A DNA stretch of 41,843 nt from Eubacteriales bacterium. Lineage in GTDB: Bacteria; Bacillota; Clostridia; Lachnospirales; Lachnospiraceae. Both the position numbers and the translations under genes were made by a program. The notes beneath the pieces are model-generated. The model was given only the letters and a program-made list of their open reading frames with translations, made no database searches and was not told the origin of the DNA. The stretch spans positions 1 to 41,843 of the forward strand of contig JAUNNI010000019.1 of NCBI GenBank assembly GCA_030531555.1, written 5' to 3'. Position 1 is the stretch's first letter. The number at the start of each line of letters is the position of its first letter. Positions 1 to 41,843 of the stretch are shown here, piece after piece.

Positions 1-1
1 A

Positions 2-577
2 TTAAGCAACTTTTCTATCCGACAAATTCCTATTAATCTGATTATTGTTTTCTATCTTCTTTCTTATACTCTCAAGTATTGAAACGACTTTTTTTTGAAC
101 TTCAAGTTCAGGAACATTAAATAGAATTTGTCTGAATGTTGTTGATGGTCTTCCAAGTGCAGGAACACCTACTTGTGACGCATTAGCTAATAATCTATGC
201 TGACCTATAGGAGTATGTAAGAAATAAACCATATATTCAGGCATAATCTTTTCATTACATCTTATTCTAAACTGACTTTGCGATATAACATATCTCTCAT
301 ATTTAGAATCTTGTGGTATAAATATAGCTTGTCCCAAAGTTCCTCTATGTGTAATAACAACATCGCCTCTATAGGCATTTGCTTTCTTTAAACTATCAGC
401 TTTTTCTTCTGTCAAATAACCAAATGAATCCTCGTTTAATACATACCCAATAAGATTGGACCCGTTAAGTATTGGTATTCCTGACTCAACATAAAACTCT
501 TTTTTTACATTTGATCCAAACGGCCCCATTGCAATTTCATCAATGAGATCATCTGCAACGATTTCTTTAAATTTCAT
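2..577 (-). CDS. hsdS: Half-length type I restriction specificity subunit (HsdS')
   Basis: Specificity subunits recognise the DNA target of a type I restriction-modification complex. This one has a single target-recognition domain with the family motif GPFGSNVKK near the N-terminus, followed by the helical conserved region KIENNNQINRNLS, and then stops after DRKVA. A complete HsdS carries two such units, so this is half-length (about 191 residues). I start it at 577 because an AAGGAAG ribosome binding site sits just upstream; an upstream in-frame ATG at 634 has none and would overlap the next gene. The last helical stretch is nearly identical in DNA to the same region of the full hsdS at 2061-3215, which suggests it is a recombination donor or a product of recombination. 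The window ends right at the stop, so what follows cannot be seen. Confidence 0.8.
   Translation of the reverse strand: MKFKEIVADDLIDEIAMGPFGSNVKKEFYVESGIPILNGSNLIGYVLNEDSFGYLTEEKADSLKKANAYRGDVVITHRGTLGQAIFIPQDSKYERYVISQSQFRIRCNEKIMPEYMVYFLHTPIGQHRLLANASQVGVPALGRPSTTFRQILFNVPELEVQKKVVSILESIRKKIENNNQINRNLSDRKVA
24..55. repeat. 32-bp direct repeat, copy 1 (within hsdS')
   Basis: This 32-base stretch is identical, base for base, to 2683-2714 in the full-length hsdS and encodes the shared KIENNNQINR helix. Both copies lie in the same orientation on opposite sides of a tyrosine recombinase gene. It is a likely crossover site for exchange of target-recognition domains. Confidence 0.85.
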
Positions 578-620
578 CTTTTCTTCCTTATTACTCCGAT
601 AAATCACAACATTTTGCCCA

Positions 621-983
621 TTATATAAATACACAATTTATACCAAGTTTATTCCAAAAGGAACAAGCTTCCTCACTGGCAGGCTCAAGTCTAATTTTGT
701 CAACTTCTATTTCAAATTGTTGAAAAAATTGCTGCATGATTTTTGTTCCAATTCCTTTATTCCTATATTCTTCCAATACTTCAAATTTATTAATATTCAT
801 ATAATCATCTACATCGTAATACAATAAAGCAATAACATTCTGCTTATTGTCTAAAATCTTATATAAATAACAGTCATTCTTCCAAATATAATCTTTATCA
901 ATTATTTCCCAAGATAAATAGAAATTATATTCTAATCGTATTTTGGTTAATTCATCAAATAAACATTTTTCAAACAAAAACAC
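621..983 (-). CDS. GNAT-family N-acetyltransferase
   Basis: A 120-residue protein of the GNAT fold, which transfers acetyl groups from acetyl-CoA to amines. The acetyl-CoA-binding motif A is visible as EEYRNKGIGTKIM at about residues 70-82 (R-x-x-G-x-G pattern), followed by an FWNKLG segment typical of the last strand and helix. The substrate cannot be predicted. It sits between the half hsdS and the recombinase, so it may be a passenger in the restriction locus or an acetyltransferase that protects against a toxin. At 120 residues it is shorter than most GNAT proteins but looks complete. Confidence 0.7.
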   Translation of the reverse strand: MFLFEKCLFDELTKIRLEYNFYLSWEIIDKDYIWKNDCYLYKILDNKQNVIALLYYDVDDYMNINKFEVLEEYRNKGIGTKIMQQFFQQFEIEVDKIRLEPASEEACSFWNKLGINCVFI

Positions 984-1019
984 CTATTCCACCTCTGTTT
1001 CCATTCCTAAAGCAGCATT

Positions 1020-1982
1020 TTATCCTATATATTTTCTATGTGCGTTTTTCACGTTACTTTGTTTCACCATCGCATAATGCAATGTTGTGTCAATCTTTTC
1101 ATGTCCAAGCAATTTTTGCACCTGTTCTATCGGCATTCCTTTATCTATTGCAACTGTTGCCATTGTTCTTCGGAATTTATGTGGATGACATCTTTTAATT
1201 CCCACATATCGTCCCAATTGTCTAATTCTAAGTTCTATTCCATTAATCGTAATTCTATTATATGGTTTTCTAAGTCCAACAAACAAAGCCACATTATCAT
1301 CGCTACGTGATTTCAGATATTCCTGTAAATGGATCTTTGTTCGAGCATCAAAATACACAATCCTTTCTTTATCACCTTTTCCAAGAACAATACATTCTCT
1401 TTCAACGAAATCTACATCCTCTATGTTAAGATTGACCAGTTCACCAATCCTCATACCTGTTGATGATAGAAGATCAATAATTGTAAGGTCTCTAATTTCT
1501 GTACAAAAATCACGTAACCGTTCTATTTCATCATCTGTATATACTTCTTTTACCGATGATGTTGTTTTAATTTTATGTATTCTTCTAACAGGACTTTTCA
1601 ATATATAGTTTTCGTCCTCTAACCAATTAAAGAAGCTTGACATTACACGCCTGATATTATCCACACTGCTCTTACTCACATTTCTCTTTGATTGATAACT
1701 GGCAAGATATTTTCTAAGATCATCTGTTGTTATCGATCTGACATTTTTATCCAATGAAATAAGCATTTTTTGTATAATATTCGAATAATAAATCAGGGTT
1801 CTCTCAGAACGTCCTTCCAATTTTTTAGTCGAAAGAAATCGATTCAGTAGCTCAATTGAATCTTCTTCAGTAGCATTATTTTTTGATAAATCTTCTAATG
1901 TTTCTCTTAATCTTAACAACTGACCATTGTCAAGCACATCAGCCATTTTATACATGATAATATTTATCTGATCCTGTTCCAT
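1020..1982 (-). CDS. Tyrosine recombinase/integrase (XerC-like) in the hsdS locus
   Basis: A 320-residue tyrosine recombinase, cutting and rejoining DNA through a covalent phosphotyrosine. The N-terminal SAM-like core-binding domain covers about residues 40-130. The catalytic set is complete: Arg178 in GMRIGEL, Lys203 in GKGDKER, His268 and Arg271 in HPHKFRR, His294 in LGHEK and Tyr303 in LHYAM. A strong AAGGAGG lies upstream of the ATG. Lying between two hsdS genes that share a 32-bp repeat, it most probably rearranges the specificity genes, as known for phase-variable type I systems in Firmicutes. A role as plasmid dimer resolvase is an alternative. Confidence 0.88.
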   Translation of the reverse strand: MEQDQINIIMYKMADVLDNGQLLRLRETLEDLSKNNATEEDSIELLNRFLSTKKLEGRSERTLIYYSNIIQKMLISLDKNVRSITTDDLRKYLASYQSKRNVSKSSVDNIRRVMSSFFNWLEDENYILKSPVRRIHKIKTTSSVKEVYTDDEIERLRDFCTEIRDLTIIDLLSSTGMRIGELVNLNIEDVDFVERECIVLGKGDKERIVYFDARTKIHLQEYLKSRSDDNVALFVGLRKPYNRITINGIELRIRQLGRYVGIKRCHPHKFRRTMATVAIDKGMPIEQVQKLLGHEKIDTTLHYAMVKQSNVKNAHRKYIG

Positions 1983-2060
1983 AGCATATACCTCCTTTTT
2001 CTTGATATATACTATTCAGGAACAATCTCATCAAACATGTATTACCATTTAGCGGAGTAA

Positions 2061-3215
2061 CTAAATATCCAATTCACTAACATCAAGCTCACCTGACATA
2101 AGTTTTGGAAGTAAGCTATCCCTCATTGTAATCAATCGACAGTTTTCTTCATAATTAGCCTTTATAATTGCATCCATTGGACTAACTATTTCTTCAAACT
2201 TATCCATCAAAGCTTTATTAGGAATTTGAATAGTCATGCCATTCATCGAGTCTTTGTTTATTGAACCGAATACTGTGCCCTCGCCATTATAAACATCAAA
2301 CTGCTCCTTTAAGCTGTACATCGTATATAAAACGAAAGATTGATGATCATCCTTAGATGCAACCGAACATAAACCACGACCAATGCAACACGCTTCATAA
2401 GCAACATTAACATCACCCACAGGAGCTCTTACACTCATGAGCACCGAATTCTCTTTTGCCATTCGTTTTGGAGCCGTGGTGAACAGTCTTCGGGTCGGAA
2501 ATCTATCCCCAAATTCGGCCCTTCCCTGATAAAATACTGAACCTTCGCCGTTCTCGTTATATGTATCCCCTTTTGGAGATTGACCCATAATAATATTAGC
2601 AATATCAGAAAGAACACCTTCACTGCATTTTTCAGAAGAATTAAGAATTAGTTCCTTGTATATAGCCATTGCCTGCTCCGATAAATTCCTATTAATCTGA
2701 TTATTGTTTTCTATTTTACTATCAATACTATCCAGTATTTCAGCTATTCTTCTCTGAACCTTGATATCTTTTGGAATTCTAACCACAATGTTTTTCATGA
2801 CATTTCCAGATACTTCTTTGAAAGTCGTTCCAGATCCCATTCCTTCAATATCAGGCTTCTTATATTTCAACAAATAATATAAAAATAAAAAGTATACTTT
2901 TTCATTTGGTATAACGCTCTTAAATCCTTGATTAGTACATATTTCATTTGCGGCAATAACTACATATCCAATTGGTGCTCTAGATGAAAACAGTACTGAA
3001 TTTTCTGGAAGCATCTTAGTAGAGCAACTATTAAATCCTTTTTTGGTAATGCTTCTACCACCTTTTTCTATATATCTTTCTGAAAAAGTAGATAAATCTT
3101 TTGGCGTAAGCCAAGGTATATCACCATCATAATTTGACTCATCTTTAGTTGATGGAGTTGCCCCACCAACAATCTCCCCAATATCTGATAATTTATACTC
3201 TATCCATTCCTTCAT
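2061..3215 (-). CDS. hsdS: Type I restriction specificity subunit HsdS
   Basis: Full-length specificity subunit of 384 residues with two target-recognition domains (about residues 1-150 and 200-345), each followed by a conserved helical spacer (KIENNNQINRNLSEQAMAIY in the middle, and the DSLLPKLMSGELDV helix at the C-terminus). It binds two HsdM subunits and determines which bipartite sequence is methylated or restricted. It lies 31 bases downstream of hsdM in the same direction. The middle spacer carries copy 2 of the 32-bp repeat, so the C-terminal recognition domain could be exchanged with that of another hsdS copy. Confidence 0.93.
   Translation of the reverse strand: MKEWIEYKLSDIGEIVGGATPSTKDESNYDGDIPWLTPKDLSTFSERYIEKGGRSITKKGFNSCSTKMLPENSVLFSSRAPIGYVVIAANEICTNQGFKSVIPNEKVYFLFLYYLLKYKKPDIEGMGSGTTFKEVSGNVMKNIVVRIPKDIKVQRRIAEILDSIDSKIENNNQINRNLSEQAMAIYKELILNSSEKCSEGVLSDIANIIMGQSPKGDTYNENGEGSVFYQGRAEFGDRFPTRRLFTTAPKRMAKENSVLMSVRAPVGDVNVAYEACCIGRGLCSVASKDDHQSFVLYTMYSLKEQFDVYNGEGTVFGSINKDSMNGMTIQIPNKALMDKFEEIVSPMDAIIKANYEENCRLITMRDSLLPKLMSGELDVSELDI
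2683..2714. repeat. 32-bp direct repeat, copy 2 (within hsdS)
   Basis: Identical to 24-55 and in the same orientation. It encodes the central helix between the two target-recognition domains, the usual crossover point in shuffling hsdS genes. Confidence 0.85.
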
Positions 3216-3246
3216 TTATTCATCCTCTTGCTCATACAAATCACAA

Positions 3247-4770
3247 TTATCCCAATGGATAACCAATAGTCGCTAATTTCTGTCTTATTTCTTCTTCCAA
3301 CTTATGACTATCTTTAAACAAGTCTGATAATTCCGATGTTAATCGAGTCATTTTCTCTTCAAATGGTTCTCCATCATCTTCCTGTTCTGCAATTCCTACA
3401 TAACGACCTGGCGTAAGAATATAATCCTGTTCTGCAATTTCATCAATAGTTGCCGCTTTACAGAAGCCCTTAATATCTTCATATTCTTTTCCTTGTCTCC
3501 AGTTCTGATATGTGGACGCAATTTTCTTAATATCTTCTTCTGACAATTCACGAACCTTTCGATCAATCATATGACCAAGTTCTCTGGCGTCAATGAAAAG
3601 TACTTTACCGTCAGTATTTTCATTTTTTCCTTTTCTCATAATCCATAATGAGACAGGAATACCTGTAGAATAGAACAGCTGACCTGGCATTGAAACAATA
3701 CATTCAACAACATCACCTTTAATCATGTTTGTTCGAATATTTCCTTCATTGCTTGTATTGGAACTTAATGATCCATTCGCAAGAACTGTTCCTGCCACGC
3801 CATTGACTGGATTCAGATGATGTAACATATGTTGTAACCATGCGTAATTAGCATTTCCAGCCGGTGGTGTTCCGTATCTCCAGCGAACATCTTCCTGGAT
3901 TCTTTCCAATCCATAATCGGACACATTAAAAGGTGGATTAGCAAGAATGAAATTTGCTTTTAATGATTTATGTTGATCATCATGGAATGAATCTGCATTA
4001 TGCTTTCCAAGATTTGCTTCTAACCCACGAATTGCAAGGTTCATTTTTGCGAGTTTCCATGTAGTTGGATTACTTTCCTGCCCAAAGATAGAAATATCAA
4101 AAAGATTTCCTTGGTGTTCTTTTACAAAACGGGCACTCTGGCAGAACATACCACCACTACCGCACGCAGGGTCAAAAATCTGGCCTTCAAATGGTTCGAT
4201 CATCTCAACGAGAGTACGTACAATACATGATGGTGTATAGAATTCCCCACCAAGTTTACCTTCAGCCGAAGCAAATTTACTTAAGAAATATTCGTATACA
4301 CGCCCGAGAACATCTTTTTCCTGTGCAGCAGAAGATCCTACTTCAATATTCGTGAATAAAGTAACTAATTCACCCAATCGTGTTTTATCTAATTCTGGTC
4401 TGGAATAATTTTTTGTCAAAACTCCTTTTAAAGAATCATTCTCTTTCTCGATGGTTTCCATTGCATTATCGATAACATTTCCGATATCTGTACTTGTTGC
4501 ATGGGATTTGATTTCACTCCATCTTGCTTGCTTGGGTACCCAGAAAATATTTTCAGAAACATATTCATCCCTGTCTTCTTCATCTCCAAATCCTTCTTCT
4601 AATAATTCCTGGTATTTCTCTTCAAAAGAGTCAGAAACATATTTTAAAAATATAAGACCAAGTACGACATGTTTATATTCTGCCGCATCCATGTTAGATC
4701 GTAATTTATCTGCAGCCAACCATAACTTTTCTTCAAACCCTACATTGGTGGTGCTTTTACCTCTTGCCAT
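3247..4770 (-). CDS. hsdM: Type I DNA methyltransferase subunit HsdM
   Basis: N6-adenine methyltransferase subunit of a type I restriction-modification system (about 507 residues). The S-adenosylmethionine site is [10 protein letters not shown] at about residues 200-209, and the catalytic motif IV is NPPF at about 278-281. The N-terminal helical domain and the C-terminal helices that contact HsdS are both present. I prefer the start MARGKST at 4770, because GGGG lies 8 bases upstream; the ATG at 4776 is too close to it. The motor/nuclease subunit HsdR is not in the window and may lie to the left of position 1. Without HsdR only methylation would be possible. Confidence 0.95.
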
Positions 4771-4920
4771 AATCATTACCCCTTAAATATATTTAAAAAT
4801 TATTCTAAAAACATAACACTTTTCTTTTTATAGTTTATCATAAAACGACCATCTTTAACATTGTTATCTATGATATTAAAATCTCAGAGATACGTATTTA
4901 TATTATTGATAATACTAATA

Positions 4921-4944
4921 GCCAAGACTAAAAATAGCCTTGGC
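4921..4944. terminator. Possible stem-loop between the 4994 gene and hsdM
   Basis: An inverted repeat GCCAAG ... CTTGGC with a 12-base AT-rich loop lies in the 220-base gap between hsdM and the next gene upstream. Neither side has a proper U-tract, so it is at best a weak terminator. Nothing else is recognisable in 4777-4993. Confidence 0.3.
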
Positions 4945-4993
4945 AAAGTACCAAATTCATACTAATATTTATAAATTATTTAAAGAACGCATC

Positions 4994-5437
4994 TTATTCT
5001 TCACAGGCTTCCAAATACTCGTTTTCTAAATCACAATTTGGAATCTCAATCTCATCCAGATATTTTCCAACAGTCTCCTGCTTATAGATATCCACATCAT
5101 CCCAGCTTGCTCTTACCATGTAGATAAGATAACGACGAATTTTAATGATTTCCTCCTCATGATCTGCTTCAAATATCATTTCGTAATCATCAATTTCATC
5201 GTCATAAAAAGCATTCACATAATCAAATGTATCATCATCAAATTCAAGCATACCATCGATGCAACTTTTCTCCGGATCATAGAAATGCGGAATACCCTCA
5301 ACCTCCGCTAAGATATGATAACTTAATTTTCCTTCTTCATCTTGCAATACAAGTTCAGCAATCACTGGACCAGATACTGGCCCACATGCCATTCCACCGC
5401 CAATTTCAACCTTTACATCTTTGATTAAATATTTCAT
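4994..5437 (-). CDS. Acidic protein of unknown function
   Basis: A 147-residue, strongly acidic protein that I do not recognise. It opens with a glycine/cysteine-containing stretch (EIGGGMACGPVSG, about residues 12-24), then alternates predicted strands with runs of Asp/Glu, and has no signal peptide or membrane segment. It follows the XRE-type regulator at 5468-6940 with a 30-base gap and probably shares its transcript. Highly acidic small proteins near restriction systems are sometimes DNA-mimic antirestriction proteins, but nothing specific shows that here. Confidence 0.6.
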   Translation of the reverse strand: MKYLIKDVKVEIGGGMACGPVSGPVIAELVLQDEEGKLSYHILAEVEGIPHFYDPEKSCIDGMLEFDDDTFDYVNAFYDDEIDDYEMIFEADHEEEIIKIRRYLIYMVRASWDDVDIYKQETVGKYLDEIEIPNCDLENEYLEACEE

Positions 5438-5467
5438 AATATACCCTTCCTTTTTTGATTCTTATGT

Positions 5468-6940
5468 TTACTTCTCAGTCTCGTCTTTATTCCAAGGTAA
5501 TCTTGCCTGTATCAACATATTAAGCATCATCATGGTGTCAAAATAATCTGAATCTAAGGCATCATCCAGGTATTTATATAGTTCCAACATATTCTCCTGT
5601 TTGATTCCATAATCAAACAAATCCTTTCTTGTTACTCCAAAGAGACTACTTTTATCGTGTTTGGAATATGCAGCAAAAATGCAGATAGATTCTCCGATTT
5701 TAGGACCTGCGATATGCGTTATCTTCATTTCATGGATATAATAATTTTCGTCTGATCCTTCTTTCATATCTGCAATCGTTTTATCTTCCGTGTTGTTCTG
5801 ATAATAAATCTTTTGCTTCGCACGTCCTACAGCAACTAGATCACCATCATCTTTTAAAAGATTTCTCCATTTTTCTGGAAGATAGTATGCACACTTTCGA
5901 ACCAATATTACTTTTGTTTCTGTAGTACCATCTGCTTTCACAATATCTGACTGACGATGCCAGGTATCTGGATCCACTGTAAATCCAGAACGCTCTGCAA
6001 TGGAAGCATTTAACGAGAGCTGTCCAAGTTCTGATACTGTGTAAGAAGGAATATAACGATATTCTGTAGTTAATTCTCCGCCAGATGTAGGTTCCATGTT
6101 AAGCCAAAGGATACAGTCGCCAAATATCTCTCTTAACAAATCAATGTACATATGAAAGATTCCAATTTGTCGGTAATCCTCTCTTACATATCCGCTCTCT
6201 ATATAAAGAATATTATCTTCCTGTCCACATGCTCTGATCTCATCCATTCTCTTGACCATAAGATCCATGTATTCCTGCTCTTCATTTCCTTCGCTGAACT
6301 GCCATAATGCCCAGTATGGATTCAATGTTCGATATGCATCGGTGATATCAAGAATATCAAATGGAATCATCTCACGAAGCTTATCCATATGAGGTCGGAA
6401 TACATGCTGCATCACAATAGTAACATCGGTGACAAATGCTGCAATTACTTCATTTCCAAAAAAGACATATGTGTGAATCTTTTGAAGTACAAAATCTGGT
6501 TGTGGTTCTCCATTAATAATCTGACTATCATGTCCAAAGGAAAGCTGATATTCTGTTAAGAAATAGGATACATATGGTCCCCACTCATAGATTAATGCAT
6601 TCATGTTTTCCATATCCTGACCGGTTAGGATTCCCAATGCCTTTTTATGAGAAGTTTTCATTTTCTTTGTCTTTTTGAAATCTACTTTTTTGTTGAAGTA
6701 TTTTTCCATTGTATTTGTATTTCCTCCAAAAATAAGATTTTCAAGAGGAATTCCAAAATAATCTGCAATCATATCCAGTTTTGTAAGGTCTGTAATTCCA
6801 GATCCCTTTTTTGCTTTTTCAAGATTACTGATATCTGCCTGATACATTCCCAGAGCTTCTGCCATTGTTTCCTGTGATACTCTTCTAAGATATTTTCTGT
6901 TTTCAAGAATTCTTTTTCCTATCTTTTCATATTCGATCAT
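5468..6940 (-). CDS. XRE-family HTH regulator fused to a large C-terminal domain
   Basis: A 490-residue protein whose first about 75 residues form a Cro/C1-type helix-turn-helix (VSQETMAEALGMYQADISNLEKAKKG, here seen across residues 22-47). The remaining about 400 residues are not a known regulator partner to me. Around residues 245-285 the pattern YVREDYRQIGIFHMYIDLLRE followed by a strand recalls GNAT motif A (R-x-x-G), so an acetyltransferase-like fold is possible, but this is inference. A GGAGG-like site precedes the ATG. It heads a two-gene unit with the acidic protein at 4994-5437. Confidence 0.7.
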   Translation of the reverse strand: MIEYEKIGKRILENRKYLRRVSQETMAEALGMYQADISNLEKAKKGSGITDLTKLDMIADYFGIPLENLIFGGNTNTMEKYFNKKVDFKKTKKMKTSHKKALGILTGQDMENMNALIYEWGPYVSYFLTEYQLSFGHDSQIINGEPQPDFVLQKIHTYVFFGNEVIAAFVTDVTIVMQHVFRPHMDKLREMIPFDILDITDAYRTLNPYWALWQFSEGNEEQEYMDLMVKRMDEIRACGQEDNILYIESGYVREDYRQIGIFHMYIDLLREIFGDCILWLNMEPTSGGELTTEYRYIPSYTVSELGQLSLNASIAERSGFTVDPDTWHRQSDIVKADGTTETKVILVRKCAYYLPEKWRNLLKDDGDLVAVGRAKQKIYYQNNTEDKTIADMKEGSDENYYIHEMKITHIAGPKIGESICIFAAYSKHDKSSLFGVTRKDLFDYGIKQENMLELYKYLDDALDSDYFDTMMMLNMLIQARLPWNKDETEK

Positions 6941-7021
6941 TTTTCTTACCTCCTGATGGATATATCATACCGTTGAAACAATGCAAATTTTATAGCTCAT
7001 TTCTTATAATCTGAATTTCCT

Positions 7022-7801
7022 TTAAGAATAAAGAATCATTTTTCCTGTTTTGGTGATTAATATATAATCATAGTTTTCCAAATTTTCCATCATAATCTGC
7101 CCGTATTTTTCAAAATCAATACATGAAAGAATTTCTTCATCTGTTATTTCTTCACATCTTTTAATCCAATGTCTGGCTAAATCTTCTTCTCGTGTGAAAA
7201 CTCCCTCTATTTCAAAATAGTAATCGTTTCCAATCACACCTATCAATTCATTCATTTCTTCCAGTGTAAGATTGAACTTTCTTATAGAAAAACTTGTTAA
7301 AAGTTCATCGTCATAAAATTTAGTCAGATAATTAAGATTTTGGGGATTTCTAAAGTCATCAATACTATATCTTCCACCGTGATATGATCCATCATAAAAC
7401 ATGCATCCTGGCTTTATAACATCAACAAATCTAGATTGCGTTAAAATCTCTATTTCTCGAGAGCTGCCATTATAAATATAATACCGATGAAAAAATTCTT
7501 TTTTATTCGCATAATAGTTTAAAATATCTCTTATTATCTTTCCTGTTTTCTTGCTGATATTATAAATGCGTTCCGAGGTGATATTTTCACATTCAGATAA
7601 GACACTATAAATAGATTCCCTAAATGACTCAAATGAATTGAATTTTCCATCAAAATATAATTTTCTTATAATATCTTCATATCTGGTTACAGACATTCTA
7701 TTCTTTTTTACACAATCGTCATTGTAATCATATACTAAAGTTGGGGTAGCAAATGCAGCCAAATGATTCTCCATATCTTCTCTAATGTATATAATAGTCA
7801 C
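7022..7801 (-). CDS. ArdA-like antirestriction protein (C-terminal similarity)
   Basis: A 259-residue protein. Its last about 65 residues (EEDLARHWIKRCEEITDEEI, then CIDFEKYGQIMMEN and a final TKTGKMILY strand) match the layout of the ArdA antirestriction fold, where an acidic dimer mimics bent B-form DNA and blocks type I restriction enzymes: the family normally shows a 'EELG-yl-ee' helix, then 'YIDYEAYGRDL' and a GY strand. The N-terminal two thirds are not recognised. Plasmids often carry ardA near the leading region. This is a family-level guess; an unrelated acidic protein cannot be excluded. Confidence 0.45.
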   Translation of the reverse strand: MTIIYIREDMENHLAAFATPTLVYDYNDDCVKKNRMSVTRYEDIIRKLYFDGKFNSFESFRESIYSVLSECENITSERIYNISKKTGKIIRDILNYYANKKEFFHRYYIYNGSSREIEILTQSRFVDVIKPGCMFYDGSYHGGRYSIDDFRNPQNLNYLTKFYDDELLTSFSIRKFNLTLEEMNELIGVIGNDYYFEIEGVFTREEDLARHWIKRCEEITDEEILSCIDFEKYGQIMMENLENYDYILITKTGKMILYS

Positions 7802-7854
7802 TTTGTATATATCGTGTAGCTTAGACGTAATAACACCTTCTTTCCATAGATTTT

Positions 7855-8355
7855 TTATTCAATCTCTGAAATTTTCTTTTTTACACGAGAAAATCCAAAT
7901 TCTTTCTCCATATAGTGGTCTGCGCATAAGAGAATATTTTCCATCTGATCTCCCATTCCTCTTCCATGATTTCCATGCTTACCATTTTTGTCCCATGAAC
8001 AGATAAATGGCAGATTATTTTCCGCTTCATTACCCATTTCTACACAATAGTATCCAGCTTTTTGAAAATCTTCATTGAAAAACAAACAGATTTTATAACA
8101 GAGTGGTTCTCTTTCTGGAGTAGGTAACTCTAATGTTTCAACCAACGCTTCTTTACAAAGACGGTTAAGAGAAATCTTAAAATCTTCTTCCTTATACGGC
8201 ATCTCCATTTCATTTCTTTCAAATTGTTCTTTAAAAATTCGATAGATAAGAGACTCGTCTTCCAGAAACGCACTAACTAATGTCCAAGGATCTTCAAAAA
8301 ATATTTCAGGTAAAATGCGATGTTCAATAAGATATCTTACGTTTGTCTTATCCAT
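7855..8355 (-). CDS. Hypothetical protein upstream of the ArdA-like gene
   Basis: A 166-residue soluble protein I do not recognise. It is rich in Glu/Asp, has a Cys/His-containing central part (about residues 85-135, with HGNHGRGMGD) and no membrane segment. It lies 48 bases downstream of recA and in the same direction, so it probably belongs to the ssb-recA transcript. No catalytic motif is evident. Confidence 0.6.
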   Translation of the reverse strand: MDKTNVRYLIEHRILPEIFFEDPWTLVSAFLEDESLIYRIFKEQFERNEMEMPYKEEDFKISLNRLCKEALVETLELPTPEREPLCYKICLFFNEDFQKAGYYCVEMGNEAENNLPFICSWDKNGKHGNHGRGMGDQMENILLCADHYMEKEFGFSRVKKKISEIE

Positions 8356-8403
8356 TTTTATCCTCCCATTTCAGTCGAAACACAAAACAAAAAAATATGT
8401 GTT

Positions 8404-9438
8404 TTATAACTTTTCTTCACTATCTTCTTTTACAGATTTACAAATTCCAAAGTACTCTCTTACCTTCTGATCCACAACTTCCATCACTTCAGGATGTTCC
8501 TTAAGGTATGTCTTTGCATTTTCTCTTCCCTGGCCAATTTTCTGACCTTCATAAGCATACCAGGCACCACTTTTCTTGATCACATCTGATTTAACTGCAA
8601 GATCAATAAGATCACCTTCGCGGGAGATTCCCTGACCAAACATGATATCGAATTCAGCTTCTTTAAACGGTGGAGCCACTTTGTTTTTAACCACTTTTAC
8701 ACGAGTATGGTTTCCAATGACTTCTCCACCCTGCTTAATTGCTTCCACTCTTCTTACATCCATTCTTACAGAGGAATAAAATTTAAGGGCACGACCACCA
8801 GTTGTTGTTTCAGGACTTCCAAACATTACACCAACCTTTTCACGAATCTGATTGATGAATACTACTACACAGTTAGATTTATTGATTACTGCGGTTAGTT
8901 TTCTCATGGCTTTGGACATGAGTCTTGCATGAAGACCTACCTGAAGATCATCCATGTCCCCATCAATCTCTGCTTTTGGTACAAGAGCTGCTACAGAGTC
9001 AATAACAATAATATCAAGAGCACCGGAACGAATCATGGTTTCTGCAATATCAAGCGCCTGTTCGCCATGGTCTGGCTGGGATACATAAAGGTTATCAATA
9101 TCAACACCTATCTTCTTCGCATATTCTGGATCCAAAGCATGTTCTGCATCAATGAAGCCTGCAATACCACCACGTTTCTGAGCCTCTGCAATCATGTGAA
9201 GAGTAACTGTTGTTTTACCAGAAGATTCTGGTCCATAGATTTCGATGATTCTTCCTCTTGGAACACCGCCTACCCCAAGTGCGATATCAAGACCAATGGA
9301 TCCTGTTGGAATGGAAGCTACATTGATTGCACTGTTTTCACCGAGTTTCATCACAGCTCCTTTACCGAAGCTTTTTTCAATGTTATTAATCGCTATATTT
9401 AACGCTTCTAATTTTGCATCTCTATTTACTGCCATCAT
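8404..9438 (-). CDS. recA: RecA recombinase
   Basis: Complete RecA of 344 residues, the ATP-dependent strand-exchange protein that also triggers LexA self-cleavage. Walker [10 protein letters not shown] is at about residues 69-77, the Walker B strand is [20 protein letters not shown], and the DNA-binding loop region [20 protein letters not shown] is intact. The C-terminal acidic tail is short (EDSEEKL). A GGAGG site lies six bases upstream. The gene follows ssb by 24 bases, so the two are co-transcribed. A full recA on a plasmid is unusual, because the host already has one; it may support recombination or SOS during transfer or establishment. Confidence 0.97.
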
Positions 9439-9462
9439 TTATATCCTCCTGATCTTACTGTT

Positions 9463-9918
9463 TTAAATAAATGGTAATTCCTCATCAAAACCTTCTGGAA
9501 TCTTCATAAAACCATCGTCCTTTGCAGGTGCTTTTGGAGCCTCATTTGCAGTGGCAGTTCCTGGATTAGGATAAGTATTATTTCCACCAGTCTGATTCGC
9601 TTTGCTCTCTGCAAATTCCTGTTCTTCTACTACGATGTCTGTGGTATAGACTGTATTTCCATCCCTATTCTTATAGCTTCCTGTCTGGATGCGTCCTCTT
9701 ACCACAACTTTTGTACCCTGCTTGAAATATTTATCAGCAAATTCTCCTGCTTTTCCAAAAGCGATACATGGGATAAAATCTGCACTCTGTTCTCCTTCTC
9801 TCTTAAAGCGTCTGTCTACAGCAAGCGTATATCTTGTAACTGCCATTGGATTATTACCCTGGCTATATCTGGTTTCTGGATTTCTGGTCAAACGGCCCAT
9901 TAATACTACACTGTTCAT
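9463..9918 (-). CDS. ssb: Single-stranded DNA-binding protein
   Basis: A 151-residue SSB: OB-fold from residue 1 to about 108 (start MNSVVLMGRLTRNPETRY), a flexible Asn/Pro/Ala-rich linker, and the acidic C-terminal tip DEELPFI, which recruits recombination and replication partners. Plasmid-encoded SSB commonly protects the single strand that enters during conjugation. It lies directly upstream of recA and downstream of the HIRAN/membrane-peptide genes, in one compact minus-strand operon. Confidence 0.96.
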   Translation of the reverse strand: MNSVVLMGRLTRNPETRYSQGNNPMAVTRYTLAVDRRFKREGEQSADFIPCIAFGKAGEFADKYFKQGTKVVVRGRIQTGSYKNRDGNTVYTTDIVVEEQEFAESKANQTGGNNTYPNPGTATANEAPKAPAKDDGFMKIPEGFDEELPFI

Positions 9919-9940
9919 ATCTATACCTGCCTTTCTGCTC

Positions 9941-10159
9941 TTAGTTATCTTTGATTTCCCTTACAATCTCTACAAGGTCAATGATCGCATATAAAATAAA
10001 TGCAATCCCTGTGAATAAAGTAAATCCTTTTAATGTTGAATGGTCCTCTTCCTTTTTCAGAATTTCTGTAACTGCCTTAAAATTTAAAAGGCCCAAAATT
10101 TTTAATAAGCTTAATTTTGAATCCAGTCTTCTGATCTGATCTTTCATTTCTTTATCCAT
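9941..10159 (-). CDS. Small protein with one C-terminal membrane helix
   Basis: About 72 residues, with a charged N-terminal helix (MDKEMKDQIRRLDSKLSLLK) and a single hydrophobic segment GFTLFTGIAFILYAIIDLV near the C-terminus. I start at 10159, which has AAAGGATGG at suitable spacing; the ATG at 10183 overlaps the stop of the preceding gene. Not recognised. It lies between the HIRAN gene and ssb in the operon. Confidence 0.55.
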   Translation of the reverse strand: MDKEMKDQIRRLDSKLSLLKILGLLNFKAVTEILKKEEDHSTLKGFTLFTGIAFILYAIIDLVEIVREIKDN

Positions 10160-10182
10160 TTTTATTTCCATCCTTTCCTTCA

Positions 10183-10488
10183 TTACAATAATGATTTCTT
10201 ACAAACTTTAAGAAGTACTCCTGTTGGAAGCACATATTTTACTTTTGCAAATGCTTCCTGTCCAATCTTGTCATAGAGCCTTCCTGCGCTGATACTCTCA
10301 CCGATCACAGTCTTTGGGCTATTGGCGATATGCCCAAGCAAACCAAGTCCAGGAAGCTCTACAATGATCGCTTCTTTATCGTATTCATTATCTGGGTCCT
10401 TAATGAGTTTGACTTTCATTCCTGCTTCAAAAAACTCTTTTCCGTGGTAATACTGCGTTCCTGTCAGTGTTACAAAAATCTTTTCCAT
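10183..10488 (-). CDS. HIRAN-domain protein
   Basis: A 101-residue stand-alone HIRAN domain: GTQYYHGKEF, then VKLIKDPDNEYDKEAI and LGLLGHIANS match the family pattern G-x-x-Y ... L-x-R-(E/D)-P-x-N-x-x-D-x-x-A-I ... L-G-x-(I/V). HIRAN domains bind DNA 3-prime ends and are found in helicases such as HLTF/Rad5, and alone in bacteria near DNA-processing genes. The neighbours ssb and recA fit a role in handling stalled or single-stranded DNA. The start is preceded by GGAGA. Confidence 0.8.
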   Translation of the reverse strand: MEKIFVTLTGTQYYHGKEFFEAGMKVKLIKDPDNEYDKEAIIVELPGLGLLGHIANSPKTVIGESISAGRLYDKIGQEAFAKVKYVLPTGVLLKVCKKSLL

Positions 10489-10625
10489 GGAAGTCTCCTT
10501 TCTGACTTACCGCCCTTAAATACTTGTTTTACTGTAGTCATTGTAGCAAGAATTAAGTACCATAAAACGGACACAAAATTAAAATCCATCATACTTTTTT
10601 CTACATTTTCCCCATACACGGACAA

Positions 10626-10654
10626 AGGGACGAACGGTTACACCATTCGTCCCT
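10626..10654. terminator. Stem-loop downstream of the AIM24-like gene
   Basis: A 9-bp inverted repeat AGGGACGAA / TTCGTCCCT with an 11-base loop lies 44 bases beyond the AIM24-like stop codon. On the minus strand it is followed by TTTGT, a weak U-tract. Likely terminates the AIM24 transcript. Confidence 0.5.
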
Positions 10655-10697
10655 GTTTCTGTGCATCTATAAATTCAATTCTTACAATGTTTTAGTA

Positions 10698-11501
10698 CTA
10701 TGCTTTCTTTAAATGGGTTGCTGCAAAGAGACTCGCAGAATTTGTTACTGGAGCAAGAAGTACCCTTCCAGTACCACGGTATACATTTACAAGACCTTCT
10801 CCATTTACTGCAGAACCAAGTAAGGATTTACTGGATCTTTCTACCGTAAACTTAAGACCGCCACTCCATGCAATGGCAAAGTGACCATCGATCTTTAAAG
10901 TATCATCCTCAAGCTCTACGCAGATCAGTTCATTCTTTGGCACATTACTCTCTAAAGCAACTACGCCATGACCTGAGAGATTGAGGTTAAATAAACCTTC
11001 TCCACCGGCTACTGCAGATGAAATACTGCTTCTGGCTTCCACGCTGTGTTTTACAGTACCATCACAGGCAAGGAACATACCATCCTCAATCGTCATTCCT
11101 TTAGGACCCCAGTTACCTACATCCTCAAGAATGATATACTTGTACGTTGGTTCTAACATCATAGTTCCGATACCCTTGTATTCAGGTTTTACTGCAGATT
11201 CTTTTGTTACAGTGCTCTTAAGCATCTTTCCAAAAAGATCTCCTGCTCCTTTAATGCCTGTTGTTGCATTTACATCACCAGCCATCCACTGCATGGCTCC
11301 TGACTGAACAACTGCTGTATTTTTCCCATCAAAATTGATAAGCACCTGTCTTCTCTTTACATCCATCTTGGACATGAAGTATTCAGATGCCGCATTATCC
11401 GGTGCTACACTAAGATCCTTATCATGTTCTACCACACTAAAATGGCCTACAGTTTCAATGATCTTTCTGTTATCGTTTTCTAAATTGTGAAATCTAATCA
11501 T
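10698..11501 (-). CDS. AIM24-family protein
   Basis: A 267-residue protein of the AIM24 (TIGR00266) beta-helix-like family, with repeated glycine-rich strands (GIGTMMLEPTYKYIILED, GGEGLFNLNLSGHGVVAL and GEGLVNVYRGTGRVLLAP). The biochemical role of bacterial members is not established; the mitochondrial namesake affects inner-membrane organisation. It has its own CATATTG element about 46 bases before the start (11547-11553), suggesting it belongs to the plasmid-wide set of genes with that signal. No signal peptide. Confidence 0.85.
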   Translation of the reverse strand: MIRFHNLENDNRKIIETVGHFSVVEHDKDLSVAPDNAASEYFMSKMDVKRRQVLINFDGKNTAVVQSGAMQWMAGDVNATTGIKGAGDLFGKMLKSTVTKESAVKPEYKGIGTMMLEPTYKYIILEDVGNWGPKGMTIEDGMFLACDGTVKHSVEARSSISSAVAGGEGLFNLNLSGHGVVALESNVPKNELICVELEDDTLKIDGHFAIAWSGGLKFTVERSSKSLLGSAVNGEGLVNVYRGTGRVLLAPVTNSASLFAATHLKKA

Positions 11502-11546
11502 TTCTTATACCTCTTTCTTTCCAACTAAATTTCTGAGTTACATCTT

Positions 11547-11553
11547 CAATATG
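11547..11553 (-). promoter_or_regulatory. CATATTG element upstream of the AIM24-like gene
   Basis: On the minus strand the context is AAAATCACTCATATTGAA, the best match to the window-wide motif AAAATCAYTCATATTGAA. It lies about 46 bases before the start codon, where a -10 box could be. Confidence 0.55.
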
Positions 11554-11561
11554 AGTGATTT

Positions 11562-11720
11562 TTACCAGTCATCATCTTCGTCATTGTCATCATCGTCAAA
11601 GCTATAGTCATCCTTATCTTCCTTACTCATCTCATCAAGAAACATGAACTGTGCAGCACGTTCTGCAAAATCTAATCTTCCATCGTGATTGAAATCAAAC
11701 ATCTTATCAAATCCAAACAT
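11562..11720 (-). CDS. Tiny EF-hand-like acidic protein
   Basis: About 52 residues, starting MFGFDKMFDF, with the calcium-loop pattern DFNHDGRLDFAER (about residues 9-21) typical of an EF-hand or dockerin half-loop, followed by an almost all-acidic tail. The start at 11720 has AGGCAGG just upstream; an earlier in-frame ATG at 11765 lacks a good site. Function unknown; a role as a calcium-sensing or DNA-mimic peptide would be speculation. Confidence 0.6.
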   Translation of the reverse strand: MFGFDKMFDFNHDGRLDFAERAAQFMFLDEMSKEDKDDYSFDDDDNDEDDDW

Positions 11721-11901
11721 AATGCTACCTGCCTTTCGTTCTTTAAAACTATTTGTTTTCTCCATTATAGAAGAAATGCCATTTAGAAAAAATATCTGTT
11801 ATGGCGAGATAAGGCTCTCTTTTTCTTCCTTTTCGAGAAATAACTAATTACATCCTGTGATTATAAGATATCTCTAATTATGTCCCATAAAAAGTACTGC
11901 C

Positions 11902-12513
11902 TCATTGTCTGTTCGAATTATTTTTACGCATTTTATCGTCTTGTTCCAATTTATCAAATATTTCATATACTTTATTTACCTTTTTTTTTCTTTTTCTTCG
12001 TTCTGCCTGCTTCTTATAAATTTCTTTAGTAAATACAATATTTTTCTCTCCCTTTGATTCTGCCTTTTTAAAATCATCATGATCTTGTATATACTGGAGA
12101 ACCCCTCTTATTGTGTGATAACACAAAGCATCCTCCTGAACATGATATCTTTCCTTTTCCGCGCGTTTAAAATTAAGTGCGTACTTAGATCTGCTTCGAT
12201 GAAATAGAAGCATTTTTTCTTCATTTTTTGAGTACATGATCTTCCAGCATCCAATCTCTGTTCTCACATACAAGGCATCTTTTTTATATCGAAATTCCAT
12301 ACCATGCCTCTTTTTAAAATAAGAGATAGAAAGGCTTTCATAATCGATATAGTATGATAGCCTGCAACAGCATTTACACGGCTGATATCCTTTTCTTCTT
12401 GCTTCCCACCAGGGAAGCGTAAATTCATTTTTGTTTTTAATTCGTCTTGCATGATGGCAATATGGATTATGATAGACTTTCGAGCATCGACTCATCAGTC
12501 TCTCCTTTCCCAT
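11902..12513 (-). CDS. Zinc-motif protein with an Ada-like N-terminal segment
   Basis: A 203-residue protein. The first about 50 residues carry CSKVYHNPYCHHARRIKNKN then GYQPCKCC, matching the 'S-x-x-Y-H-x-x-x-C ... A-x-x-x-G-Y-x-P-C-x-x-C' pattern of the small metal-binding domain found at the N-terminus of Ada and in several nuclease-associated proteins. The rest is basic, ending in a KR-rich helix (RRKRKKKVNK), suggesting nucleic-acid contact. It may begin at the second ATG (MSRCSK). A CATATTG element lies about 35 bases upstream (12546-12552). Confidence 0.6.
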   Translation of the reverse strand: MGKERLMSRCSKVYHNPYCHHARRIKNKNEFTLPWWEARRKGYQPCKCCCRLSYYIDYESLSISYFKKRHGMEFRYKKDALYVRTEIGCWKIMYSKNEEKMLLFHRSRSKYALNFKRAEKERYHVQEDALCYHTIRGVLQYIQDHDDFKKAESKGEKNIVFTKEIYKKQAERRKRKKKVNKVYEIFDKLEQDDKMRKNNSNRQ

Positions 12514-12545
12514 GGTGTTCCTCCTTCTTTCAAATATTTCACCAT

Positions 12546-12552
12546 CAATATG
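12546..12552 (-). promoter_or_regulatory. CATATTG element upstream of the zinc-motif gene
   Basis: Read on the minus strand: AAAGACATATTGATGG, about 33 bases before the ATG at 12513. It lies within the divergent spacer shared with the nitroreductase, whose own promoter is of sigma-A type. Confidence 0.5.
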
Positions 12553-12568
12553 TCTTTTAATTCTTTTA

Positions 12569-12597
12569 TTGAATTTATTTTTTTAACGTGGTAGACT
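12569..12597 (+). promoter_or_regulatory. Sigma-A promoter of the nitroreductase gene
   Basis: TTGAAT (12569-12574), 17-base spacer, TAGACT (12592-12597), with transcription expected near 12604 and a GAGGAGG site before the ATG at 12625. Confidence 0.55.
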
Positions 12598-12624
12598 ACG
12601 CAAAAATACGAGGAGGAAAATTAT

Positions 12625-13119
12625 ATGAACGTAATTTTTCATAGAGTAAGTATTCGAAAATATCAGGAGAAACCCGTAGAAGAAGAAAAGATTGAAAAGA
12701 TGTTAAGAGCTGCGATGGCTGCCCCATCTGCCTGCAACCAGCAGCCATGGGAATATTATGTTGTGACTAATAAAGAAATGATCGAGAAACTTTCTAAAGT
12801 ATCTCCATACTCCGGTTGTGCTAAAGATGCACCTCTTGTTTTTGTGCCTTGCTATCGAAGCGGCCTGATTGCACCTTCCTATGCAGACATTGACATGAGT
12901 GCCTCTGTAGAAAACCTTCTGCTTCAGGCAGATGCTTTAGGTCTTGGAGCTGTATGGATGGGCATCTCTCCACAGATTGATCGAATGAAAGATGTAAAAG
13001 ATGTTCTTGGAATCCGTGAGGATCTTTCCGCATTTGCATTAATTCCATGCGGATATCCTGCAGAAGAAAGATCACAGCAGGACCGATATGAAGTGGAACG
13101 AATCCTCTTTGTAAGATAA
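12625..13119 (+). CDS. Nitroreductase-family flavoprotein
   Basis: A 164-residue FMN-dependent NAD(P)H nitroreductase of the compact type. Near the N-terminus RVSIRKYQEKPV is the usual FMN phosphate-binding start, AAPSACNQQPWEYYVV is the core motif (about residues 32-47), and LGLGAVWMGI is the later FMN-binding strand. Members reduce quinones or nitro compounds. It is followed after 18 bases by the PTH2-like gene and is probably co-transcribed. It looks like metabolic cargo and has an ordinary sigma-A promoter. Confidence 0.9.
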   Translation: MNVIFHRVSIRKYQEKPVEEEKIEKMLRAAMAAPSACNQQPWEYYVVTNKEMIEKLSKVSPYSGCAKDAPLVFVPCYRSGLIAPSYADIDMSASVENLLLQADALGLGAVWMGISPQIDRMKDVKDVLGIREDLSAFALIPCGYPAEERSQQDRYEVERILFVR

Positions 13120-13137
13120 TAAAGGAGTAACCATATC

Positions 13138-13575
13138 ATGGAATACAGAAGACTATTCATCATACGTAAAGATCTGAAATTATCTCCAGGAAAAATGTCT
13201 GCGATGGTTGCTCACTGTGCAGAAGCCTACTGGTTAAGATTATTCCGAAATGCTGATTCCTCTTCAACAGAAGACGGGAAAGTATCCTTGAATATTGAGT
13301 TGGATGCGGATATTATGGAGCACTATGTTCTTGGGAAGATTGTAAAAACAATCTGCCAGGCAAGGAATAAAAATCAGTTAATGAAAGCAGTCACGATTGC
13401 CGAAGAGTTAGGTTTAAAAGAGAACATTGATTTTGGTCTTATTAACGATGTCTGCAGAACAGAACTGACACCGGAAAATGAAGATGGAACGGTTACTGTC
13501 GGTATCTGGTTCAAACCTCCCCCAACTGATATCTCTCATCAGATCAGTAAAAAATACCATTTATATATGGCATAG
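13138..13575 (+). CDS. Peptidyl-tRNA hydrolase PTH2-like protein
   Basis: A 145-residue protein of the PTH2 (archaeal/eukaryotic-type peptidyl-tRNA hydrolase) fold. The start RRLFIIRKDLKLSPGKMSAM is the family opening R-x-D-L-x-x-x-x-G-K, followed by VAHCAEAYW; later LINDVCRTELTPENEDGTVT matches the D-x-x-x-T-x-(I/V)-x-x-G-T part. Typical bacteria use the unrelated Pth1, so a plasmid copy may act on an odd substrate or rescue translation. Activity is uncertain because I cannot confirm every catalytic residue. A terminator follows. Confidence 0.75.
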   Translation: MEYRRLFIIRKDLKLSPGKMSAMVAHCAEAYWLRLFRNADSSSTEDGKVSLNIELDADIMEHYVLGKIVKTICQARNKNQLMKAVTIAEELGLKENIDFGLINDVCRTELTPENEDGTVTVGIWFKPPPTDISHQISKKYHLYMA

Positions 13576-13590
13576 GATTTCAAACTTAAG

Positions 13591-13627
13591 GATCATCCAG
13601 GACATAAAACTCCGGATGATCTTTTTT
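13591..13627 (+). terminator. Terminator after the PTH2-like gene
   Basis: Stem GATCATCC / GGATGATC around a 15-base loop, followed by six T. It lies 15 bases after the stop codon. Confidence 0.85.
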
Positions 13628-13639
13628 ATTTCTATCTTC

Positions 13640-13646
13640 CATATTG
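13640..13646 (+). promoter_or_regulatory. CATATTG element upstream of the 13682 gene
   Basis: Context CTATCTTCCATATTGTTAA immediately after the terminator of the previous gene and 36 bases before the next ATG. No sigma-A -35 box is visible, as the upstream bases are the terminator's T-run. Confidence 0.5.
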
Positions 13647-13681
13647 TTAATGAAATTAACATCAATGAAGGAGGAAGAAAT

Positions 13682-13912
13682 ATGTTGTCAGATCTTTTTT
13701 TTAACCTAATAGTAATCCATTTATTCTCATCCATTTTACTTTCCATTTTTTTGCTTTTTGGAACAGTAGTATTTTTTGTCTATAAGCGAAGTTTCTTAAA
13801 GGCATGTGATGTTTTACAACAGTGCAAACCATACCTTTTTTTCTATCGCTATATTTTGATGAGCTTAACAGGATGGCTGTTATATTTTATTTTCTGTGTA
13901 ATAACATATTAG
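13682..13912 (+). CDS. Small membrane protein with two hydrophobic helices
   Basis: A 76-residue hydrophobic protein, starting MLSDLFFNLIVIH after a GGAGG site. Two membrane segments are visible at about residues 5-35 and 52-75, with a short basic loop between them. Not recognised. It is closely followed by a terminator and is a monocistronic unit with its own CATATTG element. Confidence 0.6.
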   Translation: MLSDLFFNLIVIHLFSSILLSIFLLFGTVVFFVYKRSFLKACDVLQQCKPYLFFYRYILMSLTGWLLYFIFCVITY

Positions 13913-13920
13913 AGAATTTT

Positions 13921-13950
13921 GGAAGTCAATTTATTGGCTTCCATTTTTTT
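13921..13950 (+). terminator. Terminator after the small membrane gene
   Basis: GGAAGTCAA, loop TTTA, TTGGCTTCC, then ATTTTTTT. It lies eight bases after the stop codon. Confidence 0.88.
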
Positions 13951-14025
13951 ATCATAAATCATGCTTCTATATCCCTCCTTTGTACTATCACTATCTCTCC
14001 AATAATTTCATTTCCTCTTAAAACC

Positions 14026-14032
14026 CATATTA
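14026..14032 (+). promoter_or_regulatory. CATATTA element upstream of the DUF932 gene
   Basis: Context CTTAAAACCCATATTAAAG, 38 bases before the DUF932 ATG. One base differs (A for G) from the shared CATATTG. Confidence 0.4.
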
Positions 14033-14070
14033 AAGATACAATGATAAGCCAAAGAAGGAGGAAATTGAAT

Positions 14071-15003
14071 ATGGCAGCAAATGTAGAATCTATGTTTTAT
14101 GTAAGAGAGGTACCATGGCATGGTCTTGGTACAAAAGTATTGGAAGCACCTGCTTCTAAAGATGCCCTTCATCTTGCAGGACTTGACTGGAAAGTTATCC
14201 AGCAGCCCGTCTACACCAATGGCGATGATCTGATTCAGGGATATAAGGTAAATGTAAGGGATATTGATGGGCGACATCTTGGAATTGTTTCTGATAAATA
14301 CAGAGTCGTTCAAAATGAAGAAGCCTTTGCTTTTACGGATGCTTTACTCGGTCAGGGTGTTACTTATGAAACAGCAGGTTCCCTTCAAAATGGAAAGAAG
14401 GTCTGGCTTCTTGCAAAGATGCCTGAAACAATGTTGGTAGATGGAGAAGTAATCGATCCATATCTGGTCTTTTCCAATACCCATGATGGTTCCGGAGCTG
14501 TAAGAGTAGCTGTAACCCCAATAAGGGTCGTATGTAACAATACTTTAAACCTTGCCCTTTCCACTGCAAAGAGAAGCTGGTCAATGGTTCATACTGGAAA
14601 CATCGAACAGAAGATGGAAGAAGCTTCCCAGACATTATTTAGAGCTGAGAAATACCTTCAGAATCTTTCCAGTGAAATCTTGAACCTGAAAGAGATGGAT
14701 CTTACGGAAGCTATGATTGAGGAATACATCTCTCTTCTTCTCCCTACGGAAGATAATATAAGCATCACAAAGAAAAATAACATTTATCGTCTTAGAAACA
14801 ATCTTAGATCATGTTATTATGATGCTCCAGATCTTCAGAATCTTTCCAATAATGCATATCGCTTTATCAATGCAGTTTCAGATTTTGCGACTCATACAGA
14901 TCCACTCCGTAAGACCAGAAATTACAAAGAGAATATCTTTGCAAAGACTGTCGATGGAAATCCGATGATTGACAAAGCATATCGATTACTGAAAATGGCA
15001 TAG
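14071..15003 (+). CDS. DUF932 phage/plasmid-type protein
   Basis: About 310 residues starting MAANVESMFYVREVPWHGLG, a hallmark opening of the DUF932 family found on plasmids and phages (TIGR03299). Conserved pieces follow: YRVVQNEEAFAFTDALL, GKKVWLLAKMPE and the TPIRVVCNNTLNLAL segment. The biochemical role is unknown. I use 14071 because AAGGAGG lies just upstream; an open frame continues back to 13822 but would overlap the preceding gene. Confidence 0.88.
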   Translation: MAANVESMFYVREVPWHGLGTKVLEAPASKDALHLAGLDWKVIQQPVYTNGDDLIQGYKVNVRDIDGRHLGIVSDKYRVVQNEEAFAFTDALLGQGVTYETAGSLQNGKKVWLLAKMPETMLVDGEVIDPYLVFSNTHDGSGAVRVAVTPIRVVCNNTLNLALSTAKRSWSMVHTGNIEQKMEEASQTLFRAEKYLQNLSSEILNLKEMDLTEAMIEEYISLLLPTEDNISITKKNNIYRLRNNLRSCYYDAPDLQNLSNNAYRFINAVSDFATHTDPLRKTRNYKENIFAKTVDGNPMIDKAYRLLKMA

Positions 15004-15016
15004 GGAGGAAACAGAA

Positions 15017-15064
15017 ATGTTCACAATCATGATGATCTTACTTTTATTATCTAAGACACGTTAA
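15017..15064 (+). CDS. Possible 15-residue hydrophobic peptide
   Basis: MFTIMMILLLLSKTR follows a GGAGG site 11 bases after the DUF932 stop and ends before a terminator. The hydrophobic composition fits a tiny membrane peptide, but at this length it could be chance. Confidence 0.3.
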   Translation: MFTIMMILLLLSKTR

Positions 15065-15104
15065 TGGTCTCATCTAACACATATTTACACTGCTATAGAA
15101 AACT

Positions 15105-15130
15105 GTGTCATCTTTTGATGGCACTTTTTT
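15105..15130 (+). terminator. Terminator after the DUF932 gene
   Basis: GTGTCATC, loop TTTT, GATGGCAC, then six T. Confidence 0.8.
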
Positions 15131-15134
15131 CATG

Positions 15135-15164
15135 AAAAAAAGTCCCTGGTAAAATCCAGAGACT
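15135..15164 (-). terminator. Terminator of the SprT-like gene
   Basis: On the minus strand AGTCTCTGG, loop ATTTTA, CCAGGGACT, then seven T; it lies 20 bases after the SprT-like stop codon. Confidence 0.82.
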
Positions 15165-15184
15165 TCTCTTTTCCATGTTATGTT

Positions 15185-15673
15185 TTAAATTAATTTTAAT
15201 GTTCCACCACATTTACAACGATATCGTTCCGGATGGATCACAACATTTGATTTCTTTTGCCGGTATATCTTCTCACCGCATCCCTCACACAGGATAACAT
15301 ACTTTGCTTTCTGTATCCTTGCTTCTGCGATTCCAGATAATTCACTTTCTTCTTTACTGGCCTTCGTTTCAACCTGGATTCCAAGTTTTCGTTCGACCAT
15401 AGATCCATAACGATGAAAAGTCTTTCCATGATTCATACAACCATTAATGGTGTGGACAAGTTCATGAGCGAGGGTTGTTCTTACCTGTTTTTCATCCTCC
15501 ATCGCATATCGGGATAAGAAGATCATAAAAATTCCATTTTCTTTTTTGCATCTGCCAAGAGCGGAAACTGAATTCATGAAATGTAAATTCTTTGCGATTC
15601 TTTCATCAGGGATTGGAATACCGACTCTTATAAAATCTTTTCTTAATTCTTCAAATATTGTTTGTGCATTCAT
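15185..15673 (-). CDS. SprT-like zinc metalloprotease
   Basis: A 162-residue SprT-family protein. The catalytic HELVH (H-E-x-x-H, residues 70-74) lies within TLAHELVHTINGCMNHG, with the third ligand expected at HGKTFH. The last about 45 residues form a zinc ribbon (CEGCGEKI ... CKCGGTL). Related eukaryotic SPRTN cleaves DNA-protein crosslinks. A role in clearing crosslinks from plasmid DNA is an inference. A CATATTG element lies about 37 bases upstream, and the gene has its own terminator. Confidence 0.85.
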   Translation of the reverse strand: MNAQTIFEELRKDFIRVGIPIPDERIAKNLHFMNSVSALGRCKKENGIFMIFLSRYAMEDEKQVRTTLAHELVHTINGCMNHGKTFHRYGSMVERKLGIQVETKASKEESELSGIAEARIQKAKYVILCEGCGEKIYRQKKSNVVIHPERYRCKCGGTLKLI

Positions 15674-15709
15674 GGGTTATCTCCTTCTATGATTATATTT
15701 TTGCACATC

Positions 15710-15716
15710 CAATATG
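15710..15716 (-). promoter_or_regulatory. CATATTG element upstream of the SprT-like gene
   Basis: On the minus strand: TTGTAACATATTGGATG, about 37 bases before the ATG at 15673. Confidence 0.5.
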
Positions 15717-15739
15717 TTACAATGCCTAAAAAAATTTTT

Positions 15740-16003
15740 TCAGACTTCCTCTTCTTCCACTTTTACAAATCGAAACCCTTTTACTCTCAATGCTCTCGGA
15801 TAACCTTCCGTATCTTCATCCGTTTCAATTTTTCCCAGCTCCTTAAGCTGGTCAAGGTATGAATTAACACTCGACGTACTTTTAAGCCCGGTCAGCTTTC
15901 CAATTTCACGTGTAGTTGGAGGATAACCACGTTCCATAATATATCCAATAATAACTTCCAATACCTGATCTCTTTTACTGCTGTTTTCTCTCAATCCACT
16001 CAC
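15740..16003 (-). CDS. LexA-type DNA-binding domain protein lacking the peptidase
   Basis: An 87-residue winged helix that matches only the N-terminal domain of LexA: REVIEVIIGYI-like helix, GYPPTTREIGKLTGLKSTSSV as recognition helix and YLDQLKELGKIE as the wing. The C-terminal autoprotease (Ala-Gly cleavage site and Ser/Lys dyad) is absent, so RecA cannot inactivate it by the usual route. It is probably a constitutive plasmid repressor, and the two inverted repeats upstream of its gene (16023-16073) are the natural autoregulatory operators. Confidence 0.85.
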   Translation of the reverse strand: MSGLRENSSKRDQVLEVIIGYIMERGYPPTTREIGKLTGLKSTSSVNSYLDQLKELGKIETDEDTEGYPRALRVKGFRFVKVEEEEV

Positions 16004-16022
16004 CTCGGTCTTAATATATTTT

Positions 16023-16040
16023 TATCGTTCAATCTCGATA
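16023..16040. promoter_or_regulatory. Operator 1 of the LexA-like gene
   Basis: TATCG, eight bases, CGATA. A second copy with the same spacing begins 33 bases further upstream. Only 20 bases from the gene's start codon, so binding here would block its transcription. Confidence 0.55.
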
Positions 16041-16055
16041 ATTCTCCATTAATTG

Positions 16056-16073
16056 TATCGTCCATACACGATA
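16056..16073. promoter_or_regulatory. Operator 2 of the LexA-like gene
   Basis: TATCG, eight bases, CGATA, identical in form to operator 1; the two centres lie 33 bases apart, about three helical turns, which favours cooperative binding. Confidence 0.55.
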
Positions 16074-16122
16074 ATCAAATTTATTATCCCTATAACTCAT
16101 TTTACTACAATATACCAAAATC

Positions 16123-16137
16123 GTGAACTTAGTTCAC
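16123..16137. promoter_or_regulatory. Palindrome GTGAACTTAGTTCAC, copy 1
   Basis: Lies upstream of the RelA/SpoT-domain gene and 25 bases before its CATATTG element. The flanks AAAATC and TTTTTT are also shared with copy 2, giving a 27-base identical block. Likely a protein-binding site. Confidence 0.6.
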
Positions 16138-16162
16138 TTTTTTATAAAACCAAAATTTCATT

Positions 16163-16169
16163 CATATTG
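16163..16169 (+). promoter_or_regulatory. CATATTG element upstream of the RelA/SpoT-domain gene
   Basis: Context AAATTTCATTCATATTGG, 43 bases before the ATG at 16213. Confidence 0.55.
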
Positions 16170-16212
16170 GTACTGATAACAGATTTTCATTTTTTATAAA
16201 AGGAGATTGACT

Positions 16213-16725
16213 ATGAACCAGTACCTCATAAACACCCGGTATGAAGAAGCTAAAATAGAGGAATATATGATTACAAAGGATATGTTGGAATTATCCGTGA
16301 AGTTCCGTTTCCAGCTTCATGACCTGACCCACCGCATGAAATCCAAACGCAGTTTTATCAGAAAAGTCAAATCCCTGATGGTATTAAAAGGATTTACCCA
16401 AAAAGAAGCCATCTTAAATATTAAAGATCTGATTCGCTACACTATCATTTTAGATCAATATGACAGAGACGAATTAGATCTCCTTCTCATTGTTTTAAGG
16501 TTTTCGTTAAACGATAAAGGATATCATGTTTTGGAAGAAAAAGATTATTTTCTGTATCCGAAGCACTCTGGCTATAACGCCTATCATTTGTATTTTATTT
16601 CCCCTTTTGGTTTTGTCTTTGAAATCCAGATTCATACTAAAGACAGTCTATCTTATAAAGACAGGACTCATAATACATATAAAAAATCAAAAAAACTTCC
16701 AATTCACAGAAAAAGAAATACCTGA
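16213..16725 (+). CDS. RelA/SpoT-domain protein (single-domain)
   Basis: A 170-residue protein with the nucleotidyltransferase pattern of (p)ppGpp synthetases: a basic R-M-K-S-K-R helix (about 41-46), IKDLIRYTII with Asp72, GYNAYHLYF with the stacking Tyr121, and FEIQIHT with Glu137 and Gln139. No hydrolase, TGS or ACT domain follows, so it would be a small alarmone synthetase or a toxic relative acting on ADP/tRNA. The start at 16213 has AGGAG at good spacing. No antitoxin gene is evident next to it. A terminator follows. Confidence 0.72.
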   Translation: MNQYLINTRYEEAKIEEYMITKDMLELSVKFRFQLHDLTHRMKSKRSFIRKVKSLMVLKGFTQKEAILNIKDLIRYTIILDQYDRDELDLLLIVLRFSLNDKGYHVLEEKDYFLYPKHSGYNAYHLYFISPFGFVFEIQIHTKDSLSYKDRTHNTYKKSKKLPIHRKRNT

Positions 16726-16760
16726 CTATCAAAAAATAGCCAGGTATCTGTTCTTTTTAC
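16717..16760. terminator. Shared terminator between the RelA/SpoT gene and the SMC gene
   Basis: Near-perfect inverted repeat CCTGACTA / TAGCCAGG around TCAAAAAA, followed by T-rich sequence on the plus strand; one mismatch. On the minus strand the end of the SMC gene overlaps it, with the stop at 16757. Confidence 0.55.
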
Positions 16761-19288
16761 ATTCCTGTAAATACAGGTCTTCTCTCTTTTCCATTCCAGG
16801 TGAATCTGGTAATGGCAACACTCCTGCTCTTTTCATCATGGGTAAGATGGGAAATGGCAAGATTTTTTACGGATGGATATGTTCCCCATAATGTCTGGGA
16901 ATTAAGTAGATATTCAAGATCCATCTGAGAAATAAATTCAAATACTGCATCTGTATTCGAGCTGTCACAGACGGTAAAGGCTTCATCAAGACCCATAAAC
17001 CTTGGATGATCTGCAATCTCACATTCAGAATATAAGGAATTCAGTGCGGATAAAAGGGAAGAATAAATCGCAGTTGCCCTCTCACCACCTGATAAACTCA
17101 TGAATCGTTTGTTGGTAAGTTCTTTCTCTTTAAAACCAGGCTCTGTAAGAAACATTTTAAATTCATACCAGTTTCGGTAATCAAAGCAGTTTTTGATAAT
17201 GGCTTCATAATCCATTTCCAGACCTTCATTCGCAGCATAGATTCTTTCCTGTTTAAGCTTGGAGGAAAAATGATTTTTAATCCGTTCAAGATCTTCTTTT
17301 CCTATTCTGCCTTTCTGCTTCTTACTGATGATCTGCTCTAAGATAGAGGTATCGATTTCATTTTGTGTTTCTGCTTTTTTCGGTACCCATTTAAGATTAA
17401 AGACCATGCCGGATGTTGTCTTAAGGTTTCTCATTCTTTCAGATATCTTATCCACCCAGTATTTGCTCTGTTTAATCTTGTAGATCATCTTCTGGGCTGC
17501 AGTATCCAAAAGAACCTTCTGGTATAAAGTCGTTTCCTGTTCATCAAGAAGGCCTTCCTTGTCCCTGATCTCTTCTGTGACAATCTGTAGTAACTCTTTT
17601 GGAAGCAGATTTTTAAAAGTCAGGAAATAACGGGAATAATCCATCGCAACCATCTTTCGTTCCAGTCTTGGCTGATATAAAAGCATGTCTGTCTCATGAT
17701 CCTTATAGATATTGATAAGGTTATCCATGCTCTCTTCTACGGATATGCCTGTAACACGAATCTCTTCATCAATCGTTTCTTGATCAAAATCATATCCTTT
17801 CCATCTGCATTCCCATATAAGATGTTCTTTAACGATGGAAAGTTCTTTTCCCTTTTCTTCCAAAGCATGATAATCTCTTCTGACTTTCTCTTCCATCTCC
17901 GGAATCTGAGCAGTTTCCAAAAGACTGATTTCTGCTTTCATGGAAGCAATCTGGTTTCTATTTTCTTCCGAACGTTTGGAAAGACTAAACAGCTCTTCCT
18001 GTTCCACATCCGTTTTAAGTCCATCTAATCGGTGTTCTAACTGGGATATGGTGCGGTCTGTCTCTTCTTTCTGATAACGAAGATCCATCAGAATCTCTGC
18101 GAGTTCTTCTTCCCTCTGTCCATAGGTATGAAGCATCACTTCACACATCTCAAAGTTCTGGATTTCTTTTTCCATTTGATGAATCTCATCCATATAATCA
18201 TTTGCCATCTTAAGAAGCTGGCTGTATTTCTCTGATCTCATCTGATAAAGGAATCCATATTTTGATACTGTTTCCTGAAGTTTCTTAAGAATGATTCCGT
18301 AGATATTTTCTATGACTGCCTGATTTTCTTCCTGACGGTCAAAGAATTCATTTTCCTTTTCAAGATAGTAACCATTTTTTTGAATCTCTTCTTTTATCTC
18401 TTCAATCTTTTTAAAAGCTGGAAATCCGAAATATTCTTTTTTCAACATTTCAGCCTTTAGGATATTTTTATCAAGCTCCTTACGCAGGCTCTCATCTGCA
18501 GTTTTTTCGAAACATGCTTTGATATAACCATTTCGTTCCTGATAATGATTGTTTTTTTCATAGAAAAGTTCAAAGACTGCTGCTTTTGCATTTTCCCATT
18601 TTTCTTCTTCGATCAGCCTTGTGATTCCATTGATATGAGAATCTAATTCAAGAACCTGACAGTAGGCTGCATAGGATTTTATTTCTTTGATAAGATATAT
18701 TTTGCTTTCTTCGTACTCTTCTTCATATCGCTTGATCGTTTTTTGATATTCATGAATCTTATTCTGACTGAGAATCCCTTTTGTTTTTTCTGCGTCCAGC
18801 TTTCCTTCATTGGATTCTTTTTCCTCAATCAGTTTGAGACATTCTTCCAGATGATTTTTAAAAAGGTTTCCCTGTTCTTTAAAACCTGACACCAGTTCAT
18901 AAGATGTTTCATCTTTATACTCCTGATGGAAAGGAAGGTCAAGTTCCCATGCATATCCATCAAGATTTTCCCAGATGTTCCTGGTTTCTTTTTGATGCTG
19001 ATATTTCTGATCTTCTGTCTCTTTTATTTTATATCCAAGGGAAATCTCATCTTCTTTCGATTCCTCGATCTGATGTCTGATCTTTTCTGCCTTCTTTTTG
19101 GCTTCACTGAGTTCCCTGTGGATTCTTTCCACTTCTTCAAAGTTTCCGGTATTTTTTAAAGTAAAGAGCTTTGCTGATACTTCTTCCTGTTCTTCCATTA
19201 ACTGGTCTAAAGATGCTTTTAACAACTCCCTTTTTGACTGTTTATCCGATAACCCTTTCGTATTCTTCTCAAGATCAGTATGGATCAT
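16757..19288 (-). CDS. jetC: JetC-like SMC ATPase lacking the N-terminal head half
   Basis: 843 residues: almost all coiled coil (Glu/Lys/Gln-rich, residues 1-640), then the C-terminal head with the ABC signature LSGGE at about 732-736, Walker B RFMGLDE at about 763-769, and a closing DLEYLLNSQTLWGTYPSVKN then TRFTWNG that match the Wadjet JetC end (as in TIGR02680). The N-terminal head with Walker A (G-x-x-G-x-G-K-S/T) is missing, and no such motif exists anywhere else nearby. Full-length JetC exceeds 1,000 residues. The open frame reaches back past 19288 to about 19330 with no start codon. As read, the protein could not bind ATP alone. It may be a recent deletion derivative or work with a partner. 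Confidence 0.72.
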   Translation of the reverse strand: MIHTDLEKNTKGLSDKQSKRELLKASLDQLMEEQEEVSAKLFTLKNTGNFEEVERIHRELSEAKKKAEKIRHQIEESKEDEISLGYKIKETEDQKYQHQKETRNIWENLDGYAWELDLPFHQEYKDETSYELVSGFKEQGNLFKNHLEECLKLIEEKESNEGKLDAEKTKGILSQNKIHEYQKTIKRYEEEYEESKIYLIKEIKSYAAYCQVLELDSHINGITRLIEEEKWENAKAAVFELFYEKNNHYQERNGYIKACFEKTADESLRKELDKNILKAEMLKKEYFGFPAFKKIEEIKEEIQKNGYYLEKENEFFDRQEENQAVIENIYGIILKKLQETVSKYGFLYQMRSEKYSQLLKMANDYMDEIHQMEKEIQNFEMCEVMLHTYGQREEELAEILMDLRYQKEETDRTISQLEHRLDGLKTDVEQEELFSLSKRSEENRNQIASMKAEISLLETAQIPEMEEKVRRDYHALEEKGKELSIVKEHLIWECRWKGYDFDQETIDEEIRVTGISVEESMDNLINIYKDHETDMLLYQPRLERKMVAMDYSRYFLTFKNLLPKELLQIVTEEIRDKEGLLDEQETTLYQKVLLDTAAQKMIYKIKQSKYWVDKISERMRNLKTTSGMVFNLKWVPKKAETQNEIDTSILEQIISKKQKGRIGKEDLERIKNHFSSKLKQERIYAANEGLEMDYEAIIKNCFDYRNWYEFKMFLTEPGFKEKELTNKRFMSLSGGERATAIYSSLLSALNSLYSECEIADHPRFMGLDEAFTVCDSSNTDAVFEFISQMDLEYLLNSQTLWGTYPSVKNLAISHLTHDEKSRSVAITRFTWNGKERRPVFTGM

Positions 19289-19334
19289 TTCCTTCTCTCG
19301 TTTTATTTTTTCATATTCTTTATATAGTAATGCA

Positions 19335-20405
19335 TCAGATCAATTCTCCCTGTATCATACTTGCTAACGGATAGATGGTAACCACTTTGTCATCATGACT
19401 TACGGCTTCCCATTCCCGAAGGCCTTTTAATGTTATCTTCATTAACTGCTGAATGGACATATTCTGATATTCTTTCGTCCACCAGTCATAATCCTCTGTT
19501 TTCATTTTCGTAAGTATCTTTTGATATTGTTCCATGGATAGATACTGGTTATTTCCTGTCGTATCAATCTCCGTTGAGATAATATACTCTTTTATATAGG
19601 TGAGCATTCTTGTCAGTAACAGATCTTTCATATTCCCTTTTGGAAATTCATGGCATAATTCTCTTCTTCCATTACGAATCTCTGCATTATTTGGGATCAT
19701 GAGACAGGAAAATGTATCCTGTGTGATAAGACTGACATCACTTCCGATTAAATATTTAAAGTCATCTTCGATCTCTGACATATGCTCCTGGACGTATCTT
19801 TTCATCTCAATATTAAAGTCATTATAGTAAAGGACTGGCTTTAAAAGGAGACTCCTGTAAACTTTATTTATCGTTGTCTCTTTTTCCTTTGTTACTTCAA
19901 TATCTCTTGCATATCCAGTATTAAAATACAAAACACCATCTGTTAACGGACTCTCTTCTACCAGATATCCGGCATCTCCGTCAAGCTTATTAAGGTATCC
20001 CTGTTTTTCACAATAAGTAAGGGCACGGTAAAGACTATACTTAATGCTGATTGAATTAAAATCTGCGTAAATATTTTTCTTTTCAAATACAATCTTTAAA
20101 TGCTCGATCATATCTTCTGCCGTAAAGACACTGTCTGTATTGAGATTGAGATAATAATAAATCCCTGTTAAAAAGACATAATCCATTTTGTCTTTAAATG
20201 ACTGGATACCCATGGTCTCACTGACATCATTCACCGTCTTTTTTAAGAAGATCTTTTCTGGTGTGATCATTACATCCCAGTTTAACTTATTTAAGATTGC
20301 ATTATACTGATTCTTTTTTCCTGTAAGGCATTCTTTCATCTCGGAATAAAGCAATGGATCATATTCTTTTTTTATCACGTTTCTATTGATCAATTCCCAA
20401 ATCAT
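19335..20405 (-). CDS. jetB: JetB-like protein (DUF2398/TIGR02678-like, MukE-type)
   Basis: A 356-residue protein whose pieces fit the DUF2398 family of Wadjet loci: ALTYCEKQGYLNKLDGDAGY (winged-helix and 'G-x-L-x-x-x-D-G-D' turn) and YRSLLLKPVLYYNDFNIEM, matching the family's 'R-x-L-L-x-x-P-V-x-Y-x-D-x-L'. In Wadjet, JetB is the MukE-like subunit that bridges the kleisin and the SMC ATPase. Its start overlaps the JetA-like stop by four bases (ATGA), showing translational coupling; the SMC gene follows. Confidence 0.65.
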   Translation of the reverse strand: MIWELINRNVIKKEYDPLLYSEMKECLTGKKNQYNAILNKLNWDVMITPEKIFLKKTVNDVSETMGIQSFKDKMDYVFLTGIYYYLNLNTDSVFTAEDMIEHLKIVFEKKNIYADFNSISIKYSLYRALTYCEKQGYLNKLDGDAGYLVEESPLTDGVLYFNTGYARDIEVTKEKETTINKVYRSLLLKPVLYYNDFNIEMKRYVQEHMSEIEDDFKYLIGSDVSLITQDTFSCLMIPNNAEIRNGRRELCHEFPKGNMKDLLLTRMLTYIKEYIISTEIDTTGNNQYLSMEQYQKILTKMKTEDYDWWTKEYQNMSIQQLMKITLKGLREWEAVSHDDKVVTIYPLASMIQGELI

Positions 20406-21832
20406 TTTTCTTCACCAAAATCAAGACAGTAATCATTGATATACAAATTGCCTGACTCTGTCCTAAGACAGATTTCCTCATTTCCTTTCGTCATGGTAAA
20501 AAGACATCCATCTTCTGTCTGTCCTTTTCCTCTCATACCGTTTGAGATCCATTTTAACAAAAGCTCTATCTCTTTCTGACTGATCTCTACTTTGATGTTC
20601 GACAGTTTCAGTTTTCCGTTTTTCTTAAACCTTAACAGATGATCTTCCATCTCTTTTTGTTTTTTTAAAATAGAAAATGCTGTACGTTCTCTCTCAAGTC
20701 TGTTTTCCTCAAAGGAAACTTCAAAAGTTTTGTTTCTTGTTCTGCTTAATTTTTCATAGCGATAGCTAAGCACTGTTCCGTTTTCATAATCTTCACACAA
20801 ATTATTATCCTGATGGTCAGATAAAATATGACAGATATTCTGTACTCCATACTTTTCAACATAAAGCCTTGCCGCCTCATCCAGGGATATACACTCATAA
20901 AAAGAACTGACGTTCGATAATAGTTCATCATTCTTTTTATTACTTGTCTCTACCTTAGACAGAACATTTGTTCTCTTCATAATTCTTCCAATGATGGAAG
21001 TTGTATAATCTAGAATGGTCAGATAAGTTGGCTGCTCACCATTTTCATAGAGAAACCAGTTTTTGATGTTTTCCCATTTTGCCAGTACTTCATTCTTAAA
21101 GATTTCTTCCTGTCCATTTATTAGAATTCCTATCTGACTATCTTCTTTTTCTTCGCTTACTTTTTTTACGATTTTTTTCAACGTTGAAAAATTCGCATTA
21201 ATTTTTTCTGAAATACTTCTAGCATTATCCCCAAGATTACTGATCATCTGGTTAATGCTTGTAATGAAGTCATTTTTGTAATTTAGAAAATCTACTTTAT
21301 CATAAAGATTATTGAACTCTTCTGAATTAAACTGATTGATGTAATCCTGATAGCTTTGAAATAATTTTGTACAGTCATCCACGAAGATATCCCACCAGAC
21401 AAAAATTTCTTTTTCTTTGATGTTCTCTAGTTTTTTAAGATCTGTATCTACCCTCTTAAAATATTCTTCACTTACAATCTTTTGCCTATAGGCTGATGAT
21501 AGATATTCTTTGATTGCTCTGGTAAATGCAATCCCTGAAGATGTGATGGAATAATATTTCTTTCTGTTTTTATATGCTTCAAGAGTACGGATTCCAAATG
21601 GATTCTCATCCTGGCATTTTATATTATTATTCTTACACAAATATCTAAGATCTTTGGTAAGGTCCTCTAAATCATAATGATAAAGATAGACATCATCAAG
21701 CATATGGTAGATTTCATCTGGAAGCAGTTTGAAATTCAGGTTCTCTGATTCCCTTAAAAAGATATTCATGATTGCCAGAAATCTTTCTGCATCTTTATTT
21801 GATAATAAATTAAATTCAGTAAAAGTTCTCAT
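20402..21832 (-). CDS. jetA: JetA-like kleisin (DUF2397/TIGR02677-like)
   Basis: A 476-residue protein that opens the operon. The start (FNLLSNKDAERFLAIMNIFL) resembles the DUF2397 family opening, with a helical ITSSGIAFTRAIKEYL segment at about 110-125 and a long helical middle, consistent with the MukF-type kleisin of Wadjet. One parS-like palindrome lies inside its coding region at 21174-21191. The promoter is probably just upstream: on the minus strand TATAAT occurs near 21870. Jet proteins load onto and extrude plasmid DNA; here the host plasmid itself carries them. Confidence 0.65.
   Translation of the reverse strand: MRTFTEFNLLSNKDAERFLAIMNIFLRESENLNFKLLPDEIYHMLDDVYLYHYDLEDLTKDLRYLCKNNNIKCQDENPFGIRTLEAYKNRKKYYSITSSGIAFTRAIKEYLSSAYRQKIVSEEYFKRVDTDLKKLENIKEKEIFVWWDIFVDDCTKLFQSYQDYINQFNSEEFNNLYDKVDFLNYKNDFITSINQMISNLGDNARSISEKINANFSTLKKIVKKVSEEKEDSQIGILINGQEEIFKNEVLAKWENIKNWFLYENGEQPTYLTILDYTTSIIGRIMKRTNVLSKVETSNKKNDELLSNVSSFYECISLDEAARLYVEKYGVQNICHILSDHQDNNLCEDYENGTVLSYRYEKLSRTRNKTFEVSFEENRLERERTAFSILKKQKEMEDHLLRFKKNGKLKLSNIKVEISQKEIELLLKWISNGMRGKGQTEDGCLFTMTKGNEEICLRTESGNLYINDYCLDFGEEK
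21174..21191. promoter_or_regulatory. ParS-like palindrome 1 (inside the JetA-like gene)
   Basis: A perfect inverted repeat TTTTTCAACGTTGAAAAA. It lies inside the coding region, so its preservation is not explained by an operator role. Confidence 0.65.
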
Positions 21833-21923
21833 GGATTTTCTCTTTTCTCATAGTCTGTTATCCATTATACATGATTTTTTTAGAATCGTATATCTTTTTA
21901 TACCTTTTCCTTTTTCTTTACAA

Positions 21924-21939
21924 TTTTCAACGTTGAAAA
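21924..21939. promoter_or_regulatory. ParS-like palindrome 2
   Basis: TTTTCAACGTTGAAAA, perfect. In the non-coding stretch between the JetA-like gene and parA. Confidence 0.7.
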
Positions 21940-21990
21940 ATTTATATGCCTTTTTATTTTCTTTTTTATCTTTTCATTATCACTTGTATT

Positions 21991-22006
21991 TTTTCAACGT
22001 TGAAAA
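21991..22006. promoter_or_regulatory. ParS-like palindrome 3
   Basis: TTTTCAACGTTGAAAA, perfect. Confidence 0.7.
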
Positions 22007-22151
22007 AAATTAATCTTCTTTTTCTTATTTTACAATTGATTCTTTTTTGATTTCTCTTTCAACCTTTATTGAGACATTCATATCATATACTTTACTTTTC
22101 TTTGTTCTGTCCATATCACTTCAAACCACTCTATCAAAAAATTCTGCATAA

Positions 22152-22167
22152 TTTTCAACGTTGAAAA
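22152..22167. promoter_or_regulatory. ParS-like palindrome 4
   Basis: TTTTCAACGTTGAAAA, perfect. Confidence 0.7.
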
Positions 22168-22401
22168 TCATTCCATATTTCTTTTGAAATTCAATTGTTT
22201 ATGGATATCTTTTTATCTCTCAAATTTTCCCTGCTCATAAATCTCCTATGTTACTTGTGACTCTCGTTTACCCTATATCTATTTTTTTCTCATATGGTAT
22301 CTTTCAAATTTTTCTTTGTCTAATCTACATAAAAAATTTAATTCTATCTTTTTTGAAAAATTGATTTTGAAATCAAAAAAATATTTTTCAGAAAAACATC
22401 G

Positions 22402-22421
22402 TTTTTTCAACGTTGAAAAAA
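22402..22421. promoter_or_regulatory. ParS-like palindrome 5
   Basis: The longest copy: TTTTTTCAACGTTGAAAAAA, 20 bases. The rest of 21833-22858 is AT-rich and has no gene except a possible 41-residue frame at 22462-22587. Confidence 0.7.
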
Positions 22422-22461
22422 TGACACATTTTTTAAACTATGGAACTGGATAGGAGAGAAA

Positions 22462-22587
22462 ATGATCCTTCTTTATCCTGATGCATTTCATAATAATTCA
22501 TTTGTGAATCAGAATTTACTTCACGAAATAATGGATGCCTTTCCCTGCTCCTTTGCTGTGAAATATAAGTTCCATCTGCCAAGATAA
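22462..22587 (+). CDS. Possible 41-residue protein within the parS region
   Basis: ATG at 22462 follows AGGAG with six-base spacing. It reads MILLYPDAFHNN ... KFHLPR. Composition is ordinary and there is no recognisable motif. Start and stop are clear, but with so little sequence it could be a chance frame. Confidence 0.3.
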   Translation: MILLYPDAFHNNSFVNQNLLHEIMDAFPCSFAVKYKFHLPR

Positions 22588-22780
22588 AGTTTTAAAAAGC
22601 TGTCGAAAGGAGTTCATGGATTCCTAATGATTGTGGTTTTCAAATAAAGAGAAGAGAGGGGCAATCAATAAATTTAAAAAACAGATTTATGGTTCCATAA
22701 AATAACTTAAAAATAATCAGCACATTTTTGATGAAAGAATGAAAATAATGATTTAGAAAAATATTATATTAGAATTAATA

Positions 22781-22805
22781 TTTTCAACGCTTTTCCTGTT
22801 GAAAA
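22781..22805. promoter_or_regulatory. Split palindrome overlapping the parA promoter
   Basis: TTTTCAAC (22781-22788), nine bases, GTTGAAAA (22798-22805): the parS-like half-sites pulled apart. The second half-site contains the parA -35 box, so binding would block transcription, as autorepression of par operons requires. Confidence 0.6.
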
Positions 22806-22826
22806 AAAAGTGTTTTATGTTAAAAT
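22799..22826 (+). promoter_or_regulatory. parA promoter
   Basis: TTGAAA (22799-22804), 16-base spacer, TAAAAT (22821-22826). An AGGAG site follows at 22841-22845. Confidence 0.65.
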
Positions 22827-22858
22827 AACAATAGAAGAAAAGGAGTAATTGTAAAATT

Positions 22859-23764
22859 ATGGAAATTATTAATATTTTAAATTCTAAAGGCGGCGTTGGT
22901 AAAACCACAACCGCCATTACATTAGCTACCCTCCTTGCGAAAAAAGGAGTGGCTACCCTTCTTGTTGATATGGCTCCACAGGGGAATGCATCTGCTTCCC
23001 TGGCAGCATCCATTGATGAATATAACGTAACAACCTTTATTGAAAAAGGTTCTGAGCTTACACAGGAAGAAGCGATCCGCTGTATCAAATCCTTAAGAGA
23101 AGAAAAATATTTTGAAGATATTGCAGAAAATCTGAATGTCCTTACATCCAGTCCAAGAATGAATAACTTTAAAAAGAAATTATACAAGATGGATGATGAT
23201 GTTGTGGCATATCAGTTAAGAGATGCCCTTAAGGTGGTGGAAGACTGGTTTGATGTTGTTATCATCGACAATGATCCAATGCTTGATGTATTTGCTACCA
23301 TCTCTCTTGCAGCAAGTACCTGTGTTATCTGCCCGGTTAAAATGGATTTATATTCCTTTGATGGAAGTAAAGCTCTTGTAAGTTTTATGAGTGAGATCAA
23401 ATCCACTTATAATCCGGATCTTGCGATCAAAGGTTTCCTTCCAACACTTTATAAAGAACGTAAGATGGACCAGGAAGTCATTGAGCAGTTTAAGATCCAG
23501 TACGATTCTAGTCTTGTTATGCAGTCAAGAATCCGTAACCGAAGCGTTGTGGATACCGCAGTATCTACAAGAATCCCAATCCCTTATATCGAACCTAACA
23601 ATGATATCGTACTTGACTATATGAAGACTTTATATGAAATCAAGGTACTAGATACAGACAAACAAAATGCCCTTGCTGCTGAGATAATCGATCTTGACTT
23701 TAAGATCAACAGCAAAAAGGAATCTGAAAAAGCGAAACGTAAGGGAAGAAAAAAGAAAGATTAG
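22859..23764 (+). CDS. parA: ParA-type partition ATPase
   Basis: A 301-residue P-loop ATPase. The deviant Walker A is NSKGGVGKTTTAITLA (about residues 8-23), followed by MAPQGNASASL (where most ParA read D-x-D-P-Q-G-N), and a Walker B-like VVIIDNDPMLD (usually D-x-P-P). The C-terminus ends in a basic tail. It moves plasmid copies apart along the nucleoid with ParB. The gene is 11 bases from parB and its promoter overlaps the split palindrome, which fits autoregulation by ParB or ParA. Confidence 0.93.
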   Translation: MEIINILNSKGGVGKTTTAITLATLLAKKGVATLLVDMAPQGNASASLAASIDEYNVTTFIEKGSELTQEEAIRCIKSLREEKYFEDIAENLNVLTSSPRMNNFKKKLYKMDDDVVAYQLRDALKVVEDWFDVVIIDNDPMLDVFATISLAASTCVICPVKMDLYSFDGSKALVSFMSEIKSTYNPDLAIKGFLPTLYKERKMDQEVIEQFKIQYDSSLVMQSRIRNRSVVDTAVSTRIPIPYIEPNNDIVLDYMKTLYEIKVLDTDKQNALAAEIIDLDFKINSKKESEKAKRKGRKKKD

Positions 23765-23775
23765 TGGAATAAATT

Positions 23776-25014
23776 ATGGCAAAAGTAAATTTTAATCAGC
23801 TCAAAAGTTCTTTTAATGGAAGTGCTGGTGAAACCAAATCTGTTTCTTCCGAAGCACAGGGCACCATGCAGCTCATTGATTTTAACCTCATTAAAAAGAA
23901 TCCTTTAAATACAGGCAATGATAAATCACCGGAAGTAATTGAGGCTTTAAAAGCTTCCATCCAGGTTATCGGTGTTTTAGAACCACCAATCGTATACAAA
24001 GATGACGATGGTTTCTATATGCTAATTTCCGGTGAAGGCCGTTATACAGCCATCAAGGAGTTAAGAAAAGAAAAAGACTGTTACAACCAGATTGTTGTAA
24101 TGGTAAGACCAAAACCAAGAAACAAAGACGAAGAGATGATCTGGATCATCTCAGCCAATGAACAGAGAAATGCCATCTCCTTAGACCGTACCAGAAAAAA
24201 TATCCGCCAACTTATTCAGAATGCAAAGAATCTGGCTGACCAGGGCATGGGAGAATTTGATGAGCTCATCAAGGGCATGACCATGTTAAAGCAGACTAGT
24301 ACCTACAATTATCTTCGTATCAATGAAGACCTCATCCCGGAACTCATCGAGCTTTTTGATGAGGATAAACTTACTGTAAGAGATGCAAGTTATTTATGCC
24401 GTTTCAATAAAACAGAGCAGAAGATCATCCTGGAACATTTCTATAAGGATGGAAAGATCACCATCAACCGTAAAGAAATCACTTCTGTTCTTGAACAGAC
24501 AAAATCTGCTGCAAAAGAAGATTTTGGCAAAGTAGATGAAATGCATGCCCAGATTAAGGAAAAGGAAAAAGAGATCCGTTCCCTTACTTCCAAACTTACC
24601 AAGCTTCAGAAAGCCAATACAGATTTAGAACAGAAAGTCATTGAAGCTCTCCGCAAAGACGGTGAGGAAGGTGATGACGAATTTGCGAAAACATCCAAAG
24701 AACTGAAACGCATCCAGAAGCAAAACCGCCAGAAAGAAAATGAATTAAAGAAGAGCAAGGAAGAAGCAGAACTTTTAAAAGAAAAATTAAAGCTGGCAGA
24801 ACAGATGCTTCCAAGCTTCTCTGATGAAGAGATCTTACTCATCAAGAGCAAGAATGAGATTTCCGTGATCATCTCCGCTATGTGTGCAAGCTCTGATACC
24901 CTGAGTAAGAAGATCAAAAAATTCAAAAAGAACAAAGATTCAATCCCTGAAGATTTAAAGGCAGAACTCCTTGCCATGATCTCCCAGATTGAAAAAGTTA
25001 AAGATATTCTTTAA
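23776..25014 (+). CDS. parB: ParB-type centromere-binding protein
   Basis: 412 residues. The N-terminal ParB/Srx-type domain includes IDFNLIKKNPLN and LISGEGRYTAIKEL at about residues 83-97 (GEGR where chromosomal ParB reads GERR, the CTP-contact region). A helix-turn-helix follows (about 185-245), then a long Lys/Glu-rich coiled coil (about 250-345) and a C-terminal helical part. The nearby TTTTCAACGTTGAAAA cluster is the natural centromere site. The product probably binds it and spreads or clusters. Confidence 0.88.
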   Translation: MAKVNFNQLKSSFNGSAGETKSVSSEAQGTMQLIDFNLIKKNPLNTGNDKSPEVIEALKASIQVIGVLEPPIVYKDDDGFYMLISGEGRYTAIKELRKEKDCYNQIVVMVRPKPRNKDEEMIWIISANEQRNAISLDRTRKNIRQLIQNAKNLADQGMGEFDELIKGMTMLKQTSTYNYLRINEDLIPELIELFDEDKLTVRDASYLCRFNKTEQKIILEHFYKDGKITINRKEITSVLEQTKSAAKEDFGKVDEMHAQIKEKEKEIRSLTSKLTKLQKANTDLEQKVIEALRKDGEEGDDEFAKTSKELKRIQKQNRQKENELKKSKEEAELLKEKLKLAEQMLPSFSDEEILLIKSKNEISVIISAMCASSDTLSKKIKKFKKNKDSIPEDLKAELLAMISQIEKVKDIL

Positions 25015-25032
25015 TAAAAAATGGAGAACGTA

Positions 25033-25914
25033 ATGATCTATCAAGCAGACCATTTTTCTGAAAAAGAAATTGCATATCGTATTAATGAAGAACTGCTTTT
25101 TCTTCCGTATGATCTTTTAAAGATCCATCTTTTTATCATGAAGAGTGGCTATTATGAACAGACCTTTACTGTGGATGAGATTGCAGACAAGTTTGAAACC
25201 ACTGGTGCGAAAGTACAGTCTGTGGTAGATGAGTATATAGCATCTGGTAAGGTGAAAGAAAAAGAACAGCCGGAAGAAGAGGAGCACAGGGAAAAAAAAT
25301 TGGAGCTTTGCATTTACTGGTATGGCATGTATGCAAAGAAAGAGCCTGATGTGGATGAAGTTGCTGATATTGCAGAAATCTGTAAACACTCAAAAATATC
25401 TCCGGACTATTTTATGTACATTCTTGATTACTGCACCAAGAGAAACAGACTTTCTACATCATACATGAAAGTTCTTGTAAAAGACTGGGTCAGCAGGGGA
25501 CTGACTACCCTTGCAGAAGCAAAATATTATTTCAAACAGACCAGCGATAAGATCGTTGCTGCAAAAAAAGGATTTCGTATCAGTGGCCGAACACTTATTC
25601 CACTGGAAATTGCATATGTAGAATCCTGGAACTATGCTGCTTCACTGATCCAGTATGCCTGCGAGAGAACACTTCTTTTTAATGGTAAACCAAATTTTCG
25701 TTATGCAGATGCCATTCTCCGTTCCTGGAAAGAAAAAGGGATCCACAGCCTGAATGATGCAAAGCTGGATGAGAAACCAAGAAAAACAGGCGGAAAAGAG
25801 CAGGAAAAATCTTTTAAAATGAACTCATTTCATAATTTTGAACAAAGAGATTATGATTATGATGCTTTAGAAGCCTTACTCTTAAAAAGATACCAGGACT
25901 CCTATTACGAATGA
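25033..25914 (+). CDS. DnaD-domain replication protein
   Basis: About 293 residues with an N-terminal winged helix (VDEIADKFETTGAKVQSV, about residues 40-60) and two DnaB_2-type helical segments; the second has the telltale YADAILRSWKEKGIHSLNDA near residues 235-255. DnaD-like proteins help load the replicative helicase. It follows parB by 18 bases; GGAGA before the ATG at 25033 supports that start rather than 25021. Placed at the end of the par operon and next to the origin. Confidence 0.8.
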   Translation: MIYQADHFSEKEIAYRINEELLFLPYDLLKIHLFIMKSGYYEQTFTVDEIADKFETTGAKVQSVVDEYIASGKVKEKEQPEEEEHREKKLELCIYWYGMYAKKEPDVDEVADIAEICKHSKISPDYFMYILDYCTKRNRLSTSYMKVLVKDWVSRGLTTLAEAKYYFKQTSDKIVAAKKGFRISGRTLIPLEIAYVESWNYAASLIQYACERTLLFNGKPNFRYADAILRSWKEKGIHSLNDAKLDEKPRKTGGKEQEKSFKMNSFHNFEQRDYDYDALEALLLKRYQDSYYE

Positions 25915-25922
25915 TTGTATTT

Positions 25923-25953
25923 GCTCCCATGAAAATATCATGGGAGCTTTTTT
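25923..25953 (+). terminator. Terminator of the parA-parB-dnaD operon
   Basis: GCTCCCATGA, loop AAATA, TCATGGGAGC, then six T. Confidence 0.93.
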
Positions 25954-25999
25954 CATTCAAAAGACGGGGCTATTTTATTCTTTTTCACTATAAAAAAAG

Positions 26000-26033
26000 T
26001 TATCCACATGCATTGTGCGAACATTGTGGATAA
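26000..26033. promoter_or_regulatory. Pair of consensus DnaA boxes facing each other
   Basis: TTATCCACA at 26000-26008 and TGTGGATAA at 26025-26033, both perfect DnaA boxes in inverted orientation with a 16-base gap. A good recruitment site for host DnaA at the plasmid origin. Confidence 0.85.
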
Positions 26034-26087
26034 CTTGTTGATAAATATATTCAAAATCTCAATACAGCCCATAGATAAGCCATATTC

Positions 26088-27215
26088 TTTACCTAATTAT
26101 TCCTTTTCTTTCTACTAAAGATTCCATATCTTTCTCTGAAAAAATCCCGATGTTTTACCTTATTTTTCCCGAACTTTTACCTTAAAATTCCATAGTTAGG
26201 TCTCTTAGAGCCTTTATTTAAGCCATATTTTAAACTCTTAAATAAATATAATTAAATAAAAGAATGTTGTGATGTATTAATTATTCTATATATAGATGGA
26301 TAGGACAAAGAACGGGATAAATTAGGTAAAAAATAATAATACTTCATCCAGATCACCTATCATCCATTCCTTTACTGGCAGTTAAAGTCCTTTTTCTTTC
26401 AAAAACACAGTTATCTTTAAATTTAAGGTAACTAGTCTGATAACTTTTACCCTATATACTACATAGCAACTTGGAAATTGCAAGAAAAAAATAAGTTACC
26501 AGACAGATCATGTTCTAAAGATTCCTGAGATAATCCCAAAATAAGACAGAATTTCCTTTTTGTATAGATAAAAAAGGGAAAGTTCGGGATAATTTAAGGA
26601 AAGAAGCGATAAAGAACAGGAATTTTAAGGTAAATTATAGGCTAAAGAACGGGAATTTTAAGGTAATTTATATGAAAACTATGGAATTTCAAAGTAAAAA
26701 AAATTATTCAGACCCCAAAAAGAAAAGGAAAAATAACTTCGGGATAAATTAGGTACTTTATTTTAAAGAACAGGAATAATTAGGTAAATAATGATTAAAG
26801 ATAGGGTATATGAAGGTAAAGAAAGTAACTACGCAAAATAGAGTGAAGTTCGGGAATAATTAAGTAAAGAAAGGGCAAAGAACAGGAATTCTAAGGTAAA
26901 ATATTGACAGTTTCTACTGTTATTCCATGGAAGAACAGGATACAAAAGGTAAAGTATTTTTAAGGGTAAGGAATTTCAAGGTAAGAAAAACAGGATAATC
27001 TTGATCTGTTACTTCGGGTAATTTAAGGTAAGAAATAAAAATGCTATATGAAGTAAAAACAATTTTATTTTTTTACATAGGGAAAATAACGGTAAAGTTC
27101 GGGATTTTTAAAGTAAAAAATAATATTTAAGTTCGGGATAATTTAGGTAAAAAACAAAATTTAAGTTCGGGAATAAATTGGTAATAGGACTTGCAAGTTC
27201 GGGAAATATCTAGTA
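26088..27215. repeat. Iteron array and replication origin region
   Basis: The 1.4-kb gap between dnaD and rep has no gene. About 15 imperfect copies of a 22-base iteron, core TTCGGGATAATTTAAGGTAA with GAAC[A/G]GGAA variants, run forward from about 26306 to 27210. At least three inverted copies lie at 26088-26104, 26153-26178 and 26175-26191. The opposite-facing blocks flank the AT-rich stretch 26230-26300. Iterons bind the Rep protein encoded just downstream and set replication and copy number. Confidence 0.85.
26205..26231. repeat. 27-bp inverted repeat, left copy
   Basis: The exact reverse complement of 30463-30489. It begins TTAGAGCCTTT and ends GCCATATTTT. It lies in the origin, just after the inverted iterons. 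Confidence 0.85.
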
Positions 27216-27286
27216 ATATATAGAAAGTTAGTGAAACATTTGGTGAAAGAGAGGGTAACATTTGGTTATGCAAATGGATCCTTCCA

Positions 27287-27295
27287 TGCTATAAT
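27287..27295 (+). promoter_or_regulatory. rep promoter with extended -10
   Basis: TGCTATAAT is an extended -10 box. The -35 position (about 27266-27271) is poor, as expected for an autoregulated rep gene. Confidence 0.6.
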
Positions 27296-27325
27296 TAATA
27301 ATCATTGATATAAAGGATTGATATA

Positions 27326-28681
27326 ATGGGTAGAAGAAAAATTGAACCGACCACAAATTCCATTATGTATAATGATGAGAATTTAGTCCGTTCAAATAAA
27401 TTGATCACAGCAAAGTACAGCTCCACGCTGATTGAAAATAAATTAACCGCCTGGGCGATGAAGGCTGCCACTGTGGATGAAAAGGGACGTCCAAGTGTAA
27501 GTATCACAACTGCAGACATCAGGGAACTTACCGGCGTAAAGGGAAATGGTATTTATGATCTTCTCCGTAATACTTCAAAGAAGATGATTGGACGAACCAT
27601 TTATTTTGAGGATGTAGATGCCTCTGGCAAGAAGTCATTTAAATATATTAACATGATTCACTTCTGTGAATACAATGATGGAAAATTTACGGTAACCTTT
27701 ACTCCTGAGTGTGCTGACATGCTCTATAACTTAAAAGGCAATTTTACATCATTAAATCTTAAGACACTGTTCTCATTGTCTACCAATGCAAGTTACCGAT
27801 TATATGAGATCTTATCCATTTGGAAATATCTCATTGATGAAGATAATAATCCGGTTCCAATTGTATTCCCATTATCTGTATTAAAACTGGAACTTAACTG
27901 TATCGATACAGAAGAGAGCAAAGTAAAGAAGGAACTGATGAATCCAAATCCAGACTATGATAAGATCGTAAATGAACTTGCGTTTACGAATAAATTTGCT
28001 GCATGGTCTGACTTTAAAAAAGCGGTATTAAATAAAGCAGTCAAAGAGGTTAATGAAAAAACGGAACTCTTTATCTCTTATACTCCGATTCGTTCCGGAA
28101 GAGGTGGTAAGATTACGGCAGTAAAATTCTTCGTTCAGAATAATGTAGGTCAGAAAGATACCATTTTTGGTGATGTCATTCAGCAGGATACTAAGGTTGA
28201 AAAAGTAATGACAAACGAAGAGATGGAAAGAAGTAAACTCATCAATGTTGTTCGTGAGATTCTAGACGGTGTGAAACTTTCACAGAAAGATATTGTGTCA
28301 TTATTAAAGGTTGCAGATAATGATATTGAAAAGATCAGGAAAGCATACGACCTTTCAAAGAAACAGTCTTATATCAAAAACTTTATGGGATGGATGACAA
28401 CAGCGATCAAAGAAGAGTATGATGAGTCGATTGAGGTAGTAGAAGGTGACCAGAATAAAGCTTCGGAAGCGCAGGAATTAAAATCCAGTGTGAAGAAGAA
28501 TGAAGGAGATTTGGCTGAATTAGGCTGGCAGTTAGTAAAACAGAATGAGAACTTCCAGGAATTTGCCGAGTATATTCTTGAGGTCGAAGGATTTAATATG
28601 GATCTTTTTGAAATCGTTCATCCAAATGCAATTGAGCGTAATAAGATTTATGCTGCATGGACGAAATCAAGATATAACTAA
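27326..28681 (+). CDS. Rep_3-family replication initiator
   Basis: 451 residues. The first about 250 residues fit the two winged helices of Rep_3 initiators (NLVRSNKLITAKYSSTLIEN at the start, DIRELTGVKGNGIYDLLRN as the first HTH, and LKTLFSLSTNASYRLYEIL). The C-terminal 200 residues are Asp/Glu/Lys-rich and unassigned, making it longer than many plasmid Rep_3 proteins (around 300-350). It would bind the iterons upstream and open the origin together with DnaA and the DnaD-like protein. Confidence 0.9.
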   Translation: MGRRKIEPTTNSIMYNDENLVRSNKLITAKYSSTLIENKLTAWAMKAATVDEKGRPSVSITTADIRELTGVKGNGIYDLLRNTSKKMIGRTIYFEDVDASGKKSFKYINMIHFCEYNDGKFTVTFTPECADMLYNLKGNFTSLNLKTLFSLSTNASYRLYEILSIWKYLIDEDNNPVPIVFPLSVLKLELNCIDTEESKVKKELMNPNPDYDKIVNELAFTNKFAAWSDFKKAVLNKAVKEVNEKTELFISYTPIRSGRGGKITAVKFFVQNNVGQKDTIFGDVIQQDTKVEKVMTNEEMERSKLINVVREILDGVKLSQKDIVSLLKVADNDIEKIRKAYDLSKKQSYIKNFMGWMTTAIKEEYDESIEVVEGDQNKASEAQELKSSVKKNEGDLAELGWQLVKQNENFQEFAEYILEVEGFNMDLFEIVHPNAIERNKIYAAWTKSRYN

Positions 28682-28694
28682 ATAAACGATAGGT

Positions 28695-28724
28695 ACTGTC
28701 CATCATAACTGGTGGGCAGTTTTT
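28695..28724 (+). terminator. Terminator 1 after rep
   Basis: ACTGTCCA / TGGGCAGT around TCATAACTGG, followed by TTTTT. Confidence 0.75.
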
Positions 28725-28785
28725 AAAAGATAAGTATCTAAAGAAGCTTAAAATGGAAAAAGAAAAATAGGGTAAATCAGAAGAG

Positions 28786-28820
28786 TGCTGTTGGATGATA
28801 TCCAATGGCATTTTCTTTTT
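28786..28820 (+). terminator. Terminator 2 after rep
   Basis: TGCTGTTGGA, loop TGATA, TCCAATGGCA, then TTTTCTTTTT. A tandem stop before the secY unit. Confidence 0.75.
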
Positions 28821-28830
28821 CATGAAAATC

Positions 28831-28845
28831 GTGAACTTAGTTCAC
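28831..28845. promoter_or_regulatory. Palindrome GTGAACTTAGTTCAC, copy 2
   Basis: Together with its flanks AAAATC and TTTTTT it is identical to the 27-base block at 16117-16143. It lies upstream of secY, 38 bases before the CATATTG element. Confidence 0.6.
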
Positions 28846-28883
28846 TTTTTTTGAATTTGGAATATGGTTCATGAAAAATCATT

Positions 28884-28890
28884 CATATTG
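28884..28890 (+). promoter_or_regulatory. CATATTG element upstream of secY
   Basis: Context AAAAATCATTCATATTGAA, 25 bases before the ATG. Confidence 0.58.
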
Positions 28891-28915
28891 AAAACAAAAA
28901 AGAAAGGAAATGAAT

Positions 28916-30193
28916 ATGAGTAAAACATCATGGAACAAGCCAAAAGAGAAAAAGAAACAGATAGGAGTTACGATCTTGATATTAATGATCATGGTACTTC
29001 TTGGACAGATACCAACACCAGGTGTGAATCGAAATTTCTTTTTGATGATGCTTCCCAAAAATCCAGGGATCAGTATTTATAACATGTTTTCAGGAAATGC
29101 CATGGAAAAAGTATCGGTTTTAATGTTATCTGTCACTCCTTATATCACGGCATCAATCATCTTGCAGCTTATGGGAGTCGTAATTCCTGAGCTATATGAG
29201 ATGCAAAAGGATGGTGCCACAGGACAAAAGCAGTTTAAGAGAATCACTACAATTACAGGAATCTTACTTGGAATGATGCAGGCACTTTGTTATGCTGTTG
29301 GTTATGGAAGACAGGGGATGCTTATTTCATATACCTGGTACTGGATACTTTTAGTTACTGTAATCTGGACCTTAGGAGGAGCAGTTACCATCTTTGCAGG
29401 AGAGATCATTTCAGAAAAAGGAATGGGAAATGGGATTTCCTTTATACTTCTTTTAAATATCCTGACATCTTATCCATCTGATATCCGTATCCTCATGGAG
29501 CATCTTACAAAAGGAAGAAAGGTTCCAGTTGCAGTGCTACTGGTCATTGGAAGTATATTCTTTATCTTATTATTGTTTGCTTTTGTAATCCTTATCCAGG
29601 AAACAGAGAGAAAGGTAATGGTTAGATATTCTAATGTGATGCACGGAAAGGTTAAGGGAGACAGAAGTGGATTAAGCATAAAATTATTAACGGGAAGTGT
29701 GACACCGGTAATTTTTGCCTCTACAGTTTTATCCCTACCATCCTTAATTGCTTCACTTTTTGGAAAAGAATATAAAGTCTTATCCTTCTTAAATTCCTAT
29801 CACTGGTTCCAAAAAGATGGCTGGTATTACAGTTTCGGTGTGATTATCTATATGCTTCTTATTGTAGGATTTTCTTTTTACTATACAGATCTTGTATTAA
29901 ATCCAAAAGAGATTGCAAACAATATGAAGATGAAAGGAGGAACTATTCCTGGAATCCGACCGGGGAGACCAACAGAAGATTACTTAAGGGAGAAGATCAA
30001 TAAGGCAACACTTCTTGGAGCATTTGCTTTAATTATAGTGGCATTGGTTCCATGTATCTTATCGGGGGTTCTTGGAATTAATAAACTTGCATTTGCAGGT
30101 ACCAGTATCATTATCACTTCGGGAGTGATTCTTGAGATGTATGAAAAATTAAGAGCTGAAAGACAGATGAACAAAATGGGAATATTTCGTTAG
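28916..30193 (+). CDS. secY: SecY-like protein translocase channel
   Basis: About 425 residues with ten predicted membrane helices. Diagnostic parts are TPYITASIILQLMGVVIPEL (the plug/TM2 region), GMGNGISFILLLNIL (around TM5), the cytosolic loop with RKVMVRYSNVM (TM6-7) and the conserved C-terminal NPKEIANNMKMKGG-IPGIRPGRPTEDYL. The start at 28916 has GAAAGGAAATGAAT upstream. Accessory SecY2 in Gram-positives usually exports surface glycoproteins; here the gene lies on the plasmid next to a SecE-like gene and a signal peptidase. Confidence 0.95.
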   Translation: MSKTSWNKPKEKKKQIGVTILILMIMVLLGQIPTPGVNRNFFLMMLPKNPGISIYNMFSGNAMEKVSVLMLSVTPYITASIILQLMGVVIPELYEMQKDGATGQKQFKRITTITGILLGMMQALCYAVGYGRQGMLISYTWYWILLVTVIWTLGGAVTIFAGEIISEKGMGNGISFILLLNILTSYPSDIRILMEHLTKGRKVPVAVLLVIGSIFFILLLFAFVILIQETERKVMVRYSNVMHGKVKGDRSGLSIKLLTGSVTPVIFASTVLSLPSLIASLFGKEYKVLSFLNSYHWFQKDGWYYSFGVIIYMLLIVGFSFYYTDLVLNPKEIANNMKMKGGTIPGIRPGRPTEDYLREKINKATLLGAFALIIVALVPCILSGVLGINKLAFAGTSIIITSGVILEMYEKLRAERQMNKMGIFR

Positions 30194-30208
30194 TGGGAGA
30201 TTGTATTT

Positions 30209-30370
30209 ATGAAAAGATTAAAATCAAATTTAAAAGTATTTACCTATCCAAAACCAAAGCAGCTAGCAAAAATGACAGGCATTGTGGTTACTTCTGCGTT
30301 TGTAGTATCTATAATAATTGCAGCAGAATCCACACTGATCAGCAGTGTCATCTCAGTAATATTTAAATAA
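30209..30370 (+). CDS. secE: SecE-like protein
   Basis: 53 residues, starting MKRLKSNLKVFTYPKPKQLA and ending in one membrane helix, the SecE layout: a short amphipathic 'P-x-x-x-x-L' region before a single transmembrane segment. It lies 15 bases downstream of secY with GGGAG upstream. SecE and SecY form the core of the channel, so the plasmid supplies a matched pair. Confidence 0.8.
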   Translation: MKRLKSNLKVFTYPKPKQLAKMTGIVVTSAFVVSIIIAAESTLISSVISVIFK

Positions 30371-30380
30371 CATTAATTTG

Positions 30381-30409
30381 TGCCGGGGCCAGTGGCTCCG
30401 GTATTTTTA
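30381..30409 (+). terminator. Terminator after secE
   Basis: CCGGGGCC, loop AGT, GGCTCCGG, then TATTTTT. Confidence 0.85.
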
Positions 30410-30462
30410 CTTATAGAAAATTTATTGGGGTGGAAATTGGGGTACTAAAGCAGAGAATCTTG

Positions 30463-30489
30463 AAAATATGGCTTAAATAAAGGCTCTAA
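30463..30489. repeat. 27-bp inverted repeat, right copy
   Basis: The exact reverse complement of 26205-26231, 4.2 kb away. The two copies enclose rep, secY and secE. Confidence 0.85.
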
Positions 30490-30534
30490 TTTTGAAAATG
30501 CGATATCTACAAAAAAAGGCATTTTAAAGATATA

Positions 30535-30543
30535 TGGTATAAT
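30535..30543 (+). promoter_or_regulatory. Promoter with extended -10 for the signal peptidase unit
   Basis: TGGTATAAT is an extended -10 box 17 bases before the ATG at 30560. A GGGGG site lies between. Confidence 0.55.
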
Positions 30544-30559
30544 AAGGGGGTAAAAAGAA

Positions 30560-30817
30560 ATGAAGAAAGAAGTGCCATTAAAGACATTTGAAGATATCAG
30601 AAAAGAAGCAAATCGATTTTCTATCGGGGATCAAGTTGTGATTCCTAAGAAGCTTTCCTTTTTGGGAAAGCAGATAACAGGAGAAATCCTAGATATCACT
30701 GATTACTTTTTGCTGATCAATTGCCACGGAAAAAGAGCATGCATCAAACACTGTTTTGGATTTGTGGATGCCATGGATATCAGGATCGTAAAACAACAGA
30801 AAAGAGGTGGGAGATAA
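30560..30817 (+). CDS. Small protein preceding the signal peptidase
   Basis: 85 residues, starting [20 protein letters not shown], with a small beta domain ([10 protein letters not shown] to [17 protein letters not shown]) and a basic C-terminus. Not recognised. Its stop codon TAA overlaps the ATG of the signal peptidase (TAATG), so the two are translationally coupled. Confidence 0.6.
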
Positions 30818-31323
30818 TGAGAATGATGATTCTACGCCTCTTAAAAGAAGCAGCAATTCTTTTAGCTTTTATGGCTTTCACATTTCTTATGACAAAATAT
30901 GTTTTTGTTAATGCTTATATTCCTTCGGAATCCATGGAACCATGCTTATCAGCTGGTGACTTTGTAATCGGGAACAGATCAGTAAGAGAGATTGACTATG
31001 GAGACATCATTATCTTTCAGTATGATAAAGCAAACTGTTTTATCAAAAGAGTGATCGGATTACCAGGAGATATTATTGGTATCAATCAGGGAAAAGTGTA
31101 CCGCAATGGATCGGAAATTAAGGAAGAATATATAAAGGAAGCCATGAAATCAGAAGAAGGAAAAATGTTCTTTGTACCAGAAGGAAAGTATTTTGTAATG
31201 GGAGATAACAGAAACCATTCTTTTGATTCAAGATACTGGGATGATCCATATGTAAAGAAAGAAAAGATTGTAGCAAAAGCATTCATAAGAATCTGGCCGA
31301 TTCGAAAAATAAAAATTTTGTAG
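30817..31323 (+). CDS. Type I signal peptidase
   Basis: 168 residues: an N-terminal membrane helix (about 9-33), then the catalytic Ser in IPSESMEP (Ser39), the Lys in KRVIGLPGD (Lys78), and the [13 protein letters not shown] box. It removes signal peptides after export. The ATG at 30817 overlaps the preceding stop. Together with SecY-SecE it makes a small plasmid export set. Confidence 0.92.
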
Positions 31324-31335
31324 GAGGAATAGAAA

Positions 31336-31692
31336 ATGAAGAAGATATTATTGACTGTTGCAATGATTGTAACTGCACCGTTTTATTATTTGAACCGAAT
31401 TGCAAAGCATGGAGCAGATTATAAGATATTAAGTATGGCATCATGGGCGGTAGCATTTTTCTTAATTGTGTATATGTTCTTTACACAGGGACAATACCAT
31501 ATACCATTCTTTAAACTGATGCTTAAATTAAGTGGAGAGATGTTTCTTTTATCACTGATTATAGGAGTTATTTATAAAGCTGAGATGCTTGTTTGGTGTC
31601 TGATTCTCATTCTCTCCAAACCATTTGCAGAGATTCATTTAAGAACATATGATGGGATCTATAAAAAAGACAGAATCTTTGGAATTATATAA
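31336..31692 (+). CDS. Membrane protein downstream of the signal peptidase
   Basis: 118 residues with three hydrophobic segments (about 4-20, 33-52 and 68-96) and a basic C-terminal tail. Begins 12 bases after the signal peptidase with AGGAGG. Not recognised; the location suggests a partner in secretion or a membrane anchor. Confidence 0.6.
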   Translation: MKKILLTVAMIVTAPFYYLNRIAKHGADYKILSMASWAVAFFLIVYMFFTQGQYHIPFFKLMLKLSGEMFLLSLIIGVIYKAEMLVWCLILILSKPFAEIHLRTYDGIYKKDRIFGII

Positions 31693-31718
31693 GAAAGATG
31701 CCAATGATTTTTCTAATC

Positions 31719-31747
31719 TTGCGAAATTAATGAAATAATGTTAGACT
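31719..31747 (+). promoter_or_regulatory. Promoter of the riboswitch operon
   Basis: TTGCGA (31719-31724), 17-base spacer, TAGACT (31742-31747). The same TAGACT -10 is used by the nitroreductase promoter, so this is a sigma-A style promoter unlike the CATATTG set. Confidence 0.5.
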
Positions 31748-31760
31748 ATAAATACCTATA

Positions 31761-31850
31761 AAGAGTGCGTGAGAGACAAGCTCAACGACCGCACAGCAAC
31801 CTGCCATAGGGTAAGGTGCTAAAGCTTGACTGATGGGAATAGTACGATAG
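31761..31850 (+). promoter_or_regulatory. SAM riboswitch aptamer (SAM-I/SAM-IV clan)
   Basis: The core AGCAACC (31795-31801) ... AAGGTGCTAA is the hallmark of the SAM-I/SAM-IV clan that binds S-adenosylmethionine. Stem GTGCG (31765-31769) pairs with CGCAC (31790-31794), an inner hairpin TGAG/CTCA encloses AGACAAG, and the loop CAAG (31777-31780) can pair with CTTG at 31825-31828 as a pseudoknot. I think it is the SAM-I-IV variant rather than classic SAM-I, but I cannot decide by eye. Confidence 0.75.
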
Positions 31851-31857
31851 ACGAAAG

Positions 31858-31890
31858 ACTCCCATTGGTAACGATGGGAGTTAATTTTTT
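31858..31890 (+). terminator. Riboswitch terminator and antiterminator
   Basis: Terminator: ACTCCCAT (31858-31865), loop, ATGGGAGT (31874-31881), then TTAATTTTTT. The left arm can instead pair with ATGGGA at 31833-31838, giving a competing antiterminator: typical OFF-switch architecture when SAM is abundant. Confidence 0.8.
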
Positions 31891-31944
31891 GCATTGAACC
31901 TTGCTGCTCTTTTAGGAAACTAAAAAAGAGGAGGCATAAGGAAT

Positions 31945-32229
31945 ATGCGAAATATTACTGAATTATCAAAACTTAAAGGAAAAGTGTATGTGTATCTTAA
32001 AGATGAAATAATTGCTGATAAGTTTCTTCGGGATGCAGAAAAGGAAGGTTTCACATTTGGTGATGGTGCAAAGCCAACTTCTCGTCCAGGAAATAATCTT
32101 TATGTGGTTAATAAAGACTGGACTATTAGTCATGTAGGTATGGCAGGGCATATGGCATATCAGTCAGCGAAAATGGTTGGGAATCAGCAGCTTATTAGGA
32201 TAGATTATGAAAAGTATATCTTGAAGTAA
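31945..32229 (+). CDS. Small protein of unknown function under SAM riboswitch control
   Basis: 94 residues, starting MRNITELSKLKGKVYVYLKD, with a conserved-looking middle (AEKEGFTFGDGAKP and DWTISHVGMAGHMAY). I have a vague memory of similar small proteins scattered in Clostridia, but know no function. AGAGGAGG lies upstream. It is the first gene after the riboswitch and is followed 32 bases later by the polyferredoxin gene. Confidence 0.6.
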   Translation: MRNITELSKLKGKVYVYLKDEIIADKFLRDAEKEGFTFGDGAKPTSRPGNNLYVVNKDWTISHVGMAGHMAYQSAKMVGNQQLIRIDYEKYILK

Positions 32230-32261
32230 ATTCTGATTTATACAGCTTAGGAGAATAATCA

Positions 32262-33095
32262 ATGAGAGCGAAGATTCGTAAATATATAGTGCCAATAATA
32301 ATGCTTATCATATTTGAAACGGTAGCAATATCATTGTGGCTTTCAAAAGATAATATTTTTTATTTGTTTAATTTTAGCTATATAGGTATTTCAATTGCTT
32401 TAGGAATAGGTCTGATGACAGCTAAAAACAAATATGGAAGGCGTGTAACACAGCTTCTAGTTGGAATGTATATGCTTATATATTTGGGCGTTATCAGTAA
32501 CGAAAATATGCAAATAGAAGGATTTTGGTATTATCTATTTACGGGTGTTTTCGAGGCAGCAACTATTCATTATGCTGTTGCCAAGATTTTCGGTCCTCTT
32601 GTATTCGGAAGAGGTTGGTGTGGTTATGCTTGCTGGACAGCAATGATACTTGATTTTCTTCCTTATAAACAACCTATTAGTCATGAGAGAAAGAAAATAG
32701 GGTGGTTAAGATATGTTATGTTTGCCATTTCTCTCATATTTGTATCTACATTATTTTTAGCAAATGTAGAAAATATAGAGAGAATAATGTTTGTGGCTTT
32801 TATTGTTGGCAATGTATTGTATTACGTATCTGGAATTGTATTGGCAGTTGTTTTCAAAGATAATCGTGCTTTCTGCAAATACTTGTGCCCAATTACAGTA
32901 TTTTTAAAGCCAATGAGTTATTTTGCACTGTTCAGAGTTAAGTGTAATAAAGATAAATGCATTTCCTGTGGTAAATGTAAAAAAGTATGTCCAATGGATG
33001 TTGATGTTACGGATAATTCACGAAAGCGTAAAAATGGAACAGAATGTATTTTATGCTTAGAGTGCAAGAAAAGTTGTCCTAAAGGTGCACTATAA
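32262..33095 (+). CDS. Membrane polyferredoxin, NapH/YccM-like
   Basis: 277 residues: several membrane helices (about 8-28, 38-58, 68-84, 90-115, 147-168 and 173-200), then two 4Fe-4S clusters at the C-terminus (CNKDKCISCGKCKKVCP at about 228-244 and CILCLECKKSCP at about 260-271), plus GWCGYACW and CKYLCP cysteines between the helices. The layout is that of electron-transfer proteins such as NapH. The donor and acceptor are unknown. The S-adenosylmethionine riboswitch suggests a link to a SAM-dependent pathway or to sulphur supply. Confidence 0.82.
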   Translation: MRAKIRKYIVPIIMLIIFETVAISLWLSKDNIFYLFNFSYIGISIALGIGLMTAKNKYGRRVTQLLVGMYMLIYLGVISNENMQIEGFWYYLFTGVFEAATIHYAVAKIFGPLVFGRGWCGYACWTAMILDFLPYKQPISHERKKIGWLRYVMFAISLIFVSTLFLANVENIERIMFVAFIVGNVLYYVSGIVLAVVFKDNRAFCKYLCPITVFLKPMSYFALFRVKCNKDKCISCGKCKKVCPMDVDVTDNSRKRKNGTECILCLECKKSCPKGAL

Positions 33096-33132
33096 AATTG
33101 TAATTTAATGAATGTATTTCAAACATAACAGA

Positions 33133-33162
33133 GATGTTCACGACAAAGTGAGCATCTTTTTT
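33133..33162 (+). terminator. Terminator after the polyferredoxin
   Basis: GATGTTCAC, loop GACAAA, GTGAGCATC, then six T. Confidence 0.85.
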
Positions 33163-33177
33163 ATTGAAAAAATCCTC

Positions 33178-33184
33178 CATATTG
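33178..33184 (+). promoter_or_regulatory. CATATTG element upstream of the 33210 gene
   Basis: Context AAAAATCCTCCATATTGAA, 26 bases before the ATG and just behind a terminator. Confidence 0.58.
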
Positions 33185-33209
33185 AATGAAAAAATAAGGA
33201 GGTCGAAAA

Positions 33210-34598
33210 ATGGGTGATGTATATAGAGATATGGAATATTACCTGCGTATCACGAATCATATGATAAGCATTGGAACTTCGATACTGGATATGCCGCAGG
33301 ATTTCGTCAAAACCTGGGTTTCAGCAAGAAGAGAGAATGCAGGGGCAAGGCTTTTAAAAGATTATTTTGAAGCAGACTCCAGTCATAATCCTTCGGTCTA
33401 TATTGTTGACAGTGCTTATCGAAAAGATATGAGACAGGAGATTGAAAAACATAACAGAAGTGTGGAAGAAGACCGGAAAATAAAATATCTGTTTGTTTCC
33501 ATGGAAAATGGTCAGACTCTTTTAATTACCAGGGACAGGGATGAAAGAGAAATGGATCAAGTTATGAATAACATGAAAGAGAAGGGAATCCATGAGGGTG
33601 TTCTTTCGGAAGAGATACTTTATAACAATGCAGAAGGAAGTGTTATGAGTATGTCTGGCCTGAATGCTCTGGAAGCGGAACTTCTTCTCCAAAAAGCAAA
33701 GGAAAATGGAATTGCTTTATCGATTAGAGAAACTGCTCTGAATGAATTTAAAGTTTCTTTTAAAGAGCAGGACAAAGAGCAGATGGCAAAAATTACTACT
33801 TCTGTTTTTTATGATCTTTCGAAAGATTGTGGGGAACTTTACGGAATACGAATCACTTATCAAAAATCAATGGAGTCTCAGCTCCATAAAAAGATAGATG
33901 ATTTAAAAGAACCACCTTTTTATGTGATTGACCAGGATGGAAAAACGATTGGAGTAAGTGGCAGTAAATTTTATTATAAAGAACCAGGAAAAAAAGCATT
34001 GGAAGCAGATCGAACAAATCCGAAACACAGAGCAATGATGCATTATGTTGTAAATGAATTAAAAGAGCCTGTGATCTTAACATCAAAAGAATATAAAGAA
34101 TTGCAAATGACAAAGGAGAAAGATGTCTATCTTGAAAGATTAAGAGAGAAGCAGGGAAAAATAAAGTTTACGGAAGAAGAAATTAGAAGATTGAATCTTC
34201 ATGAAAAGAACAGGAATCTCTATGAACAGAAGCTGCTTCTTGGGAATCCACTTCAAGATTATGTAGAGAATCTTCTCAGCAATGATGAAGTTGAGATAGA
34301 TGAGTTTGTTCGTCTTAATCATATGAACGAGGAATATGATTTGAGCGAAGAAATCATCAAAGATGTCAATGAGCGTCAGGCAAGAATCAAGGTACAGATA
34401 GAAGAAGAACAACATGATCTGGATATGGAAAGAGAAGATGTTTACGAGATGGAGCTCCAGGAAGATAGAGAAGAAATCATTCTGTCAGATGACGATCGTT
34501 ACCTTTATGAAGACAGGAATGGTGATGGTATTTCAGATATCTATCAGGATGAGAATGCAAATGGAATTCCTGACTGGCAGGAAGAAGAAAGGGAATAA
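33210..34598 (+). CDS. Conjugation-associated protein with a C-terminal calcium-type tail
   Basis: 462 residues, mostly helical, with an opening (ITNHMISIGTSILDMPQDFV) and layout that may correspond to the PcfB/DUF3801-type proteins that precede virD4 in Gram-positive conjugation modules; this is a guess. The C-terminus has two acidic D-x-N-x-D-G-type loops (DRNGDGISDIYQDENANGIP, about residues 433-452), as in dockerin or thrombospondin-like repeats. Eleven bases before the VirD4 start. Possibly an accessory or relaxosome factor. Confidence 0.5.
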   Translation: MGDVYRDMEYYLRITNHMISIGTSILDMPQDFVKTWVSARRENAGARLLKDYFEADSSHNPSVYIVDSAYRKDMRQEIEKHNRSVEEDRKIKYLFVSMENGQTLLITRDRDEREMDQVMNNMKEKGIHEGVLSEEILYNNAEGSVMSMSGLNALEAELLLQKAKENGIALSIRETALNEFKVSFKEQDKEQMAKITTSVFYDLSKDCGELYGIRITYQKSMESQLHKKIDDLKEPPFYVIDQDGKTIGVSGSKFYYKEPGKKALEADRTNPKHRAMMHYVVNELKEPVILTSKEYKELQMTKEKDVYLERLREKQGKIKFTEEEIRRLNLHEKNRNLYEQKLLLGNPLQDYVENLLSNDEVEIDEFVRLNHMNEEYDLSEEIIKDVNERQARIKVQIEEEQHDLDMEREDVYEMELQEDREEIILSDDDRYLYEDRNGDGISDIYQDENANGIPDWQEEERE

Positions 34599-34608
34599 GG
34601 TGGGAAGG

Positions 34609-35673
34609 ATGAAAAAAGATAAAATTCGCAAAAAACCAAAAGAAGAGAAGATCCTTTCCGAAGAAAGAAGAAAAGAAAATCAGCGTTTTATGAACTATTA
34701 CATGGGAGCAGTAGCAGGAATCCTGGCAGCCTATGTTTTTGCATATACTGCATCAATCATGATGGAAGAAAACATAACTTTCTTATCGGCTTTTTCATTA
34801 TTCTTATCTGCAATGTCAGAAGGAGAGTACTTCTTTACCATGAACTTTTATGCCTTTGGTGGGATTATGGCAGGAATCCTGACTGGTCTTGTAACAGGAT
34901 TTTTCCTGCAGAGTGAGAGCAGTAGTAAATACAGTTATGATCCAAATGCGATTGCAGGTACTGGTGGCTTTATGGATAAGAAGCAGCTTAAAAATTATTC
35001 CTTAAAATATGTGGATGAAGATGTTTATGTTGATCCATTGACTGGGAAAGAAGATGAAAATTGCAATCCTAACATGATTCTTGGAGAAGGAGTGTATCGA
35101 TCATTGAATCCTAGAATTACGAACCGCAATAATAATATATTAATTATCGGTGGTTCTGGTACGGGTAAATCATTTGGCTTTATAAAGCCAAATATTTTAC
35201 AAATGAACGCAAGTTTTGTATGTACTGATCCGGCGGGGGAACTGGTACGATCAATGGGTAATGTCTTAAAAGAGAATGGATATAAAATCAAGATCTTCAA
35301 CATTGTTGATATGAAGCATTCCAATACCTATAATCCTTTTAATTATATTAGAGAAGAGTCTGATGTTCTTAACATGGTAGACTGTTTTATACAGAATACT
35401 ACCAATACCATTGATGGTAAAAAGACTGTGTGTGAGTTTGATAATGTTGAAGGTTCTACGGACTTGTTAGATTCATTGGGAGATAAGATAAGTGACGAAG
35501 ATTATGATAGATTAAAACAAACTCTTGATGAAATGAAAGAAGATGGATGTGATGCTGCGATTACATCTGTTAAGGTTGAATATGACGAAAATAGAAATCC
35601 TACAAAGGTAACAGTAGGGATATTAGACGAATCAACAGGAATCAAGAAGTATAAGGAATATAGTCCTAGATAG
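34609..35673 (+). CDS. Truncated VirD4-type coupling protein joined to a foreign toxin-like tail
   Basis: 354 residues. Residues 1-265 are a clear VirD4/TraG start: two membrane helices (about 33-50 and 78-102), DPNAIAGTGGFMDKK, Walker A GGSGTGKS at 181-188, DPAGELVRSM and YNPFNYIREESDVLNMVDCF. The family then continues with a conserved 'FWE...' and Walker B region of about 300 residues. Here, straight after NTTN (near 35398), the frame continues with an unrelated Asp/Lys-rich 89-residue tail (TIDGKKTVCEFDNVE to KYKEYSPR). The Walker B and hexamer surface are lost, so coupling is probably dead. The tail resembles the end of a polymorphic toxin; the next gene is a matching immunity type. Confidence 0.7.
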   Translation: MKKDKIRKKPKEEKILSEERRKENQRFMNYYMGAVAGILAAYVFAYTASIMMEENITFLSAFSLFLSAMSEGEYFFTMNFYAFGGIMAGILTGLVTGFFLQSESSSKYSYDPNAIAGTGGFMDKKQLKNYSLKYVDEDVYVDPLTGKEDENCNPNMILGEGVYRSLNPRITNRNNNILIIGGSGTGKSFGFIKPNILQMNASFVCTDPAGELVRSMGNVLKENGYKIKIFNIVDMKHSNTYNPFNYIREESDVLNMVDCFIQNTTNTIDGKKTVCEFDNVEGSTDLLDSLGDKISDEDYDRLKQTLDEMKEDGCDAAITSVKVEYDENRNPTKVTVGILDESTGIKKYKEYSPR

Positions 35674-35682
35674 GAGGAAAAT

Positions 35683-36057
35683 ATGAAACCAGAAACATTG
35701 ATATTTGATAAGGTTAGGAAAATCCTTCCTGATATGAGTGATAAGACCATTTTCTTTGTGGGAATAACAAAAACAAGCCAAGAAGTATATTTTTATTCGT
35801 TTATAAATGGTGAGGCAGTTCAATGCTATACTCTTGCAGAGCAGTATGAATTAGACGAGAATGAACTGGCAGAAGTTTTTTCGGAGATTGTTGAAATAAT
35901 AAAGGATTCTAAATTATACATTCCTGATAAGTATAATGTTGGAACTATTTCTATTGACAAGTCTGGAATAAAGCTGGATATGGGATACTATGATATGGAT
36001 GCCAGCGAGTATCGAATTCAGAAGGAATGGAAAAAGGATAAAATAGATTCGCTGTAA
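35683..36057 (+). CDS. DUF600/YezG-type immunity protein
   Basis: 124 residues, beginning ETLIFDKVRKILPDMSD and containing GTISIDKSGIKLDMGYYDMD followed by EYRIQKEWKKDKI, the arrangement of the DUF600 (YezG) immunity family, which neutralises C-terminal toxin domains of LXG/YeeF-type polymorphic toxins. It begins ten bases after the fused reading frame with AGGAGG. No complete toxin is visible in the window, so it appears as an orphan immunity gene or immunity to the short tail before it. Confidence 0.6.
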   Translation: MKPETLIFDKVRKILPDMSDKTIFFVGITKTSQEVYFYSFINGEAVQCYTLAEQYELDENELAEVFSEIVEIIKDSKLYIPDKYNVGTISIDKSGIKLDMGYYDMDASEYRIQKEWKKDKIDSL

Positions 36058-36103
36058 GCAATGGAGATGGAATTTCATCAGATTTATGGATAGGAGTGAT
36101 TGA

Positions 36104-37132
36104 GTGACAGAAAGAATAATAGAAATGATTCAGAGTGGAAATAAGGAACATCCACTTGTTAAGTCTTATATTGAAGGGTCAAGATTTTATTCTGATTTTA
36201 TTGACATGATGAAGTTTTTTGAAAATAAATTAAAAAAAGCTGAATATAAAGGTATTCAAAAGAAAGTTGAGAATTCATTTTACACGAGTGATGTTCAAGA
36301 GTTTCTTCAGTGCATGTGTGAATTAATAGTTATATATTATCTTTTGAGAAGATATTCTGAGAATAATTTTAATTATGAACCTAAGTTATGTGGTGGGTAT
36401 AATCCGGAATGCAATTTTATGATAGACGATATTTGCGTTAATGTAGAAGTTAAAACCCCTAATTATTCAAAGAGGATAGTACAAGAACAAACGGACAGTT
36501 TGAAAATATTTCCAGCGGAAAGAATCAAAAAACATAAAGAAATTATTCAAGAACTTAGTAACATAATTAGTAGTAATTCTGAACAGGATATTATTGTTGA
36601 AGAACTTATGCGACTGGATAATAAGCTAATGGATTACTTGTTACATTCTCAAAAAAAGTTTCCTAAGGGACAACAGTACTTTAATATCCTAGTTATTGCA
36701 TTAGAAATTGCAAGCGATTTAGATGAATGGTATTCCTATATTTTAGGAGAAAACGGTGTATTTACAGACAGAACATTTATTGATGATGATTATTCAAATG
36801 TTGATGCGATTTTGTTATGTACCCCAGTATGTGGAATAAAGGGATGGGAGAACTTTGGCAAGACAAATGTATGGAAATTGGAAGAAACGGTTAACATTTT
36901 ATTGCTGGATCCAAGAAAAGAACAAGAGAGTAAGGGATATTTCTATTTTGAAAAAGGAATAGATATTTTTGGAACATTAAGCAGAGCATTTTTATCCTAT
37001 CAGAACAATCTTGATAAAACAAATGCTAATTTATACTCTAATGAAGAAGGTAATACTGGTTTTGAGTATATACAATTTAAAGAATTGGATTTGAGGATCT
37101 GCTCTGCTTTTTTGCAGAGCCTAGAACACTGA
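36104..37132 (+). CDS. Putative PD-(D/E)XK nuclease-like protein
   Basis: 342 residues starting with GTG and preceded by GGAG. The segment PECNFMIDDICVNVEVKTPN has the spacing D-x(6)-E-x-K (Asp109, Glu115, Lys117), the signature of the PD-(D/E)XK nuclease fold, with a conserved Glu in CELIVIYYLL upstream (Glu73). A long helical section follows. I cannot place it in a named family. Its place directly after the immunity gene suggests a defence or toxin cassette. Confidence 0.5.
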   Translation: MTERIIEMIQSGNKEHPLVKSYIEGSRFYSDFIDMMKFFENKLKKAEYKGIQKKVENSFYTSDVQEFLQCMCELIVIYYLLRRYSENNFNYEPKLCGGYNPECNFMIDDICVNVEVKTPNYSKRIVQEQTDSLKIFPAERIKKHKEIIQELSNIISSNSEQDIIVEELMRLDNKLMDYLLHSQKKFPKGQQYFNILVIALEIASDLDEWYSYILGENGVFTDRTFIDDDYSNVDAILLCTPVCGIKGWENFGKTNVWKLEETVNILLLDPRKEQESKGYFYFEKGIDIFGTLSRAFLSYQNNLDKTNANLYSNEEGNTGFEYIQFKELDLRICSAFLQSLEH

Positions 37133-37156
37133 CATTTAAGCACTGTTAGTGTAAAC

Positions 37157-37232
37157 TTGGATATGTTCCCGTTTACGGAAATAGGACAAATCGTTTGTCG
37201 ATATGTTCCTGTCTACCGATATGGCACACAAT
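37157..37232. repeat. Tandem imperfect repeat near the recombinase-like fragment
   Basis: Two copies, about 42 bases apart, of a unit starting GATATGTTCC and going on with YGTYTACSGA: 37157-37188 and 37199-37232. The second contains internal inverted CGATAT / ATATGG-type symmetry. Similar repeated sites flank serine recombinase targets (res). No gene is seen in 37133-37261 otherwise. Confidence 0.5.
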
Positions 37233-37261
37233 GAGAAAGTGTTGTTATCCATACCATTTTC

Positions 37262-37465
37262 TCAAGCCAGTCCGGGACGATCCAAGTTGTCCGGTGAAAA
37301 TTCCCCAACATCCTGATAATTAAGATAAGTAATATCTGTTCCGTAGATTCGTTCTATAGCATGGCTGCACTGGTTGGCTTCTTCAATAAGGGTATTCATT
37401 ACGATTCTGGTATGACCACGACCGCCATTTGTCATGATACAGTTATAGATTGCAACAGTTTTCAT
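37262..37465 (-). CDS. Serine-recombinase-like N-terminal fragment lacking the catalytic serine
   Basis: 67 residues. It aligns with the start of large serine recombinases: MKTVAIYNC (usually K-V-A-I-Y-x-R-x-S), NTLIEEANQCSHAIERIYGT, and a final SPDNLDRPGLA, which recalls the conserved 'Y-S-G-T-N-F-D-R-P-G-F' end of that first region. The usual catalytic Ser region is replaced by IMTNG, and it stops at the end of that region. It may be a decayed recombinase or a small DNA-binding domain. Confidence 0.5.
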   Translation of the reverse strand: MKTVAIYNCIMTNGGRGHTRIVMNTLIEEANQCSHAIERIYGTDITYLNYQDVGEFSPDNLDRPGLA

Positions 37466-37574
37466 CAGTAATCACATCCTATTCATGAAATCTCAATTAT
37501 AATGTATCATTGAATCATTTACATGGGTTAGGAGTAATCCGCTATTTTACTGATAATATAAAAAAACAACATTG

Positions 37575-37603
37575 TTGATGAAAGAACGTATGTTTGATAT
37601 AAT
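37575..37603 (+). promoter_or_regulatory. Promoter of the 33-residue peptide with an internal SOS-type box
   Basis: TTGATG (37575-37580), 17-base spacer, TATAAT (37598-37603). Within the spacer lies GAACGTATGTTT (37584-37595), which matches the Gram-positive LexA box (GAAC, four bases, GTTY). LexA bound there would block the promoter. Confidence 0.65.
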
Positions 37604-37737
37604 GTGTGAGAGGTATTTTCCTCAGGGTGTTATCACACAGTGACGTGTTGATGGCGGTTCGCTTTTTTGCGGAGAGTTAATAGCTCCGATTACATAGAAA
37701 CTCGCTAAGAGAATCTTATGGAAAGGAGGTATTGTCT

Positions 37738-37839
37738 ATGCTTACTATTACAGATCTTATATCGGTGCTTGCATTATGTGCAACATTTTATGGTCTTGGA
37801 TATGTGCATGGACAGCATGATTCCAAGGCAAAAAAATGA
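37738..37839 (+). CDS. 33-residue membrane peptide, type I toxin-like
   Basis: MLTITDLISVLALCATFYGL then a short charged tail: one hydrophobic helix and a KKK-type end. This resembles small holin-like toxins (TxpA/BsrG or Fst-like) of type I toxin-antitoxin systems. AAAGGAGG precedes the ATG, and the 130-base leader may fold and hide it. The SOS-type box in its promoter points to induction by DNA damage. No antisense RNA gene can be identified by eye. Confidence 0.5.
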   Translation: MLTITDLISVLALCATFYGLGYVHGQHDSKAKK

Positions 37840-37875
37840 TCGCCGGCCTGAGAAACTGAGCGATCATTTTTAAAT
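37833..37875 (+). terminator. Terminator of the small peptide gene
   Basis: AAATGATCGC / GCGATCATTT around a 17-base loop, then TTTAAA. The left arm overlaps the end of the peptide reading frame. Confidence 0.75.
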
Positions 37876-37998
37876 GATTATTCTTTTTCAGGTGAACCGT
37901 CATCGGTAACACCCTTTTTATTATTGATATAATAACACTTATTATTGGGAAAGTCAAAATTACATTTTTTATCTAATATTTCTTAATCCTCTTGTCAT

Positions 37999-38754
37999 CT
38001 ATAAACGTTTTTCAATATTTCTCCAGCTGTGTGTTGAAAGACAGCTCTTTTCTAAATCTTTTGTCATGTCCTTCCAGAGCTTATATGGAAGAGTCATGGA
38101 AAGATAGTCTTTAATAGCTGCACTACGCTGAGAAATATCAAAAAGTCCCATGATGGCACATGGTTCTTCCTTGTCCATCTGTTCTGCTGCATAAACGATA
38201 GAGTGGCATGCGGCACCAAATGGAACAAGAGTATTGATCGTTTTACCGTTATAGAATCCCTGCATAGTGATAAGGGCAGACATCTGGTCTGCATTTGCAA
38301 AAATTAGTACCAGATCAGGAGTTCCAATTTGTTCCCATCTGCTAAGTGGTGCAAATACGATTCGAGGATATGCTTTATCGGAAAAAGGCATGTTCTTACG
38401 CCATTTCATTGCGACTTCTTCATCACAGAAGAATCGTTCTCCTTCTTTTACCATAGGTGGAGCATCCTCTGGAGCTTTTTCACCAAATCCCTGTGAAAGC
38501 ATGATATGGATATTAGGGTTGATTCTGGAAAATCCATCATCAAAGCAGGCACCTACTGCTCCACCGGCACAGGTACAGCCTTCTTCATCCATGGAAGTGA
38601 TCTTTCCTTTTGCTGCGGATATAAGGAAAGGTACAACGCAGTTTCTTTTTCCTGGTGCAGCTTCAAAATCACTTTTTGCAGTAGTATTTGCGAAAAAGAT
38701 GCCAACAGGTTCCAAATCAAGATGTAACATATCTACTAACTTTTTATCCATCAT
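37999..38754 (-). CDS. DUF169-family protein
   Basis: 251 residues with the DUF169 pattern: LEPVGIFFANT at the start, GKRNCVVPFLISAAKG, and cysteines in EEGCTCAGGAVGACFDDG. The ATG at 38754 or 38751 both follow AAGGAG. Family members are cytosolic, possibly redox or metal-binding, but no activity is established. Monocistronic. It sits outside the conjugation set and may be chromosomally derived cargo. Confidence 0.8.
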   Translation of the reverse strand: MMDKKLVDMLHLDLEPVGIFFANTTAKSDFEAAPGKRNCVVPFLISAAKGKITSMDEEGCTCAGGAVGACFDDGFSRINPNIHIMLSQGFGEKAPEDAPPMVKEGERFFCDEEVAMKWRKNMPFSDKAYPRIVFAPLSRWEQIGTPDLVLIFANADQMSALITMQGFYNGKTINTLVPFGAACHSIVYAAEQMDKEEPCAIMGLFDISQRSAAIKDYLSMTLPYKLWKDMTKDLEKSCLSTHSWRNIEKRL

Positions 38755-38785
38755 TTACTCCTTGTACTTTTTTAATAACCATATT

Positions 38786-39088
38786 TTACCAAATATTTCC
38801 GCACTCATCAATGGCAGTTATTTTTGCCAAATCTCTTTGATAAACTATTTCCTTTTTAAAAGAATCCAGATTCGCACAATCAAACCATCCACTTTCCGAA
38901 TCTATATCAAAAAGCGATTCATATCCATGGTAGGCAATAAGAAAAAGCCATCCTTCATAGGTAATGTAACCTTCAAGAATCTGACAGAGATCAAATAGAT
39001 TCTTCACAATATTTGGGTCTTTTAACTGTTCTTTTGAATAGTCAACTGTATTTTCTTCGTTGCCATAAGGTATGTAATAAGCCAGCAT
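38786..39088 (-). CDS. Hypothetical 100-residue protein
   Basis: About 100 residues, starting MLAYYIPYGNEENTVDYSKE, acidic, with many aromatic residues. AAAAGGAACA precedes this ATG. Not recognised. It has no signal peptide. It lies 31 bases before the DUF169 gene in the same direction and may share a transcript. Confidence 0.55.
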   Translation of the reverse strand: MLAYYIPYGNEENTVDYSKEQLKDPNIVKNLFDLCQILEGYITYEGWLFLIAYHGYESLFDIDSESGWFDCANLDSFKKEIVYQRDLAKITAIDECGNIW

Positions 39089-39203
39089 GATGTTCCTTTT
39101 CAAATGAGAAATATATATGGGGTTCTGAGATGATTATACCATTTTTGAAAAACATAGATAGACAATTCTTTTTATAGAGGAAAAAATGAAGCCATTTTCC
39201 TGT

Positions 39204-39210
39204 CATATTG
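39204..39210 (+). promoter_or_regulatory. CATATTG element upstream of the M15 peptidase
   Basis: Context ATTTTCCTGTCATATTGAA, 32 bases before the ATG. Confidence 0.55.
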
Positions 39211-39241
39211 AAGATAAGAATGACTGGAGGAGGGATCATAG

Positions 39242-40585
39242 ATGAGAAAGAAAAAAATGATGGTTATACTGTTGTCCTGTTTGCTGTTTCTATCCATTTG
39301 CGACAGTCAGGTATCTGCATCCACCCCGCCTGAAGAGGAAGAATTTGTCTGGGATGAAGAGACGAAAGATGATGCAGTGTATGTCTGGCAGGCCAATGAA
39401 TGGGAAAGATGGCAGGACAGACTCACCTTATCCGGGTTTATTCCGGAAAGTGCCCATGCAAAAGTAAATAGCAAGGTTAGGGCATTGGAAGGAAAGGTAA
39501 AAGAAGTCTTAGCAGATGAGAGAACATATGGATACGGGCAGGATAACGGCCTGCAGCATCCAACGGAATATACAGAGATCATCCTTGCCATGATTCAGGT
39601 ACTTGCACAGGATGAAGGCTTGTTCAATGATGGGGGATGTACCCAGAAAGAGTTTGATGAATGGACAAAGACCATGGGACAGTATGTTTCAAATACTCAC
39701 AGGGGAGATGAATGGACAACTGAAGAAAGCATTTATCAGATTTTTTTGAAATTTACTGCCAGTGGGCAGATGATGATTGACCGATATAAAGCCAGTGGAA
39801 ATGAGGAAAAAGCGAAATTTCCATCTGTTTTTGAGATTACGGATGCATTGAAAGCAGTGATTGAGGGAACGGTAATGCATTACAGGGCAATACCTAATTA
39901 CAGTCAGGATGCAGAAATGTATTATTCAGGAATGTATGTAAGATATACCGTGTCAACAGCAAAGGTATATGGGGAATCAAAACATAAAGATGATCTGGAA
40001 AGCTATTATGAAGTAAATGGCATTGATTATATTCCATCACCATCTTTTGCAGATGATGTCATTTCCATCTATACCGTATCTGCCGGATATGGGGATCTTG
40101 CAGGATTAAAGTCAAAACAGGAAGTACTTAATTATCTTTTCCCGAATGGAGTACCGTCATCAGAAAGTGAGATGAGAAAGTATCTTACAACAATCACTGT
40201 CCCAATCTGGAACGGTTCTGGGCAGTCAACCATGAGCCTTACCGTTCATAAGAAACTGACAACCATGTGGACATCCATCTTTAAGGACCTTACTGCCATA
40301 CGTTTTCCGATCAAACCAGGGGAAACTTCCTGCTACTCTTACCGGCAAAAAAATGGTGGAAGCGGTCTTTCGAGTCATGCGTATGGTTCCACTATTGATA
40401 TTAATTACCGCTCTAACCCTCAGATTCAGCCAGGCCATAATACAGGTGGTACCTATGCACCGGGAAGTGATCCATATTCAGTAACTCCTGAGGTTGTAAA
40501 ACTCTTTAAGAAATATGGTTTTGCATGGGGTGGTGACTGGAAAAGCAAAAAAGACTATATGCATTTTTCTCTTACAAAAGACTAA
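39242..40585 (+). CDS. Secreted peptidase of the M15 (VanY/DacB-like) type
   Basis: 447 residues. A signal peptide (KKKMMVILLSCLLFLSICDS) is followed by an unassigned region with a long helical part (about 70-270), possibly lysozyme-like. The C-terminal M15_4 peptidase contains LSSHAYGSTIDINYRSNP (H-x-x-G-x-x-x-D) at about 376-393 and DYMHFS at the end. The zinc-dependent D-Ala-D-Ala-type peptidase would open the cell wall during conjugation or growth. The plasmid's own SecY and signal peptidase could help export it. Confidence 0.88.
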   Translation: MRKKKMMVILLSCLLFLSICDSQVSASTPPEEEEFVWDEETKDDAVYVWQANEWERWQDRLTLSGFIPESAHAKVNSKVRALEGKVKEVLADERTYGYGQDNGLQHPTEYTEIILAMIQVLAQDEGLFNDGGCTQKEFDEWTKTMGQYVSNTHRGDEWTTEESIYQIFLKFTASGQMMIDRYKASGNEEKAKFPSVFEITDALKAVIEGTVMHYRAIPNYSQDAEMYYSGMYVRYTVSTAKVYGESKHKDDLESYYEVNGIDYIPSPSFADDVISIYTVSAGYGDLAGLKSKQEVLNYLFPNGVPSSESEMRKYLTTITVPIWNGSGQSTMSLTVHKKLTTMWTSIFKDLTAIRFPIKPGETSCYSYRQKNGGSGLSSHAYGSTIDINYRSNPQIQPGHNTGGTYAPGSDPYSVTPEVVKLFKKYGFAWGGDWKSKKDYMHFSLTKD

Positions 40586-40589
40586 AAAA

Positions 40590-40604
40590 GTGAACTTAGT
40601 TCAC
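40590..40604. promoter_or_regulatory. Palindrome GTGAACTTAGTTCAC, copy 3
   Basis: Same core as at 16123 and 28831 but with the flanks in reverse order (AAAAAA before, CGATTTT after). It begins five bases after the M15 stop codon and lies 23 bases before the next ATG. No CATATTG element is present here. Confidence 0.6.
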
Positions 40605-40626
40605 GATTTTAAAGGAGGCAGGATTG

Positions 40627-41745
40627 ATGGCGAAAAATAAAGATTTAACGTTTGAAAATAAGACTGATAAGGAAGAAGAAAGTATCTTAACGGACGAAGA
40701 AAAGGAAAAAGCCGGGGAGTATCTAAAAAGGATTGGAAAGTTTCTGGCATCGATTCCTTATGGCATCTGGAATGCAGCTACAAAGCTTGCAGGAATTGCC
40801 CTGCGTAATCTTCTCTGGGGGGAGACCGTGGAACGGGAAGTGGTAAAGACTGTCGAAAAGAGTACATATGAATCTTCAGGGAAGGAAAAGAAAAGCACGG
40901 ATGATACAAAAAGCAAAACGGAGAGCAGGGAAAAAGAGCCAAGAAAGACACCAGAGAAAAGAGGACAGCAAAAAGAGCAGAATAGTAAAGATGTGTCCAG
41001 AGAAAAACAGGATCATGAAAAGAAGGACAGCAAAAAACAGACAGAGATTCCAGATGAGAAAAAAGAAAAGAAAATCTCTAAAGAAGAAGCTATCCTGGCA
41101 AAAAGAACCCAAAGACTCATGGAGATGATGAATGTTCCGGTGGAAAGAAAAGGTGATATGATTTTGTTTAGGAACAAAGATGGTAAGCAGGCTGCTTCAT
41201 TACAAATCATGGATGTAAAAGATATCATAAAAGTAGCACAAAGTATTTATCTCTATGAGAGTGATACAAATAGAAAGTCACATTATGAAAGCCAGGTTAC
41301 TGCTGCTTTAAAGGCAAGTGCTTTTACAGCATTGTTAGCTGATGGCAAGGGCGTAAAAACAGGAGCAGAAATTTCTGAGATTGCGGTTGAAACAGAAGAA
41401 TATGGAGAACTCAGTTTTTCTTGGGAAAAAGCAGGAAAAGATATCTATTCCTTGAAAATGAACGATCAGTATATGTTAAAAGACATTCCGAAAGAGCTGA
41501 TGGATATGAATCGTTTTGAGAGTCATTTCAGAAGTAAGATGGATGAAATTGTTTTGAGTCAGATCCTTAATCTTTCAAAAGAGGAAAGGAATATTGAAAA
41601 GGATCAGGAAAGGGATGAAAATCAGGATTCCAAGAAGGGGAAGGATGAAAACTCAAAAAAAGAAATGAACGAGGGAACTCCATTTATGGAAATGGAAGAG
41701 GAAGTAGAAGAACTGGTTCTTGAAGATGGAGAACATGATAGATAA
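40627..41745 (+). CDS. Charged protein downstream of the M15 peptidase
   Basis: About 372 residues. An N-terminal amphipathic/hydrophobic part (EYLKRIGKFLASIPYGIWNA) is followed by an extremely Lys/Glu/Asp/Ser-rich linker (about 75-155), a compact folded part (about 158-315) and an acidic tail. I do not recognise it. The start at 40627 has GGAGG; a TTG lies just upstream. It follows copy 3 of the GTGAAC palindrome, which suggests shared control with secY and the RelA/SpoT gene. A terminator follows. Confidence 0.6.
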   Translation: MAKNKDLTFENKTDKEEESILTDEEKEKAGEYLKRIGKFLASIPYGIWNAATKLAGIALRNLLWGETVEREVVKTVEKSTYESSGKEKKSTDDTKSKTESREKEPRKTPEKRGQQKEQNSKDVSREKQDHEKKDSKKQTEIPDEKKEKKISKEEAILAKRTQRLMEMMNVPVERKGDMILFRNKDGKQAASLQIMDVKDIIKVAQSIYLYESDTNRKSHYESQVTAALKASAFTALLADGKGVKTGAEISEIAVETEEYGELSFSWEKAGKDIYSLKMNDQYMLKDIPKELMDMNRFESHFRSKMDEIVLSQILNLSKEERNIEKDQERDENQDSKKGKDENSKKEMNEGTPFMEMEEEVEELVLEDGEHDR

Positions 41746-41752
41746 GTGATAA

Positions 41753-41795
41753 AAGATCATTTCATAACATGAAAGTTGTGAAATGGTCTTTTTTT
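41753..41795 (+). terminator. Terminator after the charged protein
   Basis: AAGATCATTTCA / TGAAATGGTCTT around a 14-base loop, followed by TTTTT. Confidence 0.8.
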
Positions 41796-41843
41796 ATGTG
41801 ATAGGAAATTGCTCCTTTTTGGTGAAAAGAAAAAAACGTATGT

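Follow-up and report, generated by a model that had tools for sequence, protein, structure and literature searches.

Genes and CATATTG sites in the window

The window (the whole stretch of DNA analyzed here, 41,843 nucleotides, designated C128) carries Rep and Par genes. Nine of its genes are preceded by the word CATATTG (eight exact copies) or CATATTA (at 14026), all of them located where the initial annotation had put them and distributed as it had described, six on the plus and three on the minus strand. The sites are given below with a predicted transcription start (+1), placed in a register in which CATATT spans -12 to -7, with the C at -12 and the G at -6.

11547..11553, minus strand: CATATTG, -10-like; predicted +1 at 11541, TG at -1/+1; AIM24-family gene 10698-11501
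12546..12552, minus strand: CATATTG, -10-like; predicted +1 at 12540, TG at -1/+1; gene for a 203-aa protein (11902-12513), no Pfam match
13640..13646, plus strand: CATATTG, -10-like; predicted +1 at 13652, TG at -1/+1; 76-aa reading frame from 13682
14026..14032, plus strand: variant CATATTA; predicted +1 at 14038, TA at -1/+1; DUF932 / TIGR03299 gene from 14071
15710..15716, minus strand: CATATTG, -10-like; predicted +1 at 15704; SprT-like gene 15185-15673
16163..16169, plus strand: CATATTG, -10-like; predicted +1 at 16175, TG at -1/+1; RelA/SpoT-domain gene from 16213
28884..28890, plus strand: CATATTG, -10-like; predicted +1 at 28896, CA at -1/+1; secY (ATG at 28910 or 28916)
33178..33184, plus strand: CATATTG, -10-like; predicted +1 near 33190, YR step absent; gene for a 462-aa protein (33210-34598)
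39204..39210, plus strand: CATATTG, -10-like; predicted +1 at 39216, TA at -1/+1; M15-peptidase-domain gene 39242-40585

The motif ends 25-45 nt before the assigned start codon on the same strand, in agreement with the 25-46 bases reported initially; for the secY site this distance is 25 nt to the ATG at 28916, or 19 nt to the ATG at 28910. The extended form AAAATCAYTCATATTGAA, described as frequent, is present exactly at only two of the nine sites (11545-11562 and 28875-28892). The minus-strand site at 15710..15716 is ambiguous, because it is overlapped by a possible ordinary GTAACA-17-TATAAT promoter. An inverted repeat with a T run behind it, recognized by eye, ends just upstream of the site at 13640. 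A terminator-like hairpin (33130-33159) directly precedes the site at 33178, whose 462-aa gene adjoins a partial VirD4-like gene.

The earlier statement that the sites far exceed chance holds for their spacing and fails for the word as such. Of 24 window genes with RBS-type starts, six have CATATTG 14-62 nt upstream, where 0.13 would be expected (Poisson 6.7e-9); the ribosome binding site of the AIM24-family gene is too weak for this strict count. The bare 7-mer is not enriched, with 11 copies in the window against 9.72 expected from shuffles (sd 3.32). Its three further copies (12458, 16456 and 29920) are all intragenic.

Distribution of the motif within the genome

Eleven further sites were collected outside the window, on four contigs of the same genome (C63, C160, C113 and C80). 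On these contigs, which were chosen for earlier motif matches, CATATTG precedes the RBS-type starts of 10 out of 42 genes (0.33 expected, P ~3e-12). A chromosome sample (L015-L028), drawn partly from contigs with weak motif matches, has the motif before 1 of 161 RBS-type genes. When this sample was widened with loci added for loose motif matches or a sigma match (L100-L104), the motif was found in 3 of 220 genes, including one on C65 and one on C153, a contig that leans to the window in composition.

In an unbiased ranking of 6-mers, ATATTG and CATATT take the first two places on the window and, in an independent count, on C63; ATATTG also leads on C80. The list for the chromosome sample includes ACTATA, TATATA and TATAAT. 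All 11 genome matches of a strict motif pattern fall on C63, C113, C128 and C160, and the reversed control has none. A profile built from the other contigs recovers eight of the nine window sites among its top 13 matches in the window, the site at 39204 falling outside the top 20. Single sites scoring like some of the promoter sites do occur at chromosome-type loci (17.2 on C73, 16.1 on C121).

The putative promoters are confined to a few contigs by the strict pattern (11/11) and hardly occur in the chromosome sample (1/161, or 3/220 when widened). C128, C63, C113, C80 and C160 may belong to one plasmid. The window and C63 share the motif; C63 has an intermediate composition and carries recombinase and transposase genes, and the composition of C160 leans to the chromosome. 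A search for contig joins, including one of C63 to C128, found none.

Distribution of the motif in other genomes

With a tighter pattern, the genome gives 10 matches and each of the 396 other genomes of the family at most six, so that it ranks highest of 397. The initial annotation had proposed a search of related plasmids, and there the expected enrichment was not seen, an outcome that goes in part against its proposal: Rep-related contigs of other genomes are nearly free of the motif (2 of 333 genes, 78 loci), it is missing from the Rep relatives of Roseburia, Eubacterium ramulus and other organisms, and all related loci together have it in 3 of 435 genes. One contig of another genome (G044:C62), picked for an earlier match, has it in 2 of 6 genes. 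The other genomes searched yielded no relative of the sigma gene described below either.

No near match to window positions 22800-36000 was found in the plasmid collection. Two of the SecY matches (H1, H2) were discarded as related plasmids; with their ribosomal and further housekeeping genes they resemble chromosomal sequence filed as plasmid. The 462-aa protein encoded from 33210 has no relative in plasmids or viral contigs, and neither the Rep family nor the HD protein of C63 has one in viral contigs. In a publication that contains CATATTG, the word is part of a primer.

Architecture of the putative promoters

For analysis of the flanking sequence, 20 sites were picked by eye as CATATTG or CATATTA just before a ribosome binding site and start codon. 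Sixteen of these are the six window and ten companion sites of the RBS-type gene count; C160:4254, without an RBS flag, was kept by eye. The RBS-flagged copies that were left out, among them L009:7324, L010:1560, L010:13065, L011:8328 and L013:2652, were omitted because they appeared internal or antisense to genes or lacked a convincing gene.

A pyrimidine-purine (YR) step occupies -1/+1 in 15 of the 20 sites (8/9 in the window, 7/11 on the other contigs), with 0-6 at other positions, and none of 20,000 shuffles reached 15. Host TATAAT sites, a control of moderate strength, have their maximum here as well (15/29; 71 of 5000 shuffles reach 15), and so, marginally, does a looser TANAAT set (26/73, with 22 at its second-best position). 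The 88 other CATATTG copies likewise show a certain excess in this register (32/88, against 0-23 elsewhere). Upstream, a T-rich block lies at -18 to -16 from the C, near -28 to -30, where 43 of 60 letters are T (0 of 5000 shuffles).

As the initial annotation had noted, there is no recognizable -35 box: no TTGACA was seen, with the possible GTAACA-17-TATAAT at the 15716 minus-strand site as described. A TTGACA box at 16-18 nt was rejected (mean best match 2.40/6 vs. 2.58 in shuffles, 20 sites) in a test whose positive control is itself weak (2.74 vs. 2.63 for host TATAAT sites). A -35 hexamer with variable spacing was likewise not retained, scoring 78.2 against a shuffle mean of 65.1 (sd 4.6) and a highest of 60 shuffles of 78.3, with a similar outcome under two other settings. 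Expectation maximization found no conserved operator in the 18-28 nt region. Four of the six bases of CATATT, among them A-11 and T-7, are also those of TATAAT; the invariance of C at -12 carries no weight, since the sites were chosen by CATATT. Taken together, the motif is genuine, and a role as a promoter element is very probable.

A divergent sigma-70-family protein on contig C63

The initial annotation had suggested looking for a plasmid-encoded sigma factor, and a divergent gene of the sigma-70 family was found on the motif-bearing contig C63.

C63, L009:11661-12557, plus strand: divergent sigma-70-family protein P0001, 298 aa, TIGR02937

P0001 exceeds the NCBI superfamily cut-off (TIGR02937, 49.2 bits vs. 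42.9), matches phrog_351 (E=3.6e-10) and stays under the Pfam cut-offs (region 2, 17.9 vs. 24; region 4, 16.5 vs. 24.1). Its residues 47-253 are colinear with regions 2-4 of SigA/HrdB PDB chains (E about 1e-3), and an HMM of SigF/G and SigA aligns over residues 48-255. P0001 is a member of the sigma-70 family and a putative core-binding initiation factor.

Of the nine Sigma70_r2 matches in the genome, that of the C63 protein scores lowest. The other eight lie on contigs without strict motif matches, one of them, of ECF type, on C65 together with one looser motif copy; C113, C128, C160 and C80 have none. No close relatives of P0001 were found in the 396 other family genomes or in 23 other genomes of the same genus, and no relatives in viral contigs, genome contigs, phages or plasmids (the latter by tblastn, E 1e-3). 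Sigma factor and motif occur together in one genome only. No CATATTG lies within 160 nt before the sigma gene, and no sign of positive autoregulation through a nearby motif was found. By eye, umuC on C63 has a host-type TTGACA-17-TATAAT promoter.

In all three MAFFT modes with 12 SigF/G and 6 SigA sequences, H98 of P0001 falls on Q437 of E. coli sigma-70; alignments with SigA only or SigA and ECF factors open a five-residue gap there and give Pro or Met, so that a histidine at this position depends on the choice of alignment. Q437H is a known suppressor in sigma-70 of the -12 T to C change (PMC2613000; also PMC8321222).

Proposed explanation and alternatives

Motif position, concentration on few contigs, initiator register and the family of the sigma protein are established computationally. 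The plasmid-specific promoter with an alternative sigma factor, proposed in the initial annotation, is the best-supported reading, in view of the 6-mer rank on C63, the +1 register, the few-contig concentration and the sigma gene on C63. We consider it likely that the element-encoded sigma factor of C63 reads CATATTG as the -10 element of a promoter class private to a mobile element of this gut-type Lachnospiraceae genome; that this particular protein is the reader is an inference.

In such a system the 298-aa factor, presumably on host core RNA polymerase, would recognize promoters without a TTGACA box and with a T-rich stretch near -28 to -30. Transcription would start 12 nt 3' of the C, which puts leader length at about 16-42 nt. 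Within the window the regulon would comprise secY, the DUF932, RelA/SpoT, SprT, AIM24 and M15-peptidase genes and the conjugation-neighborhood gene; from the companion contigs it would take in helicase, HD-domain, DUF188, PARP-like, UvrD and ParB-like genes. Other genes, such as umuC, would stay on host-type promoters, and a repressed host-type promoter before umuC might control the sigma gene.

Alternatively, the host SigA could act at weak, -35-less CATATTG promoters with the help of an element-encoded activator bound near the T-rich block, which we regard as unlikely. The bases shared with TATAAT and a T-rich block 16-18 nt upstream would suit this arrangement, and the window encodes HTH proteins (a LexA-type DNA-binding domain at 15740-16003 and a repressor-like protein at 5468-6940). 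Against it, the chromosome sample hardly uses the motif (1/161), host starts prefer TATAAT-like words, and the 18-28 nt region yielded no conserved operator.

There is a smaller chance, which we rate as distinctly low, that the motif is read by another, unrecognized factor of the element. The sigma gene has no motif just upstream, its product is the weakest of the nine Sigma70_r2 matches and the genome was read in part; yet the eight stronger matches are on contigs without the strict motif (one looser copy on C65), and the other four motif-bearing contigs encode none. That CATATTG serves not as a promoter but as an operator or leader element to which a DNA- or RNA-binding regulator attaches is very improbable: its end lies 21-47 nt from the start codon and a terminator-like hairpin precedes some sites, but an initiator step is fixed at +1, at the offset also seen for host TATAAT sites, and this speaks against such a role. 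Chance, with an AT-rich word noticed post hoc, is practically negligible, for while the window shows no enrichment of the word by itself, its positional enrichment recurs on other contigs (10/42 vs. 0.33, on contigs picked for matches) and is joined by the unbiased 6-mer counts and the initiator register.

Returning to the sigma factor of C63, we tentatively put forward the stronger proposal, which may well prove too far-reaching, that the element carries an orthogonal, self-contained system. It would consist of a sigma factor with a natural C(-12)-type residue in region 2.4, -35-less CATATTG promoters and precise initiators, by which secY, conjugation-neighborhood, alarmone, DNA-repair and maintenance genes would run without the host promoter code. 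Since the start signal is hardly used by the sampled chromosome and a possible reader is encoded, the element may run part of its expression apart from the host. If true, this would show that a mobile element is able to keep its backbone and maintenance genes insulated from transcription by the host; work on gut anaerobes would gain a compact sigma/promoter pair, with predicted starts and a candidate specificity residue; and the old genetic result that Q437H accepts C at -12 would become testable in a natural factor.

Comparison with known systems

Plasmid-encoded sigma factors are already known, UviA of Clostridium being one. The -10 elements of the Bacillus sporulation factors sigma E, K and G also begin with CAT, the rest differing from CATATTG; by length and sequence, none of the nine Sigma70_r2 matches is like these factors. 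After the superfamily model, the closest named NCBIfam subfamilies to P0001 are SigF, SigG and SigB (E 6e-10 to 8e-8), and it aligns with SigF/G across region 2.3-2.4, just ahead of which there is one gap of a single residue. Membership in SigF/SigG/SigB was rejected on the scores (39.4 vs. 321.45, 36 vs. 311 and 32.2 vs. 234.35 bits).

The Q437H variant of E. coli sigma-70 has a histidine at the same aligned position and accepts C at -12 (PMC2613000). Q437H is a laboratory mutant of a housekeeping factor, whereas P0001 differs at many residues and its histidine is assigned in an alignment-dependent way. Among examples of plasmid-encoded sigma factors, NccH is mentioned together with a metal-resistance determinant carried on a plasmid (PMC9045368).

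On the best reading, by analogy, the C63 factor with its private regulon would resemble SigN (ZpdN) of pBS32 in Bacillus subtilis, likewise an extrachromosomal sigma-70-family factor with promoters mainly on its own element; its authors report that they found no SigN promoter in the chromosome (PMC6751061). As described there, three SigN promoters have a GATATAA-type -10 preceded by an upstream box like TTTACGTTT, in contrast to CATATTG without a defined -35, and LexA control was demonstrated for SigN (PMC6751061). SigN further activates its own expression (PMC6751061), whereas no motif precedes the sigma gene of C63.

Positioning of the CATATTG motif in the window

The initial annotation placed CATATTG or CATATTA at nine sites (11547, 12546, 13640, 14026, 15710, 16163, 28884, 33178 and 39204) in the window, contig C128, and proposed that they are plasmid-specific promoters. 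All nine were found at these positions. The bare 7-mer is not over-represented in the window (11 copies vs. 9.72 expected). Its placement upstream of starts is: among ORFs of at least 60 aa with a strong ribosome binding site (RBS) by script scoring, CATATTG lies 14–62 nt upstream of 6 of 24 window genes, while its overall frequency predicts 0.13 (Poisson 6.7e-9). The promoter proposal is supported, with the underlying observation confirmed and sharpened, and CATATTG very probably defines a promoter class.

An identical 15-bp palindrome, GTGAACTTAGTTCAC, occurs in three intergenic places (window 16123–16137, 28831–28845 and 40590–40604). Two of the copies are upstream of CATATTG promoters, and the palindrome could be a short two-way terminator or else an operator.

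Distribution of the motif across contigs and genomes

In the assembly that holds the window (3.12 Mb, 165 contigs), the strict pattern CATATTG-N8-30-GGAGG-N4-10-ATG gave 11 matches, on C63 (4), C128 (4), C160 (2) and C113 (1), and the reversed control gave 0. At most 6 per genome were found in 98 relatives; a tighter pattern matched 10 times in the own genome, and none of 396 other family genomes had more than 6 matches to it. A looser pattern (76 genome matches vs. 15 for its control) is broad and was kept out of the claims. C63, C160, C113 and a further companion contig, C80, jointly carry the motif in 10 of 42 genes vs. 0.33 expected, these contigs having been chosen because of pattern matches. 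The motif was present in 1 of 161 genes of the chromosome sample (L015–L028), in 3 of 220 when L013 and L100–L104 were added (several of them chosen for loose matches), and in 0 of 18 genes on C11 and C157, which are further contigs with Rep genes in this genome.

When 6-mers upstream of starts were counted, ATATTG and CATATT were the top two on C128 and likewise on C63. On C80 ATATTG took first place, and on C160 it came fourth in a list headed by TATAAT; C113 has too few genes for ranking. The list for the chromosome sample includes ACTATA, TATATA and TATAAT. In another Lachnospiraceae genome (G044), a divergent CATATTG pair lies just upstream of two genes (contig C62, L078, 649 and 762) and is possibly a related promoter class; this genome also has a 42% Rep relative.

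Gene content and possible kinship of the contigs

The window carries genes for Rep3, ParA, ParB, a partial VirD4-like protein, RecA, SSB, SecY, type I restriction and a Wadjet-like set. The nearest named Rep relatives are Lachnospiraceae, from which the host group is inferred. C63 carries genes for a serine recombinase, an IS605-type protein, a Y-family polymerase, a helicase, an HD-domain protein and a sigma factor. On C113 there are genes for a UvrD-like helicase and for a protein related (40%) to the 203-aa protein of the window. C80 has a weak ParB-like match alongside a second Y-family polymerase gene. C160 encodes PARP-, SSB-, macro- and PARG-like proteins, yet ABC transporters too. By tetranucleotide profile (each mean including its own windows), C80 and C113 resemble C128 more than they do the chromosome mean, C63 is roughly equidistant from the two, C160 leans chromosomal, less so than most chromosome windows, and C153 leans partly toward C128. 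In the set of pieces compared, a short exact stretch (three 31-mers) is shared by C128 and C113 and another (25) by C160 and C80; C128 and C63 have no connecting end overlap. That C128, C63, C113, C80 and C160 form one replicon is plausible, and a single plasmid is likely.

Several further features were observed in these contigs:
Window 2–634, 1020–1982, 2061–3215 and 3247–4776: hsdM and hsdS, adjoined by a further S-domain gene and one for a tyrosine recombinase, which is the layout of a specificity-switching system.
Window 16757–21832: genes for an SbcC-like Walker B protein, DUF2398 and DUF2397 on a plasmid-type contig, a set resembling the anti-plasmid system Wadjet.
Window 33210–34598 and 34414–35673: overlapping frames, of which just the second has a match to a VirD4-like coupling protein, strongest across approximately 114 residues; the coupling gene is thus possibly partial.
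Contig ends of C63 (L009): inverted repeats of approximately 53 bp. The left end of C80 (L014) starts alike; these are possibly insertion-sequence ends at assembly breaks.

Anatomy of the probable promoters and predicted starts

Twenty sites, collected by eye, were aligned, from the window (9), C63 (4), C160 (4), C113 (1) and C80 (2). In order, they show a T-rich block, an A/T stretch, CATATTG and a purine-rich leader. T accounts for 43 of 60 letters at positions −18 to −16 from the C, matched at any position by 0 of 5000 shuffles. TTGACA was not seen 16–18 nt upstream in the 20 sites, a weak test, as host TATAAT sites gave little too.

With the C at −12, a pyrimidine-purine step falls at −1/+1 in 15 of 20 sites (8/9 in the window, 7/11 elsewhere; 0–6 at other positions), a number reached by 0 of 20,000 within-leader shuffles. 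Host TATAAT sites peak at the same offset (15/29, next 11; 71 of 5000 shuffles reach 15), as does a looser TANAAT set (26/73, next 22). The 88 other CATATTG copies also have an excess there (32/88, 0–23 elsewhere). These offsets strongly support CATATT as a −10 hexamer whose C occupies −12. The predicted leaders span 16–42 nt (19 sites with a start assigned).

Profiles were built in both directions, each holding CATATT by construction. With that from the 11 non-window sites, 8 of 9 window sites were among its 13 best window hits, and site 39204 was outside the top 20. With that from the window sites, the four C63 sites were its four best C63 matches, and on chromosome-type loci single sites scored as high as some promoter sites:
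C73, score 17.2: away from any start found.
C121, score 16.1: 39 nt before a start.

A candidate sigma factor on C63

Searching the genome for sigma region 2 returned nine matches; a divergent 298-aa protein encoded on C63 is the weakest of them. It passed the NCBI sigma-70 superfamily model (49.2, cut-off 42.9), matched the phage sigma family phrog_351 (3.6e-10) and can be aligned colinearly with regions 2–4 of SigA; its Pfam scores for regions 2 and 4 fall under the cut-offs. In 396 other genomes of the family (five candidates scored per listed genome) no relative reached E 1e-8, and none was found in viral contigs, plasmids, phages or genome contigs. Among 23 other same-genus genomes there were eight matches at E 1e-6 (24–27% identity, within 369–436-aa frames), which we read as SigA. 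Separately, a 258-aa SigA-like protein apparently without the C-terminal DNA-binding region 4 is encoded at G000:C27:24500-25700 (L092).

The sigma-70 region 2.4 substitutions Q437H and T440I are described as suppressors of a T:A to C:G mutation at position −12 (PMC2613000). Substitutions of this kind are said to favor cytosine at −12, and a natural His437 is reported in Hodgkinia (PMC8321222). Aligning the C63 protein with 12 SigF/G and 6 SigA sequences (one SigF/G entry, L109, being truncated) puts its His98 at Q437 and its Ala101 at T440 in all three MAFFT modes, and an HMM built from these sequences gives the same picture there. When the alignment uses SigA alone or host ECF factors, a five-residue gap opens and Pro and Met take these positions instead. 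The SigF/G and SigA alignment, with the putative His98/Q437 and Ala101/T440 pairs, is preferred because it requires just a single gapped residue ahead of region 2.3. We consider it likely that the C63 sigma factor reads the CATATTG promoters.

Possible regulation of the sigma gene

umuC (Y-family polymerase) and small genes, all in the orientation of the sigma gene, precede it; upstream of umuC a host-type TTGACA, 17 nt, TATAAT was seen by eye. The local features are:
L009 9352 and 9421 (within 9352–9435): TGAAA-N5-TTTCA palindromes around the umuC host-type promoter, with a third, imperfect one (by eye).
L009 11603–11660: an AACAT-N4-ATGTT palindrome upstream of the sigma gene and a GGGATGA/TCATCCC hairpin directly 5' of its RBS (by eye), a possible control of its expression.
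L009 11661–12557 (+): sigma gene.

By analogy with SigN, our guess is that a repressed host-type promoter would lead to the sigma gene. SigN of plasmid pBS32 is the closest known case.
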